The notes beneath the pieces were generated by a model that was not told the origin of the DNA, made no database searches, and worked only from the letters and a program-made list of their open reading frames with translations. The translations under genes and the position numbers were made by a program. A stretch of DNA of 64,000 nucleotides. Origin: Actinoplanes sp. KI2. Lineage in GTDB: Bacteria > Actinomycetota > Actinomycetes > Mycobacteriales > Micromonosporaceae. This document shows, piece after piece, positions 1 through 64,000 of the stretch. Numbering within the stretch: position 1 is the first letter of the stretch; every line of letters starts with the position of its first letter. The DNA lies in the NCBI RefSeq assembly GCF_025630775.1, contig NZ_JAOSZE010000006.1, positions 124,001-188,000 on the forward strand, in the 5' to 3' direction.

Positions 1-1878
1 CCGTTCCAGGACCGGATCGTCGCCTGCCTGCGCGACGGGCTGGCCGACCTGGCACACGACGACGGCGCCGAGATCACCGCCCGGGCGCTGCTGATCCGCC
101 AGCCGCGGATCTTCACCGAGGAGCCGGCCGTGGTGCCCCGGATCCGGGCCGGGCACACCATCGTCGTGCTCAACCAGCCGCCCGGCGACGAACGGCACGC
201 CCAGTGCTACTACGTCTTCGAGGAGGTACGCGCGCGGGTCGAGCGGCTGTTCGGCGACGCCGTCTGGGCCCCGATCAGCACCCAGGTGCGCGACAACGTC
301 CTGCAGGTCGCGCCCGGGATCGCGCTGCCGGACACCGACTGGCACGAGATCATCGACGTCGCCGACTGGCAGGTCGAGCACCGCCGTGAGCCCGGCGAGA
401 TCCCGGTGCTCGGCCGGCACGGCCGGCCCGATCCGGTGAAGTGGCCGCGCGACCCGGCCGAGCTGCTGCAGGCCTACCCGGACTCGCCCGACTTCAAGGT
501 GCGCATCCTCGGCGGGGGCGAGATCGGCGTACACCGGCTCGGCCGGCTGCCGCGGTCCTGGGAGGTGATCGAGTTCGGCGCCGAGTCGCCCCGCGAGTTC
601 CTGGCCGGGCTCGACTTCTTCGTCTACTTCCACGACCCGGACTGGCGCGAGGCGTTCGGCCGGACCATCCTCGAGGCGATGGCCAGCGGGGTGCCGGTGA
701 TCGTCGGGCCGCACTTTCGGGCGATCTTCGGGGACGCGGCGCTCTACTGCGAGCCGGCCGGCGTCCGCGAGGTGGTCCGCCGGCTGCACCACGACCGGGA
801 CGCGTACGACGACCAGGTCGAGCGGGCCCGCCGATTCGTGGCCGACCAGTTCGGCAGCGCCTCGCACGTCGCCCGGCTCGCCTCGCTCGGCGTCCTGCCG
901 CTGTCCCGGCCGCCGAGGGCGCTCGTCCGCTCCCGGGAGAAGCCCAAGGCCCGGCGGGTCCTCATGGTGGGCGACGACGTGGCCCGCTTCCGGGCGATCG
1001 CCCGGCGCCTGCCGAAGGGCCTCGAGGCGGTCGTGGTCGGCACCGCGAGCCTGGCCCAGGCACACGCCGCCGGCCTGCTCACCGAATACCTGCCGGGCGC
1101 CGCCGACCTGGGCGTGCCGCCGGCCCGCTGGCCCCGATTCGTCCGCGACCGGCTGCGCCACCTGGTCGAGCTGTACCGCCCGCGGGCCGTGCTGGTCGGC
1201 GGGCTGCCGCACGACGGGATCCTGGACGCGGTCCGGGAGAACCCGGCGACCCGATGGCTGTGGCTGCGCCCGGCGATGTGGCGGCGCGGCGCCGGCGGCG
1301 AGTGGGCGGCCCGCGGCCTCACCTTCGCCGGCATCCTCGAGCCCGGCGAGTTCGCGGCGGCCGGGGACGAGGGGTGGACCACCACCGCCCGGCACGGCGT
1401 GTCCACGGTGGATCCGATCATCGACCTGCCGGACCGGATCGCCCGCCGGGCCGGCGATCTGACGCTGCTCTGCCGAGGCGTCGAGGCCACCCTGCCCGGC
1501 TTCCGCGCCGTCGAGGCCACCGGGGCCGAGCTGGGCGAGGTCACCGTGGCCGTGTCGCGGGCCGACTACACCAACTTCCACGAGCTGATCAGCGCCCGGG
1601 TGCCGACCGTCTTCGTGCCCGACCCGGCGGCGCCGGACGACGAGCTGGCCCGGGCCCGGTTCGCGGCCGCCGCCGGGGTCGCCGCGTACGCCACTGACGA
1701 CGAGGCCGCCGCCACCGAGCTGGAGCGGCTCGCCGACCCGGCGGTCCGGGAGGCGCTGAGCCGGCGCTGCGCCGAGCTGTCGTTCGGCAACGGCGCCGGG
1801 GACGCGGCCGCCTGGCTCGCCGGCTTCACCCGGGAGGCCACATCTACCTGGGAGGGAAGGCGTGTCGGAAACCGATGA
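1..1878 (+). CDS. Two-domain glycosyltransferase, 5' partial
   Basis: The frame is open from base 1, so the 625 visible residues are the C-terminal part of a longer protein; the possible start at 130 is internal. The first ~300 residues resemble a GT-B family 4 enzyme, with the E-x7-E signature in EAFGRTILEAMASGVPVI (from base 649). The second half resembles a MurG/UGT-type GT-B domain. The full-length paralogue is at 5807-8074. Compared with it, this second domain lacks about six residues that contain the GMGHLTR glycine motif (near base 965) and about 48 residues further on (bases ~1400-1560), so only the first domain looks catalytic. It overlaps the next gene by 17 bases. Family assignment is by motif; donor and acceptor sugars are unknown. 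Confidence 0.8.
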   Translation, partial: PFQDRIVACLRDGLADLAHDDGAEITARALLIRQPRIFTEEPAVVPRIRAGHTIVVLNQPPGDERHAQCYYVFEEVRARVERLFGDAVWAPISTQVRDNVLQVAPGIALPDTDWHEIIDVADWQVEHRREPGEIPVLGRHGRPDPVKWPRDPAELLQAYPDSPDFKVRILGGGEIGVHRLGRLPRSWEVIEFGAESPREFLAGLDFFVYFHDPDWREAFGRTILEAMASGVPVIVGPHFRAIFGDAALYCEPAGVREVVRRLHHDRDAYDDQVERARRFVADQFGSASHVARLASLGVLPLSRPPRALVRSREKPKARRVLMVGDDVARFRAIARRLPKGLEAVVVGTASLAQAHAAGLLTEYLPGAADLGVPPARWPRFVRDRLRHLVELYRPRAVLVGGLPHDGILDAVRENPATRWLWLRPAMWRRGAGGEWAARGLTFAGILEPGEFAAAGDEGWTTTARHGVSTVDPIIDLPDRIARRAGDLTLLCRGVEATLPGFRAVEATGAELGEVTVAVSRADYTNFHELISARVPTVFVPDPAAPDDELARARFAAAAGVAAYATDDEAAATELERLADPAVREALSRRCAELSFGNGAGDAAAWLAGFTREATSTWEGRRVGNR

Positions 1879-2464
1879 CCTGTCGCTGGCCCGCTGGGAG
1901 GTGGCGACGCTGACCGGCCGCCTGCGCTGGCTGGAGGCCGAGCGGGACGCCGCGGTCGAGGACCGGGATCGGCATCAGCAGCAGGCGGCGACCCTGCGGG
2001 GCAGCCCGTCCTACCGGCTCGGGCGGGCGCTGGTCGAGCTGGCCCGGCACCCGGTGGGAGTCGCCGGCCGGGCGGCCCGGCGCATCCGGCACGGCCGGCG
2101 GCCGCCACCACGCCGTCGGCCGCCGGTCGGCTCGGTGCCGGCCCTGGTCTACGTCGCCGTCGGTCTCGACGGCGCCGCCTCGCACGCGCTGGTGCGGGCG
2201 TTGCGGCAGCGGATCGTGGTGGACGGCGACCACCTGCCGGTGCTGGTCACCGACCAGCCGGAGCTGCGCGGTCTGCAGGTGCCGGGCGTGGTGCTCGAGT
2301 ATCTGCCCGACCCGGAGACGTGGCGACGGCACGATCCCGGCGCCGGCTGGGAGGCGATGCTGGCCGGGCGGATCGCTCAGCTCTGCCGCGACCACGGCGC
2401 GGCCGGCACGGTGGTGATCGACCCCCGGGACCCGCCCACCCTGGCACGCCTGCTGAGTAACTGA
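1862..2464 (+). CDS. Coiled-coil/alpha-beta partner protein of the glycosyltransferase
   Basis: A 200-residue protein of unknown function. The GTG start at 1862 is preceded by a strong purine-rich ribosome binding site (GGGAGGGAAGG, 1850-1860) and lies inside the end of the glycosyltransferase gene, so the two are translationally coupled. Residues ~1-45 are charged and heptad-like (coiled coil), followed by a SYRLGRAL motif often seen in polysaccharide proteins, an Arg-rich linker, and a C-terminal ~105-residue alpha/beta region (LVYVAVGLD to the end). A paralogue at 8076-8747 sits in the same position behind the second glycosyltransferase. The conserved pairing suggests that it docks or scaffolds the enzyme; this is inference. 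Confidence 0.8.
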   Translation: MSETDDLSLARWEVATLTGRLRWLEAERDAAVEDRDRHQQQAATLRGSPSYRLGRALVELARHPVGVAGRAARRIRHGRRPPPRRRPPVGSVPALVYVAVGLDGAASHALVRALRQRIVVDGDHLPVLVTDQPELRGLQVPGVVLEYLPDPETWRRHDPGAGWEAMLAGRIAQLCRDHGAAGTVVIDPRDPPTLARLLSN

Positions 2465-2490
2465 CCGCGCGGCGGCCTCGTTGGCGCGGT

Positions 2491-4062
2491 GTGACCGTCG
2501 TCGTCCCGAGGCCGCGGACCGCGATGCGCTTCGTCGTCGCCCGGCCGCCGATCGGCTTCCTCTGGCGGCGCGCGTTGCTGCGGGCCGCGTTGGCGCCGCT
2601 GGTCGTGTTGGCACCGATCGTGGCGCTCGCGCCGACCGCCGACCACAAGTACAACGTGTACTGGCACGGTGGACTCTTCCGGGACGACCCGCTGCGGATC
2701 GTCCCGGACACGCTCGACTCGTTGCCGAGCTACCTGCGCAACGGCAACTTCCGGCCACTCGGGCGGATGCTGGAGAAGCTGGTCGACCTGGCCGCGTACG
2801 CGCTCGGCGAGGTCGGCGTGCCGGCCAACGTCGGCCTGCGCGTCGTGTCGATCGCCGCGGCGATGCTGCTCGGGGTGGCCGTCCTGGTGCTGGCCGAGAG
2901 CGTGGTGGCCCGCGGCCGGCTGTTCCGCGCCGAACCGTCCACGGTGGCCGCGGTGGCGCCGTTCGCGTTCGCCGCCGGCCTGGTGGCGGCCGGCCGGTCG
3001 AGCCCGGTGGTGCTGTTCGGCGGCCTGTACTTCACGACCGCCGCGGTGGTGCTGCTGGTGGCGGCGGCGATCGCGCGGATCGGCCGGATCCGGGCCTGGC
3101 AGCTGCCGCTGCTGGTGGCGGCGGGCGCCGCGCTGGCCGCCTTCAACGAACTCACCTACCTGACGCTGCCCCTGGCCACGGTCGCGGTGGCGGCGCGCGG
3201 CCGGTGGGTGCTCGGCCAGGCCTGGCGGCGGATCGGCACGGCCGCGCCCGCCCGCGCGCTCGGCGCCCTCGGGCTGGGCTTCCTGCCGGTCTTCGGCACG
3301 GTCCGGCTGGTCATCAAGTCCTACTGCGACACCGGCCCGTGCTATCCCGCCTCCGACGTCGCCCTCGGCTCCGCGGTGGCCAAGACCTTTCCGGTACGCC
3401 TGATCGCGTGGTTTCCGCCTCTGGAGTGGCAGAGCGCGGTGCGCGGCGGCGGGGCGCTCTCCGGCCTGACCCTGGCCCTGGCGCTGGCCGCCCTGGCCGC
3501 GCTCGCCTGGACCGCGCTGCGTGACCTGCGCCGGCTCGGCGCCCTCGGCCGGCCCGCCGCCGCGGCCCTGGTGGTGGTCGCCCTCGCCCTGGTCGCGCTC
3601 GGCGCCGGCCTGGCCGCGCTGAGCGCCGACGTGCAGCACTTGGTGGCCGCGCACCGCTGGGGGCAGGGCTGGCGGGACACCGCGGTCGTCGCGCCCGGCG
3701 GCGCCCTGCTGCTGGCCGGCGCCGCCCACCTGGCCGGGCCGCGCCGGGTGCTGCTCGGCGGTCTGATCGCCGTGCTGGTGGCCGGGTGCGCGGTCACCGC
3801 CACGGTGAACAAGCGCTTCCGGGACACGATGCTGCAATCGCCGGTCGCGCGGCTCGACGACCGGCTCGCCCAGGAGGTCGCCGACTTCGATCCGACCCCG
3901 GCCGGTGCGGCCCGCCGCTGCGCGCTGCGCACCGAGTTCCTCGCGCTCAACCCGGGCGGCCGGACGCCGGCCCGGCGCTTCGACGTCTCCTTCGATGCGG
4001 CCGCCCGGCAGCGGGCCGGGCAACCGTTCTGCCCCGTAACCGGCTCGGGGCAAGGGCGTTGA
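2491..4062 (+). CDS. Polytopic membrane protein, possible GT-C-like glycosyltransferase
   Basis: A 523-residue membrane protein with about ten hydrophobic segments. The first loop after TM1 carries DHKYNVYW and, further on, NGNFRPLGRMLE, both kept in the paralogue at 10829-12355. The C-terminal ~85 residues follow the last TM and should face outside, with a conserved RRCAL and a terminal FCP cysteine; another Cys pair (CDTGPC) lies in a mid-protein loop. An acidic residue just after TM1 in a long first extracytoplasmic loop is typical of lipid-linked-sugar GT-C enzymes, so that fold is proposed as inference only. The start is GTG 2491; ATG 2524 is an alternative and neither has a good ribosome binding site. 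Confidence 0.82.
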   Translation: MTVVVPRPRTAMRFVVARPPIGFLWRRALLRAALAPLVVLAPIVALAPTADHKYNVYWHGGLFRDDPLRIVPDTLDSLPSYLRNGNFRPLGRMLEKLVDLAAYALGEVGVPANVGLRVVSIAAAMLLGVAVLVLAESVVARGRLFRAEPSTVAAVAPFAFAAGLVAAGRSSPVVLFGGLYFTTAAVVLLVAAAIARIGRIRAWQLPLLVAAGAALAAFNELTYLTLPLATVAVAARGRWVLGQAWRRIGTAAPARALGALGLGFLPVFGTVRLVIKSYCDTGPCYPASDVALGSAVAKTFPVRLIAWFPPLEWQSAVRGGGALSGLTLALALAALAALAWTALRDLRRLGALGRPAAAALVVVALALVALGAGLAALSADVQHLVAAHRWGQGWRDTAVVAPGGALLLAGAAHLAGPRRVLLGGLIAVLVAGCAVTATVNKRFRDTMLQSPVARLDDRLAQEVADFDPTPAGAARRCALRTEFLALNPGGRTPARRFDVSFDAAARQRAGQPFCPVTGSGQGR

Positions 4063-4071
4063 GGTGGTGTG

Positions 4072-5082
4072 ATGATGAGCCGTTTGCGGAAACTCAACCG
4101 CCGCCAGGCGACCGTGCTGGCCGCCGCGGCCGTGCTCGGCCTAGCGGTGGTCGGCAGCGCGCTCACCGGGCAGCTCGGGCTCGCGCTCGGCCTGCTCGGG
4201 ATCTTCCTCGCCGGGACGGTCGCCGGCCTGCTGTTCGTCCTGCACCGGCTGGCTCAGCTGTTCGCGCTGCAGCGGACGCACCAGCGGGACGTCCGGAAGG
4301 TGCTCGACCACACCCAGCGCCGGCTGCTCGGCGCCGTCGAGGAGATGCTGCTGACCGCCGGCGACCGGCACCGGGAGATCACCGACAAGCTGGCCGCACA
4401 GCAGAGGGGCTCGGCCAACGGTGTCGACCGGCTGCTGCGCGCGCAGACCGCCGAGGTGGAGGCGCTCTTCCAGCTGTTCGACGGGTTCACGCCGCGGGCG
4501 CCGATGCCGTCCTCGGGCGGGTTCGCACTCAACCCGACCGACCTGCTCGACGTGCTGCACCTGGTGCAGACCCGCCGGCCGAAGCTGGTGCTGGAGCTGG
4601 GCAGCGGCACGTCGACGGTGTGGATCGCGTACGCCCTGCAGAGGTGCGGCGGCCGGCTGGTGTCGCTCGACCACGACCCCGGATACGCCGAGAAGACCCG
4701 GGCGATGCTGGCCGCGCACGGCCTCACCGAGGTGGCCGAGGTGCGGGACGCCCCGCTGCGACCGGTGCTGCTCGACGGCCGCAGCTTCCCGTGGTACGAC
4801 ACCGACGCGGTGACCGACCTGGACGGGGTGGACATGCTGCTGATCGACGGTCCGCCGGAGAAGACCGGGCCGGACGCCCGCTACCCGGCGATGCGGGTGC
4901 TCGAGGACAAGCTGGCCGACGCGGCCACGGTGGTCTTCGACGACGCGCACCGCAAGGACGAGCAGCAGGCGCTGCGCAAGTGGGTGGAGACGATCGGAGG
5001 CCTCACCGAAGAAGGTGAGGCCCCCGGGCGGCATGCCGTGCTGTCCTACCGGCGCGTGGTGCGCCAGATGGCGGCGCAATGA
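4072..5082 (+). CDS. Membrane-anchored class I SAM-dependent methyltransferase
   Basis: About 336 residues. The N-terminus has two hydrophobic helices (residues ~12-60), then a basic, heptad-rich stretch, then a Rossmann methyltransferase of the Methyltransf_24 type: motif I LELGSGTSTVW (~residue 178), the acidic motif II end in SLDHD, motif III region DMLLIDGPP and a late VVFDDAH. The substrate is unknown; its place in the polysaccharide locus suggests sugar or lipid-carrier O-methylation. Starts at 4069 (GTG), 4072 and 4075 (both ATG) are all possible; GGTGG at 4063 best fits 4075. The gene runs tail-to-tail into the CAP gene with one base between stop codons. Confidence 0.82.
   Translation: MMSRLRKLNRRQATVLAAAAVLGLAVVGSALTGQLGLALGLLGIFLAGTVAGLLFVLHRLAQLFALQRTHQRDVRKVLDHTQRRLLGAVEEMLLTAGDRHREITDKLAAQQRGSANGVDRLLRAQTAEVEALFQLFDGFTPRAPMPSSGGFALNPTDLLDVLHLVQTRRPKLVLELGSGTSTVWIAYALQRCGGRLVSLDHDPGYAEKTRAMLAAHGLTEVAEVRDAPLRPVLLDGRSFPWYDTDAVTDLDGVDMLLIDGPPEKTGPDARYPAMRVLEDKLADAATVVFDDAHRKDEQQALRKWVETIGGLTEEGEAPGRHAVLSYRRVVRQMAAQ
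4999..5022 (-). terminator. Perfect hairpin inside the methyltransferase 3' end, likely terminator of the convergent CAP gene
   Basis: GGCCTCACC (4999-5007) and GGTGAGGCC (5014-5022) form a perfect 9-bp stem with a 6-base loop. It lies inside the coding end of the methyltransferase but only ~62 bases downstream of the stop of the minus-strand CAP gene, where a terminator for that gene is expected. There is no T-run, as is common in actinomycetes. Confidence 0.4.
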
Positions 5083-5083
5083 C

Positions 5084-5572
5084 TCAGTAGCCGAACTCCT
5101 GGGTGAAGTACGGGGTGCCGCTCTTCGCGTACACCGTGCCGGCGCCGATCGTGGTGGCCTTGCAGTTGAGGATGTTGGCGCGGTGCTCGGGGCTCTTCAT
5201 CCAGGCCGTCACCACGGCGGCGCCGGTGCGGTAGCCGTACGCGATGTTCTCGCCGGCCGGCTGCTTGTAGCCCGCCGCCTTCTGCCGGGCCACGAAGGTG
5301 GATCCGCCGCTGCCGGTGTGGCTGAACGCGCCGGTCTTGGCCATGTAGGCGCTGTGCACCCGGGCCGCCTTGGTCAGCCGCGCGTCGAGGTGCAGCGCCT
5401 TCTTGCAGCCGTTGGCGACGCGCTGCTTGTTGGTCAGGTAGACGATGTCGCCCTGCAGCTTGGTCTCGCTCACCACCGCAGCGTTCGCCGGCGTCGCAAC
5501 CGCGACCAGGCCGAGCATGGTGGCGGGGATCATGGCGATCAGGGCCAGACGCTTGGCGATCTTGGTGCGCAT
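5084..5572 (-). CDS. Secreted CAP (SCP/PR-1 type) domain protein
   Basis: A 162-residue exported protein. A Sec signal peptide (basic N-terminus MRTKIAKR, hydrophobic core, ANA cleavage site near residue 31) precedes a CAP domain with bacterial family hallmarks: TNKQRVANGCKKALHLDARLTKAARVHS, later GENIAYGY, and SPEHRANILNC. Two cysteines may form a disulfide. It starts at ATG 5572 with AAGGGAG just upstream. CAP proteins act extracellularly and their biochemical role is often unknown. The gene points away from the second glycosyltransferase unit and is probably expressed alone from the 234-base intergenic region. Confidence 0.9.
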   Translation of the reverse strand: MRTKIAKRLALIAMIPATMLGLVAVATPANAAVVSETKLQGDIVYLTNKQRVANGCKKALHLDARLTKAARVHSAYMAKTGAFSHTGSGGSTFVARQKAAGYKQPAGENIAYGYRTGAAVVTAWMKSPEHRANILNCKATTIGAGTVYAKSGTPYFTQEFGY

Positions 5573-5806
5573 CAGTCGAACTCCCTTGTTCGGTGTGGGC
5601 GGACGCGAAAGTTACCGCCGGGTTCACCGACATAGTTCGACTCCATCCGAGACCCGATGACCCGGTAGCGGTTGCCTTGCCGGGGCCTCTGGGTTGCCGG
5701 ACGGTTGACGGCGCCCGAGGGGTGCGGGCCGGTTGCCGTCACGGTGCGTACCGGTTTCTCGTTGAGGTTTTGGGGCCCTTCCACGCCGACCTAGGGAGAT
5801 CACCGC
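5573..5806. promoter_or_regulatory. Divergent intergenic region, CAP gene / glycosyltransferase
   Basis: A 234-base gene-free stretch that must hold the promoters of both divergent genes. The ribosome binding site AGGGAGA (5793-5799) fits the GTG start at 5807. A TTGACG at 5705 could be a -35 but has no fitting -10. On the minus strand, TAACTT (complement of 5609-5614) is a weak -10 candidate. No convincing operator was seen. Confidence 0.35.
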
Positions 5807-8074
5807 GTGCCCGTGACCGTCCATGACGTGGCGATCCTTTCCGACTTCCGCTACCCCGGGGGCACCTCGGCCAGCATCGCGGCGGAGGTGCAGGCGCAGG
5901 CCGAGGCCGCGCTCTCCACCGTCCTGGTGCACGTGCCGTCGCCGCACCAGCCCAAGACCCTGCCGTTCAGCCCGCGGATCAGCGAGCTGCTGCGGGACGG
6001 GATGGCCACGCTCGCCCGTCAAGATGGGCCTTCAGTCGATTCAAGGGCGGCGGCGGGGTGGTCGGACGGGGAGCCGATCGAGTGCAAGCTGCTGCTCATA
6101 CGCCAGCCGCGGATCTTCACCGAGGACCTGGCCGTCCTCCCGCGCATCCGCGCCGAGCGGGTCGTCATGGTGATCAACCAACCGCCCGGCGACGCCGGCA
6201 ACCCGTTCCGCTACTACGACTTCGCGGCGGTACGCGACCGGGTGCACCGCTACTTCGGCCCGCGGGTGGAGTGGGCGCCGATCAGCTCCCAGGTGCGCGA
6301 CCAGGTGCGCCACGTCGAGCCCGACGCCCGGCTGGCCGGCGCCGACTGGCACGAGATCATCGACGTGGCGCACTGGTGGCGGGACCGGGACGGCTTCGTC
6401 GGCGACGTGCCGGTGATCGGCCGGCACGGGCGGGCCGACGCGGTGAAGTGGCCGCGCGACCCGGACGAGATCCTGCGCGCCTATCCGGCGACCGACGACT
6501 TCCGGGTACGCGTGCTGGGCGGCGGCGAGATCGCGGTGCGCCGCCTCGGTCACCGGCCGGACAACTGGGACGTGGTCCCGTTCGGTGCCGAGTCGCCCGA
6601 GGAGTTCCTGCGCACCATCGACTTCTTCGTCTACTTCCACGACCCCGACCTGGTCGAGGCGTTCGGCCGGACCATCCTCGAGGCGATGGCCAGCGGCGTC
6701 CCGGTCATCATCGGCGAGCACTTCCGGCCCACCTTCGCCGGCGCCGCGCTCTACGGCACGCCGGCCGACGTGCCCGGCCTGGTCCGCGAGCTGTACGCCG
6801 ACCCGGCCCGCTACCGCGCGGTGGCCGGCCGGGCCCGTGAGTTCGCCGAGCACCGGTACGGCCACCAGTCCCACCTGACCCGGCTGGCCACCCTCGGCAT
6901 CCGGCCGCGCATCTCGCCCTCGGCCGCCGACCGGCGGGTCCTGCCGGCGCCTGAAGTCTCCGCGCCGTCCGCCGGATCGGGCGCCCGTGGCGACACCGCC
7001 CGCCGGGTTCTCATGGTCAGCGACAACGGCGCGGGCATGGGCCACCTCACCCGGCTCATGGCTATCGCCCGGCGGCTGCCCGACGGCCACTCCGCGGTGA
7101 TCGCCACCCAGTCGTACGCGGCCTCGGTCGCCCACGGCGAGGGCTTCCTCACCGAGTACATCCCGTCCCGCAAGGTGTTGCAGGCCGCGCATCCACGGTG
7201 GACCGCCCTGCTGCGCGACCGGCTGGCCCACCTCATCGACCTGCACGAGCCGGCCGTGGTCGCGGTCGACTGCCTGCCGCACGCCGGGATCGTCGAGGCG
7301 GTTCGCGACCACCCCTGGCTGATCTGGGTGTGGGTGCGCCGGGCCATGTGGCAGCGTGGCGTCGGCGTCGACTGGATCACCGAGGGCAAGGTCTTCGACC
7401 ACGTGCTCGAGCCGGGCGAGTTCGCCGCCGTGGTCGACGAGGGCCCGACGGTCGCCGACCGGCCCCGGGCCGTGCAGGTCGAGCCGATCACGTTTCTCGA
7501 CGAGAGCGAGCTGCTGACCCGGGAGGCGGCCCGGACCGAGCTCGACCTGGACGACCGGCCCGCCGCCCTGCTGCAACTGGGCGCCGGCAACATCAACGAC
7601 ATCTCCTCGCCGACCGCCCGGATCTGCCGGCACCTGACCGAGCGCGGCTTCCAGCTGGTGCTCGCCGAGTCGACGATCGCGACCACCCCGCTGCCCCGGA
7701 TCGCCGGTGTCAAGGTGGTGAAGCTCTACCCGGTCAGCCGCTACCTGCGGGCGTTCGACCTCACGGTCAGCGCGGCCGGCTACAACTCGTTCCACGAGCA
7801 GATCGGCTTCGGCATCCCCACGGTGTTCCTGCCGAACGCCGCGACCCGGCTCGACGACCAGGTCGGCCGGGCCCGGTTCGCGGCGGCCACCGGGGTGGCA
7901 CTCAGCGTCGAGGACCCGTCCACCGGGGAGCTCGAGGAGGTGCTCGACCAGGCCGCCCGGCCGGAGGTGCGGGCCGGGCTCGTGCACCGCTGCCGGGAGC
8001 TGACATTCGAGAACGGCGGCGGCGCGGCCGCCGCGTGGCTGAGCGGGCTGCGGTCCCGCCGACACGGAGGCTGA
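5807..8074 (+). CDS. Two-domain glycosyltransferase (GT4-like plus MurG/UGT-like)
   Basis: A 755-residue, probably cytoplasmic protein with two complete GT-B domains. Domain 1 starts with SDFRYPGGTSASIAAE (donor-side loop of GT4 enzymes) and has EAFGRTILEAMASGVPVI near residue 283. Domain 2 starts near residue 400 with SDNGAGMGHLTR, the glycine-rich acceptor/lipid-side motif of MurG-like enzymes, followed by LQLGAGNIND (~residue 589) and a GYNSFHE...PTVFLP donor-site block. Two transfer activities on one chain could add successive sugars to a lipid-linked or surface glycan. Start GTG 5807 has AGGGAGA seven bases upstream. It is the intact paralogue of the gene at 1-1878; substrates are not predictable. 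Confidence 0.85.
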   Translation: MPVTVHDVAILSDFRYPGGTSASIAAEVQAQAEAALSTVLVHVPSPHQPKTLPFSPRISELLRDGMATLARQDGPSVDSRAAAGWSDGEPIECKLLLIRQPRIFTEDLAVLPRIRAERVVMVINQPPGDAGNPFRYYDFAAVRDRVHRYFGPRVEWAPISSQVRDQVRHVEPDARLAGADWHEIIDVAHWWRDRDGFVGDVPVIGRHGRADAVKWPRDPDEILRAYPATDDFRVRVLGGGEIAVRRLGHRPDNWDVVPFGAESPEEFLRTIDFFVYFHDPDLVEAFGRTILEAMASGVPVIIGEHFRPTFAGAALYGTPADVPGLVRELYADPARYRAVAGRAREFAEHRYGHQSHLTRLATLGIRPRISPSAADRRVLPAPEVSAPSAGSGARGDTARRVLMVSDNGAGMGHLTRLMAIARRLPDGHSAVIATQSYAASVAHGEGFLTEYIPSRKVLQAAHPRWTALLRDRLAHLIDLHEPAVVAVDCLPHAGIVEAVRDHPWLIWVWVRRAMWQRGVGVDWITEGKVFDHVLEPGEFAAVVDEGPTVADRPRAVQVEPITFLDESELLTREAARTELDLDDRPAALLQLGAGNINDISSPTARICRHLTERGFQLVLAESTIATTPLPRIAGVKVVKLYPVSRYLRAFDLTVSAAGYNSFHEQIGFGIPTVFLPNAATRLDDQVGRARFAAATGVALSVEDPSTGELEEVLDQAARPEVRAGLVHRCRELTFENGGGAAAAWLSGLRSRRHGG

Positions 8075-8075
8075 C

Positions 8076-8747
8076 GTGAGCAACGTCAAGATGCCCGACC
8101 GGCCCGTGGCGCTGGACGCGCCCGAGCGGGCCCGCTGGGAACTGGCCGCGATGGCCGGCCGGATGCGCACGCTGGAAGCCCGGCTCGCCGAGGAACAGCA
8201 GAGCGCCGAGGCCGCGCGCAAGGAGCTCGACCGCGAGCGGCGCCGGTTGGAACGGCTGCGGCACAGCGAGTCCTATCGCCTGGGCTTCGGGCTGGTGTCG
8301 CTGGTCAAGGACCCGGTGCACACCGTGCCGCGGGTGAGCCGGGCGGTCCTGCGCCGGCTGCGTGGCCGGCGCCGGGGCCGATCCGACGCCGACCGCCAGG
8401 TGCCCTCGGCCGCGCAGCGACCGCCCACCCACCTGTACGTCGCGATCGGCCTGGACATCGCGGCGGTCCGCGAGTTCGTCCTGACCCTCCGGCAGCGCCT
8501 GCTGGTGAACCCGGACCACCGCCCGGTGGTGGTGACCGACTGCTCGTCGTTCGCGCTGCTCCGGGACCTCGGCGTGCTGATCGAGTACCTGCCGGACCGG
8601 GCCACCTGGGACCGGCACCGCCCGGACCGGCCCTGGGACGGCATGCTCACCAAGCGCCTGAACCGCCTGTACCGGGACCACGACACGGCCCGCACCATCA
8701 TCGTGGACGCCGCCCAGCCGCCCACGCTGGCCGACCTACTTCGTTGA
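8076..8747 (+). CDS. Coiled-coil/alpha-beta partner protein, second copy
   Basis: A 223-residue paralogue of the protein at 1862-2464. The N-terminal ~75 residues are strongly charged with Glu/Arg heptads (LEARLAEEQQSAEAARKELD), then SESYRLGFGLV, a basic linker of Arg/Gly residues, and a conserved C-terminal domain (LYVAIGLDIAA... IEYLPDRATWDRH... DAAQPPTLADLL). It begins one base after the glycosyltransferase stop with GGAGG upstream, so it is co-translated. Its end overlaps the convergent acyltransferase gene by 12 bases. Function unknown; the strict pairing with the glycosyltransferase in both copies argues for a physical partner. Confidence 0.82.
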   Translation: MSNVKMPDRPVALDAPERARWELAAMAGRMRTLEARLAEEQQSAEAARKELDRERRRLERLRHSESYRLGFGLVSLVKDPVHTVPRVSRAVLRRLRGRRRGRSDADRQVPSAAQRPPTHLYVAIGLDIAAVREFVLTLRQRLLVNPDHRPVVVTDCSSFALLRDLGVLIEYLPDRATWDRHRPDRPWDGMLTKRLNRLYRDHDTARTIIVDAAQPPTLADLLR

Positions 8748-10775
8748 CAGGCGTGCGCCCAGGACCCGGGTGAGGGCCAGGGCGTACGTCGTGGTCATGT
8801 GGTTGGAGTCGCGGTAGACCAGCAGGTTGCCGATCACGGCGGGGCAGACGTCGGTGCAGAACCACGCGGTGGGGTCGATCACGCCGGCGTACGACAGGAA
8901 GACCTCGCGCTGCTCCGGTCCGCGCACCGCGGAACGCAGGCTGCGGGTGCAGTTGCCGGCGTGGCCGGCGTTGGCCGGCGCGGCGAGGCATTCCGGCACC
9001 GATCCGCCCATGTACGGGGTGTCCGAGATCGCGACCACCCGGGAGCCGCCGGCGCGCAACTGGGCGAAGGTGCTGTCCCAGGCTGCCCGCCACTGCGCCC
9101 GCGGGTCGGCCGACGGGTGGGCGGGGCGGTAGTTGAAGCTCGACCCGACCACCACCAGCGCCGGGCGCAGCCGGGCGATCCGGGCCAGCGCCGAGCGGTG
9201 GTACGCGGTGCACTCGGTGTACTCCCGCTTCAGCGTGTCGTGCCAGAGCGGCAGGTCCGCGGCCGAGCAGGAGCTCTTGGTCATTTCGACGAGCCGCCAG
9301 CGCCGCTGGACGGCGAGCTGTTGCAGGGCCGGGAACCACTGCGCGGCGTGCGAGTCGCCGTACAGGACGACGGTCCGGGCGCCGGCCGGGTCGCCGTAGA
9401 CGCAGCCCTCGGGCGGGGTGGTCGCCGGCACGTCGGCGTGGCAGCCGTCGGTCCACACCCGGGGGCGGTCGCGGGCGGCCCGAGCGAGCGGCGGGGCGAG
9501 GTTGCCGGGCAGCGGGCCCATGGTGCGGCTCGCCTCGATCGCGGCGGTCAGCTCCTGCTCCGGCCGCTCGGCGGTGGCCAGGGCGACGCGCAGGTCGGCA
9601 AGGCGGGCGCCGGTCGGCACCGCGTGCGGCAGCAGCACCAGGCCGACCGCGACCGCTGCCACCGTGCCGGAGAGCGCGGCGCCCAGGGCCAGGCCGCCGC
9701 GCGCCCGGCGCCAGCGATGGCGGCGCAGCGGGCTCTCCACCCAGCGATAGGAGGCCGCGGCCAGGCCGAGCGCCAGCAGCGCCTTCAGCCCGCCGTTGCC
9801 GATCGGCAGGATCAGCAGGACCGGCCAGTGCCAGAGGTACCAGCCGTAGGAGAGCCGGCCGACCGTCTGCATCGGACGGATCTCGAGCAGCCGGTTGCCG
9901 CCCGCGGCGATCACCGCGACCGCGCCGGCCACCGGCAGCAGCGCGCGCCATCCGGGGTACGCGGTGGCATCGTCGAACCACAGCGCCGCCGCCACGATCG
10001 CGGCGAGCCCGGCCCAGCCGTACGCCGGCACCGGTTTTTTGATCCTCTTGATGCCGAGCGCCAGCAGCGCGCCGGCGCCCAGCTCCCAGGCCCGGGTGTG
10101 CGGGCCGAAGTAGGCCCACGGCGCCGAGCGCGCGGTCTCGGTGACGCTCAGCACGAAGGACGCGACCACCAGCACGCCGAGCACCGCGGCGAGCGGGCGC
10201 CGACGCTGCCACAGGTACGCGGCGGCCAGGATCAGCAGCGGCCAGGCCAGGTAGAACTGCTCCTCGACGGCGAGCGACCAGAAGTGCTGGAACGGCGAGG
10301 GCGGCCGGTCGGCACTCAGGTAGTCGGTGCCGATCGCGGCGAAGCGCAGGTTCGCGACGTAGGTGGCGGCCGACAGGGCGTCCTTGCAGTATTCGGCGAG
10401 CCGCACCGCCGGGAGCAGGAAGCGGGCCGCGACCAGGGTGCTGACCAGCACCACGGCGGCGGCCGGCAGCAGGCGGACGGCCCGCCGGCAGTAGAAGCGG
10501 GCCACCGAGATCCGGCCGGTTCGCTCGGCCTCGCGCAGCAGCAGCGAGGTGATCAGGAAGCCGGAGATGACGAAGAACACGTCGACGCCGACGTAGCCGC
10601 CGGCCAGTCCGGCGACGCCCGCGTGGGCCGCCACCACGAGCAGCACGGCCACCGCCCGCAGGCCCTCGATGTCGGGCCGGAAGGTGCCCTCGCCGGGCCG
10701 GAACGGAACGGGCAGCGGGTCGCGCTGACTGGGCAGCCGACGAGCGGTCGAGTCCAGGGCGGCTACGTTGCGCAC
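8736..10775 (-). CDS. Acyltransferase 3 / SGNH fusion, O-acetylase of surface polysaccharide (OafA-like)
   Basis: About 679 residues from GTG 10775; an upstream ATG at 10856 would give 706 but would overlap the divergent gene's start, so the later start is preferred. The N-terminal ~380 residues are the acyltransferase-3 membrane domain (RPDIEGLRAVAVLL near residue 32, then GVDVFFVISGFLIT). The C-terminal half is an SGNH hydrolase-like domain with YGDSHAAQW (~466) and the late DSNHMT (~657). Such fusions move acetyl groups across the membrane and place them on exported glycans. It sits between the two membrane-protein copies and is transcribed oppositely to its neighbours, so O-acylation may be separately controlled. 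Confidence 0.88.
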   Translation of the reverse strand: MRNVAALDSTARRLPSQRDPLPVPFRPGEGTFRPDIEGLRAVAVLLVVAAHAGVAGLAGGYVGVDVFFVISGFLITSLLLREAERTGRISVARFYCRRAVRLLPAAAVVLVSTLVAARFLLPAVRLAEYCKDALSAATYVANLRFAAIGTDYLSADRPPSPFQHFWSLAVEEQFYLAWPLLILAAAYLWQRRRPLAAVLGVLVVASFVLSVTETARSAPWAYFGPHTRAWELGAGALLALGIKRIKKPVPAYGWAGLAAIVAAALWFDDATAYPGWRALLPVAGAVAVIAAGGNRLLEIRPMQTVGRLSYGWYLWHWPVLLILPIGNGGLKALLALGLAAASYRWVESPLRRHRWRRARGGLALGAALSGTVAAVAVGLVLLPHAVPTGARLADLRVALATAERPEQELTAAIEASRTMGPLPGNLAPPLARAARDRPRVWTDGCHADVPATTPPEGCVYGDPAGARTVVLYGDSHAAQWFPALQQLAVQRRWRLVEMTKSSCSAADLPLWHDTLKREYTECTAYHRSALARIARLRPALVVVGSSFNYRPAHPSADPRAQWRAAWDSTFAQLRAGGSRVVAISDTPYMGGSVPECLAAPANAGHAGNCTRSLRSAVRGPEQREVFLSYAGVIDPTAWFCTDVCPAVIGNLLVYRDSNHMTTTYALALTRVLGARLSTK

Positions 10776-10828
10776 GCCCGACCAACGCTCGTTCGCAACT
10801 TTGGACTCGGTGCGGTCGTTCCTCTTTC

Positions 10829-12355
10829 GTGACCGCCGAGATCGTGGAAGTGCCACATCAAGCCGGATCGACGGCCGTCCGCGAGCCTGCTGCCCCGGCC
10901 GTGCACCGGCCGTGGCGGGCGCTGCTGCGGCGGTGCCTGCTGGCCCCGCTGGTGGTGCTCGCGCCGCTGGTCACGCTCACCTTCTCGGCCGACCACCGGT
11001 TCAACGTCTACAACAACGGCGGCCAGTACGCGACGCACCCCTGGCGGCTGTTCGAAACGGCCGTGGCCACGGTTCCGCCGTATCTCGCCCTCGGCAACTT
11101 CCGTCCGCTCGGCCGGATGCTGGAGTGGTCGCTCGACGTGGCCGCGTTCGCACTGACCGCGCTGTTCGGCGTGCCGGCCACGATCGGTCTGCGGGTCATC
11201 TCGTTCGTGGCCGCGATCCTGCTGACCCTGGCGGCCGTGGCGTTCGCCGAGGCGGTGGTCGCCCGGCGGCGCCGGCTGTTCGCCGGGTCGCCGTCGGTGA
11301 CCGCCGCGCTGCTGCCGTTCGCGGTCGCGGCCGGGTTGGTGGCGGCGGGCTGGCTGAGCACCACCGTGCTGTTCGGCGGGCTCTACCTGACCACCAGCGC
11401 GCTCGTGCTCGGCGTCGCGGCCTGGGCCTGCCGGGCGCGCCGGGCCGGGGTGCTCGTCGTGCTGGTGGGGGCCGGGCTGGCCGCCTTCAACGAGCTTGCC
11501 TGCCTGGCGGTGCCGCTCGCGACCGTCGCGGTGCTGCTGCGCGGCCGGGTCGTGCTCGGGCTCGACTGGCGGCGGGTGCTGCGCGGGACGCCGGCCCGGT
11601 TCGCGGGCCTGCTCTGGGTCGGCTTCCTGCCGGTCTTCGTGCCGGTCCGCCTGATCATCCGGCAGCGGTGCGCGAGCGGCGGGTGCTACGTGGGCTCGGA
11701 CATCGCGTACGGGGGAGCGGCCGCGGCCCTGCCCGGCCGGATGCTCTCCTGGCTGCCGCCGCTGATGTGGCCGCGGGCCGCCGGCGGCGAGTTCCCGCAC
11801 CTGGCCGCCGCCGTCCCGGCGATGGCCCTGATCGCGCTGGCCGTGCTGGCCTGGCGGGCGCTGCGCGGGCTGCGGTCGCTGCCCACCCTCGACGGCCGGC
11901 AGTCGGCCGCGCTGGCCGGCGTGGCGGTCGCTCTGCTGGTGCTGGCCGGTGCGCTGGCCGCGCTCAGCGCCGACGCGCAGCGCCTGCCGGTCGGCGGCGG
12001 CTGGCGCGACAGCGGGCTCACCACGGTGGCCGGGAGCGTGCTCGTGCTTGCCCTGTGGCGGCGCTTCGTCGTGGTGTTGCTGGTTCTGCTGGTGGTCGCC
12101 GGAACCATCTCGGCGGCGGCCAACAAGGACTTCCGGGACGCCTCCGCCGGCGGACGGTTCCCGTACCTCTACGACCGGATCGCGCAGGAGGTGGCCGGCT
12201 TCGACCGGACGCCGGCCGGCGACGCCCGCCGCTGCGCCCTGCGCGCCGCCTTCAAGAAGGTGAACTTCTCTAATGTGGAGCGTTTCGACGTGAGTCTCGA
12301 TCGGGCCACCCGGCTGCTGGACGGCCGCCGCTTCTGCAGCCGGGCGCCGCGATGA
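10829..12355 (+). CDS. Polytopic membrane protein, second copy (possible GT-C-like)
   Basis: A 508-residue paralogue of the protein at 2491-4062, with about ten hydrophobic segments. Shared landmarks are ADHRFNVYNNGG after TM1, LGNFRPLGRMLE, a mid-loop Cys pair (CASGGC), and the C-terminal tail with QEVAGFDRTPAGDARRCAL and a final FCSR. Start GTG 10829 lies 53 bases from the preferred start of the divergent acyltransferase. Its stop overlaps the next start as ATGA (12352-12355), so it forms an operon with the GtrB/GtrA-like pair. A role in polymerising or transferring sugar from polyprenyl-phosphate carriers outside the membrane fits the neighbours but is inference. Confidence 0.83.
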   Translation: MTAEIVEVPHQAGSTAVREPAAPAVHRPWRALLRRCLLAPLVVLAPLVTLTFSADHRFNVYNNGGQYATHPWRLFETAVATVPPYLALGNFRPLGRMLEWSLDVAAFALTALFGVPATIGLRVISFVAAILLTLAAVAFAEAVVARRRRLFAGSPSVTAALLPFAVAAGLVAAGWLSTTVLFGGLYLTTSALVLGVAAWACRARRAGVLVVLVGAGLAAFNELACLAVPLATVAVLLRGRVVLGLDWRRVLRGTPARFAGLLWVGFLPVFVPVRLIIRQRCASGGCYVGSDIAYGGAAAALPGRMLSWLPPLMWPRAAGGEFPHLAAAVPAMALIALAVLAWRALRGLRSLPTLDGRQSAALAGVAVALLVLAGALAALSADAQRLPVGGGWRDSGLTTVAGSVLVLALWRRFVVVLLVLLVVAGTISAAANKDFRDASAGGRFPYLYDRIAQEVAGFDRTPAGDARRCALRAAFKKVNFSNVERFDVSLDRATRLLDGRRFCSRAPR

Positions 12356-13317
12356 GCCCGCTGGTGTCGGTGGTCGCGCCGATCTACAACGAGGGCCCGG
12401 GCGTCGACCGCTTCGTGCACCGGCTCGGCCAGGTGCTCGGCGAGGCCGGGCTGCGGTACGAGCTGGTGCTGGTCGACGACGGCTCGGCGGACGACTCGTG
12501 GGTCCGGATCGTCCAGCACACGCTCGCCGACGACCGGGTCCGCGGCATCCAGCTGTCGCGCAACTTCGGCAAGGAGCCGGCCGTGCTGGCCGGGCTCGAG
12601 CACGCGGCCGGCGACGTGGTCGTGGTCATCGACTCCGACCTGCAGCACCCGCCGTCGGCCATCCCGGCCATGGTGCAGCGCTGGCGGGACGGCGCGCACG
12701 TGGTCGAGGCGGTCAAGCGCAACCGGACCGGGCAGGGCCTGATCGGCCGGCTCGGCGGCCGGCTGTTCAACCGGGCCTTCACCGGGCTCACCAAGGTGGA
12801 TCTGGTCAACGCCACCGACTTCCGGCTGCTCAGCCGCCCGGCGCTGGACGCGTTGCTGCTGCTGCCCGAGCACTCGTCGTTCTTCCGGGGCACGTCGAGC
12901 TGGATCGGCTTCCGGCGGACCACCGTGGAGGTGGACATCGACCAGCGGGAGGGCGGGGCGTCCCGGTGGACGTTCGGCGCGCTGTTCCGGCTCGCGGTCA
13001 ACGGCCTCACCTCGTTCACCTCGGCGCCGCTGCACCTGGTGACGCTGGTCGGGCTGGCCTTCGCCGGGTTCTCGGTGCTGCTCGGGGCGCAGACGCTGAT
13101 CCGCTGGGTGCGTGGCGGCTCGCTGGCCGGCTTCCCCACCGTGATCCTGGTGCTGCTGGTGATGGGCACGTTCGTGCTGCTCGGGCTGGGCGTGATCGGC
13201 GAGTACCTGGCCCGCATCCACGAGGAGGTCCGGGGCCGGCCGCGCTACCTGGTGCAGGAGAAGTCGGCCCGGGCGGTGGCTGAGGTTCCCGAACAGCTGG
13301 TCGCGGACCGCAAGTGA
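12352..13317 (+). CDS. GT2 polyprenyl-phosphate glycosyltransferase (GtrB/DPM type)
   Basis: A 321-residue GT-A enzyme. Visible motifs: SVVAPIYNEG at the start, VDDGSADDSW, LSRNFGKEPA, the metal-binding DSDLQHPP, and the acceptor-side DFRLLSRPA. Two C-terminal TM helices (residues ~228-285) end in GEYLARIHEEVRGRPRYLV, the usual tail of this family. It should transfer a hexose from a nucleotide sugar to undecaprenyl or decaprenyl phosphate on the inner leaflet. It overlaps the upstream membrane-protein gene by four bases and the GtrA gene downstream by four, giving the classic GtrB-GtrA pairing next to a candidate outer-leaflet transferase. Confidence 0.92.
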   Translation: MSPLVSVVAPIYNEGPGVDRFVHRLGQVLGEAGLRYELVLVDDGSADDSWVRIVQHTLADDRVRGIQLSRNFGKEPAVLAGLEHAAGDVVVVIDSDLQHPPSAIPAMVQRWRDGAHVVEAVKRNRTGQGLIGRLGGRLFNRAFTGLTKVDLVNATDFRLLSRPALDALLLLPEHSSFFRGTSSWIGFRRTTVEVDIDQREGGASRWTFGALFRLAVNGLTSFTSAPLHLVTLVGLAFAGFSVLLGAQTLIRWVRGGSLAGFPTVILVLLVMGTFVLLGLGVIGEYLARIHEEVRGRPRYLVQEKSARAVAEVPEQLVADRK

Positions 13318-13748
13318 CCTTCGTGCGGGAGGCCGCGCTGTCCCGGATCGCTCGCCTGCTCCGCTACGCGGTCAGCGGCGGCGCCAGCGCCTGCACCCAC
13401 TTCGGCGTCGGCCTGGCGCTGACCGAGGGCCTGCGCGTCCGCCCGGTCGCGGCCTCCACCGCCGGCTTCGTGGCGAGCATCGTCGTCTCTTACGTTCTGC
13501 AGCACGCCTGGGTGTTCCGCTCGGCCGCCGGTCACGCCGTGGCCGGGACCAGGTTCCTCGCCGTGACGGCGGCCGCCTTCGCGCTCAACACGATCGTGCT
13601 CGGGGCCGGCACCGAGGTGCTGCACGCGCCCTATCCGATCGTGCAGGCGGTCGCGCTGCTCGCCATCCCGGTCCTGAACTACTCGCTGAATTCCCGCTGG
13701 ACCTTTCGTCCGGCGCCCGATCATCGCCCGCTCGAGACCGAACGTTAG
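13314..13748 (+). CDS. GtrA-family membrane protein
   Basis: A 144-residue protein with four TM helices, carrying GtrA landmarks: LLRYAVSGGASA near the start, FVASIVVSYVLQHAWVF in the middle, and the C-terminal LNYSLNSRWTFR. GtrA proteins are thought to help move polyprenyl-phosphate-linked sugars across the membrane. The GTG start overlaps the GtrB stop as GTGA, so translation is coupled. It is the last gene of the plus-strand run and is followed at once by a hairpin. Confidence 0.9.
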   Translation: MTFVREAALSRIARLLRYAVSGGASACTHFGVGLALTEGLRVRPVAASTAGFVASIVVSYVLQHAWVFRSAAGHAVAGTRFLAVTAAAFALNTIVLGAGTEVLHAPYPIVQAVALLAIPVLNYSLNSRWTFRPAPDHRPLETER

Positions 13749-13751
13749 CGG

Positions 13752-13785
13752 CCCTCCCCGCCGCGGTGAGCGGCGGCAGCGAGGG
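13752..13785 (+). terminator. Hairpin terminator after gtrA-like gene
   Basis: CCGCCGC (13758-13764) pairs with GCGGCGG (13770-13776) around a 5-base loop, and outer CCCTC/GAGGG arms extend it. It begins four bases after the stop codon and has no T-run. In the rest of the 190-base gap, CCGCC-TTGGTA-GGCGG (13868-13883) may end the convergent dehydrogenase transcript. Confidence 0.55.
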
Positions 13786-13938
13786 TGACCGGGTGCCTGG
13801 CTCGGCCCGCCCTCGTTGCAGCTCAGCCCGGATGGTGGCGGCACCGGGTCGGGACGGCAGCCAGGCCGCCTTGGTAGGCGGGGACCCGGCTCAGCCTCGT
13901 ACGGGCAAATGAACTTGAACTGGAAGTTGACGGCCGGG

Positions 13939-15201
13939 CTAGAGACGATGCGCTTCGCGGGCCGTGGTGACGCCGCGGGTGTCGAAGAAGCGCTTCGCGA
14001 TCCGGGCCAGGTGGTCGGCGTCGTACTCGCGGTGCTGCTGCACCAGGATCACCAGGTCGGCCGAGGCGACCGCGCCCTCCAGGTCTTCGGTGCGGGCCAC
14101 CTCGACGTCGTCGACGGACCAGGACGTCACGTGCGGGTCGTGGTAGAGCACGGTCGCGCCGAGCTGGGCCAGCTGGCGGGCCAGCGGGGTGGCCGGCGAC
14201 TCCCGCTGGTCGGCGATGTTCGCCTTGTAGGTGACGCCGAGCAGCAGCACCGTGGCGCCGTGCACGGCGTGGCCGTCGGCGTTCAGGAGGTTCTGCGCAC
14301 GCCGGGCGACGTAGCTCGGCATGGTCGCGTTGATCTCCTGGGCCAGCTCCACGAAGCGGAACGGGTAGCCGAGCTTGCTGCGGACGTTGTGGGACAGGTA
14401 GTTGGGGTCGATCGGGATGCAGTGCCCGCCGACGCCGGGGCCGGGGTAGAAGGCCTGGAACCCGAACGGCTTGGTCGAGGCGGCGCGGATCACGTCCCAC
14501 AGGTCGATGTTCAGCTCGTGGCAGAACCGCGCCATCTCGTTGACCAGCGCGATGTTGACGTGCCGGTAGGTGTTCTCCAGCAGCTTCGCGGTCTCCGCCT
14601 CACGGGTGCCCCGGGCGCGGACCACGGTGTCGATGAACCGGCCGTAGAAGGCGGCCGCATGGTCGGCGCAGCCGCTGGTGTAGCCGCCGACCACCTTCGG
14701 AGTGTTCTGCGCGCCGAACCGCTCGTTGCCCGGGTCGATGCGCTCGGGCGAGAAGGCCAGGTGGAAGTCGATGCCGGCGGTCATCCCGGAGAGCGTCTCC
14801 AGCAGCGGCCGGACCACCTCGTCGGTGGTGCCGGGGTAGGTGGTCGACTCCAGCACGACCAGCATGCCGGGGCGCAGGTTGCGGCCGATCGCCTCGGTGG
14901 CGCCGATCACCGCGCTCAGGTCCGGGCCGTCGCCCTCGGCGAGCGGGGTGGGCACGCAGATGACCGCGGTCTCGGCGGTCGCGATCTGCGCTTCGTCGGT
15001 CGTGGTGCGGAAGCCGCCGGCCACCATCGCGGCCACGTCGGCGTCGCTGAGGTCGTCGACGTGCGAACGGCCGGCGGCCAGCGAGCCGACCACCCCGGGG
15101 TTGACGTCGAAGCCCAGCACGCTCATGCCGACCCGGGTGGCTTGCTGTGCGAGCGGAAGCCCGACGTACCCGAGGCCCAGCACTACAACATCAAAACTCA
15201 C
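13939..15201 (-). CDS. UDP-sugar 6-dehydrogenase (UDP-GlcNAc/ManNAc dehydrogenase type)
   Basis: A 420-residue nucleotide-sugar dehydrogenase. The NAD-binding GLGYVGLPLA is at residues ~9-18, the substrate region has ESTTYPGTTDEV and FSPERIDPGNE, and the catalytic cysteine is in GVGGHCIPIDP (~residue 253). YKANIADQRESPA belongs to the UDP-binding C-terminal domain. The overall pattern is closer to WecC/WbpA-type UDP-HexNAc dehydrogenases than to UDP-glucose dehydrogenase. It would make a UDP-hexosaminuronic acid, giving an acidic surface polymer. Start GTG 15201 has GAGAGGA six bases upstream. It follows the Stealth gene on the same strand with a 54-base gap. Confidence 0.85.
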   Translation of the reverse strand: MSFDVVVLGLGYVGLPLAQQATRVGMSVLGFDVNPGVVGSLAAGRSHVDDLSDADVAAMVAGGFRTTTDEAQIATAETAVICVPTPLAEGDGPDLSAVIGATEAIGRNLRPGMLVVLESTTYPGTTDEVVRPLLETLSGMTAGIDFHLAFSPERIDPGNERFGAQNTPKVVGGYTSGCADHAAAFYGRFIDTVVRARGTREAETAKLLENTYRHVNIALVNEMARFCHELNIDLWDVIRAASTKPFGFQAFYPGPGVGGHCIPIDPNYLSHNVRSKLGYPFRFVELAQEINATMPSYVARRAQNLLNADGHAVHGATVLLLGVTYKANIADQRESPATPLARQLAQLGATVLYHDPHVTSWSVDDVEVARTEDLEGAVASADLVILVQQHREYDADHLARIAKRFFDTRGVTTAREAHRL

Positions 15202-15255
15202 GAAAAATCCTCTCGAAAGGTACAGGAGATGGCCGGCTTCGGGGCGGGCTGTGCG

Positions 15256-17073
15256 TCAGGCGCGCGTGGCGTCGGGGGTGGACGGCTGGGCCGGCAGCGG
15301 GATGTCCGGGTGCGCCGGGGCCGGGCGGGGCGTGCTCTGCCGCCCGACCACCGGCGTACCCGTCGCCGGTCTTGCCGAGCGCGGCGTGATCAGCTCGTAC
15401 GGGGAGGGGAACGGCAGGAAGGCGGGCAGGAACTCGGCCAGCAGCACCGCCTGCTCCCGGGCCGCCTCGGCCGACGAGTCGGTGTCGTTCAGGCAGAACG
15501 CGTCCATGTGCCGGTCGTGCAGCACCCGCGCCAGCCGCATCGGCGTCGCCGGGTCGGCCAAATCGGTGTACATGTACTTGATATCGCCGGGCGCGGCCCG
15601 TCCGGTCAGGTACGCGTAGTACTGCTGCAGCGACGACAGCAGCGAGATGTCGTCGGGGTGCCGGAACTGATGGCTCGCCGTGGCGGTCACCTGCTCGGTG
15701 AAGCGCAGCTCGATCTCGGCCAGCACGCTGCGCCGCGACGGGTGCGGGGTGTGCTTCATCTTGCGGGTCAGCACCCGGCCGAAGGCCTGCTGGATGAGCC
15801 GCCGATTGTTCTTGCCGGCCGAGTTCGCCGGCGGGTCGGTGGGCTGCCGGGGCGCCGAGTCGACCAGCGCGCCGGAGGGGAAGAACCGGGTCAGCCCGCC
15901 CGGCGTGAAGAACATCTCCGGCGGCGCCGGCCGGGCCAGGAAGACGTCGTCGTTGAGGTAGAGGAAGTGCTCGGACAGCCCCGGGATCCGGTGCAGCCGC
16001 GACTCGATGGCCTGCGAGTTGAAGGTCGGCAGCCGGCCGGTGTCGCCGAAGATCTCCCGATGGCTCACCACGGTCAGGTCCGGCCGGGTGGTGTCCAGCC
16101 AGTCCGGCACCTGGTCGGCGGTGACCAGGAAGATGTGCCGCACCCAGGGCGCGAAGGCGTGCAGCGCGCGCAGCGAGTAGCGCAGCTCGTCCCGGGAGGC
16201 GAACCGGGAGTCGTTGGCGGACTGCTCGCTGACCTCGGCGACCCAGCCGTTCTCGCGCAGCGCGGCGGCCTTGCGCTCGCGCCAGACCGGATCGCCGCCG
16301 TCCACCCAGGTGTAGACCACGTCGATCGGGAATGCGACCCGATCGGGGCTGACCATCGTGAAGATCTCATAGGTGCGGTACGAGGCCGGGTCGACCGGGG
16401 AGCTGAACGAGCCGAAGACCGACTCGGGCGCGTCCACGATCGGCTCGCCGGCCGGCACCACGTCGGCGACCGGGTTGCTGCGCGGCCCGACGAGATTGCC
16501 GTCCACGGTCTTCCAGAACTCGATCTCGCAGCCGTACTCCGGCCCGAACACGAGGGTGCCGCCCGGATCGGTCACCGGGCGGCTCAGCCGCAGCACCTCG
16601 GCCCGCCGGCGGGCGCTTCGCCCCGACCGGCCGGCCGGCCGCACCACTTCCAGCAGGGCGTCGTCGTTGGCGCTGAGCGTTTCGAGCAGGCCGATCACCT
16701 GCGGGCGGTCCTCTTCCCGGACGGCGACGGCCGAGCCGGTGAGCGAGTCGACCGGCACCCGGAACCACTCCAGATCCGCGGCCTGCAGGGCGGTGACGAT
16801 GCGGTCGAGGTTCTCCCGGCGTACGCCCGCCGGGGTTGCCCGGTCGGTCACCCGGGCCGTCACGCCGAGCCCACCACCCTTGAACGGGCCGAAGCGCGCC
16901 AGGCCGCCGGCCCGGCCCCGGCGCCCGGCCGCGTCGGCCAGCGGGACCAGCCGTCGTGCCGTGGCCAGCCGGCGCTCGGCCGGCAGATAGCGCAGCAGCT
17001 TGTGCTGCATCCCGGCCATCAGGCGGCGCCGCACCGGCCAGGGAGTGTGTCGCAGGATCCGCCGTAGGGGCAC
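15256..17073 (-). CDS. Stealth-family capsular polysaccharide sugar-phosphate transferase
   Basis: A 605-residue protein with all four Stealth conserved regions: IDVVYTWVDGGDPVW (CR1, ~residue 250), ELRYSLRALHAFAPWVRH through LPTFNSQAIESRLHRI and FLYLNDDVF (CR2, ~300-375), MKHTPHPSRRSVL (CR3, ~443), and HQFRHPDDISLLSSL (CR4, ~477). Residues 1-240 are a variable N-terminal domain. The family makes hexose-1-phosphate linkages in capsules and is related to GlcNAc-1-phosphotransferase. With the adjacent dehydrogenase it suggests a phosphodiester-linked acidic polymer. The start is ATG 17073. Confidence 0.9.
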   Translation of the reverse strand: MPLRRILRHTPWPVRRRLMAGMQHKLLRYLPAERRLATARRLVPLADAAGRRGRAGGLARFGPFKGGGLGVTARVTDRATPAGVRRENLDRIVTALQAADLEWFRVPVDSLTGSAVAVREEDRPQVIGLLETLSANDDALLEVVRPAGRSGRSARRRAEVLRLSRPVTDPGGTLVFGPEYGCEIEFWKTVDGNLVGPRSNPVADVVPAGEPIVDAPESVFGSFSSPVDPASYRTYEIFTMVSPDRVAFPIDVVYTWVDGGDPVWRERKAAALRENGWVAEVSEQSANDSRFASRDELRYSLRALHAFAPWVRHIFLVTADQVPDWLDTTRPDLTVVSHREIFGDTGRLPTFNSQAIESRLHRIPGLSEHFLYLNDDVFLARPAPPEMFFTPGGLTRFFPSGALVDSAPRQPTDPPANSAGKNNRRLIQQAFGRVLTRKMKHTPHPSRRSVLAEIELRFTEQVTATASHQFRHPDDISLLSSLQQYYAYLTGRAAPGDIKYMYTDLADPATPMRLARVLHDRHMDAFCLNDTDSSAEAAREQAVLLAEFLPAFLPFPSPYELITPRSARPATGTPVVGRQSTPRPAPAHPDIPLPAQPSTPDATRA

Positions 17074-17310
17074 GCCGTCGTCCTTCCGTCGGGTCCGCCG
17101 GGGTCTGTGACCCTCAACGGCGCTCGGGACTCCAGGTTGCGGTGTCGAGTGACGCCTGATAACGCCGGTATACGTCTTTTGGCGTCTGTGACGTGGGTAA
17201 ACGCGGGAGACCGACCCCTACGGGTGCGCTCAGGGTTACGGCGGATGGGCGTGGTTGCCGCATTGAGGCATGGTGGAGGTCGACGGTTTCGGACCCAGGG
17301 GGAGGACCCG
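17074..17310. other. Divergent intergenic region
   Basis: A 237-base gap between the Stealth gene and a small membrane-protein gene. GC content is lower than in the coding DNA around it (e.g. 17156-17190), as expected for promoters. The GGGGGAGGA ribosome binding site at 17298 belongs to the plus-strand gene. No clear operator or repeat was seen. Confidence 0.3.
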
Positions 17311-17541
17311 ATGGGCAAGGCTTTGGCGTTTCTGGTGGCTCTGATCGCCGGCGTGATCGTGGTCGGCTGGGTGGTCAGCTCGCTGATCGGGCCCGCCCTC
17401 TTCTACCTGATCGTGGGGGCGCTCGCGATCGCCGGCGGCTTCTACGTCTACGGCCGGGTCAAGAAGTCGATCGCCCCCGGCACCCGCACCCAGCGCCGCA
17501 TCGAGGCCGCCCAGAAGACCTACCGCATGCGCAACCGGTGA
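17311..17541 (+). CDS. Small membrane protein, function unknown
   Basis: A 76-residue protein from ATG 17311, chosen because GGGGGAGGA lies five bases upstream; a GTG at 17107 in the same frame would add 68 residues of uncharacteristic sequence. Two TM helices (residues ~4-24 and ~28-48) are followed by a basic cytoplasmic tail rich in Lys/Arg that ends in RMRNR. No family is recognised. It lies 82 bases before ffh, on the same strand. Confidence 0.7.
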   Translation: MGKALAFLVALIAGVIVVGWVVSSLIGPALFYLIVGALAIAGGFYVYGRVKKSIAPGTRTQRRIEAAQKTYRMRNR

Positions 17542-17558
17542 GCGTTCGCCCGTGCGGC

Positions 17559-17564
17559 TAGGCT
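17559..17564 (+). promoter_or_regulatory. Candidate -10 element for ffh
   Basis: TAGGCT, the TAnnnT form seen at several other starts in this window, 58 bases upstream of the ffh start. No good -35 hexamer was found. Confidence 0.3.
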
Positions 17565-17622
17565 TGCGGCATCGTCTTCACTCTGACCAACGGGCCCTGC
17601 TGCCTAAGAAATCGAGCGCACC

Positions 17623-19185
<1,563 letters not shown>

Positions 19186-19214
19186 CCCGATTGGTGATCT
19201 AGGCATGGGTACAG

Positions 19215-19220
19215 TAGTCT
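19215..19220 (+). promoter_or_regulatory. Candidate promoter of the Uma2 gene
   Basis: TTGGTG at 19191-19196 and TAGTCT at 19215-19220 are spaced 18 bases apart and would start a short leader carrying GAGGAGG before ATG 19245. Confidence 0.3.
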
Positions 19221-19244
19221 CGTGACACCCCTGAGGAGGTCCCG

Positions 19245-19841
19245 ATGACCGCGGCCCTTAAGCTGCGGAGCCTGCTGGATGAAAAGCAGGACTGGACCGT
19301 CGACGACCTGGCGAGCCTTCCGAAGGATCTTCGTTATGAATTGATCGACGGAAGGCTCATCTTGCCGTGCCCCACCGGATTCCATCAGATCTTGGGCGTC
19401 GAGCTTGTCTTGGCGCTGCGGTCACATTGCCCACCAGGTTATGAGCCGGTGCCCGATATGTCGCTGAGCGTCGACCAGGGCAATGAGCCTCGGCCTGACG
19501 TGGTGGTCATTCCTGAGCGTGCGCTTCTTCGAAGCCCTGTGCCGATCGACAACGCCCTGCTCGCCGTGGAGATCATCTCGCCGAGCTCGCGCGCTCGGGA
19601 TATGACGGCCAAGGTCAGGGACTATGCCGCCGCGGGAGTGCAAAGCTACTGGACTCTGAATCCAGCAGCAGCGGACGGTGTCGTGCTGACCGAGTTTCGG
19701 CTCGGCGAGCACGGGGCCTATGACGTGGTCACGAGCACCAGCAAGCTGTTCACCACCGAGGTTCCCTATTCGGTCATCGTCGATCTGCCCGCACTCACGC
19801 GTCGCCGTGACCGGCTTTCGCCGCCGATCAGTGGCCGGTAA
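19245..19841 (+). CDS. Uma2-family (DUF820) putative endonuclease
   Basis: A 198-residue protein of the Uma2 family, which has a PD-(D/E)xK nuclease fold and usually no known biological role. Visible: WTVDDLASLPKDLRYELIDG near the N-terminus, PRPDVVVIPE (catalytic Asp, ~84), LLAVEIISPSS (catalytic Glu, ~107), DMTAKVRDYAAAGV (Lys, ~122) and YWTLNP. A strong ribosome binding site (GAGGAGG) precedes ATG 19245. Codon use is less GC-biased than in its neighbours (many GAA, GAT, CTT, TTT), which suggests acquisition. A decayed relative lies directly downstream. Confidence 0.88.
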   Translation: MTAALKLRSLLDEKQDWTVDDLASLPKDLRYELIDGRLILPCPTGFHQILGVELVLALRSHCPPGYEPVPDMSLSVDQGNEPRPDVVVIPERALLRSPVPIDNALLAVEIISPSSRARDMTAKVRDYAAAGVQSYWTLNPAAADGVVLTEFRLGEHGAYDVVTSTSKLFTTEVPYSVIVDLPALTRRRDRLSPPISGR

Positions 19842-19879
19842 GGCCCGCGGTGATGTGGCAGTCCTCGCCCGACGTGTTG

Positions 19880-20088
19880 ATGACCGGCGGCTGGACCGTA
19901 GGCAGGTTGAGAAGTCTTCTCGACCACCCGCGGTTCGAGCTCATTGACGGCTGGCTGGCCGCTACGAGATGGTCCGCTCAACGCACGAGGCGTTCACCAC
20001 GGATGAGCCATACCCGGTGACGATCGACCTTCCGGCTCTGACGGCACAATGGAAGAGGCGGTGGCAGCGAATCCGGTCCCCGAGATGA
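19880..20088 (+). pseudogene. Uma2-family remnant with internal deletion and frameshift
   Basis: From ATG 19880 the translation MTGGWTVGRLRSLLDH then FELIDGWLA matches the Uma2 N-terminus. The frame then shifts near base 19960, and the next frame reads YEMVRSTHEAFTTDEPYPV and then TIDLPALTAQW to a stop at 20086-20088, matching the Uma2 C-terminus (FTTEVPYSVIVDLPALT). About 110 codons, including all catalytic residues, are gone. It is therefore the dead half of a former tandem Uma2 pair. Confidence 0.7.
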
Positions 20089-20113
20089 TGTCCTGATCGG
20101 GTAGGAAGAAGCC

Positions 20114-21190
20114 ATGGCTTTGCATGTGCGTGGGGCGATCCTGCCTGAGGGCGACGTTCGCGATCTGTGGCTGGTGGGGGATCGGGTCACGTTCGAGCCG
20201 GTTGGTGGGGCCGAGACGATCAGTGACGGTGGGTTTGTGGTGCCGGGGCTGGTGGATGCGCACTGTCATCTCGGGATCGCCTACGGGGCCAAGCCGATCG
20301 AGAGGGTCGATCAGGCTCGGGAGCTGGCGGTCATCGACCGGGATGCGGGGGTGCTGGCCCTGCGGGATGCCGGGTCCCCGTTTCCGTATCCGGAGCTGGA
20401 TGACGAGGCCGGGATTCCGCGGCTGGCCCGGGCCGGGCGGCATGTGGCGCCGCCGCGGCGGTACCTGCGGGACATCGGGGTCGAGGTGGCCGCCGAGGAG
20501 GTCGCGGCCACCGTCACGGCGCAGGCCAAGGCCGGGAACGGCTGGGTCAAGCTGGTGGGGGACTGGATCGACCGCGGGGTGGGCGATCTCGCGCCCTCGT
20601 GGGATGCGGCCACGATGACCGCGGCGGTCGAGGCCGCGCACGCGGCGGGGGCCCGGGCGGCGGTGCACACGTTCTCCGAGGACGGCGTCGAGATCATGGT
20701 GCGGGCCGGGGTGGACTCGGTCGAGCACGGGACCGGGCTGTCGCTCGACCTCATCGACGAGATGGCCCGGCAGGGGACGGCCCTGGTGCCCACGATGATC
20801 AATATCCGGACGTTCGGGAAGATCGCCGAGCAGGCGCGCGAGAAGTTCGCCGGGTACGCCGATCACATGATCGCGCTGCGCGACCGGTTCCCGGGGGTGG
20901 TGCGGGCGGCGTACGAGGCGGGGGTGCCGATCTATCTCGGGACCGACGCGGGCGGCGGGATCCAGCACGGGCTCCAGGCCGAGGAGATGCTGATCCTGCA
21001 GGAGGCGGGGCTGCCGGCGGCCGAGATCATCGCCGCCGCCTCGTGGAAGGCGCGGGAGTGGCTCGGCTTCCCCGGGCTGGTCGAGGGTGGCCTCGCCGAC
21101 CTGGTGGTCTACGAGGCCGACCCGCGCGCCGACCTGAGGGTGGTGCGGGCGCCGAAGCGAATCGTGCTGCGCGGCGAGGTGATCCGCTGA
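20114..21190 (+). CDS. Amidohydrolase-family metal-dependent hydrolase
   Basis: A 358-residue amidohydrolase of the imidazolonepropionase/prolidase-like group. Metal ligands appear in DAHCHLG (HxH, ~residue 52), the His of AAVHTFSED, DSVEHGTGL, and the final Asp in LGTDAGGG; GLADLVVYEADP is the typical C-terminal beta-sandwich closure. The substrate is unknown. It starts at ATG 20114 after AGGAAGAA. Gly codons are unusually often GGG compared with neighbours. It lies between ffh/Uma2 and proS on the same strand. Confidence 0.88.
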   Translation: MALHVRGAILPEGDVRDLWLVGDRVTFEPVGGAETISDGGFVVPGLVDAHCHLGIAYGAKPIERVDQARELAVIDRDAGVLALRDAGSPFPYPELDDEAGIPRLARAGRHVAPPRRYLRDIGVEVAAEEVAATVTAQAKAGNGWVKLVGDWIDRGVGDLAPSWDAATMTAAVEAAHAAGARAAVHTFSEDGVEIMVRAGVDSVEHGTGLSLDLIDEMARQGTALVPTMINIRTFGKIAEQAREKFAGYADHMIALRDRFPGVVRAAYEAGVPIYLGTDAGGGIQHGLQAEEMLILQEAGLPAAEIIAAASWKAREWLGFPGLVEGGLADLVVYEADPRADLRVVRAPKRIVLRGEVIR

Positions 21191-21291
21191 CCGCGCGGGA
21201 GAGCCGGCCGCGCCGGAGGAGCTGACCGCGCCGGAGAGCTAGCCGTGCCGCAGGAGCTGACCGCGCCGGAAAACCGGTGCGGCGACGCGAC
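21187..21291 (+). repeat. Three tandem 35-bp imperfect repeats
   Basis: CTGACCGCGC recurs at 21187, 21222 and 21257, exactly 35 bases apart. The copies start at the amidohydrolase stop codon and run to the proS promoter; the third decays after ~15 bases. Confidence 0.6.
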
Positions 21292-21297
21292 TAGGAT
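21292..21297 (+). promoter_or_regulatory. -10 element for leaderless proS
   Basis: TAGGAT ends eight bases before ATG 21306, so transcription would start at or next to the start codon. There is no ribosome binding site. Confidence 0.5.
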
Positions 21298-21305
21298 GCT
21301 GCCTC

Positions 21306-22712
21306 ATGGCTCGAGTGCTCACTCCCCGTGCGGAAGACTTTCCCCGCTGGTATCAGGACCTGATCGCCAAGGCGCAGCTGGCCGACAACGGCCCGGTGCG
21401 CGGCACGATGGTGATCCGGCCGGTGGGCTACGCCATCTGGGAGCGCATGCAGGCCGACATGGACGCGCGGATCAAGGAAGCCGGTGTGCAGAACGCCTAC
21501 TTCCCGCTGTTCATCCCGGAGAGCTACCTGCGCCGCGAGGCCGACCACGTGGAGGGCTTCTCGCCCGAGCTGGCCGTCGTCACCCACGCCGGTGGCAAGG
21601 AGCTTGCCGAGCCGCTGGTGGTGCGCCCGACCAGCGAGACGGTGATCGGCGAGTTCATGGCCAAGTGGGTCGACTCGTACCGGGACCTGCCGCTGCTGCT
21701 CAACCAGTGGGCCAACGTGGTGCGCTGGGAGCTGCGGCCGCGCACGTTCCTGCGCACCACCGAGTTCCTCTGGCAGGAGGGGCACACCGCGCACGCCACC
21801 GAGGCGGACGCCCGCGAGCACGCCCGCGACATCCACAAGAACGTGTACCAGGCGTTCATGGAGGAGATCCTGGCCGTGCCGGTGGTGCCGGGCCGCAAGA
21901 CCCGGGGCGAGCGCTTCGCCGGCGCCACCAACACGATGACCGTCGAGGCCATGATGGGCGACACCAAGGCGCTGCAGATGGGCACCTCGCACGAGCTCGG
22001 GCAGAACTTCGCGAAGGCGTTCGACATCACGTACTCGTCCGCGGCCGGCTCGGTCGAGCACTGCTGGACCACGTCGTGGGGCACCTCCACCCGGATGATG
22101 GGCGGGCTGATCATGGTGCACGGCGACGACAACGGCCTGCGGCTTCCGCCGCGCCTCGCGCCGATCCAGGTGCAGGTCATGGTGGTCAAGGCGGGCGAGG
22201 GCGTCGCGGAAGCGGCGGCCAAGCTCCGCGACGAGCTCAAAGCAGCGGGGGTACGCGTCAAGCTCGACGACCGCGCGGACGTCCCGTTCGGCCGCCGGGC
22301 GGTCGACGCCGAGCTGCAGGGCATCCCGATCCGGGTCGAGGTCGGCCCGCGCGACCTGGCGGCCGGCAACGTGACGGTGGCCCGCCGGGTGGACGGCTCG
22401 AAGTCGCCGATCCCGATGGGCGACCTGGTCGGCGCCGTCACCTCCGCGCTCAAGGCCGACCAGCAGCGGCTGTACGACGACGCCCTGGCGTTCCGGGAGG
22501 AGCGCACCGTCGACGTGAAGACGCTCGGCGAGGCGATCGAGGCGGCGCAGACCGGCTGGGCGCGGGTGCCGTGGTCGGCGGTCGGCGACGCGGGCGAGAA
22601 GGAGGCGAACGGCAAGGCCGTCACGGTCCGCTGCCTGACCCGGGAGGACGGCACGATGCCCGACTCCGACGAGGAGCCGAACCTGATCGCGTACCTGGCA
22701 CGCTCCTACTGA
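21306..22712 (+). CDS. proS: Prolyl-tRNA synthetase, archaeal/eukaryotic type
   Basis: A 468-residue class II synthetase that charges tRNA-Pro. It is the short archaeal/eukaryotic-type ProRS: no editing insertion, LRREADHVEGFSPELAVV and VVRPTSETVIGEFMAKW near the N-terminus, the motif 2 loop LRTTEFLWQEGHTAH, a His/Cys region SVEHCWTTSWGTSTRMMGG, an anticodon-binding domain from ~residue 285, and an extra C-terminal domain ending in a Tyr (ARSY), as in this class. Actinobacteria carry either type. There is no ribosome binding site; a TAGGAT -10 eight bases upstream indicates a leaderless mRNA. Confidence 0.96.
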   Translation: MARVLTPRAEDFPRWYQDLIAKAQLADNGPVRGTMVIRPVGYAIWERMQADMDARIKEAGVQNAYFPLFIPESYLRREADHVEGFSPELAVVTHAGGKELAEPLVVRPTSETVIGEFMAKWVDSYRDLPLLLNQWANVVRWELRPRTFLRTTEFLWQEGHTAHATEADAREHARDIHKNVYQAFMEEILAVPVVPGRKTRGERFAGATNTMTVEAMMGDTKALQMGTSHELGQNFAKAFDITYSSAAGSVEHCWTTSWGTSTRMMGGLIMVHGDDNGLRLPPRLAPIQVQVMVVKAGEGVAEAAAKLRDELKAAGVRVKLDDRADVPFGRRAVDAELQGIPIRVEVGPRDLAAGNVTVARRVDGSKSPIPMGDLVGAVTSALKADQQRLYDDALAFREERTVDVKTLGEAIEAAQTGWARVPWSAVGDAGEKEANGKAVTVRCLTREDGTMPDSDEEPNLIAYLARSY

Positions 22713-22728
22713 GGCGCGGGTTCCGGAC

Positions 22729-23418
22729 GTGCGTTTCGCCCCGGGCCGCCAGGTTCTGTACCGCAACGTCTACGGCCCGCGGCTGGCCTGTGTGCGCCCC
22801 TGCCGGGTGATCTCCGACGACGAGCGTGGACTGCTGCTGTGGCTGGCCCGCGGCAGCGCCGTGGTCGTCGAGCGGGCCGTCGACGGCCGGGGGATCCGGG
22901 ACATGCCGTTCGCCGAGTGGATCCGCCTGGAGTACGAGAACGTGGTGGGCTCCTGGCGCGGGCCGGGTCTGCTCAAGTTCGTGCCGCCGGCCGGCGACCA
23001 CTCGGTCTGGTTCTTCCGCGACGACGACGGCACGTTCCAGAACTGGTACGTCAACCTCGAGTACGGCGCGCTGCGCTGGGACGACGGCGACGTGGCCGGC
23101 ATCGACGTGACCGACCAGGATCTCGACATCGTCGTCGACCCCGACCTTTCCTGGCACTGGAAGGACGAGGACGAGTTCGCCGAGCGCCTGGCGTTCCCCG
23201 ACCATTACTGGGTACGTGACGAGCGGACTGTCCGCGCCGAGGGCCGCCGGCTGGTGAAGGTCATCGAGGCGGGCGAGTTCCCGTTCGACGGCACCTGGAC
23301 GGACTTCCGGCCGGATCCGAGCTGGTCCATCCCCACGACCATGCCGGAGGGCTGGGATCGGCCGCCGGTGCCGCGGACCGTCTTCGGGGTTCCGGGTCTT
23401 CCCACTCACGCAGAATGA
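22729..23418 (+). CDS. DUF402-family protein (possible nucleotide phosphohydrolase)
   Basis: A 229-residue protein with the DUF402 core: SVWFFRDDDGTFQNWYVNLE (~residues 88-108), then DVTDQDLDIVVDPDLSWHWKDEDEF rich in the acidic residues that bind metal in the family. Characterised relatives are nucleoside tri/diphosphatases and FomD, which cleaves a CMP-phosphonate; the substrate here is unknown. It starts at GTG 22729, 17 bases after the proS stop, so it is probably co-transcribed with proS. A strong GC hairpin follows its stop. Confidence 0.82.
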   Translation: MRFAPGRQVLYRNVYGPRLACVRPCRVISDDERGLLLWLARGSAVVVERAVDGRGIRDMPFAEWIRLEYENVVGSWRGPGLLKFVPPAGDHSVWFFRDDDGTFQNWYVNLEYGALRWDDGDVAGIDVTDQDLDIVVDPDLSWHWKDEDEFAERLAFPDHYWVRDERTVRAEGRRLVKVIEAGEFPFDGTWTDFRPDPSWSIPTTMPEGWDRPPVPRTVFGVPGLPTHAE

Positions 23419-23419
23419 A

Positions 23420-23452
23420 GGGCCAGGGCCAGCTCTGCTGGGCCCCGGCCCG
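23420..23452 (+). terminator. GC-rich hairpin after the DUF402 gene
   Basis: The arms GGGCCAGGGCCAGC and GCTGGGCCCCGGCCC pair with one mismatch and one bulge around a TCT loop, two bases after the stop codon. No T-run. Confidence 0.6.
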
Positions 23453-23542
23453 GCCTCGGCGGGAGCGACGGTCTGCACCATGCACCCAGATACGACATTA
23501 ATTTGACCTTGAAGTTGAATTTTGTCCGGATCTACGGCCCGA

Positions 23543-23573
23543 TTGGCAGCAGCGAAAGACGATCTGGCAGAAT
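23543..23573 (+). promoter_or_regulatory. Candidate rpsP operon promoter
   Basis: TTGGCA (23543-23548) and CAGAAT (23568-23573), spacing 19, inside a 280-base gap of lower GC content. A second TTGGCA at 23582 is followed by TAACTC with spacing 16. About 40 bases upstream lies TTGACC-TTGAAG-TTGAAT (23503-23520), a hexad-periodic motif that could be a regulator site. Confidence 0.35.
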
Positions 23574-23699
23574 GGTTTCGCTTGGCACGCGTGAGGCGCC
23601 CTCTAACTCTGAGCGCGTTGCCATCCCCGAGGCGACGGTCCCGCAACCCCACGTGGGTCCCAGTCTCAAAACTCACGCAGTCATCAGGAGCGAACTACC

Positions 23700-24209
23700 G
23701 TGGCCGTTAAGATCCGGCTTCTGCGGATGGGCAAGATCCGCAACCCGCAGTACCGCATCGTCGTCGCCGACTCGCGCACCAAGCGCGACGGTCGTGCCAT
23801 CGAGTACGTCGGCATCTACCAGCCGAAGGAAAACCCCTCGCTGATCCAGGTGAAGTCCGAGCGCGTGCAGTACTGGCTCTCGGTCGGCGCGCAGCCGAGC
23901 GAGGCCGTCCAGCGCATCCTGGAGAAGACCGGCGACTGGCAGCAGTTCAAGGGCCTGCCGGCCCCGCCGCCGCTGCTGGTGGCCGAGGTGAAGAAGAGCC
24001 GCACCGAGGTGTACGAGGCCGAGGCCAAGCAGGCCGCGGGCGTCGCCGACAGCAAGCCGGCCACCCCGAAGAAGTCGGCCAAGGCCGAGCCGAAGGCCGC
24101 CGAGGCCAAGGCTGCCGAGCCGAAGGCCGCCGAGGCCGCCGAGCCGAACCGCGAGGCCGTCGCCGAGACCGCAGAGGACCCGGCCGGTGCCGGCGCCGAC
24201 GCGAGCTGA
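23700..24209 (+). CDS. rpsP: 30S ribosomal protein S16 with C-terminal extension
   Basis: 169 residues. The first ~85 are the S16 domain ([46 protein letters not shown]), which binds 16S rRNA and is needed for 30S assembly. The remaining ~80 form an Ala/Lys/Glu-rich tail with repeated [15 protein letters not shown] units, an actinobacterial extension of unknown role. Start GTG 23700 has AGGAG nine bases upstream. First gene of the rpsP-KH-rimM-trmD operon; the KH gene start overlaps its end by 23 bases. Confidence 0.97.
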
Positions 24210-24444
24210 CGGGGCGCTCCGGCCGGCGCTGGAGCACCTCGTCAAGGGCATCGTCGACAACCCGGACGACGTCCGGGTCCGGCTGGTCGACGCGCGCCGC
24301 GGCAAGCGGCTCGAGGTGCGCGTGCACCCGGAGGACCTGGGAACGGTCATCGGGCGCGGCGGCCGGACGGCCAAGGCCCTGCGTCAGGTCATCGGGTCGA
24401 TCGGTGGGCGCGGCATCCGCGTCGACATCGTCGACGCCTACTGA
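24187..24444 (+). CDS. khpA: KH-domain RNA-binding protein (KhpA-like)
   Basis: An 85-residue protein, essentially one KH domain: [17 protein letters not shown] at the start and the nucleic-acid-binding GXXG loop in [17 protein letters not shown]. It is found in this position between rpsP and rimM in most actinobacteria and Firmicutes and binds RNA, probably with a KhpB/Jag-type partner. GTG 24187 lies inside the rpsP coding end; the domain itself begins ~10 residues later. Confidence 0.9.
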
Positions 24445-24447
24445 CCG

Positions 24448-25014
24448 ATGCTGCTCGTAGTCGGTCAGATCGGTAAGCCGCACGGGATCCGGGGCGAGGT
24501 CTCGGTGTCCGTGCGCACCGACGAGCCCGAGGAGCGCTTCGTCGCCGGTTCGGTGTTCACCACGGAGGTCCCCCGGGGCCGCCGGGTGAGCGCCGGGCCG
24601 GCGGCTGCCGTTCCCGGGGTGCCCTATCAGGTGCCCTCGGCCCTCGTCGTCGAGTCCGTGCGCTGGCACCAGGGCCGCGGGATCGTGCAGTTCGAGGGCA
24701 TCCATGACCGGAACGTGGCCGAGGCCCTCCGCGGTGTGCTGCTGCAGGTCGAGAGCACCTCCTTGACGCCGCCCGCGGACCCGGACGAGTTCCACGACCA
24801 CCAGCTGGTCGGGCTGCGGGTCGTCTCGGTGGGTGGCGACGATCTGGGGGCGGTTGCCCGGATCGACCACGCGCCCGCGTCGGATCTGATCGTGCTGGCC
24901 AAGTCGGGCGGCGGGACGGCGCTGATTCCGTTCGTGACCGCGCTCGTGCCGACGGTCGATGTCGCCGGTGGGCGGATCGTGGTGGACCTGCCCGAGGGTC
25001 TGCTGGACCTCTGA
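24448..25014 (+). CDS. rimM: 16S rRNA processing protein RimM
   Basis: A 188-residue 30S maturation factor. The N-terminal RimM barrel has [17 protein letters not shown], and a PRC-barrel follows ([13 protein letters not shown]... [13 protein letters not shown]... [13 protein letters not shown]). It binds S19 and helps assemble the 30S head. It starts three bases after the KH gene and its stop overlaps trmD as TGATG, so it is tightly coupled in the operon. Confidence 0.96.
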
Positions 25015-25772
25015 TGCGTGTCGACATTGTCACGATATTTCCGGATTACTTTTCGCCGCTAGACCTGTCGCTGATCGGCAAGGCCCGCGCCACGGGCGTC
25101 CTCGACCTCGCCGTGCACGACCTGCGCACCTGGACGCACGATGTGCACCGGACGGTCGACGACACGCCCTACGGCGGCGGGCCGGGCATGGTGATGCGGC
25201 CCGAGCCGTGGGGCCAGGCGCTCGACGCGATGGGCGAGGGCACGCTGGTCGTGCCGTCGCCGGTGGGCAAGCCGTTCACCCAGGCCGACGCGTACGAGAT
25301 GGCCTCTCTCGATCATTTGATTTTCGCCTGCGGCCGGTACGAGGGGATCGACCAGCGGGTCATCGACGACGCGGCCTCGCGGATGCCGGTGCGGGAGGTC
25401 TCGCTCGGCGACTACGTGCTGTTCGGCGGCGAGGTGGCGGTCATCGTGATCATGGAGGCGATCACCCGGTTGCTGCCGGGCGTGCTCGGCAACGCCTCCT
25501 CCCTCGACGAGGAATCGCACGCCGCCGGCCTGCTCGAAGCGCCGGTGTACACCAAGCCGGCCTCCTGGCGGGACCGGGAGGTGCCGGAGGTGCTGCGGTC
25601 GGGCGATCATGGCCGGATCGCGCGCTGGCGGCGGGATCAGTCGCTCCTGCGGACCGCTTCGCGCCGGCCGGACATGGTGGCCGCGTACCCGCCCGCGTCT
25701 TTGGACAAAGCGGACAGGAAGACCCTCGACGAGGGTGGATTTCGGATCATGCCCCCTGCTGTGGCAGAGTAG
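25014..25772 (+). CDS. trmD: tRNA (guanine-37-N1)-methyltransferase TrmD
   Basis: A 252-residue SPOUT-class methyltransferase that makes m1G37 next to the anticodon and prevents +1 frameshifting. Family motifs: [12 protein letters not shown] at the start, [18 protein letters not shown], the trefoil-knot AdoMet site [13 protein letters not shown] and [13 protein letters not shown], and [20 protein letters not shown]. The start ATG 25014 overlaps the rimM stop by one base. The stop is followed by a 128-base structured leader before rplS. Confidence 0.98.
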
Positions 25773-25787
25773 GGAGGTTGCCGTTTT

Positions 25788-25877
25788 CGCTCCGCGCCGC
25801 GGGGCGAGGACGAGGATCCTCCCAGCACGTGCCGGAGGATCAGCAGTACCCACCCGCGCATCGAACTCCCGATGCGC
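25788..25877 (+). promoter_or_regulatory. Three-hairpin leader of rplS
   Basis: Three successive hairpins fill the trmD-rplS gap: CGCTCCGC/GCGGGGCG (25788-25806, one G-U pair), GATCCTCC/GGAGGATC (25815-25841, 11-base loop) and GCGCATCG/CGATGCGC (25856-25877, 6-base loop). The last ends 23 bases before the rplS start codon. This could be an autoregulatory L19 leader or a processing/attenuation site. No known RNA family was recognised. Confidence 0.5.
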
Positions 25878-25900
25878 TTGAGCACGACGAGGATGCAGCG

Positions 25901-26257
25901 ATGAACACGCTGGACGCTCTCGACGCCCAGTCGCAGCGCACCGACCTTCCCGACTTCCGCGCCGGCGACACCCTCAAGGTGCACGCCCGGGTCGTCGAGG
26001 GCAACCGTTCCCGCGTCCAGGTCTTCCAGGGCGTCGTGATCGGCCGCCAGGGTGCCGGCCTCCGCGAGACCTTCAAGATCCGGAAGATCAGCTTCGGCGT
26101 CGGCGTCGAGCGGACCTACCCGATCAACAGCCCGGCGATCGACCGGATCGAGGTCGTGTCCCGCGGTGACGTGCGCCGGGCCAAGCTCTACTACCTGCGC
26201 GAGCTCCGGGGCAAGAAGGCCAAGATCAAGGAGCTTCGGGAGAAGCAGACCGTCTGA
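25901..26257 (+). CDS. rplS: 50S ribosomal protein L19
   Basis: 118 residues, full length for L19, which sits at the 30S-50S interface. Conserved: [57 protein letters not shown] and the C-terminal [21 protein letters not shown]. Start ATG 25901 is preceded by GAGGA. It is the last ribosomal gene of the operon, separated from trmD by the hairpin leader and from lepB by a strong inverted repeat. Confidence 0.98.
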
Positions 26258-26331
26258 TACTCATCAATCCGGCGTTCGGCGAACTACGCTTGCGCCTGGG
26301 CCGGATGGGATCAGTGTGAACCCTTCCAGTG

Positions 26332-26357
26332 CTACCGCCCGTACAACCGGGCGGTAG
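26332..26357 (+). terminator. Hairpin terminator between rplS and lepB
   Basis: CTACCGCCCG (26332-26341) and CGGGCGGTAG (26348-26357) form a perfect 10-bp stem with loop TACAAC; a CTTTTC follows 24 bases later. It separates rplS from the signal peptidase genes. Confidence 0.65.
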
Positions 26358-26405
26358 TGCTGTATCCGGGGCTTTTCGGCCGGTCGGCGGCAGGAGATGC
26401 GAAGC

Positions 26406-27293
26406 GTGGAACCGATGCAGGGCTATCGGCCGTCCGAGCGGCGGCGACGCTCGATGATTCGGCGCAAGGAAATGCCGCTCTGGCAGGAGCTGCCGCTGCT
26501 GCTCGTGGTGGCGTTCTGTCTGGCCGTGCTGATTCGCACGTTCCTGGTGCAGGCGTTCTACATCCCCAGCGGCTCGATGCAGAAGACGCTGGAGATCAAG
26601 GACCGCGTCCTGGTCAACAAGGTCGTCTATGACCTGCGTGACCCGCTCCGCGGCGAGATCGTGGTCTTCCGGGGCACCGACAACTGGGCGCCCGAGGTCA
26701 CCGAGCCGGTCAGCAACAGCTTCGGCGCCAAGCTGGGGCGCACCATCGGCGACCTCGTCGGGGTCAGCCGCCCGGGGGAGCGCGACTTCATCAAACGAGT
26801 GATCGGCCTGCCCGGCGACAAGGTGGCCTGCTGCGACGCCAAGGGCCGGATCACGGTCAACGGCGTGGGCATCGACGAGCCGTACATCGCGGAGGGCTAC
26901 AACTCCGATCTGAACCAGCCGCCGAACCCGACGCAGTGCACCAGCCGGCGGTTCGCCGAGATCACCGTCCCGCCAGGTGAGATGTTCGTCATGGGTGACC
27001 ACCGGCTGGTCTCCCAGGACGCGCGATGCCAGGGGCCCGTCCCGATCAAGAACATCATCGGCCGGGCATTCGTCATCGTCTGGCCGAGCAGCCGGTTCAC
27101 CAGCCTCTCCGTGCCCGACGTCTGGAAGACCTACGCCGCCGCCCATCCGACCGCCGCGGCGGAAAGCCGGTTGCCGGTTCGGCGTGGCGACCCCGCGTCC
27201 GACGTTTTCGTCCTACCGTTTCTGTTATCTGCGGGTCTATCCGCGCGTTCCGGACTGAACTTCGCAGCCCGGCGTCGTAGGCTCCGTTCGTGA
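26406..27293 (+). CDS. lepB: Signal peptidase I, first copy
   Basis: About 295 residues, membrane-anchored. It removes signal peptides of exported proteins outside the membrane. A single N-terminal TM helix (LLLVVAFCLAVLIRTFLV) leads to the catalytic Ser in FYIPSGSMQKTL, the general-base Lys in DFIKRVIGLPGD, and MGDHRLVSQDAR. Start GTG 26406 is preferred since AGGAG lies nine bases upstream; ATG 26397 directly abuts that site. After the catalytic domain there is an unusual ~45-residue tail with a hydrophobic stretch and a basic end, which overlaps the next gene's promoter. Confidence 0.93.
   Translation: MEPMQGYRPSERRRRSMIRRKEMPLWQELPLLLVVAFCLAVLIRTFLVQAFYIPSGSMQKTLEIKDRVLVNKVVYDLRDPLRGEIVVFRGTDNWAPEVTEPVSNSFGAKLGRTIGDLVGVSRPGERDFIKRVIGLPGDKVACCDAKGRITVNGVGIDEPYIAEGYNSDLNQPPNPTQCTSRRFAEITVPPGEMFVMGDHRLVSQDARCQGPVPIKNIIGRAFVIVWPSSRFTSLSVPDVWKTYAAAHPTAAAESRLPVRRGDPASDVFVLPFLLSAGLSARSGLNFAARRRRLRS
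27255..27283 (+). promoter_or_regulatory. Internal promoter for the second lepB (leaderless)
   Basis: CTGAAC (27255-27260), 17-base spacer, TAGGCT (27278-27283); the -10 ends six bases before the GTG start at 27290. It lies in the 3' end of the first lepB. Confidence 0.5.
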
Positions 27294-27940
27294 TTGACGA
27301 GCAGACCGCCAAGCGCCGGGGATCCTTCTGGCGCGAGCTTCCGATTCTGCTGGGGGTGGCGATCCTGGTCGCCGTTCTCGTGCGCGCCTTCGTCCTGCAG
27401 ACCTTCTACATTCCATCCCCGTCGATGGAGCACACGCTCAACGTGCTGGACCGGGTGCTGGTCAACAAGCTCGTTTACGACTTCCGCGACCCGAAACGCG
27501 GCGAGATCATCGTCTTCAAGGCGCCCGACGACTGGCAGTCCGGCGCCGAGGGCGAGGACTTCATCAAGCGCATCATCGGTACGCCCGGCGATCACGTGGT
27601 CTGCTGCGATGCCCAGGAGCGCCTGATGGTCAACGGTGTCTCGCTCGACGAGCCGTACATCTACCGGGACGCCGACGGCAACCAGGACCCGGCCGCCGAC
27701 CGGAAGTTCGACATCACCGTGCCCAAGGACCGGCTCTGGGTGATGGGCGACCACCGCTCGGCCTCGGGTGACTCGCTCGAGCACTACGAGGAGAGCAACG
27801 GCAACATCCAGGAGGCGACGATCACCGAGAAATCGGTGGTGGGCCGCGCCTTCACGGTGTTCTGGCCGATCAGCCGGGCCAAGTGGCTCACGGTGCCGGA
27901 CGGGTTCGACAAGATTCCCGATGCCCCGGCGGCAAACTAG
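27290..27940 (+). CDS. lepB: Signal peptidase I, second copy
   Basis: A 216-residue paralogue of the upstream peptidase. TM helix at residues ~14-33, catalytic Ser in FYIPSPSMEHTL, Lys in DFIKRIIGTPGDH, and VMGDHRSASGDS. It is shorter and lacks the first copy's tail. The GTG start overlaps the first copy's stop (GTGA), but a good TAGGCT -10 just upstream suggests its own leaderless transcript. Having two type I peptidases in tandem is common in actinomycetes, where they divide signal-peptide substrates. Confidence 0.94.
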   Translation: MIDEQTAKRRGSFWRELPILLGVAILVAVLVRAFVLQTFYIPSPSMEHTLNVLDRVLVNKLVYDFRDPKRGEIIVFKAPDDWQSGAEGEDFIKRIIGTPGDHVVCCDAQERLMVNGVSLDEPYIYRDADGNQDPAADRKFDITVPKDRLWVMGDHRSASGDSLEHYEESNGNIQEATITEKSVVGRAFTVFWPISRAKWLTVPDGFDKIPDAPAAN

Positions 27941-27947
27941 CACCCGG

Positions 27948-27977
27948 TCGATAGATCAACGCCGGGCGCAATAGGCT
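27948..27977 (+). promoter_or_regulatory. Leaderless promoter of the Nudix gene
   Basis: TCGATA (27948-27953), 18-base spacer, TAGGCT (27972-27977), ending seven bases before GTG 27985. Confidence 0.45.
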
Positions 27978-27984
27978 TGGCCGC

Positions 27985-28446
27985 GTGACCGTAATCGACC
28001 GCCGAGCTGCGCGCGTGCTGCTCGTCGACGACGCCGGCCGCACCCTGCTGCTGCACGGGGGCGATCCGGCCCGTCCCGGGGAGAGTTGGTGGTTCACGCC
28101 GGGCGGCGGGCTCGACGACGGCGAGGCGCTCGCCGAGGGCGCCGCGCGCGAGCTGTTCGAGGAGACCGGCCTGCGGGTCGACCCGGCCGAGCTGGGCGAC
28201 CCGGTGTGGCACGAGATCACCGAGTTCAGCTTTCGCGCCCGCTCGTACCGTCAGGAACAGGATTTCTTCCTGCTCCGGGTGTCCGAGTGGCGGGTCGACC
28301 GGGCCGGCATGGACGACAACGAGCGGGAGACCATCACCGGGCATCGCTGGTGGTCGGCCGCCGAGATCGAGGCGAGCGACGAGCAGATCTTCCCGGCTGG
28401 GCTGGCCGGCCTGCTGCGCCGGCTTGTCCCTGTCGGGGGGCGCTGA
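27985..28446 (+). CDS. Nudix hydrolase
   Basis: A 153-residue hydrolase of nucleoside-diphosphate-linked compounds. The Nudix box is intact in two adjoining pieces: GGGLDDGEALAEG then AARELFEETGL (residues ~37-60), which supplies the Mg-binding glutamates. WWFTPGGG before the box and a Trp-rich C-terminus are typical of MutT-like actinobacterial members; the substrate is not predictable. The start is GTG 27985 with a leaderless promoter. Its stop overlaps the rnhB start as TGATG. Confidence 0.92.
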   Translation: MTVIDRRAARVLLVDDAGRTLLLHGGDPARPGESWWFTPGGGLDDGEALAEGAARELFEETGLRVDPAELGDPVWHEITEFSFRARSYRQEQDFFLLRVSEWRVDRAGMDDNERETITGHRWWSAAEIEASDEQIFPAGLAGLLRRLVPVGGR

Positions 28447-29318
28447 TGCTGGCACCGCCGCGCACCGTGGTCCGCCGGGAGGGCGGCCTCTACGCCCTCG
28501 AGCGGGCGCTGCAGCGCCGCGGCTTCCGCTCCGTCGCCGGCGCCGACGAGGCCGGCCGCGGCGCATGTGCCGGGCCCCTGGTGGCCGCCGCCGCGATCCT
28601 GCCCGAGGGCAAGCGGGGCGAGATCGACGAGCTGGCCGACTCGAAACTGCTCACCCCGGCGGCCCGCGAGCGGGTCTACGAGCAGGTGGTCGATCGGGCG
28701 CTGGCCTGGTCCGTCATGATCATCCCGGCCACCGAGGTCGATGCGCGCGGCCTGCACGTGTGCAATCTCGCGGCGATGCGCCGCGCGCTGGCGTCGTTGT
28801 CCACCCCGCCCGAGTACGTGTTGACCGACGGGTTCCCGGTCGACGGCCTGGGCGTGCCCGGCCTCGCGGTGTGGAAGGGCGACCGGGTCGCGGCCTGCGT
28901 GGCGGCGGCCAGCGTGCTGGCCAAGGTCACCCGGGACCGGATCATGGTGGAGCTGGACGACCGGTTTCCGAACTACGGGTTCGCCGTGCATAAGGGATAC
29001 ATCACCGACGAGCACAGCGCCGCGCTGCTGCGGCACGGGCCGTGCGCCGAGCACCGGTTCTCGTACGTGAACGTGGCGGCGGCGTCGGGCCGGGGCAATC
29101 GGCCGCCCCGGGCGCGGCGCCCGGCGACGGTGCCGGCCGCGTCGCTGTTCGACGCGGTCCCCGGCGAGGTTTTCGATGCGGTCCCCGTCGAGGTTGAGGC
29201 CGAGCCGCCGGTGCTTCCGGGCGTCGGTGAGGGTACCGTCGGCGTGGCGTCGGGCGACCAGCCTCAGCCGTCGCCGTTGGTGGGGGAAGATGAGGCCATG
29301 GAGGGCGAGAAGCGATGA
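28446..29318 (+). CDS. rnhB: Ribonuclease HII
   Basis: 290 residues. RNase HII nicks at ribonucleotides embedded in DNA. Catalytic acids lie in VAGADEAGRGACAGPLV (Asp-Glu, ~residue 30) and VLTDGFPV, with SVLAKVTRDRIM and NYGFAVHKGY of the family core. The core ends near residue 215; the remaining ~75 residues are an acidic, Pro/Val-rich tail without recognisable domain. Start ATG 28446 follows the Nudix stop by overlap, and the stop overlaps the DUF2469 start (ATGA). Confidence 0.95.
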   Translation: MLAPPRTVVRREGGLYALERALQRRGFRSVAGADEAGRGACAGPLVAAAAILPEGKRGEIDELADSKLLTPAARERVYEQVVDRALAWSVMIIPATEVDARGLHVCNLAAMRRALASLSTPPEYVLTDGFPVDGLGVPGLAVWKGDRVAACVAAASVLAKVTRDRIMVELDDRFPNYGFAVHKGYITDEHSAALLRHGPCAEHRFSYVNVAAASGRGNRPPRARRPATVPAASLFDAVPGEVFDAVPVEVEAEPPVLPGVGEGTVGVASGDQPQPSPLVGEDEAMEGEKR

Positions 29319-29638
29319 GCGCAGAGGATCTCGAGAAGTACGAGACCGAGATGGAGCTGCAGCTCTACCGGGAGTACCGCGACATCGTCCGCCAGTTCTC
29401 CTACGTGGTGGAGACGGAGCGCCGGTTCTACCTGGCCAACCAGGTTGACCTGCACGTGCGCAACTCGGACGGCGAGGTGTATTTCGAGGTCGAGATGCAC
29501 GACGCCTGGGTGTGGGACATGTATCGCCCGGCTCGGTTTGTGAAAAACGTTCGCGTTATGACGTTCAAGGACGTCAACGTGGAGGAGCTGGAGAAGCCGG
29601 ATATCTCCCTGCCGGACGACGCCGGCTTCGGCAGCTGA
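29315..29638 (+). CDS. DUF2469 family protein
   Basis: A 107-residue acidic protein conserved throughout actinobacteria next to rnhB. The sequence is rich in Glu and aromatic residues (DLEKYETEMELQLYREYRDIV, SYVVETERRFYLANQVD, DAWVWDMYRPARFVKNVRV). No function is established. It overlaps rnhB by four bases, so the two are co-translated. Confidence 0.93.
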   Translation: MSAEDLEKYETEMELQLYREYRDIVRQFSYVVETERRFYLANQVDLHVRNSDGEVYFEVEMHDAWVWDMYRPARFVKNVRVMTFKDVNVEELEKPDISLPDDAGFGS

Positions 29639-29697
29639 CCGAGGGTTGTCCACAGGGGCGGTCGCAGGGGCGCTGAGAATTCGGCAGGGTGGCTGCC

Positions 29698-30180
29698 ATG
29701 CCACCCGTGCTCGCTCTCCTCATCGCCCTGCTGACCGTGCCCATCGGGGGCCACGCGGCTCCGCCGAGATACGACTGGCCGGTCTCGCCCGCGCACCTCA
29801 CCCGCCGGTTTGAGCCTCCACCGCGGCCCTGGCTGGCCGGCCACCGCGGTGTCGACCTGGGCTCGACCGCGGGCGCCGAGGTGCGTGCCGCCGGTCCGGG
29901 AACGGTCGTCTTCGTGGGCGAGGTGGCCGGCCGCGGGGTGGTGAGCATCGCCCATCCCGGCGGCCTCCGGACGACGTACGAGCCGATCACCGCGACCGTC
30001 GCGGCGGGCGACCAGGTTGCCCCGGGCGATCCCATCGGCCGCCTCGACGCCGGCCATCCCGGCTGCCCGGCCGCGGCCTGCCTGCATTGGGGTCTGCGCC
30101 GGGGGGACGCCTATCTCGACCCGCTCGCCCTGCTCGGCCTCGGGCGGGTGCGCCTGCTACCGCTGGAGGCCGGCGATTAG
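29698..30180 (+). CDS. Secreted M23-family peptidase-like protein
   Basis: About 160 residues. A signal peptide (PPVLALLIALLTVPIGGHA) precedes a LytM/M23 domain: the zinc ligands HRGVDLG (H-x3-D) and CLHWGL. In most active M23 enzymes the last motif is HxH; here Cys replaces the first His, as in many actinobacterial relatives, so activity on peptidoglycan is uncertain. The ATG at 29698 is chosen for its spacing from AGGG; GTG 29689 is possible. Its 3' end overlaps the convergent aminotransferase gene by 24 bases. Confidence 0.85.
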   Translation: MPPVLALLIALLTVPIGGHAAPPRYDWPVSPAHLTRRFEPPPRPWLAGHRGVDLGSTAGAEVRAAGPGTVVFVGEVAGRGVVSIAHPGGLRTTYEPITATVAAGDQVAPGDPIGRLDAGHPGCPAAACLHWGLRRGDAYLDPLALLGLGRVRLLPLEAGD

Positions 30181-31365
30181 TTGCGGGAGGCGTTCGGCCA
30201 GCCGGTCGTACTCCTCCGGGCGGTTGTAGACCTGCGCGCTCAGCCGCAGCATCCCGCGCCCGCCCCACGCGTTCACCGCGGTCTCGGTGGCCAGCTTGTC
30301 CGAGATCAGGGTGCGCAGGGCGACGGCCTCCGGCCCGGTCGTGGCCAGCCCGGCCGGCAGCGGCAGCGACCGCATCGCCACCTCCGGCATCGTGGGCTGC
30401 GGCAGCTCGGCCGGGGCCAGCCCGAGCGCCGCGCCCACCACCCGCTGGCCATAGGCGACCAGTGCCGCGTTGTGCGCCCGGACCGCCTCCCAGCCCAGCG
30501 TGCGCAGCGTGAAGAGCCCGGTCGGCGCGGCCAGCCAGGGCGTCAGGTCCAGCGTCCCCTGGAACTCCACCGACAGCGGGAAACCCTGCTCCTGCTCCCA
30601 CGAGACGACCAGCGGCTCGATCCGCCGGCGCCAGGCCGGACCGACCGCCAGCAGCGCCGTCCCGCGCGGCGCGAACGCCCACTTGTGCAGGTTGCCCACC
30701 CAGAAGTCGGCGCCGATCGCGTCGACGTCGACCGGCAGCATGCCCGGGACGTGCGCGGCGTCGACCAGGACCGGGATCTCGTGCTCGCGGGCGGCCGCGA
30801 CGATCTCGCGTACCGGAAAGGTCGCCGCGGTGGCGGACGCGATCTGGTCGATGATCAGCAACCTGGTCTTGCCCGGCCGCAAGGCCGAGCGCACCCGGGA
30901 GATCACCTCGGCGTCGGAGGCGGCCAACGGCAGCGCGACGGTCCGCGCGGTGGCGCCCGCCCGGCGGCACTGGCGGCGGGTGGCCAGGTCGACCGCGCCG
31001 TAGCCGTGATCGGTGAGCAGCACCTCGTCGGCCGGACCGAGCCGCACCGTCTGCAGCGCCAGCGAGATCGCCGAGGTCGTGTTCGGCACCAGCGCGCTGC
31101 CGTCCGGGTCGGCCCCGAGGAACGCCGCGATGTGCCGTCGGGTGTGGATCACCCGGTCGACCACGCCCTGGGTGTGGAACTTGTGCGGGTTCGCCTCGAT
31201 CTCGTCGCGCAGCCGCTGCTGGGCGCGCTGAACGCCGATCGGGACCGCGCCGAAGGAGCCGTGGTTGAGATAGGACACGGCCGGGTCCAGCGAGAACAGG
31301 AGGCGGGCACCCGGGAGGGGTGCGGGCGGGTCTCCGGCGCTCACGCCTCGATCGTACGGCGTCAC
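30157..31365 (-). CDS. Class V aminotransferase-fold PLP enzyme
   Basis: A 402-residue PLP-dependent enzyme of the isopenicillin-N epimerase/cysteine-desulfurase-like group. YLNHGSFGAVP near residue 32 and PNTTSAISLAL bind the cofactor phosphate, VDAAHVPGM contains the PLP-ring Asp, and the Schiff-base Lys is in NLHKWAFAPRG (~residue 225). The reaction is unknown; relatives do epimerisation or C-S lyase chemistry. Its start (ATG 31365; GTG 31344 also possible) overlaps the xerC stop by four bases, so it is co-transcribed with xerC. Confidence 0.88.
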   Translation of the reverse strand: MTPYDRGVSAGDPPAPLPGARLLFSLDPAVSYLNHGSFGAVPIGVQRAQQRLRDEIEANPHKFHTQGVVDRVIHTRRHIAAFLGADPDGSALVPNTTSAISLALQTVRLGPADEVLLTDHGYGAVDLATRRQCRRAGATARTVALPLAASDAEVISRVRSALRPGKTRLLIIDQIASATAATFPVREIVAAAREHEIPVLVDAAHVPGMLPVDVDAIGADFWVGNLHKWAFAPRGTALLAVGPAWRRRIEPLVVSWEQEQGFPLSVEFQGTLDLTPWLAAPTGLFTLRTLGWEAVRAHNAALVAYGQRVVGAALGLAPAELPQPTMPEVAMRSLPLPAGLATTGPEAVALRTLISDKLATETAVNAWGGRGMLRLSAQVYNRPEEYDRLAERLPQLIAGLQR

Positions 31366-32306
31366 GCGCGGGGGTGTGCCTGTTTGAAGGCGGCCCGCAG
31401 GCGCTCGGTCGACACGTGTGTGTAGATCTGGGTGCTCGACAGGGAGGAGTGGCCGAGGAGGTCCTGCACCGCGCGCAGGTCGGCGCCGCCGTCGAGCAGG
31501 TGGGTGGCGGCCGAGTGGCGCAGGTCGTGCGGGCTGGTGTGCGGCAGGCCGGCCGCGCGGGCGGCGGTGTCGACGATCCGCCGCACCACGGTCTGCTGCA
31601 GGCGGCCACCCTTGACGCCGAGGAAGAGCGCGTCGCCGCTGCCCTTCGTGACCAGCGCCGGCCGGCCGTGGCGCAGCCAGTCGTCGAGGGCGCGCTGGGC
31701 GGGCAGGCCATAGGGGACGGCCCGCTCCTTGGCGCCCTTGCCGAAGACCCGGATCAGGCGGCGGCCCTCGTCCAGGTCGGCCAGGTCGAGGCCGCAGAGC
31801 TCGCTGACCCGCACCCCGGTGGCATAGAGCAACTCCAGGACGGCCCGGTCGCGGTCGCTCTCCGGGTTCTCGACCAGGGCGCCGGCCTGATCGGCGCGCA
31901 GCACGGTGGGCAGGTCGCGGTGGGCGCGGGGGCTGACCAGCTGCGCTCCGGGGTCGTTGGAGGCGAGACCGGCGCGTTGCGCCCAGGCGGTGAAGTTGCG
32001 GGCCGCGGCGGCGCGGCGTGCTTGAGACGTACGCGCGGCGCCGTCCCGCATGCGCGTCGCCAGCCAGCCGCGGAGGACGGCGATGTCGAGGTCGCCGGGC
32101 GCTCGGCGGCCGGCCTGGGCGGCGTGGTGCAGCAGGGAGACCACATCGCCGACGTACGCCCGGACGGTGTGCTCGGACCGGTTGTCGACCCGCGACAGGT
32201 GGCGGCCGAACTCGTCGACGGCGTCGCGCATGGCGGCCGGGAGTTCCTCGTGCATCTGGCGGGTGTCCATCGCGTCGACGGTCATCGCTGGGGCGGCCGG
32301 AGTCAA
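31362..32306 (-). CDS. xerC: Tyrosine recombinase XerC
   Basis: A tyrosine recombinase of up to 314 residues; a Met ~12-17 codons later is a likely real start. N-terminal SAM-like core-binding domain (residues ~28-110), then the catalytic domain with Arg in TGVRVSELCGLD (~165), Lys in GKGAKERAVP, HDLRHSAATHLLDGG (His, Arg), LGHSSLSSTQIYTH (His and nucleophile Tyr). With XerD it resolves chromosome dimers at dif. The position by an M23 gene and upstream of the rpsB region is typical of actinomycetes, so this is the chromosomal enzyme rather than an integrase. Confidence 0.93.
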   Translation of the reverse strand: MTPAAPAMTVDAMDTRQMHEELPAAMRDAVDEFGRHLSRVDNRSEHTVRAYVGDVVSLLHHAAQAGRRAPGDLDIAVLRGWLATRMRDGAARTSQARRAAAARNFTAWAQRAGLASNDPGAQLVSPRAHRDLPTVLRADQAGALVENPESDRDRAVLELLYATGVRVSELCGLDLADLDEGRRLIRVFGKGAKERAVPYGLPAQRALDDWLRHGRPALVTKGSGDALFLGVKGGRLQQTVVRRIVDTAARAAGLPHTSPHDLRHSAATHLLDGGADLRAVQDLLGHSSLSSTQIYTHVSTERLRAAFKQAHPRA

Positions 32307-32348
32307 GCTCCCACGCGGTTGCAGTCGCTCCTTACACTTCGCCTCACT

Positions 32349-32867
32349 ATGGCATCGAAGCGAGGAATTCCCCTGGTGGCGCTGCTCAGCCTGGCGATCG
32401 CGGCCTGCTCGAGCGGGGGCGGCGGCACGCCGTCGACGTCGTCATCCTCGTCGCGGTCGGCCAATGCCGGATTCGGCGGCCCGGTGGCGTCGGCGGCTGC
32501 GTCGGCGGCCGCCCCGATCGTGGTGGACCGGGTGTTCTTCCGGACGCCCTCGAAGAACATCATCTGCGATCTGGGCCCGTCCGAGGTGCGCTGCGACATG
32601 ATCCGTAAGTCCTGGTCGCCGCCGCCCAAGCCGTCGTCGTGCGAGCTGGACTGGGGGTTCGGGATGCACATCACGGGCGGGAAGGCGGGCTTCACCTGCG
32701 CCGGGGACAGCCTGATCGGGGAGACCGAAGCCGAGACGTTGGAGTACGGGCACGCGTATCGGTCGGGCTCGGTTCGGTGCACCAGCGAGAGTACGGGGTT
32801 GACCTGCTTGGACGAGAAGAGCGGGCGGGGATTTACGTTGGCGGTTTCGCGCTACAGCCTCTTCTGA
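32349..32867 (+). CDS. Lipoprotein, function unknown
   Basis: 172 residues. A lipoprotein signal (LVALLSLAIAAC) has its lipid-bearing Cys at residue ~20, followed by a Gly/Ser-rich linker. The mature domain has six cysteines (e.g. NIICDLG, EVRCDM, SSCELDWG, FTCAGD, RCTSES, LTCLDEK), probably three disulfides, and ends in SGRGFTLAVSRYSLF. Similar small Cys-rich domains are widespread in actinomycete envelopes. TACACT ten bases before the ATG may be the -10 of a near-leaderless transcript. Its end abuts the repeat island. Confidence 0.85.
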   Translation: MASKRGIPLVALLSLAIAACSSGGGGTPSTSSSSSRSANAGFGGPVASAAASAAAPIVVDRVFFRTPSKNIICDLGPSEVRCDMIRKSWSPPPKPSSCELDWGFGMHITGGKAGFTCAGDSLIGETEAETLEYGHAYRSGSVRCTSESTGLTCLDEKSGRGFTLAVSRYSLF

Positions 32868-32884
32868 GTCCCGTTCTTGCTGGT

Positions 32885-32996
32885 CGCGTTCCTGCTGGGT
32901 CGTGTGCTTGCTGGGTCGTGTGCTTGCTGGGTCGTGTGCTTGCTGGGTCGTGTGCTTGCTGGGTCGTCTGCTTGCTGGGTCGTGTGCTTGCTGGGT
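32885..32996 (+). repeat. 16-bp tandem repeat, seven copies
   Basis: Unit CGTGTGCTTGCTGGGT at 32901, 32917, 32933, 32949, 32965 (one mismatch) and 32981, with a diverged copy at 32885. The unit length is not a multiple of three, so this is a non-coding minisatellite. It starts 18 bases after the lipoprotein stop. Confidence 0.9.
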
Positions 32997-33135
32997 CGCG
33001 TTGCGGCGCTCTCTGGCGCCGCCGATTTCTGTCGTACCCCCGCCCTACGGTCGAACCATGACCAGCCGCCCGGCGCACCCGGCCGTTCCCGCGCCCGCTC
33101 GCCCTCGTCGGCCCGCCGTCGCTCCCGGCCGTGAC

Positions 33136-33255
33136 GGTCGCTGCTGTGCTGGTGGCGGCGCTGCCGGTCGCTGCTGTGCCGGTGATGGCGGCCCCGGTCG
33201 CTGCTGTGCCGGTCGCTGCTGTGCCGGTCGCGGTCGCGCCGGTCGCGGTCGCGCC
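33136..33255 (+). repeat. 15-bp tandem repeat family
   Basis: Units GGTCGCTGCTGTGCC (33136, 33166, 33196, 33211) and the variant GGTCGCGGTCGCGCC (33226, 33241), first 30 then 15 bases apart. Plus-strand translation gives Val-Ala-Ala-Val-Pro runs. A possible leaderless ATG at 33058 (TACGGT six bases upstream) precedes it, but no credible protein follows. Confidence 0.8.
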
Positions 33256-33264
33256 GGTCCTCTC

Positions 33265-33669
33265 TCAGGGGCGGGTGAGCCGCACCCGGTCGGCCGGGTG
33301 GACGGTCTCGGTGCCGTCCGCGGCGGTCACCACGAGGACGGGCACACCCTCGCCGAGGCGATACTTTCGCCGTTCGGCGTCGGTGGGCATGCGGGCGCCG
33401 GCGCGTTCGCCCCGGCCCAGCGTGACGAGCTCGGTCGGCTCCGGCACCCGGACGAATGTCCCTCGTGGCCGGTCGACGGTCACCAGCCCTTCGGTGCGCA
33501 GCTGGCCGATGGCCTGGCGCACGGTGGTGCGGCTGATCCCATACTCCTGCGCGAGGCGCAGCTCGCTGGGCAGTGGCTCACCGGGGCCCAGCTCTCCCGA
33601 CTCGATCTGATTGCGGAGCAGGTCGGCCAGCTGGCGGAACACCGCTCGGTCCGCGGAAGGATCGATCAT
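33265..33669 (-). CDS. GntR-family transcriptional regulator, short form
   Basis: A 134-residue protein from ATG 33669 (GTG 33678 possible; longer starts run into non-conserved sequence). An N-terminal winged helix occupies residues ~6-75 (FRQLADLLRNQIESGELGPG, PSELRLAQEYGISRTTVRQA). The C-terminal ~60 residues are too short for the usual FadR or UTRA effector domain. Such short GntR proteins are typical of actinomycete accessory islands and of KorSA/TraR-type control of conjugative elements. An AT-rich, partly palindromic stretch directly upstream may be its own operator. Confidence 0.85.
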   Translation of the reverse strand: MIDPSADRAVFRQLADLLRNQIESGELGPGEPLPSELRLAQEYGISRTTVRQAIGQLRTEGLVTVDRPRGTFVRVPEPTELVTLGRGERAGARMPTDAERRKYRLGEGVPVLVVTAADGTETVHPADRVRLTRP

Positions 33670-33699
33670 GTCAGTCACTTTACGTGCCCACGACGCTCC

Positions 33700-33734
33700 A
33701 TCATATTGTACGTATGAAGCCATGTAGGTATGAT
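33700..33734 (-). promoter_or_regulatory. AT-rich promoter/operator of the GntR gene
   Basis: A 35-base stretch bounded by inverted ATCATA/TATGAT, unusually AT-rich for this genome. It contains a minus-strand -10 TACAAT (complement of 33705-33710). The overlap of ends and -10 suggests autoregulation. Confidence 0.45.
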
Positions 33735-33951
33735 ACAACTGCCGCACTGAGAAGGCCGAGACTTGATCGGGCGGCAGGGCGGGCGGCGGTCGTCGATCGC
33801 TCGTAGGGTCGCGAAAGCGCCTGGTGCGCGGTCCGGCCGTCGCCCGTTCCACCGCAGTCGGGAGACCTGCGGCGTCCACTCCGCGGTCCAAAGTGGCCGG
33901 AGCCAACCGGTCCGCCTATCCGAGGTTGGGTGCCAAGCGTGTGGTGGTTCG

Positions 33952-34039
33952 CCCCAGCGCCCCAGCGCCCCAGCGCCCCAGCGCCCCAGCGCCCCAGCGC
34001 CCCAGCGCCCCAGCGCCCCAGCGCCCCAGCGCCCCAGCG
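33952..34039 (+). repeat. Eleven perfect tandem copies of an 8-bp unit
   Basis: CCCCAGCG repeated head to tail without mismatch over 88 bases, within non-coding DNA. Eight-base tandem repeats are the form of recognition sites bound by TraB, the FtsK-like DNA translocase of Streptomyces conjugative plasmids; simple slippage is the alternative. Confidence 0.9.
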
Positions 34040-34432
34040 CGTCGGCGCATCGGCGCCTTCGTCGACGTGACCGCGTCGCCGAGTGTTGGCGGTTCGGGCG
34101 CGCGCCGTACGCCTACCGTCGTGGAGCGAGTTTGTCGTCGTGGAGCGCCGGCAGTGCCGTGTGGAGGGCAGGGCCTGCGGTCAGCTGCCCTCGTCGACGG
34201 CATTCATGTCCGACAGGGCAATGTGGACCGGATGTTCCGCGCGCCGTGTGCGGCCCAGGTGGGGCTGCGCGCCGCGGCGGTGGGTCTCGGCGTGCCGCTC
34301 TTCCGATGTGCGCTGACTTCGCGCGGTCGGTGGGGCTTGCCAGATGTCGCTCGGATCCACGACTTCCACGGCCCGCTGCTCTCGGCGGTGGTCTCGATCG
34401 CGTCTCGGCGGTGGTCTCGATCGCGGCTGATG
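34040..34432. other. Non-coding stretch
   Basis: No credible gene in 393 bases: long open frames here have atypical composition and no recognisable motifs. A 23-bp tandem duplication sits at its right end. Confidence 0.5.
34380..34425 (+). repeat. 23-bp tandem duplication
   Basis: Two perfect copies (34380-34402 and 34403-34425) of a unit beginning TCTCGGCGGTGGTCTC, just beyond the stop of the minus-strand gene at 34433. Confidence 0.85.
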
Positions 34433-34684
34433 TCAGTTGACGCGGGCCCAGGACATGAAGCGCTCGTAGAGATCGGCCGGCATGGTCTCGCCGTGCGACG
34501 TCAGGTCGCGGAACGCGTCATACATCTGGACGGACAGGTAGACGGTCAGCACCGAAGGAAAGCCCCGAAACTCGGTCAGCAGGCTCGCCTTGGCACTGGC
34601 GCACGGCCACGGCTGTCTGCAGGCGCGGCAGTCCCAGGCTGGCCGAGCGTACAGGTGGTCGGTACTTTGAATGGTTTTGGTCAT
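34433..34684 (-). CDS. Small Cys-motif actinomycete protein, function unknown
   Basis: An 83-residue protein from ATG 34684 with GGGGA upstream. Core: HLYARPAWDCRACRQPWPC, where CxxC-x4-C may bind metal, then LTEFRGFPSVLTVYLSVQMYDAF and PADLYERFMSWAR. Proteins of this layout occur in many copies in Micromonosporaceae, often near GntR or helix-turn-helix genes, and are sometimes labelled flavin reductase without evidence. Its role is unknown; the context suggests part of an accessory regulatory module. Confidence 0.7.
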   Translation of the reverse strand: MTKTIQSTDHLYARPAWDCRACRQPWPCASAKASLLTEFRGFPSVLTVYLSVQMYDAFRDLTSHGETMPADLYERFMSWARVN

Positions 34685-34905
34685 CGTTGTCCCCAATCGC
34701 TCGCCGTCTTCGATCAGATCCGACGAGCCGTTGTTGTCCGAGCACCGGACCCGTGCACCGAAGGCGACCGCGCCGACCCCCGTCCGGCCCGGCACGCAGA
34801 TCTCGCGCACCGAGCCGACCGACGCGCTCACCGGCTCTGTTGCGACCGCCGGCGCCGGCGCTGAAGCAACTCGGACACCGCGGGGCGGCGGCGTTGCGGC
34901 CCCGG

Positions 34906-35150
34906 CTGTGCCTGTCGCTCCGCACGGGTTGGTCCCGCAGCGGCGGCCTGCTGTGCCTGTCGCTCCGCACGGGTTGGTCCCGCAGCGGCGGCCTGCTGTG
35001 CCTGTCGCTCCGCACGGGTTGGTCCCGCCGCGGCGGCCTGCTGTGCCTGTCGCTCTGCCCGGGGTGGTCCGGCTGCGGCGGCCTGCTGTCGCTCTGCCCG
35101 GGGCGGTCCGGCTGCGGCGGCCTGCTGTCGCTCCGCCCGGGTCCGTCCGG
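34906..35150 (-). repeat. 45/39-bp repeats, possibly encoding an Ala/Gln-rich repeat protein
   Basis: Units start at 34906, 34951, 34996 and 35041 (45-base period) and 35086 and 35125 (39-base period). All lengths are multiples of three. On the minus strand one frame (34828-35157) reads RAERQAQQAAAAGPT (15 residues) and RAERQQAAAAGPP (13 residues) repeats. That frame is continuous with the gene at 35194-35808 except for one TGA at 35194-35196, so it may be the decayed or variable C-terminus of that gene. Confidence 0.75.
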
Positions 35151-35193
35151 CCGGCACCGGTGGCCTGGGGTCTCGTGCCCTCGGCGGCCGAGA

Positions 35194-35808
35194 TCACTTC
35201 CTCGCTGCCGCCGCGTCTGGTGCCCGGCTGATCCGCATCATCGGCGAGGGCTTGTTCCAGTTCCGGCTGCCGTTCCTCCATTGGCGTTCGTTCGTCGGGT
35301 TGGCGTTCGTGCTCCGAGCTCCGCGCGCGGTTTCGGATGTGTGGCAGGTGGTAGCACGGGCGATCGTCGGGCCGTGCGGGATCGGGATGGGGGCGGCCCC
35401 GGCTCGGAGACCGGGGCACGGGCGCGAACCGGGGCCGCCCAAGGCGCCGGAACCGCCGGACTGGGCGGCGGGGGCGCGCGGGAGTGATGGCTCGGGGGAA
35501 TCGGGTGATCGGGGTGCCTCGGCAGGGAACGTCCGCAGCATGGCGACGCCGCAGTGCAGCGGTAGCGGGGCCGTGGCGAGGTACTCGATCAGGGCCGGGT
35601 GGCGAGGGCTCCTTTCCTCGAGGGCGCCGGCCGGTGGGCAAGGCGTGGTGGCAGTGCGCGGCGGGAACGGCAGGGGCGTGGCCGGCACCAGCCGGTCGAC
35701 GCAAGGGCTGGTCAGGCCGCAGGTGCAGCGCCGCCAGAAGGTGCGCCGATCTCGCCTGTGTGTGGGGGTCAGTGGGACCGGCTTGAAGGTCTGGCGACGC
35801 CTAGTCAT
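35194..35808 (-). CDS. Cys-motif hypothetical protein, possibly truncated
   Basis: 204 residues from ATG 35808. The first ~45 residues (HRRDRRTFWRRCTCG, then PCVDRLVP) resemble a family of small Arg/Cys proteins from Micromonosporaceae accessory regions. The middle is Pro/Ala-rich and the end shows out-of-frame-like composition, whereas another minus frame looks more protein-like there, so a frameshift is possible. One TGA separates it from the in-frame repeat region. The TATACT -10 six bases before the ATG suggests leaderless expression. Function unknown; confidence applies to the N-terminal part. Confidence 0.5.
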   Translation of the reverse strand: MTRRRQTFKPVPLTPTHRRDRRTFWRRCTCGLTSPCVDRLVPATPLPFPPRTATTPCPPAGALEERSPRHPALIEYLATAPLPLHCGVAMLRTFPAEAPRSPDSPEPSLPRAPAAQSGGSGALGGPGSRPCPGLRAGAAPIPIPHGPTIARATTCHTSETARGARSTNANPTNERQWRNGSRNWNKPSPMMRISRAPDAAAARK

Positions 35809-35814
35809 GGGGAG

Positions 35815-35820
35815 AGTATA
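35815..35820 (-). promoter_or_regulatory. -10 element for the minus-strand Cys-motif gene
   Basis: TATACT on the minus strand, six bases before ATG 35808. It sits in the AT-rich 83-base divergent gap 35809-35891, which also contains CGACTA-type direct repeats. Confidence 0.45.
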
Positions 35821-35878
35821 GATGTCATACGACTAGCTGTCTCCTATCAACTTAGCGATCGACTAATAGTCTCACGCC

Positions 35879-35884
35879 TACGGT
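35879..35884 (+). promoter_or_regulatory. -10 element for the AlpA-like gene
   Basis: TACGGT ends seven bases before GTG 35892. The same CCTACGGT arrangement recurs before ATG 33058 and GTG 39377. Confidence 0.45.
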
Positions 35885-35891
35885 CGATCAC

Positions 35892-36101
35892 GTGGCAGTG
35901 AAACCGATCCGGCTCATGGGCGCGCACGAGATCCGAATCCGACTGGGTGGGGTCAGCCGGCAGCGTGCGTACCAGATCACCAGTCGGGCCGACTTCCCCA
36001 AGCCGCTCGCCGATCTGGCGCAGGGCAAGGTGTGGCTGGCCGACGACGTCGAGGCGTGGATGAAGGTCCACCGACGCGACCTGGACGACTCCGAGGACTG
36101 A
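35892..36101 (+). CDS. AlpA/excisionase-like helix-turn-helix protein
   Basis: A 69-residue DNA-binding protein. GAHEIRIRLGGVSRQRAYQIT is a MerR-like winged helix-turn-helix with the recognition helix at residues ~22-32, followed by DFPKPLADLAQGKVWLADDVEAW, the characteristic AlpA/Xis second half. Such proteins act as excisionases or small activators in integrative elements, or as stand-alone regulators. No integrase is adjacent. It is expressed divergently from the Cys-motif gene and ends 51 bases before the convergent dprA gene. Confidence 0.8.
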   Translation: MAVKPIRLMGAHEIRIRLGGVSRQRAYQITSRADFPKPLADLAQGKVWLADDVEAWMKVHRRDLDDSED

Positions 36102-36151
36102 CGGGGCGTCATCTCTCACCCGGCGGGGCGGCGCACGCGAGTCGTGGGGGC

Positions 36152-37345
36152 TCACGGCGCCGCCTTCGCCCGCCGCGCCAGGGTGACCTTGCCGTCCCGG
36201 CGTTCCACCAGACCGGCGACTTCCAGCAGGGACAGCCGGCGTAGCACCCTGCGTAAGGCCAGGCCGGCCCGCGCGGCCAACTCCTCGGGCGAGATCGAGC
36301 CGCGCGGCGGCAGCGCCTCGAGCACGAGCGCGGACTCCTCGTCGAGCGTGTCCCGCCGATGTTCGGGACCCCGCGCCGGCGGCCGCCCGTACTCGCCCAT
36401 CTTTCCGACCGCCTCGAGCACGTCGACCGCGTCGGTGACCAGCGTGGCGTCGGGCCTCGAGCGCAACAGCTCGTGACAGCCGACCGACATCGCCGAGGTG
36501 ACCGGCCCGGGCACCACCATCGCGGCCCGGCGCAGCGCGAGCACCCGGCTCATCGTCTGGATCGCGCCGCTGCGGGCGGCGGCCTCGACCATGACCGTGC
36601 CGGCGGTGGCCGCCGCGATCACCCGGTTGCGGATCAGGAAGCGATGCCGCAGCGGTTCCGACCCCGGCGGCCACTCGCTGATCAGCAGTCCCTTCTCCGC
36701 GACCCGCTCGAACAACCCCGCATTCCCGGCCGGGTACGGCCGGTCGACCCCGCACGCCAGGACCGCGACCGTACGCCCGCCCGCGGCCAGCGTCGCCCGG
36801 TGCGCCGCGGCGTCGATCCCGAAGGCGCCGCCCGAGACGACCGTCCAGCCGTGTTCGACCAGCCCGTACGTGAGGTCGGCGGTCACGTTGTTGCCGTACC
36901 CGGTCGACGCCCGCGCCCCGACCACCGCGACCGACCGGTCGAGCGTCTCGCCCAGTCGCCGGCCCCCGCGCACCCACACGCACAGCGGCGGCCGTACGTC
37001 CCGGTTGATCCGTCCCGGCAGGTCCAGCTCTAGCAGGGCGAGCGAGTCGACCCGGGCCGGCCACTCGTCGTCCGAGGGCACCACGATCCGTGCCCCCAGC
37101 CGAGCCGCCCGGTGCAGCGTCGTCTCGGCGAACCGCCGCGGGTCGAGCCCTTGCCGCTTGGCCCGCACCGAGTTACGCGTGGCCGCATCGGGAAAATCGT
37201 CGGCCAGCAGCCGCTCGAGCGTCGCCGGCGCCCCGTACTCCTGCACAAGCGCCCAAACCGCCCGATGCCCCGGCTCGACGAGATACGTGAGGGCGACCCG
37301 CGCCGCGCGGTCCTCGTCCGAGCCCGCGCTATTCGGCCCATTCAT
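36152..37345 (-). CDS. dprA: DNA-processing protein DprA
   Basis: 397 residues. DprA binds incoming single-stranded DNA and loads RecA during transformation. The Rossmann core spans ~110-310 (RSVAVVGARASTGYGNNVTADL, VSGGAFGIDAAAHRATL, AVLACGVDRPYPAGN, SEWPPGSEPLRHRFLIRNRVIA, VVEAAARSGAIQT with a Met for the first Val) and a C-terminal winged helix ends the protein. ATG 37345 is chosen as GGGAGAG lies seven bases upstream; it overlaps the yifB end by 17 bases. It belongs to a yraN-yifB-dprA minus-strand operon. Confidence 0.95.
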   Translation of the reverse strand: MNGPNSAGSDEDRAARVALTYLVEPGHRAVWALVQEYGAPATLERLLADDFPDAATRNSVRAKRQGLDPRRFAETTLHRAARLGARIVVPSDDEWPARVDSLALLELDLPGRINRDVRPPLCVWVRGGRRLGETLDRSVAVVGARASTGYGNNVTADLTYGLVEHGWTVVSGGAFGIDAAAHRATLAAGGRTVAVLACGVDRPYPAGNAGLFERVAEKGLLISEWPPGSEPLRHRFLIRNRVIAAATAGTVMVEAAARSGAIQTMSRVLALRRAAMVVPGPVTSAMSVGCHELLRSRPDATLVTDAVDVLEAVGKMGEYGRPPARGPEHRRDTLDEESALVLEALPPRGSISPEELAARAGLALRRVLRRLSLLEVAGLVERRDGKVTLARRAKAAP

Positions 37346-38861
37346 GGCTCTCTCCCATCCGCAGTTGGATGGCCTCGCTGATGTCCGCACGTTCCGGGCG
37401 GGACCGTCCGTCCAGATCCGCGAGAGTCCAGGCCAGACGCAATACGCGATCGAAGCCGCGCGCCGACAACAGGCCGAGGTCGAGGGCGCGGCGCAGGTCG
37501 GTGGTGTCCTTGGGCGGCAACTGCCACGGCGGCTTGCGCAGGACCGGCCCCGGAGCCTCGGCGTTCACCTGCCATCCGTGCGCCGCCCAGCGCTCCTCGG
37601 CGACCTTCCGGGCCTGGCTCACCTTCGCGGCCACCACGGCGGAGGGTGTTGCCGGGTCGTCGACGGGGACCAGGTCGGCCGCGCGCATCGGGCGCAGCGT
37701 GATCCGCATGTCGATACGGTCGAGCAGGGGCCCGGACAACTTGGCCCGATACCGACGCCGGGCGTGGGGCGAACAGGTGCAGTGCTGATCGCCGGCCGGG
37801 CTGGCGCACGGGCAGGGGTTGGCCGCGACGACGAGCTGAACACGAGCCGGGTACTCCGTCGTGCCGTGCAGCCGGGCGAGAACCACCTGCCCGGTTTCGA
37901 GCGGCTCACGCAGGGCCTGAAGGGTCCGCCCGGACATCTCGGACACCTCGTCGAGGAACAGCACGCCGCGATGGGCCAGCGACATGGCGCCCGGTCGGGC
38001 CAGCCCGCTGCCGCCGCCGATCAGGGACGCAAGGCTTGCGCTGTGGTGCGGCGCCTGGAACGGCGGCCGACGGACGAGGTGGCTGCCCGGCGGCAGCACG
38101 CCGGCGATGGACTGCAGTGCGGTCACCTCCAGCGCTGCCGTGTCGTCGAGCTCGGGCAGGATCGACGGAAGGCGCTCGGCAAGCATGGTCTTGCCGGCGC
38201 CGGGCGGCCCGAACAGCGCCAAGTGGTGTCCGCCCGCCGCGGCGACCTCCAGACCCAGGCGGCCCATCGGCTGCCCGGCGACATCGGCGAGATCGAGCCG
38301 TGGAGGCGGCGGCGGAGGGGCCGCCGGCAGCGGGTCGAGCAGGGGTTCCTGACCGCGAACGAACTCCACCAGGCGTCGCAGCGTGTCGACGGCCCGGACG
38401 GTCACGCCCGGCACCACCGTCGCCTCGCAGGCGTTCTCGACCGGAACGATCACTCGGGTCGCGCCGGCCCGGACCGCCGCGGCGACCATCGGGAGCACCC
38501 CGCGGACCGGGCGCACGGTGCCGTCCAGGCCCAGCTCGCCGAGCAGGACCACCTCGCGCAGCGGGCCGGCCGGCAGGCTACCGGCGCCGGTGAGGAGCGC
38601 GGTGGCGATGGCGAGGTCGAAGCTGCTGCCGTGTTTGTGCAGATCGGCCGGGAGAAGGTTGACGGTGATCCGGCGATTCGGCCACTCCTGCCCCGAGTTC
38701 ACGATGGCGGCTCGCACCCGATCGCGGGCCTCGTTCAATGCCGCGTCGGGTAGTCCGGTCAGCATCACGGCGGGCAGTCCGGCGGCGAGATCGGCCTCGA
38801 CCTCGACGAGGTGGCCGGTGACGCCGACCAGGCCGACGCAGAGCACTCGCGCGTAGCTCAT
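37329..38861 (-). CDS. yifB: YifB/ComM family Mg-chelatase-like AAA+ ATPase
   Basis: 510 residues. ComM-type helicases promote branch migration during natural transformation; in actinobacteria the role is untested. An N-terminal Lon-like domain (residues 1-~165) contains NRRITVNLLPADLHKHGSSFDL, then AAA+ with Walker A GPPGAGKTM (~228), Walker B GVLFLDEVSEM (~300), LARPGAMSLAHRG, and Cys-rich NPCPCASPAGDQHCTC, which may bind zinc. Start ATG 38861 overlaps the yraN stop by one base. Confidence 0.95.
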   Translation of the reverse strand: MSYARVLCVGLVGVTGHLVEVEADLAAGLPAVMLTGLPDAALNEARDRVRAAIVNSGQEWPNRRITVNLLPADLHKHGSSFDLAIATALLTGAGSLPAGPLREVVLLGELGLDGTVRPVRGVLPMVAAAVRAGATRVIVPVENACEATVVPGVTVRAVDTLRRLVEFVRGQEPLLDPLPAAPPPPPPRLDLADVAGQPMGRLGLEVAAAGGHHLALFGPPGAGKTMLAERLPSILPELDDTAALEVTALQSIAGVLPPGSHLVRRPPFQAPHHSASLASLIGGGSGLARPGAMSLAHRGVLFLDEVSEMSGRTLQALREPLETGQVVLARLHGTTEYPARVQLVVAANPCPCASPAGDQHCTCSPHARRRYRAKLSGPLLDRIDMRITLRPMRAADLVPVDDPATPSAVVAAKVSQARKVAEERWAAHGWQVNAEAPGPVLRKPPWQLPPKDTTDLRRALDLGLLSARGFDRVLRLAWTLADLDGRSRPERADISEAIQLRMGESHEWAE

Positions 38862-39220
38862 CAGAACGCCGCGCGGATGTGGACGACCCTGGGGGCGCCG
38901 CGCCGCTGGGGCAGCACCTCGACCACGTCGAAGCGCATGGCACGAGGATGGATGCCGGTCTCGTCGAGCCAGCGGCCGGCCAGAACGCGCAGCTTGCGGA
39001 CCTTGTGCTGGGTCACCGCCTCGGCGGGCGTGCCGAACCCCGCGCCGCGACGGGTCTTCACCTCGCAGAAGACGAGGGTGTCGCCGTCGCGGAGGACGAG
39101 GTCTATCTCGCCGTCGCGGCAGCGCCAATTTCGGTGGAGGATCACCAGTCCCTGTTGCTGGAGGTGCTGGGCCGCGACCCGCTCCCCGTACGCGCCGACC
39201 GCCTGTCGTTCCGTCGTCAT
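38861..39220 (-). CDS. yraN: YraN family (UPF0102) endonuclease-like protein
   Basis: 119 residues from ATG 39220, where the family normally begins (MTTERQAVGAYGERVAAQHL); a longer upstream frame is not conserved in style. It has a PD-(D/E)xK-like core: NWRCRDGEIDLVLRDGD followed by VFCEVKTRRGAGFGTP. The cellular role is unknown, though it is widely linked to yifB/dprA and rnhB. It is the first gene of the minus-strand yraN-yifB-dprA operon and diverges from the next gene. Confidence 0.93.
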   Translation of the reverse strand: MTTERQAVGAYGERVAAQHLQQQGLVILHRNWRCRDGEIDLVLRDGDTLVFCEVKTRRGAGFGTPAEAVTQHKVRKLRVLAGRWLDETGIHPRAMRFDVVEVLPQRRGAPRVVHIRAAF

Positions 39221-39362
39221 GGCCGGAAACCGTGGACCGTTCCGGCGGTCTTCGCGAGCGGACCGGTCAAAACCTGTGGACGGAGCGCAACTGTGGAAAA
39301 TCGCACGGTAGTCGTTCGGGTGTGTTATGGCCGCAGCGGTGGCATCGCCGTCCGTGGTCACC

Positions 39363-39368
39363 TACGGT
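39363..39368 (+). promoter_or_regulatory. -10 element for the following membrane-protein gene
   Basis: TACGGT ending eight bases before GTG 39377; no ribosome binding site, so a leaderless mRNA is likely. Confidence 0.45.
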
Positions 39369-39376
39369 GCGAGATC

Positions 39377-40048
39377 GTGGAAGGACACCGTTACGCCGAC
39401 GACGAGCCGAGCTGGTACGCCGGCCAGGGCCAGTACGCCCGCACCACGGACCCGGAGATCTCGGGAATCCATGAGCGTCCGAGCGGCGCGTTCCGGCTGC
39501 CGGAGCAACGGCCCGCGGCCGCGAACCCGTACGCGCTGACCGACCCCCTCGCCACGTCGGGCAGCCATGCCGTGCCGAACGAGACGTACGACTCGGGGCG
39601 GATCCCGGTCCGCGGCCCGGAGTATCCGACGATCCGGCCGACGACGGCGGAGCCGATGGCGCCGCCCGTTCCCGCGCCGGCCCCCGTCCCGGAGCCCGCT
39701 TTGCCGCTGGCCGGACCGACCAGTCTGGTGCCTCCGGTGGCGACCCGGCCGGAGAGCGTCTACCAGTCCCGCCGCCCGGTTTCGTCCTTCCTGGTGGCGA
39801 TCGTGATGGTCGTCCTGTTGATCCCGGTGATCCGGCTGCTCCTGGTGTCCACCTTCACCGGCGATCCGAGCGCCCGCGGCATCGTCCCGGCGGTACTGCT
39901 CACGCTGGGCTTCACGCTGACCGGGGTCGGGCTGTTCACGGTCGCGCGGGGCGGCACGATCAGCCGCGAGACCTGGCTGCGCCCGCCCGTGGCGTACCTC
40001 CCGGTGGGTTTGATCTTGATGGTGGCCGCCGGGCTGGCTGTCGCCTAA
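39377..40048 (+). CDS. Membrane protein with long Pro-rich N-terminal domain
   Basis: 223 residues from GTG 39377. Residues 1-~130 are disordered, first acidic and Tyr-containing (RYADDEPSWYAGQGQYART), then Pro/Ala-rich (APPVPAPAPVPEPALP). Three TM helices follow (SFLVAIVMVVLLIPVIRLLL, a second at ~178-198 and a third at the end). No family is recognised. It diverges from yraN and precedes rpsB by 244 bases. Confidence 0.75.
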   Translation: MEGHRYADDEPSWYAGQGQYARTTDPEISGIHERPSGAFRLPEQRPAAANPYALTDPLATSGSHAVPNETYDSGRIPVRGPEYPTIRPTTAEPMAPPVPAPAPVPEPALPLAGPTSLVPPVATRPESVYQSRRPVSSFLVAIVMVVLLIPVIRLLLVSTFTGDPSARGIVPAVLLTLGFTLTGVGLFTVARGGTISRETWLRPPVAYLPVGLILMVAAGLAVA

Positions 40049-40100
40049 AAAGAAGAAAACTGCCTGAAACCCCACAAAGAACGACGGCAAAAAGCTGGCG

Positions 40101-40254
40101 TATGCTTGGTTCTCGGCGACCGCGACATGCGGTCGACCTCGCGTGCCCTCTGCCGGAAGCGTTCACGTTACCGGCGGCGACGGCCCTCCCTGGTCTCGAT
40201 CTTCATCGGGTCCGACTGTGGCCGGCGACCGGGCGCCAGGACGCCCACCGCCGG
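40101..40254 (+). promoter_or_regulatory. rpsB promoter and structured leader
   Basis: TATGCT (40101-40106) is a likely -10. About ten bases downstream is a perfect hairpin CGACCGC/GCGGTCG (40117-40135). A second stem, CCGGCG/CGCCGG with inner GGGCG/CGCCC (40222-40254), ends 39 bases before the rpsB start. A ~180-base leader of this form fits S2 autoregulation, but no known family was recognised. Confidence 0.4.
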
Positions 40255-40292
40255 TGAGCGTGACAACCAGGGAAAACAGGGAGCAACCCACC

Positions 40293-41156
40293 ATGGCCGT
40301 CGTGACCATGCGCCAGCTGCTGGAGAGCGGTGTCCACTTCGGGCACCAGACCCGGCGCTGGAACCCCAAGATGAAGCGCTTCATCTTCACTGAGCGCAAC
40401 GGCATCTACATCATCGACCTGCGCCAGACGCTCGACTACATCGAGAAGGCGTACAGCTTCGTGCGGGACACCGTCGCGGAGGGTGGCCACATCCTCTTCG
40501 TCGGCACCAAGAAGCAGGCGCAGGAGGCGATCGCCGAGCAGGCGACCCGCGTCGGCCAGCCGTACGTCAACCACCGCTGGCTGGGCGGCATGCTCACCAA
40601 CTTCCAGACGGTGTACAAGCGTCTGCAGCGGATGAAGGAGCTCGAGGCTCTGGGCGACCTGAGCGGCACCGCCGCCGGGTACACCAAGAAGGAGACCCTG
40701 CAGCTCTCCCGCGAGAAGGACAAGCTCACCAAGACCCTCGGCGGTCTCCGTGACATGACCAAGGTGCCGTCGGCGATCTGGGTCGTCGACACCAAGAAGG
40801 AGCACATCGCCGTCGACGAGGCCCGCAAGCTGGGCATCCCGGTGATCGCCGTGCTCGACACCAACTGCGACCCGGACGAGGTCGACTTCCCGATCCCGGG
40901 CAACGACGACGCGATCCGCTCGGCCGAGCTGCTGACGAAGGTCGTGGCCAGCGCCGTGGCCGACGGTCTGATCGCCCGTTCCGGCCGGGGCCGGGGCAAC
41001 GACGACGCGAAGCCCGAGGCGGGCGCCGTCGCGGCCGGCGAGCCGCTGCCCGAGTGGGAGCGCGACCTCTACGAGGGCGCCGAGAAGAAGGCCGACGAGG
41101 CCGCCGAGCCCGTCTCCGCCGAGACCGTCTCCGCCGAGACCGTCGCCGCCGAGTAA
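40293..41156 (+). CDS. rpsB: 30S ribosomal protein S2
   Basis: 287 residues. Conserved S2 sequence from [22 protein letters not shown] through [62 protein letters not shown]. The C-terminal ~45 residues are an acidic extension with [13 protein letters not shown] repeats, typical of actinobacteria. AGGGAG lies upstream of ATG 40293. It is followed by tsf after 20 bases, the universal rpsB-tsf pair. Confidence 0.98.
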
Positions 41157-41176
41157 GAGACCATCGAGAGAGAGCC

Positions 41177-42007
41177 ATGGCTAACTACACCGCCGCGGAT
41201 GTCAAGAAGCTCCGCGATCTGACCGGTGCCGGCATGATGGACTGCAAGAAGGCGCTCGAGGAGGCCGACGGCGACTTCGACAAGGCCGTCGAGTTCCTGC
41301 GCATCAAGGGCGCCAAGGACGTCGGCAAGCGGGCCGGCCGCACCGCCGCCAACGGCATCGTCAGCCACTTCGGCAAGGCGCTGCTGGAGCTCAACTGCGA
41401 GACCGACTTCGTCGCCAAGACCCCGGACTTCGTCGCCCTGGGCCAGCAGCTGGTCGAGTTCGGCGCGAAGAACAACATCGCCGACGCGGCCGCGCTCTCC
41501 GCGGCGACGCTGCCCGACGGCAAGTCGGTGGCGGACACCATCCAGGAGTACAGCGCCAAGATCGGCGAGAAGATCGTCCTCAACCGGTTCGTCGACCTGG
41601 ACGGCACCGTGGCGGTCTACCTGCACCGCAAGGCGCAGGACCTGCCGCCGCAGGTGGGCGTCCTGGTGCAGTACACCGGCAAGACCGACGAGGCCGCCGA
41701 CGCCGACGCCCGCGGCATCGGCATGCAGATCGCCGCCATGCGTCCGCGCTTCCTCACCCGCGACGAGGTGCCGGCCGAGGTCGTCGACTCCGAGCGCCGC
41801 ATCGCCGAGGAGACCGCCAAGGAGGAGGGCAAGCCCGAGAAGGCGCTGCCCAAGATCGTCGAGGGCCGGGTGAACTCCTTCTTCAAGGACTTCGTCCTGC
41901 TCGAGCAGTCCTCGGTGGTCGACAACAAGAAGACCGTGAAGCAGATCGCCGACGAGGCCGGGCTGAACATCACCCGCTTCGTACGCTTCGAGGTCGGCCA
42001 GGAGTAA
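41177..42007 (+). CDS. tsf: Elongation factor Ts
   Basis: 276 residues. EF-Ts exchanges GDP for GTP on EF-Tu. N-terminal UBA-like domain [24 protein letters not shown]; the TDFVA motif ([14 protein letters not shown]) and the core subdomains follow; the C-terminal module is present ([29 protein letters not shown]). Start ATG 41177 has GAGAGAG upstream. A GC hairpin follows the stop and separates it from pyrH. Confidence 0.98.
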
Positions 42008-42024
42008 TACGAGCGCCAGAGGCG

Positions 42025-42062
42025 GGGGAGGTCGGGAACGCGATTCTGCGTCCGGCCTCCCC
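42025..42062 (+). terminator. Hairpin between tsf and pyrH
   Basis: GGGGAGG (42025-42031) pairs with CCTCCCC (42056-42062), with a further inner CGG/CCG pairing; no T-run. A TAAGGT (42069-42074) just after it may be a -10 for pyrH, 33 bases before the start codon. Confidence 0.5.
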
Positions 42063-42106
42063 GTCACATAAGGTCTCTGCTGGGCACTGAAGGGAAGGCG
42101 GGTCTC

Positions 42107-42868
42107 ATGACGATGGTGACCGAGCAGGCAGTTCCGGTTGACGATCCGACCTCGCCGCCCTTGCGGCCCCGCCGGGTCGTGCTGAAGCTCTCCGGCGAGG
42201 TGTTCGGCGGAGGCGCGGTCGGCGTCGACCCCGACGTCGTGCAGTCCATCGCCCGCCAGATCGCCACCGTGATCCGCCGTGGCATCCAGGTCGCCGTGGT
42301 CGTCGGCGGCGGCAACTTCTTCCGCGGTGCCGAGCTGCAGAAGCGCGGCATGGACCGGAACCGGGCCGACTACATGGGCATGCTCGGCACCGTGATGAAC
42401 TGCCTGGCCCTGCAGGACTTCCTGGAGAAGGAGGGCATCGAGACGCGGGTGCAGACCGCGATCACGATGGCCCAGGTCGCCGAGCCGTACATCCCGCTGC
42501 GCGCGATCCGGCACCTCGAGAAGGGGCGCGCGGTCATTTTCGGCGCCGGCGCGGGCATGCCGTACTTCTCCACCGACACCGTCACCGCCCAGCGCGCGCT
42601 GGAGATCCACGCGGACATCGTGCTGATGAGCAAGAACGGTGTGGACGGCGTTTACTCCGCCGACCCGCGCGTCGACCCGGCCGCCGAGAAGCTCGAGACC
42701 GCCACCTTCCAGGAGATCATCCAGCGTGGGCTGCGCGTCGCCGATCAGGCCGCCTTCAGCCTCTGCGAGGAGAACAACCTGCCGATGCTGGTCTTCGGCG
42801 CGGAGGGGGACGACACGATCGTCCGCGCGGTGAGCGGCGAGAAGATCGGCACGTTGATCACCAGCTGA
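42107..42868 (+). CDS. pyrH: UMP kinase PyrH
   Basis: 253 residues. It phosphorylates UMP to UDP and is allosterically regulated. Amino-acid-kinase fold: [74 protein letters not shown]. The first ~18 residues precede the domain, as in other actinobacteria. GGGAAGG is upstream of ATG 42107. Neighbours tsf and frr are the standard arrangement. Confidence 0.98.
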
Positions 42869-42920
42869 GCCAACAAAACGTCCCCGCATTTTTGACAAAG
42901 CAAGGAGGCGAGAAGAGCCG

Positions 42921-43478
42921 GTGATCGACGAGACCCTCTTCGAGGCCGAAGAGAAGATGGAGAGCGCGGTCGAGCACGCCAAGGAGGAGTTCGCCGCGAT
43001 CCGTACCGGGCGGGCCACTCCGGCGATGTTCTCCAAGATTCTGGTGGACTATTACGGCGCGCCCACGCCGGTGACTCAGATGGCCTCGGTCGGTGTGCCG
43101 GAGCCGCGCATGGTGATCGTGAAGCCGTACGACGCCAGCCAGCTCGGGCCGATCGAGCGCGCGATCCGCGACTCGGACCTCGGGGTCAACCCCAACAACG
43201 AGGGCACCCAGCTGCGCATCCACCTGCCGCAGATGACCGAGGAGCGCCGCCGCGAGATGATCAAGGTGGCCCGGCACAAGGCGGAGGAGGGCCGGGTGGC
43301 CATCCGGAACGTCCGCCGCAAGGCCAAGGAGCAGATCGACAAGCTCGTGAAGGACGGCGAGACCGGCGAGGACGACGGCCGCCGCGCCGAGAAGGAGCTC
43401 GACGACGTGACGCACCGTTACGTCTCGGTCGTCGACGAGCTCGTCAAGCACAAGGAAGCCGAGTTGCTCGAGGTCTGA
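42921..43478 (+). CDS. frr: Ribosome recycling factor
   Basis: 185 residues, full length. With EF-G it splits post-termination ribosomes. Conserved: [79 protein letters not shown]. Start GTG 42921 follows AGGAGG at 42902, a rather long spacing. The stop overlaps the cdsA start as TGATG. Confidence 0.98.
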
Positions 43479-44422
43479 TGTCCTACCTCGATCCGCGGCC
43501 GCAGCACCTAGGCGACGTGACCCCGCAACCCGAGTCGGAGCCCGAGCCCGCGAAACGTGGGCCCGGGCGTCGTCGCGCGGGCAAGAAGGGCACCGGCGGC
43601 AAGAGCCGGGCCGGGCGCAACCTCCCGGCCGCCATCGCCGTCGGCGTCAGCCTGGTGCTGCTGGTCCTGGCCTCGCTGCTGATCTGGCCGCCGGCCCTGC
43701 CCGGCCTGATCGCGCTGGCCGCCGGCACGGGCGTCTGGGAGATGACCCGGGCGCTCAAGGTGACCGGCGCCGAGCCGCCGCTGATCCCGCTGCTCGGCGG
43801 TGCCCTGCTGATGGTCGGCCTGGCCTGGCACGACGGACCCGACTCGCTGCTGATCGGCCTGGTGGTCACGGTCGTCGCGGCGCTGCTGTGGCGGCTGGCC
43901 GACGGCCTCCAGGCGGTGCGCAGGGCGTTCACGCCGACCGTCATGATCGCCGTCTACGTGCCGTTCCTGCTCAGCTTCGCGGTGCTGCTCCAGCAGCCGG
44001 ACGCGAACTCCGACGGCCGCTGGCGGATCCTCTGCACGCTGTTCGCGGTGGTGCTCTCGGACACCGGTGGCTACGTGGCCGGCGTCTTCCTCGGCAAACA
44101 CAAGATGGCCCCGTCGATCAGCCCCGGCAAGACCTGGGAGGGCTTCGCCGGGTCGATCTGCGCCTCGGCCATCGGCAGCGCGCTGTTCCTCTACTTCCTG
44201 CTCGACATCCCGGCGTACTGGGGCCTGCTGTTCGGCGCGGTGATCTCGGTGGTCGCAGTCGTCGGTGACCTGGCCGAGTCGATGCTCAAGCGTGACCTGG
44301 GTCTCAAGGACATGAGCAACCTGCTGCCCGGACACGGCGGCGTGATGGACCGGCTGGACTCGATCCTGTTCGCGGTGCCCACCGCGTACCTCCTCTTCGC
44401 CGTGATCGTCCATCAGCTATGA
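43478..44422 (+). CDS. cdsA: Phosphatidate cytidylyltransferase CdsA
   Basis: 314 residues. It makes CDP-diacylglycerol from phosphatidate and CTP at the membrane. About 50 basic, Pro-rich residues (RGPGRRRAGKKGTGG) precede ~8 TM helices. Family signature: SDTGGYVAGVFLGKHKMAPSISPGKTWEG and, near the end, KRDLGLKDMSNLLPGHGGVMDRLDS with the metal-binding Asp. Translation is coupled to frr. The long basic N-terminus is usual in actinobacteria. Confidence 0.97.
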   Translation: MSYLDPRPQHLGDVTPQPESEPEPAKRGPGRRRAGKKGTGGKSRAGRNLPAAIAVGVSLVLLVLASLLIWPPALPGLIALAAGTGVWEMTRALKVTGAEPPLIPLLGGALLMVGLAWHDGPDSLLIGLVVTVVAALLWRLADGLQAVRRAFTPTVMIAVYVPFLLSFAVLLQQPDANSDGRWRILCTLFAVVLSDTGGYVAGVFLGKHKMAPSISPGKTWEGFAGSICASAIGSALFLYFLLDIPAYWGLLFGAVISVVAVVGDLAESMLKRDLGLKDMSNLLPGHGGVMDRLDSILFAVPTAYLLFAVIVHQL

Positions 44423-44459
44423 GTGACCTACTCTCGCGGCGTGGGACACTGGATACGCC

Positions 44460-45635
44460 ATGACGATTCTTCCGGTCATCCCGACCAGTCCCGATCAGCC
44501 CGACGCGGTCACCACCCGGCGCCGCCCGTCGATGCCCCCGCGGCACCTCGCCGACCTCGATCTCGCGGCCCGCAAGGCGGCCGTGACCACGCTCGGCGAG
44601 CCGGCGTTCCGCGCGAAGCAGCTCTCCACGCACTACTTCGGCCGTCTGGTCCGCGACATCGACGCGATGACCGACCTGCCGGCCTCGACGCGCGAGCGGC
44701 TGACCGGCGACCTGCTGCCCACGCTGCTGACCCCGGTGCGCGAGCTGGCCTGTGACGACGGCGCCACCCGCAAGACGCTGTGGCGGCTGCACGACGGCGC
44801 CCTGGTGGAGAGCGTGCTGATGGGCTACCCGGACAGGGTGACCGCCTGCGTCTCGAGCCAGGCGGGTTGCGGCATGGCCTGCCCGTTCTGCGCCACCGGT
44901 CAGCAGGGCCTGACCCGCAACCTGTCGATCGCCGAGATCGTCGACCAGGTTGTCTATCTGGCCGGCGTGGCGGCGAGTGGCGCGGTCACCGGCTCACCGC
45001 CGCGGCTGTCCCGGGTGGTGTTCATGGGCATGGGCGAGCCGATGGCCAACTACCCCCGGGTGATCGAGGCGGTACGCCGGCTCACCGCGCCCGCTCCGGA
45101 GGGCCTCGGACTTTCGCAACGGCACATAACCGTCTCCACCGTGGGTCTCGTGCCGGCAATGCGGAGGTTGATCGCGGAAGAGCTGTCCGTGACCCTTGCG
45201 CTGTCCCTGCATGCCCCCGATGATGATCTGCGCGATGAGCTAGTACCCGTCAACCAGCGTTGGAAGGTGGCCGAGGTGCTCGATGCCGCGTTCGACTACG
45301 CGGCGCAGACCGGTCGTCGGGTCTCGATCGAGTACGCCCTGATCAGGGACGTCAACGATCAGCCATGGCGTGCCGACCTGCTGGGCAAGCTCTTGCACGG
45401 CAAGCTGGCGCATGTGAATCTCATCCCGCTCAACCCGACACCGGGGAGCAAGTGGGATGCGAGTCCGAAACCGGTAGAGCGCGAGTTCGTGCGCCGTCTG
45501 CGAGACGCGGGCGTGGCGACGACGGTCCGCGACACCCGGGGTCGGGAGATCGATGGCGCCTGTGGCCAACTGGCCGCGGGCGAGCTCACGGAGGCGAGCG
45601 CAGGGGGCGCCGCCGACGCGGAGGTGGCACAGTGA
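44460..45635 (+). CDS. rlmN: 23S rRNA/tRNA (adenine-C2)-methyltransferase RlmN
   Basis: 391 residues. A radical SAM enzyme that methylates A2503 of 23S rRNA and A37 of some tRNAs. The [4Fe-4S] motif is [11 protein letters not shown] (~residue 140), with [21 protein letters not shown] and ALSLHAPDD; the catalytic Cys is in [14 protein letters not shown] near the C-terminus. In the 3' half (from ~45100) the codons are less GC-biased (ATA, CTA, GTA appear), unlike the 5' half, which may reflect past recombination. Confidence 0.96.
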
Positions 45636-45672
45636 CGGGGCGCAGGTCCCAGCGAGCGGAGTGGGAGACGTT

Positions 45673-46761
45673 GTGACGAGTCAGGGGCAGCGTTTCCGGC
45701 GGCGTGCGCTGCGGCGCGGCTACAAGGTCGACGAGGTCGACACCTTCCTCGACCGGGTCGAGGCCACCCTGGCCGGCGAGGCCGTGGGCCCGCCGGTCGG
45801 TGCCCAGGAGGTGCACGACGTCGTCTTCCGGGTGCGCTTCGGCGGTTATGACGAGTGGCAGGTCGACCTGCACCTCGACCGCGTGGAGCGACAGCTGGCC
45901 GAGCTCGAGGACCGTGGCGGCCGGCCCGTCGACCCCATGCGCGACTCCATGCGCGGCGGTCTGACCACCGGCGGCATCGCCTCGCGCGGCGGCGCGGGCA
46001 TGACCGGTGCCGGCGGCATGAGCGGCGGCGGTATGGGTCCGGGTGGCATGGGCGGCACCGGCATGGGTGGCCGGATGGCGCCGCCGACCGAGCGGCTGCC
46101 CGCTCCGATCCGTGACGACCGGATGCAGCAGCAGCGTCAGCAGATGCCGCCGAGCGACCCGTACGGACGCTACGACGAGCCCGCCCAGCCGCCGTACGGC
46201 CAGCAGCCGCAGCTTCCGCAGCGGCCGGGTCCGCCGCCGGGCTACGACCCGGGCGGCTACGACACCGGCGGCTTCGACGGCTTCGAGGCCGGCCGGCACG
46301 GCAAGACCGACATGACCGCCGAGATCCGCATGCCGCAGCGCGATTCCGATCCGCGCGGTGGCTACGACTCCGATCCGCGCGGCGGCTACGACTCCGATCC
46401 GCGCGGCGGCTACGGCGGCGCGCCGATGAGTGGTCCCCCGATGAGCGGCCCGCCGATGGGCGGCGGCTACGGCGGCCCGCAGCTGCCCCCGCCGATGGGC
46501 GAGCCGGGCGGCGAGCTCTACCGCGTCGACCAGCTGCGCCGCACGTTCCAGGTGCGCCGGTTCGGCAGCGGCTACGACCCGATGCAGGTCGACCGGCTGT
46601 TCGAGGGCATCCTGCAGGCGATGACCGGGCGCGGCCCGATGCCGGTGCCCGAGAACGAGCTGGACATGCTGCAGTTCGGCCTGGTGCCGGGCGGCTACTT
46701 CGAGGCCGAGGTGGACGCCGCCCTGCGCGAGGTCAAGGACATTCTCCTCAGAAGGCGATGA
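45673..46761 (+). CDS. DivIVA-domain repeat protein with Gly/Pro-rich centre
   Basis: About 362 residues from GTG 45673 (GGGAG upstream; an in-frame GTG 45661 is possible). Four DivI1A-like repeats: FRRRALRRGYKVDEVDTFLDR (start), FRVRFGGYDEWQVDLHLDRV, FQVRRFGSGYDPMQVDRLF, and FGLVPGGYFEAEVDAAL (end). Between pairs lies a ~200-residue low-complexity region: Gly/Met, then Pro/Gln/Tyr, with three DSDPRGGY and two PMSGPP repeats. DivIVA-type motifs mark cell-pole or septum proteins; the role here is unknown. It ends at a strong bidirectional terminator. Confidence 0.85.
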   Translation: MTSQGQRFRRRALRRGYKVDEVDTFLDRVEATLAGEAVGPPVGAQEVHDVVFRVRFGGYDEWQVDLHLDRVERQLAELEDRGGRPVDPMRDSMRGGLTTGGIASRGGAGMTGAGGMSGGGMGPGGMGGTGMGGRMAPPTERLPAPIRDDRMQQQRQQMPPSDPYGRYDEPAQPPYGQQPQLPQRPGPPPGYDPGGYDTGGFDGFEAGRHGKTDMTAEIRMPQRDSDPRGGYDSDPRGGYDSDPRGGYGGAPMSGPPMSGPPMGGGYGGPQLPPPMGEPGGELYRVDQLRRTFQVRRFGSGYDPMQVDRLFEGILQAMTGRGPMPVPENELDMLQFGLVPGGYFEAEVDAALREVKDILLRRR

Positions 46762-46766
46762 AAATG

Positions 46767-46795
46767 AAAAAGGCCCGCGAAAGCGGGCCTTTTTC
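46767..46795. terminator. Bidirectional intrinsic terminator
   Basis: AGGCCCGC (46771-46778), GAAA loop, GCGGGCCT (46783-46790), flanked by an A-run on the left and a T-run on the right. It serves the plus-strand DivIVA-like gene and the convergent DUF2631 gene, and is the most canonical terminator in the window. Confidence 0.9.
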
Positions 46796-46807
46796 ATGAA
46801 AGAGAAG

Positions 46808-47041
46808 CTACTGGTCGTTCGGCTTGAGCCCGTTCCGCCGCAGCACGGCGTCGGCGATCACGATCAGGATCAGGCCCACCGCGAAGACGGCCAGCCAGAT
46901 GTTCTCGGTGTTGCCCTCGTGGTTGCCCCAGAAGAACATCAGAATGACTGCCGCGGCGCCGAGCGCGCCGAGCCGGGCCAGCTTCCGGTTGCCCGGTTTG
47001 AGCTGGTCGGGGGCGTAGACCGGGTCTTGTTCCGCAGACAC
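46808..47041 (-). CDS. DUF2631-like small membrane protein
   Basis: A 77-residue protein with a hydrophilic N-terminus (AEQDPVYAPDQLKPGNRKLAR), two TM helices (LGALGAAAVILMFFW and NIWLAVFAVGLILIVIADAVL) separated by GNHEGNTEN, and a short charged tail. This fits the actinobacterial DUF2631 family, often found near dxr/rlmN. Function unknown. Confidence 0.8.
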   Translation of the reverse strand: MSAEQDPVYAPDQLKPGNRKLARLGALGAAAVILMFFWGNHEGNTENIWLAVFAVGLILIVIADAVLRRNGLKPNDQ

Positions 47042-47169
47042 GGCGAAAGTCCTTCCTCACGAGTGATCCCAGTGCCGTCAAGTCTCGCACGACGCCTCCG
47101 GGCGCAAGCCACCAACCCGGACCGGGTACCTTCGAGGCCGTCGGTCAACGACGACAGGAGGAGCGAACA

Positions 47170-48726
47170 GTGCGGATCACGGGCACCGGCCACGCCAGCA
47201 TGCGGATCGACACGTCCGCCGGCAGCATTCTGTGCGACCCGTGGGTCAATCCCGCCTACTTCGCCTCCTGGTTCCCGTTCCCCGACAACTCGCTGCTCGA
47301 CTGGGAAACCCTCGGCGACGTCGACTACCTCTACGTCTCCCACCTGCACCGGGACCACTTCGACGCGGCCCACCTCAAGCGGTTCGTCAGCAAGAAGGCC
47401 ACCGTCCTGTTGCCGGAGTACCCGACCAGTCAGCTCGAGGACGAGCTGCGCGACCTGGGCTTCACGAGCTTCCTGAAGACCCGGTCCAACGAGGTGCACG
47501 AGCTCGACGGCGGGCTCAAGGTGATGATCCAGGCGCTGACCAGCCCCACCGACGGGCCGATCGGCGACTCCTCGCTCTGGGTGGAGCACGACGGCGTACG
47601 GCTGCTCAACCAGAACGACGCCCGCCCCACCGACCTGACCACGTTCGCCGAGCTCGGCCACGTGCACGCGCACATGCTCCAGTTCTCCGGCGCGATCTGG
47701 TACCCGATGGTCTACGAGCTGCCCGAGGGCGCCAAGACCGCGTTCGGCAAGCAGAAGCGCGACCGCCAGTTCGACCGCACCTGGCGCTACATCGACGACC
47801 TCAAGGCCGACCACGTCTTCCCGATCGCCGGCCCGCCGTGCTTCCTCGACGACGAGCTCTGGCAGTTCAACGACATCTTCGGCGACGAGGGGAACATCTT
47901 CCCCGACCAGTCGGTCTTCATGAGCGAATATGCCAAGGTCGGCGGAAATAACGGAATTGTTCTTCTTCCCGGCTCCGTGACCGAATTGTCCGCCGAAAAG
48001 GCGACGACCACCCACCCCGTCCCGGTCGACGAGTTCTTCGCGAACAAGCAGCAGCACCTCGACGAGATGCGCGCCCGCAAGGCCCCGATCATCGCCGCCG
48101 AGAAGGCCTCCTGGCGGCACCCCGAGATCGACGTCCTCGGCGAGCTCAAGAAGCGCATCGAGCCCCTGCTCGAGGAGTCGATCTACCTGGCCCAGGGCGT
48201 CGGCGGCCCGGTCCGCTTCGACCTTACCGACACCGACGGCCCGACCGGCACCGTCGTCGAGTCGATCGTGGTCGACTTCCCCGGCAAGCAGGTCCGCCCG
48301 TACGCCGACGAAAAGGTGCGCTACCGCTTCAAGACCGGCCGCGCCCTGATCGAGCACCTCATCCACATCGACGAGGGTGACTGGGTCAACTCGCTGTTCC
48401 TGTCCTGCCGCTTCTCCGCGGCCCGCATCGGGCAGTACAACGAGTTCGTCTACGCGTTCTTCAAGTGCCTCAGCGAGGAGCGCCTGCAGTACGCCGAGGG
48501 CTGGTACGACGAGCACGAGAAGACCGTCGAGGCCGAGGACACCCAGCTCGGCGACTGGACCGTGCAGCGCCGCTGCCCCCACCTCAAGGCTGACCTCAGC
48601 CGCTTCGGCATCGTCGAGGGCAACACCCTCACCTGCCAGCTGCACGGCTGGAAGTTCGACCTCCCCAGCGGGCGGTGCCTCACCAGCGTCGGCCACAAGC
48701 TCCGGGCGGAGAAGACGCAGTCCTGA
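47170..48726 (+). CDS. Metallo-beta-lactamase-fold / Rieske [2Fe-2S] fusion protein
   Basis: 518 residues from GTG 47170 (AGGAGGAG upstream). The N-terminal half is an MBL-type hydrolase: SHLHRDHFD (HxHxDH, ~residue 61), then LGHVHAHMLQFSGAIW. The C-terminal ~100 residues are a Rieske domain with both ligand pairs, RRCPHL (~472) and CQLHGWKFD (~493). Such fusions resemble CMP-sialic-acid hydroxylase relatives, which combine the same two domains in the other order. It likely performs an oxidative or electron-transfer reaction on an unknown substrate. TACCTT at 47127 is a possible -10. Confidence 0.9.
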   Translation: MRITGTGHASMRIDTSAGSILCDPWVNPAYFASWFPFPDNSLLDWETLGDVDYLYVSHLHRDHFDAAHLKRFVSKKATVLLPEYPTSQLEDELRDLGFTSFLKTRSNEVHELDGGLKVMIQALTSPTDGPIGDSSLWVEHDGVRLLNQNDARPTDLTTFAELGHVHAHMLQFSGAIWYPMVYELPEGAKTAFGKQKRDRQFDRTWRYIDDLKADHVFPIAGPPCFLDDELWQFNDIFGDEGNIFPDQSVFMSEYAKVGGNNGIVLLPGSVTELSAEKATTTHPVPVDEFFANKQQHLDEMRARKAPIIAAEKASWRHPEIDVLGELKKRIEPLLEESIYLAQGVGGPVRFDLTDTDGPTGTVVESIVVDFPGKQVRPYADEKVRYRFKTGRALIEHLIHIDEGDWVNSLFLSCRFSAARIGQYNEFVYAFFKCLSEERLQYAEGWYDEHEKTVEAEDTQLGDWTVQRRCPHLKADLSRFGIVEGNTLTCQLHGWKFDLPSGRCLTSVGHKLRAEKTQS

Positions 48727-49060
48727 GCAGGGCGAGCAGAGCAGGACAAACCCCAAGCAGAGGTACGAGTCGACGGCTCCCCGCCGATCGCGGCCGCCCC
48801 CGGCTACCAGCGCGGCCACCTGCCGCGAAAGGTCGTAGCGCGCGTCTCGCGTGAGGCGGTGGGCGACCTCCCGGGACCGCCGGCCCGGCCCCCGCCCCGC
48901 CCTCAGGCGCGCATCCGCTGGCGGCACGGCTGCTCTCCAGCCTCAGCCCCCCGTAAGCGTGCGCAGAGCGGGCTCGGAGGCGCAAAAGCGGGGGCGCAGA
49001 GCGGGCGTAGCGGCGCGTGGCCGCCGCTCATCGGAGCGACGGCCACTGGCGGTGGTCGGT
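48727..49060. other. Gap between convergent genes
   Basis: A 334-base gap with no supported gene. One minus-strand frame (about 48740-48870) has coding-like composition (VAHRLTRDARYDLSRQVAAL) but no start or homologue, so it may be a remnant. Direct copies of GCGCAGAGCGGGC occur at 48961 and ~48995. The right end holds a terminator-like hairpin. Confidence 0.35.
49017..49046 (-). terminator. Hairpin downstream of the oxidoreductase gene
   Basis: GTGGCC (49017-49022) pairs with GGCCAC (49041-49046) and inner GCTC with GAGC; 15 bases beyond the stop of the minus-strand gene. Confidence 0.5.
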
Positions 49061-50656
49061 TTACTTGCCCAGGTCGGCGAGGATGCGCTTGGCCACGTTG
49101 TGGCCGGCCGCGCCGATCACGCTGCCCGCCGGGTGGGTGCCGGCCGAGCCCGCGTACAGCCCGTCCACGCCGGTGAAGTACGGCATGCGCTCGTCGAACG
49201 CGACCGTGTTGTCGACGTGGTGGATGTGGCCGCCGGTGATGCCGAAGTGCCGCTCGATGCCCGGCGGGGTCAGCGGCATCATGTCCGCCACCAGCTCCGA
49301 CGTGCCCGGCGCGTACCGGTCGCAGATCGCCAGCAGCTTCTCCACGTACCCGGGCAGCGCCTCGTCCCAGGTCGTGCCCTCCAGCTCGTAGGGCACGGAC
49401 TGCACGAACAGCGCCGACGAGTGGTGCCCGGCGGCGTCCTGGAGCGACGGGTCGACGGTCGTGTGCAGGTACCACTCGATGGTCGGCTCCTCCGGGAGGC
49501 GGCCGGCCTGCACCTCCGCCCACATGGCCCGCAGCGCCGCCATCGGCGACTCGCGGTCGGCCGTCCCGGCCAGGCCGGCCGACCCGGGCAGCAGGTGGAT
49601 CGTCGACCCGAACGGCGACGGCGTGCCGGCCGGCAGGCAGGAGAACTGCGGCAGCCCGCGCAGTGCCAGGTTGACCTTCAGTGTGGTGCCGGGGCGGCGC
49701 ACCGACTCCATCCGCGTGGTCAGCGACTCGGGCAGCACCCCCGACGGCACCAGGCTCATCAGCCGGTACGGGTCGCAGGAGCCGAGCACCACCCGGGCCC
49801 GCAGCGACCGGCCGTCGGCGAGCACCACCCCGCTGGCCGCTCCGCCGTCCGTCGTCACGCCGGTGACCTCGGCGTCGGTGTAGAGCCGGGCGCCGGCCGC
49901 CCGCGCCGCCTCGGCGAACGTCCGGGAGACGGTGCCCATGCCGCCCTCGGCGATCATCCAGGTGCCGTCCGCGCCGGGCAGCCGGCACATGTTGTGCACC
50001 AGGAAGTTGTGGCCGGTGCCCGGGTCGTCGGGGCCGGCGTTGAGGCCGGAGAGCCCGTCGGTCACGGCGTACATGCTGATCAGCAGTTCGTTCTTGAAAC
50101 CGAACCGGGCCAGGTAGTCGGCGACCGAGCCGCGCACCAGATCGATGAACGTGCTCTGCAGCTGCGGCCGGATGTGCCGGTCGGCGATCTCCTCGACACC
50201 GGACGGCTCCTCCAGCCAGGCCGGCGCGAGGTCGGCCCGCAGCGCCGCGATCTCGACCGCCAGCTGCTCGTCGGCGGCGATGTCGCGCGGCGAGAAGAAG
50301 CGCTCGAGCTGGGCCCGGGTGTCCGCGTGGTTGCGGCCGAACAGCAGGTACGGCGAGCCGGCCGGGCCCGGGGTGGGCAGGAAGTAGTGCGGGTCGCGGC
50401 GCAGCACGGGGATGTCCACGTCGAGGGTGCGCAGCAGCTCGGGGGGCATCAGGCCGAGCAGGTACGACCCGGTGGACTGGCCGAGGCCGGGCACCTTCGC
50501 GAACGGCCGCTCGGTGCGGGTCGCCCCGCCCAGCACGCTCGCGGACTCGAGCACGACGACGTCGAGCCCGGCCCGGGCCAGCAGAATCGCGGACACGAGA
50601 CCGTTGTGACCGGCGCCGATGATCACGACGTCGGCTTGGGCGGGGATAGGCGTCAT
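49061..50656 (-). CDS. FAD-dependent oxidoreductase, phytoene-desaturase-like (COG1233)
   Basis: 531 residues from ATG 50656. An N-terminal dinucleotide-binding fold (VVIIGAGHNGLVSAILLARAG, VVLESASVLGGATRTE) and a C-terminal FAD-closing motif (GLYAGSAGTHPAGSVIGAAG) define the phytoene desaturase/all-trans-retinol saturase superfamily. No carotenoid genes lie nearby, so the substrate is unknown. There is no ribosome binding site; a TACGCT -10 ends eight bases before the ATG, indicating a leaderless mRNA. A longer start at 50719 would lie upstream of that promoter and is less likely. Confidence 0.9.
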   Translation of the reverse strand: MTPIPAQADVVIIGAGHNGLVSAILLARAGLDVVVLESASVLGGATRTERPFAKVPGLGQSTGSYLLGLMPPELLRTLDVDIPVLRRDPHYFLPTPGPAGSPYLLFGRNHADTRAQLERFFSPRDIAADEQLAVEIAALRADLAPAWLEEPSGVEEIADRHIRPQLQSTFIDLVRGSVADYLARFGFKNELLISMYAVTDGLSGLNAGPDDPGTGHNFLVHNMCRLPGADGTWMIAEGGMGTVSRTFAEAARAAGARLYTDAEVTGVTTDGGAASGVVLADGRSLRARVVLGSCDPYRLMSLVPSGVLPESLTTRMESVRRPGTTLKVNLALRGLPQFSCLPAGTPSPFGSTIHLLPGSAGLAGTADRESPMAALRAMWAEVQAGRLPEEPTIEWYLHTTVDPSLQDAAGHHSSALFVQSVPYELEGTTWDEALPGYVEKLLAICDRYAPGTSELVADMMPLTPPGIERHFGITGGHIHHVDNTVAFDERMPYFTGVDGLYAGSAGTHPAGSVIGAAGHNVAKRILADLGK

Positions 50657-50664
50657 GACGTGCG

Positions 50665-50670
50665 AGCGTA
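50665..50670 (-). promoter_or_regulatory. -10 element for the oxidoreductase gene
   Basis: TACGCT on the minus strand, eight bases before ATG 50656. Confidence 0.45.
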
Positions 50671-50807
50671 GCGCGGCCGAAGGCGCGTCGGCCTCATTGC
50701 TTCGTACGTGAATTTCCACCCGTATTCACTCACGATCGGCGTGCGGCCCGATCGGCGACCCCCACCGCCGCTCCCCGTGGCCCGGGCGCTTCCGGGAAGA
50801 TGGACGT

Positions 50808-52007
50808 ATGCGTGACCTCGTTCTGCTCGGCTCGACCGGTTCCATCGGCACCCAGGCCATCGACATCGTCCGGCGCAACCCCGACCGGTTCCGGGTGGTG
50901 GCGCTCGGCGCCGGCGGCGGCAACGTGGCACTGCTCGCCGAGCAGGCGCTCGAGCTGGGCGTCGAGGTCGTCGGCGTGGCCCGGGCCAGCGTCGTGCAGG
51001 ACCTGCAGCTCGCCTTCTACGCCGAGGCGCAGCGGCGCGGGTACGCCACCGGCGGCTTCCGCATCCCGCGGATCGTGGCCGGGCCGGACGCGATGACCGA
51101 GCTCGCCCGAGTGCCCTGCGATGTGGTGCTCAACGGCGTCGTCGGCAGCCTGGGCCTGGCGCCGACGCTGGCCGCGCTCGAGTCCGGCCGGATCCTCGCC
51201 CTGGCGAACAAGGAGTCGCTGGTGGCCGGCGGCCCACTGGTGCACAAGGTGGCCAAGCCGGGCCAGATCGTGCCGGTCGACTCCGAGCACTCGGCGCTCG
51301 CCCAGTGCCTGCGCGGCGGCGCGGCGGCGGAGGTGACGAAGCTCATCCTGACCGCCAGCGGCGGCGCCTTCCGGGGCCGGCGCCGCGAGGAGTTGGCCAC
51401 GGTCACGGTCGAGGACGCGCTGAAGCACCCGACCTGGGACATGGGCCCGGTCGTCACGATCAATACGGCCACGATGGTCAACAAGGGTCTCGAGGTGATC
51501 GAGGCGCACGAGCTGTTCGGGGTCGCGTACGACGACATCGAGGTGATGGTGCATCCCCAGTCGGTGATCCACTCGATGGTCGAGTTCGCCGACGGCTCGA
51601 CGTTGGCCCAGGCCAGCCCACCCGACATGCGGTTGCCCATCGCGCTGGCGCTGGCCTGGCCGGAGCGGGTGCCGGGCGCGGCCGCCGCGGTGAACTGGCG
51701 GGAGGCGCACAACTGGGAGCTGCGTCCGCTCGACGACGAGGCCTTCCCGGCCGTACGCCTGGCGAAGGACGCGGGCCGGCAGGGGCACTGCCGTCCGGCG
51801 ATCTACAACGCCGCGAACGAGGAATGTGTGGCCGCCTTCGTCGCCGGTCGGCTACCTTTTCTGGGCATCGTCGACACCTTGGAGCGGGTCCTCGCCGCGG
51901 CCCCGGAGTTTGCCGAGCCGGGTACCGTCGAGGAGGTGCTTGCCGCCGAGGCATGGGCTCGTGCCCAGGCGCAGCGGATGATCTCAATTGTGGCCGAAGG
52001 AGCCTGA
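50808..52007 (+). CDS. dxr: 1-deoxy-D-xylulose-5-phosphate reductoisomerase
   Basis: 399 residues. The first committed enzyme of the MEP isoprenoid pathway, NADPH-dependent. NADPH site [29 protein letters not shown]; catalytic acids in [13 protein letters not shown]; substrate loop [45 protein letters not shown]; and [15 protein letters not shown] 50808 has no clear ribosome binding site. The stop overlaps the next start (TGATG), giving a dxr-rip-ispG operon. Confidence 0.97.
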
Positions 52008-53272
52008 TGCTGTACTGGCTGGGAGTGGCCGGTTTCGCGCTGACCATCCTGATCTCGGTGAGCCTGCACGAGGCGGGTCACATGATCACCGCCAAGCGCT
52101 TCGGCATGAAGGTGACGAGGTACTTCGTCGGCTTCGGCCCGACCGTGTTCTCATGGCGCCGGGGCGAGACGGAGTACGGCTTCAAGGCGATCCCGCTCGG
52201 CGGCTTCTGCAAGATCGTCGGGATGACGCCACAGGACGACGACGTCGCTCCGGAGGACCAGCCGCGCGCGATGTGGCGGTTCCCGGTCTGGAAGCGGACC
52301 ATCGTCATGTCGGCCGGCTCGATCACCCACTTCCTGCTGGCCCTCGCGGCCGCCTGGGTGGTCGCCTTTACCATCGGCCTGCCCAACACGTCGTACCCGG
52401 TGACCACCGACGCCCAGCTCGCGCAGAAGCCGTACATCGAGATCTCGGACTGCGCCTGGATCAACATCCCGGCCGACGGGCACTCCTGCACGCCGGGCGA
52501 GGCCGGCTCGGTGCCCGGCCCGGCGTACGCGGCCGGCCTGCGCAACGGCGATCTGATCACCAAGGTCGGCGGCACCGCGGTCGGCACCTACGGCCAGCTC
52601 ACCGACGCGATCCGGGCACAGAAGGCGGGCCAGGTCACCTTCGAGTTCGTCCGCGACGGCGTCACCAAGACGATTCCGGTCACCCTGGTCGCGGCCCAGC
52701 GCAAGCCGGTCACCGACGACAACGGCCCGGTCAGCACGGTCGCCGTCGCCGGCCTCGGCTGGGACCGCGAGAGCGTCCCCGGCACGATCAAGTACAACCC
52801 CGCGTCGGCGGTCGGCGGCACCCTCAACTACGGCTGGTACATCGTCGAGAACACGTTCCGGTCGCTCGGCCACATCCCGGGGAAGGTGCCGGCCCTGTGG
52901 CACTCGCTCACCGGCAGCGAGCGCGACCCGAACACCCCGATCAGTGTGGTCGGCGCGAGCCGGCTCGGCGGCGAAGCCATCGAGCACGGCGTGCCCCAGC
53001 TGTTCCTGAGCATCTTCATCACGCTCAACATCTTCATCGGCATCTTCAACCTGCTGCCGCTGCTCCCGCTGGACGGCGGGCACATCGCGATCGCCTGGTT
53101 CGAGCGGGTGCGGTCGTGGCTGTACGGCCGTTTGGGTAAACCCGATCCCGGGCGAGTCGACTACTACAAGCTGATGCCGATCACGTACGCGGTCATACTC
53201 ATCGGCGGCGCGTTCACGCTGTTGACCGTGACCGCCGACATCGTCAACCCGATCCAGATCTTCAGCAGGTGA
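52007..53272 (+). CDS. rseP: Site-2 membrane metalloprotease (RseP/Rip1 type)
   Basis: 421 residues. An intramembrane zinc protease that cuts anti-sigma factors and other membrane substrates. Zinc motif HEAGH (~residue 24) in the first TM helix; a PDZ domain at ~150-245 ([20 protein letters not shown]); [13 protein letters not shown] near residue 355 with the third zinc ligand. It is longer than E. coli relatives in the stretch with [20 protein letters not shown], whose two Cys may be extracytoplasmic. Its position between dxr and ispG is conserved in actinobacteria. Confidence 0.95.
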
Positions 53273-53279
53273 TGCGAAA

Positions 53280-54452
53280 GTGACCGCAGTCAGTCTCGGT
53301 ATGCCGGCCGTGCCTCCTCCGCCGCTGGCACCCCGTCGGGCGAGCCGCCAGATCATGGTCGGCAGCGTGCCGGTGGGCGGCGGCGCGCCGGTGAGCGTGC
53401 AGTCGATGACGACGACGCTGACCTCCGACGTGAACGCCACCCTGCAGCAGATCGCCGAGCTCACCGCGTCGGGCTGCCAGATCGTCCGGGTGGCCGTCCC
53501 GTCGCAGGACGACGTCGAGGCGCTGCCCGCGATCGCCAAGAAGTCGCAGATCCCGGTGATCGCCGACATCCACTTCCAGCCGAAGTACGTGTTCGCGGCG
53601 ATCGACGCCGGCTGCGCGGCGGTCCGGGTCAACCCGGGCAACATCCGCCAGTTCGACGACAAGGTCAAGGAGATCGCGAAGGCGGCCTCCGACGCCGGCA
53701 TCCCGATCCGGATCGGCGTCAACGCCGGCAGCCTCGACAAGCGCCTGCTGGAGAAGTACGGCAAGGCCACCGCCGAGGCGCTGGTCGAGTCGGCGCTCTG
53801 GGAGTGCTCGCTGTTCGAGGAGCACGGCTTCCGGGACATCAAGATCTCGGTGAAGCACAACGACCCGGTCGTCATGATCCGCGCGTACCGGCAGCTCGCC
53901 GAGCAGTGCGACTACCCGCTGCACCTGGGCGTCACCGAGGCCGGCCCGGCCTTCCAGGGCACCATCAAGAGCTCGGTCGCGTTCGGCGCGCTGCTCGCCG
54001 AGGGCATCGGCGACACGATCCGGGTGTCGCTGTCCGCCCCGCCGGTCGAGGAGATCAAGGTCGGCAACGCGATCCTGGAGTCGCTCGGCCTGCGTGAGCG
54101 GGGCCTCGAGATCGTCTCCTGCCCGTCCTGCGGCCGCGCCCAGGTCGACGTCTACACGCTCGCCGAGCAGGTGACCGCGGCGCTGGACGGCTTCCCGGTG
54201 CCGCTGCGGGTGGCGGTCATGGGCTGCGTGGTGAACGGTCCCGGCGAGGCCCGCGAGGCCGACCTCGGCGTCGCCTCGGGCAACGGCAAGGGCCAGATCT
54301 TCGTGAAGGGCCAGGTGATCAAGACGGTGCCCGAGTCGGTGATCGTCGAGACCCTGGTCGAGGAGGCGTTGCGCCTCGCCGACGAGATGGGCGCCGATCT
54401 GCCCGACGAACTGCGCGAGCTGATGCCGGGGCCGCAGGTCACCGTGCACTGA
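53280..54452 (+). CDS. ispG: 4-hydroxy-3-methylbut-2-enyl diphosphate synthase IspG (GcpE)
   Basis: 390 residues. A [4Fe-4S] enzyme that reductively opens MEcPP to HMBPP. TIM-barrel part: [30 protein letters not shown] with [41 protein letters not shown]. Iron-sulfur ligands are in [11 protein letters not shown] (CxxC) and the later [15 protein letters not shown]. Start GTG 53280 comes 8 bases after the protease stop. It ends four bases from the convergent hypothetical gene. Confidence 0.97.
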
Positions 54453-54455
54453 GGG

Positions 54456-54827
54456 TCACCAGTCACGGTCCGCCTCGGCCGCCGGGTCGGGGCGGCGCGG
54501 CTTGCGGAGCATGCGCGGGGACGGCCAGATCGCCGGGGGCGGCCCGCCGACCCACACGTACTCCAGGCGGTCCAGGAGCCCGTCGTGGCCGAAGAGGAGG
54601 ATCGCGTCGCCGTCGGTGCCCGCCACCCTGGCATCCGCGATCAGCTCCAGGCCGTCCGGGCCGCCGCGGAAGTCGACGGTCGGGCAGCCGCACCCGCACG
54701 TGCCGACCACGCGCAGGTCGGTGATCTGCTGCCGGAGCCGGACGCCGTCCACATCGGGCAGGTCAAGCAGAGCGGCCACCATCGCTAGCTCGTCGTGGCT
54801 CAGAAGCCGGCTCGTCTCCGCGTTCAT
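54456..54827 (-). CDS. Conserved hypothetical protein with CGCGCP motif
   Basis: A 123-residue soluble protein. An N-terminal helical part (SHDELAMVAALLDL) is followed by LRVVGTCGCGCPTVDF, a three-Cys motif that could bind metal, then VAGTDGDAILLFGHDGLLDRLEYVWVGG and a basic, Pro-rich tail. The layout is recurrent in actinomycete hypothetical proteins; no function is known. It converges on ispG. Confidence 0.78.
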   Translation of the reverse strand: MNAETSRLLSHDELAMVAALLDLPDVDGVRLRQQITDLRVVGTCGCGCPTVDFRGGPDGLELIADARVAGTDGDAILLFGHDGLLDRLEYVWVGGPPPAIWPSPRMLRKPRRPDPAAEADRDW

Positions 54828-54931
54828 GAACCTAAGGTTGACAGATCAGATCGAGCCCCTCTGAACTGGACCTTTGCATGATCGTGGAGCAGCCCGGGGC
54901 AATGCGATCACGAGTGCCGGGGAGAGGCCGG

Positions 54932-55780
54932 CTAGAAGAGGACCGTCGCGAACGAGCCCGCGGAGACGAACCCGCACCGAGCGTAAACACGCCGAGCCGG
55001 CTCGTTGTAATCGTTGACGTACAGGCTCACGGTCGGTGACACCCGCCGGAGGGCGTCCCGCACCACCGTGGCCATCGCCGGCGCGGCCAGCCCCCGGCCG
55101 CGGAACTCCGGGTCGACCCACACCCCCTGCACCTGCGCCGTGCTCCGGGTGACGATCGCGAGCTCGGCCTTGAAGATGACCCGGTCGCCGAGAAACCGGG
55201 CGTACGCCCGCTTGCCCTTCACCAGCTCGGCGATCCGGCGCCGATAGCCGCGGCCGCCGTCGTCGAGCAGCGGGGAGACGCCGACCTCCTCGGTGTACAT
55301 CGCCACGGCCGCGGGGAAGAGCTGGTCGACCTCGCTCGGGCGGACCAGTCGCACCTCGGGGTCGGGCCCGATCGCCGGATCACGGTCGGCAACCAGCAGC
55401 GGCTGGTTCGGGCGCAGGTCGCGGGCGCGGCCCCAATACCCGCCGAGGCGGTCCCAGAGGTCGAGGACCTGCTCGGAGCGGCCGATGATCGACGAGCAGA
55501 TGCGGGTCTCGGAGCCGAGCATGTCGGCGAAGGCGGCCGTCGCGTTCGGCGTCGCGCAGACCGGCACCAGGTGCGCGCCGGACCAGACGATCGACTCGAC
55601 CCGCCGGCCCTGCCCGTACCCGAAGATGCGCCCGTCGGACCGCCACCAGTTCAGGCCGTGCGCGGCGACCCGCTCGGCGATCTGAGCGCCCGCGTAGGGA
55701 TCGCGGTCGAGGATCCGCTCGACCGCCGCGCGCTCGGACTCCCCGAGTTGGCGAATGGGCACCGTCAGCACAGGTATCAC
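54932..55780 (-). CDS. GNAT-family acetyltransferase with DUF4081-like N-terminal domain
   Basis: 282 residues. Residues 1-~130 form an accessory domain seen in actinobacterial GNATs located after ispG; residues ~140-282 are the acetyltransferase, with the acetyl-CoA loop in GVWVDPEFRGRGLAAPAM (R-x-x-G-x-A type) and LYVNDYNEPARRVYARCGF. The acceptor is unknown. The start is GTG 55780; GTG codons a few residues later are equally possible. The 100-base gap after it holds no clear terminator. Confidence 0.88.
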   Translation of the reverse strand: MIPVLTVPIRQLGESERAAVERILDRDPYAGAQIAERVAAHGLNWWRSDGRIFGYGQGRRVESIVWSGAHLVPVCATPNATAAFADMLGSETRICSSIIGRSEQVLDLWDRLGGYWGRARDLRPNQPLLVADRDPAIGPDPEVRLVRPSEVDQLFPAAVAMYTEEVGVSPLLDDGGRGYRRRIAELVKGKRAYARFLGDRVIFKAELAIVTRSTAQVQGVWVDPEFRGRGLAAPAMATVVRDALRRVSPTVSLYVNDYNEPARRVYARCGFVSAGSFATVLF

Positions 55781-55836
55781 ATTGCCAGATCCGGTGCCCT
55801 CGACACGTGCCGCAACCCCCTGTCTTGAAGAAACCC

Positions 55837-55864
55837 TTGCCAGCGATGCATTGCCGATATATCG
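55837..55864 (+). promoter_or_regulatory. PadR-gene promoter with palindromic operator
   Basis: TTGCCA (55837-55842) and TATATC (55858-55863) could be -35/-10 (spacing 15). The 10-base palindrome CGATATATCG (55855-55864) covers the -10, and a TATCGACG half-site follows at 55871. A repressor bound here would block the promoter. Confidence 0.5.
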
Positions 55865-55895
55865 TCAAACTATCGACGACAGAACGGAGATAATC

Positions 55896-56480
55896 ATGAG
55901 GCACACAGAAGGTTTCCACGGACGTCGCATGCGTGGCGGGTTCTTCGGCCCCGGGTTCCCCTTCGGCGGCCCGGAGTTCGGCGGCCCCGGCGGGTTCGGC
56001 CCAGGCGGGCCCGGCTTCCGAGGCCAACGCCGCGGAGGCCGCGGCAGCCGGCTCAACGTGCGGCCCGCCGTGCTCGCGCTCCTGCTCGAGCGCCCGATGC
56101 ACGGCTACGAGATCATCCAGGAGCTCGACTCCCGCACCAACGGCATCTGGCGTCCCAGCCCCGGCTCGGTCTACCCGACCCTCCAGCTCCTGGAGGACGA
56201 GGGCCTGATCGAGGCGGCGGCCGAGGGCGGCCGCAAGAGCTATCACCTGACCGACGCGGGCCGGCCCGAGGCCGAGACGGCGGCGCAGAACCCGCCGTGG
56301 GCCAGCATCGGCGACGACACCATGAACCAGGTGCAGGACTTCCGCGACGCGGCGGTCGGCATCATGGGCGCGCTCAAGCAGGTCGGCTTCAACGGCACCC
56401 CGGAGCAGCGCCAGAAGGCGCTCGAGGTGCTCAACGAGACCAAGCGCAAGCTCTACGCGATCCTCGCCGACGCCGAGTAA
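55896..56480 (+). CDS. PadR-family transcriptional regulator
   Basis: 194 residues from ATG 55896 (GGAG seven bases upstream). The N-terminal ~50 residues are Gly/Pro/Phe-rich (GGFFGPGFPFGGPEFGGPGG), then a PadR winged helix: LNVRPAVLALLLERPMHGYE, RPSPGSVYPTLQLLEDEGL, RKSYHLTDAG; the C-terminal helix is for dimerisation. The Gly-rich head is common in actinobacterial PadR proteins. A palindrome over its own promoter points to autorepression. No transporter or enzyme operon partner lies adjacent. Confidence 0.93.
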   Translation: MRHTEGFHGRRMRGGFFGPGFPFGGPEFGGPGGFGPGGPGFRGQRRGGRGSRLNVRPAVLALLLERPMHGYEIIQELDSRTNGIWRPSPGSVYPTLQLLEDEGLIEAAAEGGRKSYHLTDAGRPEAETAAQNPPWASIGDDTMNQVQDFRDAAVGIMGALKQVGFNGTPEQRQKALEVLNETKRKLYAILADAE

Positions 56481-56511
56481 GGCCGGCCGGGAAAGAGCTT
56501 CAGCCGGGTGG

Positions 56512-56540
56512 GAAGGCGCATTCCGCGGGGGTGCGCCTTC
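56512..56540 (+). terminator. Intrinsic terminator after the PadR gene
   Basis: GAAGGCGCA (56512-56520) and TGCGCCTTC (56532-56540), an 11-base loop, followed by TTGCTTTC. Confidence 0.75.
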
Positions 56541-56547
56541 TTGCTTT

Positions 56548-56575
56548 CACCGTACGAGGCGAGCCCCGTACGGTG
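56548..56575 (-). terminator. Hairpin after the F420-type oxidoreductase gene
   Basis: CACCGTACG (56548-56556) and CGTACGGTG (56567-56575) form a perfect 9-bp stem immediately beyond the minus-strand stop. The A-rich side toward the PadR gene would give a short U-run in that transcript. Confidence 0.7.
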
Positions 56576-56576
56576 C

Positions 56577-57563
56577 TTACCGGCCCAGGGCGGTCAGGGT
56601 TTCCAGCAGGGCCGCCGGGCCGCCGGACTCCAGCTCCGGGGTCGGTAGCAGGGCCATGACCGGGACGGTCACGCCGGCCTGGGCGTAGGCCTCCACCTTG
56701 GACCGGCACTGCGCCGGGCTGCCGTGCACGATCAGGTCGTCGACGACCTCGTCGGGGATCGCGGCCAGGGCCGCCTTGCGCTCGCCGGCCGCCCACGCCT
56801 CCCACATCGGGGTCAGCGTCTCGGTGCGGCCCAGCCAGCGGTGGAACGCGGCGTACGCCGGAACGGTCAGGTAGGCGGCGATCAGGCGGCGGGCCGTCGC
56901 GCGGGCGTAAGCGGCGTCGTCGGTGGGGCAGACGAAGATGCGGGCCGCCACGTCAAAGCCGGCCGGCGCGGCCTTCGTCTCGGCCAGCGCCGTGCCGACG
57001 TCGGCGGGGGAGAGCCAGTTCAGGATCACCCCGTCGGCCTCGGCGGCGGCCAGCCGCAGCATGCCGGGGCGCAGCGCGGCCAGCAGGACCTGCGGCGGGG
57101 TGGCCGGCGGGCGTTCGAGGCGGAACCGGCGCACCGCGAAGGTGCCGTAGTCGTGGTCGACCAGGTCGCCGGCGAGCGCGGACTTGAGGAAGCGGAGCAT
57201 GTCGCGGCTGCGCGCGTACGGCTCGGTGAAGTCGACCGAGTTCCAGGCGCCGACCACGACCGGGGACGACGAGCCGATGCCGAGCTGGAACCGGCCCGGC
57301 GCCGCCTCGGCCAGCGCGGCGGCGCTCATCGCCAGCAGGCCCGGCCCGCGGGTGAAGACCGGCGCGATCGCCGTGCCCAGGCGCATCGACGGCGTCCACG
57401 CGGCGGCCATCGCCAGCGGCGTGAAGGCGTCGCTCCCGGCCACCTCGGACGACCAGAGATCGGTGAATCCGGCCCCGGCCAGCGCGTCGCAGACGGCCCG
57501 GTGGTCGGCCAGCGGAACCCCGCCCAGCGGCACGGTCATGCCCCATCGCATCGACATGCGCAT
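56577..57563 (-). CDS. LLM-class F420-dependent oxidoreductase
   Basis: 328 residues, luciferase-like monooxygenase fold (TIM barrel). Landmarks: LWSSEVAGSDAFTPLAMAAAW, MRLGTAIAPVFTRGPGLLAM, GRFQLGIGSSSPVVVGAWN and DDLIVHGSPAQCRSKV near the C-terminus, all characteristic of actinobacterial TIGR-type F420-binding members. It probably oxidises or reduces an unknown small substrate with coenzyme F420. It diverges from the ABC/YhgE module. Confidence 0.9.
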   Translation of the reverse strand: MRMSMRWGMTVPLGGVPLADHRAVCDALAGAGFTDLWSSEVAGSDAFTPLAMAAAWTPSMRLGTAIAPVFTRGPGLLAMSAAALAEAAPGRFQLGIGSSSPVVVGAWNSVDFTEPYARSRDMLRFLKSALAGDLVDHDYGTFAVRRFRLERPPATPPQVLLAALRPGMLRLAAAEADGVILNWLSPADVGTALAETKAAPAGFDVAARIFVCPTDDAAYARATARRLIAAYLTVPAYAAFHRWLGRTETLTPMWEAWAAGERKAALAAIPDEVVDDLIVHGSPAQCRSKVEAYAQAGVTVPVMALLPTPELESGGPAALLETLTALGR

Positions 57564-57626
57564 GATCCTGCCTGGCGTTGTGAGTGAGGTCCACCACCGT
57601 GACGTGTGGGATTAACCCCTCGCGGC

Positions 57627-57651
57627 TATATTTTTGTACTGACCGGTCAGT
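57627..57651 (+). promoter_or_regulatory. Promoter and TetR-type operator of the ABC/YhgE module
   Basis: TATATT (57627-57632) is a likely -10, and directly behind it the 14-base perfect palindrome ACTGACCGGTCAGT (57638-57651) covers the expected start site. This is the size and form of a TetR-family operator; a TetR gene is the third gene downstream. Confidence 0.65.
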
Positions 57652-57666
57652 TTAAAAGAAGGGTCC

Positions 57667-58434
57667 ATGATGCCGGTGCTCACCGCCCGAGGGGCCGGGG
57701 TTCGTCACCGCCGCCGCTGGCTCTTCCGCGATCTCGACCTCCACGTCGAGCCGGGCGACCTGGTCGCCGTGGTCGGCCCGCCCGGCAGCGGCCGCACGAC
57801 GCTGCTGCTCGCGCTGGCCCGCCGGTTCCGGCTGTCGGCCGGGAAGATCACGATCGACGGCGGGTCGGCGCTGGGCCACGTGCCCGCGGTGACCGCGCCG
57901 GAACCGGTCTTCACGGTCGCCGAGCATGTCCGCGAGCGGCTCGCGTTGCTGGGCCGCAAGAAGGGCGAGCCGGTCGACCTGCTGGGCCTCGACCCGGAGC
58001 TCAAGGGGCGCGATCTGACCCCGTACGAGAAGCAGGTCCTGGGTCTGGTCCTGGCGCTGCTGTCCGGTCCGGCGCTGATCGCGCTGGACGGCCTCGACGA
58101 CGGCCTGGAAGCGGGCGAGCGAGAGGCCCTGCTCAAGCAGCTGGCCGAGATCGCCGCCGAGGGCACCGCGGTCGTCTTCACCGCCCGTGACATCGACCCG
58201 GCGTCGGTGACCACGGTGATCCGCCTGGTCGGCCGGCATGCCGGCGACGGCGAGGCGGCCATGCCGGCGGTGACGGCATCTGCCTCCGCGGCGGATACCG
58301 CGGTGTTGCAGGTCTCCGCGGATACCGCGGTGCTGCAGATTTCCGTGGCGGATACCGCAGTGCTGACTTTTCCGGAGATGTCCGATGTGGAGGGGTCCGA
58401 CGTGGATGCGGCGGACACCGAGGGGGAACGATGA
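57667..58434 (+). CDS. Degenerate ABC-type ATPase of the YhgE module
   Basis: 255 residues. An ABC nucleotide-binding domain with intact Walker A (GPPGSGRTT, ~residue 38) but an unusual signature (LTPYEKQV in place of LSGGQ) and Walker B (LIALDGLDD, lacking the catalytic Glu right after the Asp). It may therefore bind ATP with little hydrolysis. The last ~60 residues are an acidic tail with three ADTAVL repeats (27 and 30 bases apart at DNA level). ATG 57667 or 57670 starts it, behind an operator-like palindrome; the stop overlaps the membrane-protein gene as ATGA. Confidence 0.85.
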   Translation: MMPVLTARGAGVRHRRRWLFRDLDLHVEPGDLVAVVGPPGSGRTTLLLALARRFRLSAGKITIDGGSALGHVPAVTAPEPVFTVAEHVRERLALLGRKKGEPVDLLGLDPELKGRDLTPYEKQVLGLVLALLSGPALIALDGLDDGLEAGEREALLKQLAEIAAEGTAVVFTARDIDPASVTTVIRLVGRHAGDGEAAMPAVTASASAADTAVLQVSADTAVLQISVADTAVLTFPEMSDVEGSDVDAADTEGER

Positions 58435-60566
58435 AGATCCTGACCCTGGCCAGGATGGAGATCAGGCGATTCCTGCGCAGCCGGCTCACGGCGGCGGCGC
58501 TGGCCGTGCTCTGCGTGGTGCCGCTGCTGTACGGCGCGCTCTACCTGTATGCGTTCTGGGATCCGTACGGCCGGCTCAACCACATCCCGGCGGCGCTGGT
58601 CGTCGAGGACCGGCCGGCCAAGGCGAGCGACGGCAGCACGGTGCACGCCGGGCGAGACCTCGCCGACGAGCTGGAGCGGCGGCAGGTCTTCGACTGGCAC
58701 GCCACCGACGAGAAGGCGGCCGAGAAAGGTCTGGCCGACGGCAAGTACCAGATCGTGCTGCGCATTCCGGCGGACTTCTCGGCGAACCTGGCCAAGGCCC
58801 CGAACGCCAAGGACACCGCGCAGACCGCCCAGTTGCGGGCGGTCAGCAACGACGCCACCAACTACCTGTCCGGCGTGTTCGCGAAGACCGCGTTCAACGA
58901 GGTGCGCTCGGCCGCCTCGGCCAGCGCCTCGGTCAAGTACTACGACAAGATGCTGATCGGCTTCACCGACCTCAAGTCGCAGACCCAGAAGGCCGCCGAC
59001 GGTGCGGGAAAGATCGACACGAACCTCCGGACCGCCGGTAATGGGGCCGGGAAGGTCGCGACCGGGATCGACCGGGCGCACCGCGGGGCCGGCCAGCTCG
59101 CGACCGGGCTCGACCAGGCGAACCACGGCGCCGGCGACCTGGTCGACGGCCTCACCCGGCTGAACGAGGGCGCCCAGCAGCTGGCCACCGGCACCCAGCA
59201 GGCGGCGGCCGGCGGCCGGCAGCTCGCGACCGCGGTCGACGCCGCGGCCGACAAGATCGAGCCGGCGCTGCGGAACAACGCGAAGAACATCGCGGACGCC
59301 GCGAACCTGGTGGCGGCCGGCGCGGACACCCTCGCCGCGAACATCGGCCAGATCGACCAGCTCGCCAACCAGGCCGTGCACGACGCGAAGCAGCTGCAGG
59401 CCTACCTGAACGAGCTGCCGCCCGACACGCCGGGGCTCGCCGACGCCAAGGCGACGGCCGCCAAGCTGGTCGCGGCGGCCGAGAAGGCGCAGCACATCAT
59501 CAAGGCCGCCGACCTAGACCAGCTGCGCAAACAGCTCAAGCAGGTGGCGGCCACGGCCCGGCAGGTCGCCGTGGCGGCCCCGCACCTCGCCGACGACATC
59601 GACGCGGCCCGCAGCCGGGTCGACCAGCTGGCCGACGGGCTCGGGCAGCTCGCCACCGGCGCGCAGCGGCTGCAGACCGGCACCGCGCAGGCCAAGGACG
59701 GCGCCGAGAAGCTGCAGGGCGGGATCTACCGGCTGGACACCGGCGCCCGCCAGCTCAGCGGCGGACTGGCCCAGCTCTCCTCCGGTCAGCACCAGCTGGT
59801 CGACGGTCTCGGCCAGTTGCAGGGCGGCGCCGACCAGCTCGCCTCCGGGCTGAGCGACGGCGCCGCGCAGATCCCCGGCTACGGCGACGACCCGTCGCAG
59901 CGGGCCGACGTGCTGGCCGACCCGGTCTCGCTGGAGCGCACCGTGCAGCACCCGGCCGGCACGTACGGCGTCGGCTTCGCCCCGTACTTCCTCGCCCTGG
60001 CGCTCTGGGTCGGCGCGATGATCACGTACATGCTGCTGCGCCCGCTCAACCGGCGGCACCAGATGTCCGGCGTGCGGGCCACCCGGGTCGCGCTGGCCGG
60101 GCTGCTGCCCGCGGTCGCGATCGGATTCACCCAGGCGACGCTGCTGTTCGCGGTGGTGTGCTTCGGGCTCGGGCTGTCCCCGATGCACCCGATGCTGACC
60201 TGGGGGCTGCTGCTGCTCACCGCCGCGGCCTTCGCCGCGATCATGCAGCTGATCGGGGCCGCCCTCGGCGCGGCCGGCCGGATCATCGCGCTGGCTCTGC
60301 TGATGCTGCAGCTGACCTCGTCCGGGGGCACCTATCCGGTGCAGACCACCCCGGGCTTCTTCCAGGCGATCCACCCCGCGATGCCGATGACGTACGTGGT
60401 GGCGGCCGTGCGCCAGGCGATCGACGGGGGCACGACCGGTCCGGTGGTGACCGGGGTGCTGGTGCTCCTGGCGTACGGAATCTGCTCGTGGATTTTGACC
60501 GTGCTCGTCGCTCGCCGCGGGCGGCAACTGACCCCGTCGAAGCTCCACCCGGAGCTGGCGATCTGA
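58431..60566 (+). CDS. YhgE/Pip-domain membrane protein
   Basis: 711 residues. TM1 (AALAVLCVVPLLYGALYLYAF) is followed by a ~490-residue extracytoplasmic region: a YhgE N-terminal domain with WDPYGRLNHIPAALV, then a long helical stretch of repeated GAxQLxxGxxQL units (residues ~180-480), and a C-terminal block of five or six TM helices of the ABC-2 type ending LVARRGRQLTP. The family includes phage-infection protein and type VII-associated YhgE proteins, often thought to form elongated surface rods. Coupled to the upstream ABC-like ATPase, it may be an atypical exporter. Confidence 0.92.
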   Translation: MKILTLARMEIRRFLRSRLTAAALAVLCVVPLLYGALYLYAFWDPYGRLNHIPAALVVEDRPAKASDGSTVHAGRDLADELERRQVFDWHATDEKAAEKGLADGKYQIVLRIPADFSANLAKAPNAKDTAQTAQLRAVSNDATNYLSGVFAKTAFNEVRSAASASASVKYYDKMLIGFTDLKSQTQKAADGAGKIDTNLRTAGNGAGKVATGIDRAHRGAGQLATGLDQANHGAGDLVDGLTRLNEGAQQLATGTQQAAAGGRQLATAVDAAADKIEPALRNNAKNIADAANLVAAGADTLAANIGQIDQLANQAVHDAKQLQAYLNELPPDTPGLADAKATAAKLVAAAEKAQHIIKAADLDQLRKQLKQVAATARQVAVAAPHLADDIDAARSRVDQLADGLGQLATGAQRLQTGTAQAKDGAEKLQGGIYRLDTGARQLSGGLAQLSSGQHQLVDGLGQLQGGADQLASGLSDGAAQIPGYGDDPSQRADVLADPVSLERTVQHPAGTYGVGFAPYFLALALWVGAMITYMLLRPLNRRHQMSGVRATRVALAGLLPAVAIGFTQATLLFAVVCFGLGLSPMHPMLTWGLLLLTAAAFAAIMQLIGAALGAAGRIIALALLMLQLTSSGGTYPVQTTPGFFQAIHPAMPMTYVVAAVRQAIDGGTTGPVVTGVLVLLAYGICSWILTVLVARRGRQLTPSKLHPELAI

Positions 60567-60587
60567 GCGGTGTGATGAACTGGCGTC

Positions 60588-61193
60588 GTGACGAAGGACG
60601 GGACCGTGACGGACGGGCGCAGTCGGCGGCGAGCCGACACCCGGCAGCGGTTGTACGAGGCGGCCGTCGAGCTGATCGCCGAGCAGGGCTTCTCGGCGAC
60701 CACGGTGGACGACATCGCGCTGCGCGCCAAGGTCGCCAAGGGCACCGTCTACTACAACTTCAAGTCGAAGAACGACCTGTTCGAGGAGCTGCTGCGGCAC
60801 GGGATCGAGCTGCTCACCGACGAGTTCCGCGCGGCGGTGCAAGGACTGCCGCCGCGCGAGGCGGTCGGCGCGCTGGTGCGGGCTCAGCTGAACTACATCC
60901 AGCGCTATCAGGCGTTCGCCCAGCTGCTGCTCTCCGAGATGTGGCGCACCAACCGGGAGTGGCACCAAACCCTGATCCTGCTGCGTGAGCAGGCGATCGG
61001 CGTGATCGCCGAGACGTTGCGGGCCGGTGTGGACACCGGCGACCTGCCGAGCGATCTCGACGTGCGGGTCGCGTCGGCGGCATTGTTCGGCATCGGACTG
61101 GTGGTGGCGGTTGACTGGCTGGTCTTCCAGCCGGAGCGGCCGATCGAGGACGTCGAGGAGTCGCTGCTGGCGATCGTCCGCCGCCGGCTTTAG
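60588..61193 (+). CDS. TetR-family repressor
   Basis: 201 residues. N-terminal helix-turn-helix: ADTRQRLYEAAVELIAEQGF, TTVDDIALRAKVAKGTVYYNFKSKNDLF; the C-terminal ligand/dimer domain is variable, with LLLSEMWRTNREWH. It starts at GTG 60588, 21 bases after the YhgE-like gene, in one operon with it. It most likely represses the operon through the palindrome at 57638-57651. Its end overlaps the convergent MerR gene by four bases. Confidence 0.94.
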   Translation: MTKDGTVTDGRSRRRADTRQRLYEAAVELIAEQGFSATTVDDIALRAKVAKGTVYYNFKSKNDLFEELLRHGIELLTDEFRAAVQGLPPREAVGALVRAQLNYIQRYQAFAQLLLSEMWRTNREWHQTLILLREQAIGVIAETLRAGVDTGDLPSDLDVRVASAALFGIGLVVAVDWLVFQPERPIEDVEESLLAIVRRRL

Positions 61194-61534
61194 GCGGCCG
61201 GCGCGGTGGGTGTGGGGCGGTCGAGGTCGTCTTCCGGGGTGAGGACGCCGCCCAGCTCGATGATCCGGCGATGAGCGATGGCCAGGCGATCCTCCAGGAT
61301 GACGATGCGGCATGCGGCGGTGAGCAGGATGCCCTCGTCGAGGAGCTGGCGGACGCGGACGGCCAGTTGGAGCTGGTGGCGCGAGTAGCGGCGGTGGCCG
61401 CCGGCGGAGCGGTCGGGCTCGATCAAGCCCGCGGCGCCCAGACTGCGGAGAAAGGCCGGAGTCACACCGATCATGTCGGCCGCCCGGCCCATCGTGTACG
61501 CCGGGAAGTCGGCGTCATCGAAGGCGGAGCTCAT
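61190..61534 (-). CDS. MerR-type helix-turn-helix regulator
   Basis: 114 residues from ATG 61534 (AGGA upstream). A MerR winged helix at residues ~10-80: YTMGRAADMIGVTPAFLRSL, GLIEPDRSAGGHRRYSRHQL, then RQLLDEGILLTAACRIVILEDRL. No effector domain follows the short C-terminal helix. It is closer in style to HspR-like and stand-alone actinobacterial MerR regulators than to metal sensors (no Cys). Its leader contains a strong hairpin. Confidence 0.88.
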   Translation of the reverse strand: MSSAFDDADFPAYTMGRAADMIGVTPAFLRSLGAAGLIEPDRSAGGHRRYSRHQLQLAVRVRQLLDEGILLTAACRIVILEDRLAIAHRRIIELGGVLTPEDDLDRPTPTAPAA

Positions 61535-61582
61535 CTGTCCTTTCCCGGGGGTTGGGGAGGATGTCACGCGGGGGATCACAGT

Positions 61583-61613
61583 CCAAGGCCCCGGCGGGTA
61601 ACCGGGGCCCTGG
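61583..61613. terminator. Strong hairpin in the MerR leader / plus-strand terminator
   Basis: GGCCCCGG (61587-61594) and CCGGGGCC (61602-61609), extended by CCA/TGG with one mismatch. On the plus strand CTTTTC follows at once, so it could stop antisense transcription. On the minus strand it lies in the 5' leader of the MerR gene. Confidence 0.5.
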
Positions 61614-61864
61614 CTTTTCAATTCTGATGCCGACCGTCGTCGGCGCATGCGGTCGTCCGTCTGCGTGCCGCTAGCGGACGACCTGAATGATGGGCATCGG
61701 CTGCGATCACCTCTTGTCGGGTCGGGGACGTTGTGATTACGCGTTGCTGCGGTATCTCGTCCTCCTTAGCCAACTCGGGGTCTGTGCCAGTTGCATGTCG
61801 GCTGTGCGTGGCCGACTCCAGGAATGCTATGCCCGAGACGCGCTGATTTCTAGTACCGCGGCTG

Positions 61865-62188
61865 TAGATTTTTCGGACAAAAGGTCCGACCAAGGCTTGG
61901 CCTCGGTGTCTATGGCGGCGGTGCGGGGCGGGCGCCGGGCGCGGCGAAGCCGCACTGGAGAGAGGTGACCGCGCCCCGCACCGCCGCGGGGCAGGGGCGA
62001 GTGGACAGCCCCTGAGCGCGAAGCCTGCCGAGGGCTTGCGTTGTCTGTTCTGTCTACGAGTGTGGCGGTCCGCACGCACCGCGAGCAACGCAATTAACGC
62101 TGATCATTGACGCGCGTAACAACCTGGGGAGATCATCACGGCACGCGGTGACTTCGGTCACAGCAACCCTTCGGTCCAGGGAGTGCGC
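61865..62188 (+). promoter_or_regulatory. Long structured leader upstream of the amino-acid permease
   Basis: CTGATT (61843) and TAGATT (61865-61870), spacing 16, could start a ~310-base leader. It contains TCGGAC/GTCCGA (61873-61889), a 16-bp perfect stem GCGGCGGTGCGGGGCG with its complement (61915-61930/61972-61987) enclosing GCGGC-GAA-GCCGC, CAGGGGC/GCCCCTG (61992-62014), AAGCC/GGCTT (62021-62037) and a GTGAC-TTCG-GTCAC hairpin (62148-62161). A nearer promoter (TTGACG 62107, GATCAT 62131) is also possible. The rest of the gap, 61618-61840, shows nothing supported. Confidence 0.5.
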
Positions 62189-63712
62189 ATGAGCGTCAAC
62201 CCAGCACCCAGCACCGACGAAGAACGCCTGGCCCAACTCGGCTACCAACAGGAACTGCATCGCCGACTCTCCGGCTTCTCGAACTTCGCGGTCTCCTTCT
62301 CGATCATTTCCATCCTGGCCGGTGCGATCACGTCGTACGGCATCGCCATGACCGCCGGCGGCCCGCTCGCGATCACGCTCGGCTGGCTGGCCGTGGGCAT
62401 CATGGTCACTTTCGTCGCGCTGGCCATGGCCGAGGTCTGCTCGGCGTATCCGACGGCCGGCGCGCTCTACTGGTGGGCGGCGGCGCTCGCCCGGAAGAAC
62501 AAGGCCGCCTGGGCCTGGTTCGTGGGCTGGTTCAACTTCCTCGGCGAGGTCGCGGTCACCGCGGCCATCGACTTCGGCGCGGCGATCACCACGGCGGCGT
62601 TCCTGAGCCTGACCTTCGACATGGAGGTCACCCCGGCCCGCACCTTCCTGATCTTCCTGGCGATCATCATCGTGCACGGGCTGCTGAACACCTTCGGCGT
62701 CAACCTCGTCAAGATCCTCTCCGACGTCAGCGCCTGGTGGCACCTGGTCGGCGTGGGCGTGATCGTGGTGCTGCTGGCGGTCCTGCCCGACCAGCACAAG
62801 CCGATCTCCCAGGTGTTCACCGAGGTGCACAACGCCACCGGCTTCACCTTCGCCGGGGCGAGCGTGTACGCCGTTCTCATCGGCCTGCTGATGGCGCAGT
62901 ACACCTACACCGGGTACGACGCGTCGGCGCACGTCGCGGAGGAGACGCACGACGCCGCCAACGCCGCCCCGCGCGGCATCGTGATGTCCGTGGTGGTCTC
63001 GGTGATCGCCGGCTTCGTGCTGCTGTTCGCGATCACCTGGTCGATCCAGGACTACGAGGCCGAGCGGACCACCGCGCTGGGCCTGCCGCCCGCACAGATC
63101 TTCATCGACGCGGTCGGCCACAACACCGGCACGTTCCTGGTGTTCATCTGCATGGTCGCGCAGTGGTTCTGCGGGATGGCGTCGGTGACCGCGAACTCGC
63201 GGATGTCGTACGCGTTCTCCCGGGACGGCGCGCTGCCCGGCTCGCGGATCTGGAAGCAGGTCAACCCGCGGACCGGCACGCCGACCAACTCGATCTGGCT
63301 GTGCGTGACGCTCGCCGCCATCCTGGTGCTCCCGTCGTTGTGGAACACCACGGCGTACCTGGCGGCAACCTCGATCGCGGTGATCGGGCTCTACATCGCG
63401 TACGTGGCGCCGGTGTTCCTGCGGCGGATGAACCCCGAGTTCCAGCCCGGTCCGTGGAACCTCGGCAAATGGAGCGCGCCGGTCGGCTGGATCGCGATCG
63501 TCTGGGTCGTGGTCATCTGCGTGCTGTTCGTGCTGCCGACGGCCAGCCCGATCACGGCGACGACCTTCAACTACACGATCGTGGCCGTGGCGATCGTGGT
63601 GGGCGCCGCGACGATCTGGTGGTTCGCGAGCGCCAAGAACTGGTTCACCGGCCCGCGGTCCAACCTCATCGACAAGGCCGCACACGGCGAGCAGACCTTG
63701 CCTACCGAATGA
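62189..63712 (+). CDS. APC-superfamily amino-acid/polyamine permease
   Basis: 507 residues from ATG 62189 (AGGGAG six bases upstream). About twelve TM helices; the first has the unwound substrate motif in FAVSFSIISILAGAITSYG, with GGPLAITLGW and the later TYTGYDASAHVAEET that mark the eukaryotic-like amino-acid/choline/GABA transporter group. Substrates may be amino acids or amines such as GABA or ethanolamine. The following glutamine-synthetase-like gene suggests uptake and gamma-glutamylation of an amine. Confidence 0.93.
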   Translation: MSVNPAPSTDEERLAQLGYQQELHRRLSGFSNFAVSFSIISILAGAITSYGIAMTAGGPLAITLGWLAVGIMVTFVALAMAEVCSAYPTAGALYWWAAALARKNKAAWAWFVGWFNFLGEVAVTAAIDFGAAITTAAFLSLTFDMEVTPARTFLIFLAIIIVHGLLNTFGVNLVKILSDVSAWWHLVGVGVIVVLLAVLPDQHKPISQVFTEVHNATGFTFAGASVYAVLIGLLMAQYTYTGYDASAHVAEETHDAANAAPRGIVMSVVVSVIAGFVLLFAITWSIQDYEAERTTALGLPPAQIFIDAVGHNTGTFLVFICMVAQWFCGMASVTANSRMSYAFSRDGALPGSRIWKQVNPRTGTPTNSIWLCVTLAAILVLPSLWNTTAYLAATSIAVIGLYIAYVAPVFLRRMNPEFQPGPWNLGKWSAPVGWIAIVWVVVICVLFVLPTASPITATTFNYTIVAVAIVVGAATIWWFASAKNWFTGPRSNLIDKAAHGEQTLPTE

Positions 63713-63725
63713 TCAACTGATGAAG

Positions 63726-63757
63726 TCCGGGGGACGGGCGTTCGCTCGTCCCCCGGA
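63726..63757 (+). terminator. Perfect 11-bp hairpin between permease and GS-like gene
   Basis: TCCGGGGGACG (63726-63736) and CGTCCCCCGGA (63747-63757) with a 10-base loop, no T-run. It may be a partial terminator or RNA stabiliser that sets unequal expression of the two genes. Confidence 0.6.
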
Positions 63758-63777
63758 ATCATCGTGAGGACGGTGCC

Positions 63778-64000
63778 ATGGACCTGGAGGAGCTCGACGT
63801 CTCCGTCGACAACGGCAGCATCGACACCGTGCTGCTGGCCCTGACCGACATGCAGGGCCGCCTGCAGGGCAAACGCCTGCACGGGCGGTACTTCGTGGAC
63901 GAGGTGGTCACCGGCGGCAGCGAGGGGTGCAACTATCTGCTGGCCGTCGACGTCGACATGAACACGGTGGACGGCTACCCGATGTCCTCCTGGTCCACCG
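63778..64000 (+). CDS. Glutamine-synthetase-like protein, 3' partial
   Basis: The first 74 residues are visible; the window ends inside the gene. ATG 63778 follows GAGGA. The N-terminal beta-grasp domain of the glutamine synthetase family is recognisable: TVLLALTDMQGRLQGKRLHGRYF and CNYLLAVDVDMNTVDGYPM. The N-terminus differs from GlnA and fits GlnA-like enzymes that gamma-glutamylate amines (ethanolamine, polyamines). The neighbouring permease could supply the amine. Confidence 0.85.
   Translation, partial: MDLEELDVSVDNGSIDTVLLALTDMQGRLQGKRLHGRYFVDEVVTGGSEGCNYLLAVDVDMNTVDGYPMSSWST

Follow-up and report, generated by a model that had tools for sequence, protein, structure and literature searches.

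Near the start of the window (the whole analysed stretch of 64,000 nucleotides from Actinoplanes sp. KI2), genes for a tandem glycosyltransferase (GTF), a coiled-coil protein (CC) and a polytopic membrane protein (MP) occur twice in the same order: GTF1-CC1-MP1 (gene ends at 1878, 2464 and 4062) and GTF2-CC2-MP2 (5807–12355), the latter with an AT3 acylase gene on the opposite strand between CC2 and MP2. The first-pass annotation described this order correctly, although not the start of the first copy, which it placed at position 1, GTF1 beginning 150 bases before the window. It also took the triplet for a functional unit. The question is whether GTF, CC and MP indeed form one complex that was duplicated as a block, or whether they belong to parts of the locus that can be separated.

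The locus fills the interval between glnD and ffh (SRP54; 17623–19185, plus strand) of Actinoplanes, with ffh as the downstream limit and the locus start some 6 kb before position 1 of the window. The annotated surface-glycan character of its content is supported; its limits had to be moved upstream, where two GT2-GT4 proteins, with a methyltransferase between them, are encoded toward glnD. MP1 is followed by a Methyltransf_24 methyltransferase (4069–5082, plus strand; hydrophobic N-terminus by reading), paralogous to the upstream one. MP2 is followed by GtrB, GtrA, a UDP-HexNAc-type 6-dehydrogenase (13939–15201, minus strand; nearest solved structure, Cap5O) and a Stealth protein of the sugar-1-phosphate transferase type (15256–17073, minus strand). 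The earlier list of these genes was correct but incomplete, as it overlooked a CAP-domain (SCP/PR1-like) protein (5084–5572, minus strand; signal-peptide-like N-terminus by reading), which is encoded in the glnD-ffh interval of 51 of 64 genomes. The Stealth protein resembles Stealth/CpsY sugar-1-phosphate transferases in regions CR1–CR4 (four Pfam regions, all above cut-offs) and in having CpsY as the nearest solved structure, but differs in its partner genes; its gene lies in this interval in all 64 mapped Actinoplanes-type genomes. Pfam (E ≤ 0.001) gave none of the locus proteins a Wzx/Wzy, ABC-2 or initiating-transferase match, in contrast to Wzx/Wzy or ABC-exported polysaccharide loci with their exporter and initiating transferase. 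The genome as a whole, however, has seven initiating transferases (PF02397), which are encoded on other contigs, and 23 matches to PF01061 (ABC-2), one of them at window positions 59970–60419.

The paralogy of the two copies, proposed earlier from shared motifs, is confirmed by global identities of 54.4% (GTF), 45.7% (CC) and 51.7% (MP), which are far above chance (z = 71, 28 and 50, respectively; 100 shuffles each). The two methyltransferases (41%) and the two GT2-GT4 proteins (42%) are further paralogous pairs, and a third MP paralogue is situated on another contig, with none of the locus families found within 28 kb of it. In the trees, which are quick ones with SH-aLRT support only and no true root, the copies form deep clades with the same 21 genomes in both. 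A recent tandem duplication is hence rejected; judged from the trees, the duplication of GTF, CC and MP is old, and the copies appear to have been inherited vertically. In the same trees MP2 groups with MPs of single-copy loci and not with MP1, and MP1 and MP2 each cluster with a different single-copy type. Loci with a single copy are present, for example, in A. missouriensis 431 and A. teichomyceticus. The CC tree does not include G159, G161 and G179, where an antisense ORF over CC stood in for CC, while separate searches find CC in all three.

The AT3-SGNH O-acyltransferase (8736–10856, minus strand) had been interpreted as inserted into copy 2. This interpretation is not retained, because eight single-copy loci share the CC-acylase-MP order, with the acylase at the same position, and MP2 groups with their MPs. 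Of the 21 doubled genomes, 13 have a decayed GTF2 and have lost both MP2 and the acylase.

Across the mapped genomes, gtB, GTF and CC are all-or-none, being present in 48 of 64, and GtrB/GtrA accompanies MP in 46 of 47 MP-bearing loci vs. none of the 17 others. These presence counts come from clean queries, which avoid the false MP, GTF and gtB matches caused by over-extended ORFs. Within the MP module, no gtrB was found in G142, G151 and G152 (in G138 there is just a fragment of it) and gtrA was not found in G123, G133, G140 and G162; G123 and G140 also have one stop within the MP match. Of the 58 locus copies of MP, 37 adjoin gtrB or gtrA; MP1 of the doubled genomes does not. Three loci of 64 contain MP and GtrB/GtrA without GTF/CC (G090, G128 and G056, the last one cut by contig ends), and three contain GTF-CC without MP (G136, G172, G178). 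The locus thus contains two separable modules, gtB-GTF-CC and MP-GtrB-GtrA.

A true three-gene unit would fit several of these observations. When 67 whole genomes were searched, 48 had both MP and CC, three MP only, three CC only and 13 neither, so that the two occur together in 48 of the 54 genomes with either; moreover, in all 21 doubled genomes MP1 is situated between CC and the methyltransferase, MP thus adjoining CC in each copy-1 unit. The independent occurrence of the families, suggested earlier as evidence against the unit, is therefore seen only as exceptions to a strong linkage. However, these exceptions go in both directions (leaving aside the truncated G056), each module is also found alone outside the genus, MP1 and MP2 have different single-copy relatives, and the second MP is absent from 13 of the 21 doubled genomes. 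We therefore regard a single complex duplicated as a block as quite improbable, and prefer the reading with two modules.

Each module was also found once on its own in a genome from outside the genus: the MP and GtrB/GtrA trio without GTF/CC in a Nitriliruptoraceae MAG (L246), and the GTF-CC pair without MP or other genes of the Actinoplanes locus in a genome of another family (G394). A family-wide search with MP2 as the sole query found MP in 5 of 121 genomes, counting the present one, and all five belong to its genus, one of the 44 genera covered. A scan of named genomes gave 37 loci, 36 of them in Actinoplanes, Paractinoplanes, Jidongwangia or Couchioplanes and one in the Nitriliruptoraceae MAG; it relied on two peptide patterns, and absence in it is weak evidence. 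The class-wide search with the CC profile matched 5 of 246 genomes (own included), and three of the four non-self matches span only profile positions 26–114 (the coiled coil and beyond), probably by chance.

In the second module, GtrB (12352–13317, plus strand; PF00535) is of the polyprenyl-phosphate sugar synthase type and matches the glycosyltransferase sll0501 in phmmer (E = 1e-61), and GtrA (13314–13748, plus strand) is of the polyprenyl-phosphate-sugar flippase type (PF04138, 75.4 bits vs. a cut-off of 26.1). MP1 (523 aa; 2491–4062, plus strand) and MP2 (508 aa; 10829–12355, plus strand) match nothing in Pfam or NCBIfam nor, by sequence, in PDB. The predicted fold of MP2 is GT-C according to structure prediction and VIA-align, which only re-ranks the list from Foldseek, Foldseek alone giving no match at E ≤ 0.001 for MP or CC. 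Invariant residues of MP2 are D55, F91-R92, G95-R96, E99, FNE 220–222 and C281/C286; D55, which closely follows the first helix, is conserved without exception in 58 sequences. In predicted fold MP is similar to the GT-C superfamily (ArnT, AftB/AftD, PimE, STT3/PglB), and D55 is a candidate for the catalytic aspartate that such enzymes have in their first outer loop, but MP lacks a sequence match to a solved structure and its activity is putative. The predicted GT-C fold makes an outer-leaflet system of GtrB, GtrA and a GT-C enzyme likely; this prediction, together with MP presence tracking GtrB/GtrA, supports the first-pass proposal that an outer-leaflet transferase works with GtrB/GtrA. Three-component glycosylation systems include GtrA/GtrB/Gtr(type) and CsbB-GtcA-YfhO. 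There, as here, a polytopic GT-C-like transferase is encoded together with a GtrB-type GT2 and a flippase of the GtrA type, but the Actinoplanes transferase is not recognized by sequence in Pfam, NCBIfam or PDB, and its trio lies within a larger locus beside a tandem-glycosyltransferase module.

In that module, GTF2 (755 aa; 5807–8074, plus strand) has kept the motifs of both its GT4 domain (about 5807–6901) and its GT28/YjiC-like domain (about 7013–8041). GTF1 (675 aa; 1–1878 in the window, plus strand) has a GT4 domain and a GT28-like second domain without the GxGH and LGAGNIND loops, both missing in 22 of 22 copies. These stretches would be ligand-binding loops. In GTF1 one domain thus retains its motifs and the other has lost the two loops, so that this copy appears to be missing half of its catalytic apparatus. 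Among solved structures, the second domain matches YjiC, other UDP-glycosyltransferases and SsfS6 ahead of MurG. Such a likeness to natural-product glycosyltransferases, together with the GTF-CC pair standing in G394 without the rest of the locus, would be expected if the GTF/CC module glycosylated a small molecule or lipid and not a wall polymer. However, all 48 mapped genomes with GTF/CC carry the Stealth gene in the same interval, and Pfam reveals no biosynthetic core gene among the window's locus proteins; we consider this alternative very improbable and retain a glycan role for the module.

Among relatives, the GTF motif table shows stepwise loss of loops and of entire subdomains. In the 13-genome clade lacking MP2, motifs of both GTF2 domains are lost and GTF1 is decaying too. 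Complementary degeneration, where each copy would keep a different domain, is suggested by alignment coverage but rejected by this pattern. The stepwise loss, and a GTF dN/dS somewhat above that of gtA (0.18–0.29), might mean that copy-1 GTF and both GTFs of the 13-genome clade are functionless, decaying leftovers. This is unlikely, as none of the 69 GTF rows has an internal stop and, despite the decay, dN/dS is 0.17–0.44, close to the values of gtB (0.27–0.39) across the same set of pairs, six in all. In a reading that is possible but less likely than not, CC proteins are GT-B N-lobes that became detached, sit on a coiled-coil membrane anchor and complete or regulate a two-domain glycosyltransferase, and since the old duplication the GTF lineage has turned stepwise into pseudo-glycosyltransferases: by half in GTF1 of the window, and in both domains of both copies in 10 of the 13 genomes without MP2. 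Purifying selection would preserve these proteins as scaffolds or regulators for the transferases that remain. If so, the series would document in nature how an active enzyme becomes a pseudoenzyme, a course correlated with the loss of the outer-leaflet partner. The comparison of GTF decay with MP loss comprises three independent contrasts (sign test, p = 0.25), G136 being an exception, with the states (intact or decayed, MP or no MP) assigned by hand on a 44-row tree without G159, G161 and G179.

CC1 (200 aa; 1862–2464, plus strand) has a coiled-coil-like N-terminus, a SYRLG segment and a detached GT28-type N-lobe, its fold being predicted for CC2 (223 aa; 8076–8747, plus strand): a helix at residues 15–62, two shorter helices and a Rossmann half-lobe from residue 118. 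The CC2 model is moderate (pLDDT 76.9, pTM 0.46), and other Rossmann proteins score as well as GT-B ones. Profile comparison shows this lobe to be homologous to the second glycosyltransferase domain of GTF (hhalign E = 8e-7 with the GT28-like N-half and 1.3e-5 with the entire GTF; best among 200 shuffles, 0.0071). Neither CC1 nor CC2 matches a Pfam family, that of Alg14 included, at E ≤ 0.001, and solved structures give one weak match (E = 0.0024, coiled-coil part) besides chance-level ones. Split glycosyltransferases are known in the Alg13/Alg14 type, and CC similarly bears only the N-lobe of a GT28-type GT-B domain. Unlike in Alg13/Alg14, however, the GT28-like domain of the partner GTF2 is itself complete, with both lobes, CC has a long coiled-coil-like helix, and no separate Alg13-like C-lobe protein was found by Pfam among the locus proteins. 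CC would probably serve to dock GTF to both the membrane and its acceptor.

What the locus encodes, which of its genes occur together, the old age of the paralogy, the loss of motifs and the homology of CC with GTF are shown here; combined with the predicted folds of MP and the CC lobe, they make it reasonably probable that the glnD-ffh interval is a cell-surface glycan locus. Its core would comprise the GT2-GT4 proteins, methyltransferase, dehydrogenase and Stealth protein and, in most genomes, the CAP protein and AT3 acylase. Of the two modules, both accessory to this core, gtB-GTF-CC would work on the cytoplasmic side; across the membrane, GtrB would put a sugar on polyprenyl phosphate, GtrA would flip the linked sugar, and MP, as a GT-C enzyme, would move it onto the outside glycan. 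The ligands of the lost GTF1 loops, the donor and acceptor sugars, the sidedness, the docking by CC and the glycan itself are at the level of inference.

For MP, a membrane family unnamed in Pfam and NCBIfam, this suggests a probable function as a GT-C transferase dependent on polyprenyl-phosphate sugar, and for its equally unnamed small partner CC, a predicted fold. Two separable modules are defined in an interval that bears Stealth in 64 of 64 mapped Actinoplanes-type genomes, and the relatives present a series of tandem glycosyltransferase motif loss under continued selection. The function of pseudo-glycosyltransferases thereby becomes directly testable in cultivable soil actinomycetes.

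The window (contig C158, 124001-188000) lies in a 10.06-Mb genome of the Actinoplanes type, and the doubled order of tandem glycosyltransferase (GTF), coiled-coil protein (CC) and polytopic membrane protein (MP) described in the first-pass annotation is indeed present, at 1-4062 (GTF1, CC1, MP1) and 5807-12355 (GTF2, CC2, MP2), the start of GTF1 being 150 bases upstream of the window. An AT3-SGNH acylase gene on the opposite strand separates CC2 from MP2. Alignments between the paralogues span almost the full proteins, with 362 of 666 aligned residues identical for GTF, 91 of 199 for CC and 259 of 501 for MP. Left out of that description were a CAP-domain protein (5084-5572) and the upstream genes of the same locus, between the window and glnD, which encode two GT2-GT4 proteins with a methyltransferase between them; the two GT2-GT4 proteins are a paralogous pair (42% identity), as are the two methyltransferases (41%). 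The downstream edge of the locus is ffh. A third MP paralogue is encoded elsewhere in this genome (L018:11923-13554), where its neighbours are a protein carrying discoidin and glycosyl hydrolase 64 domains and a peptidase of the thermolysin type.

All 67 genomes of the genus have ffh. The sequence 5' of it, to a maximum of 40 kb and less on shorter contigs, was compared in 64 genomes including our own (G132, G154 and G170 were left out). Both glnD and ffh were on one piece in 54 of these; in the other ten, contig ends intervene or no glnD was recognised. The core of the interval consists of the genes for the Stealth protein (64/64), the dehydrogenase (63/64), the GT2-GT4 protein (62/64 by locus listing, 59/64 under a stricter count), the methyltransferase (59/64), the CAP protein (51/64) and an acylase (49/64), and to this core other loci add gtB, GTF and CC, and/or MP, gtrB and gtrA.

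Counted with clean queries, all six of the latter genes were found in 36 of the 64 genomes and none in 13; gtrA was the sole absentee in four, gtrB in three, and both were missing, with a gtrB fragment left, in one. MP, gtrB and gtrA occurred without gtB, GTF and CC in three genomes, one of which (G056) is cut by contig ends, although no CC turned up in it genome-wide. Conversely, gtB, GTF and CC occurred without the other three in four genomes, including G146, whose locus is broken across contigs, with MP fragments located on one outside the mapped stretch. Thus, gtB, GTF and CC are present or absent together, and MP accompanies GtrB and GtrA. The whole-genome search of the 67 genomes yielded MP in 51 and CC in 51 (together in 48, MP alone in three, CC alone in three, neither in 13, as counted from the listed rows). 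Outside the genus, each module was seen apart once. In a Nitriliruptoraceae MAG (L246), MP (39-40% identity), GtrB (57-61%) and GtrA (60%) are adjacent, with no GTF or CC match in 13 kb; in G394, from another family of the same class (L209/L251), a full GTF (38-43%) precedes a CC-like protein (29-30%), and 16 kb of sequence gave no MP, GtrA or GtrB match.

The first-pass observation is confirmed in part. GTF, CC and MP, earlier taken for one three-gene unit, are more plausibly assigned to two modules, and a surface-glycan locus in which the core is joined by gtB-GTF-CC and MP-GtrB-GtrA is, with fair probability, the best explanation as a whole. Among the 58 MP genes of the loci, 37 adjoin gtrB or gtrA; the remaining 21, one MP1 gene from each doubled genome, lie between CC and the methyltransferase gene, and this position slightly lowers our confidence in that explanation. 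The proposed outer-leaflet transferase logic is supported by the predicted MP fold and by the co-occurrence with GtrB/GtrA.

In G138 (L170-L171), MP is followed by a gtrB fragment only; this copy of the outer-leaflet module may be broken. The block from gtB through GTF, CC, MP and gtrB to gtrA is inverted whole relative to glnD and ffh in G160 (L190-L191, where it also holds AT3 between CC and MP) and G165 (L152-L153), an arrangement suggestive of a unit able to move or flip in one piece. The interval takes up unrelated cargo too: nine genomes carry an inserted AraC-type regulator, maleylacetate reductase/dioxygenase-like fusion and FAD monooxygenase (names read from the sequences, with no profile search), for example between gtrA and the dehydrogenase gene in G121 (L122-L123), and two further genomes have part of this set.

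The nearest relatives are Cap5O and a UDP-ManNAcA dehydrogenase for the dehydrogenase, sll0501 for GtrB and CpsY for the Stealth protein; a search across the family at E <= 1e-30 detected Stealth in 42 of 121 genomes and 11 of 44 genera. Our genome has seven PF02397 and 23 PF01061 matches; products of other loci may start or export the polymer. One of the PF01061 matches, an ABC-2 type membrane domain, sits at 59970-60419 within a long open reading frame, some 40 kb away from the locus. The window also contains a tandem-repeat cluster (32876-35142; periods 8, 15/30, 16, 23 and 45), near GntR-like (33265-33906) and DprA-like (36152-37390) ORFs, both named from their sequences.

In the GTF and CC trees, copies 1 and 2 form separate clades with the same 21 genomes in each and, judged by eye, alike branching. 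The single-copy Jidongwangia (G140) groups with the copy-1 clade (SH-aLRT 100 for GTF; 98 for CC, on a long branch). In the MP tree, MP1 groups with Jidongwangia, and MP2 with single-copy MPs whose loci also have the CC-acylase-MP order. By these groupings, in quick trees with a single type of support value and no true root, the duplication of GTF-CC-MP is old. The acylase had been regarded as inserted into copy 2; given the MP2 grouping, its position is not new there, being shared with those single-copy loci. MP is present in both copies in only eight of the 21 doubled genomes, ours included; the other 13 also lack the acylase in the interval.

All 22 copy-1-type GTFs miss both the GxGH and LGAGNIND stretches of the second domain. 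Among the 47 type-II GTFs, 32 are intact and 15 decayed, the latter comprising 13 second copies from doubled genomes plus the lone copies in G172 and G178. An own MP accompanies 31 intact type-II GTFs (including that of G146, whose MP is only on the contig outside the mapped stretch) and none of the decayed ones; it is absent for one intact (G136) and all 15 decayed. On a tree of 44 of the 47 rows, this association comes down to three independent contrasts, all in one direction, so significance is out of reach (p 0.25). In these 13 doubled genomes, the GT4 motifs of GTF1 are changed or lost in ten, kept in G133 and G153 and nearly kept in G162.

None of the 69 GTF rows contained an internal stop. 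In six pairs from the 13-genome clade, dN/dS (NG86) was 0.17-0.44 for GTF, compared with 0.27-0.39 for gtB, 0.18-0.29 for gtA and 0.04-0.14 for ffh, and by this comparison the decayed GTFs remain under purifying, somewhat relaxed selection. The most unusual features of the locus are the predicted detached GT-B lobe in CC and GTFs that have lost motifs step by step while their genes are retained by selection.
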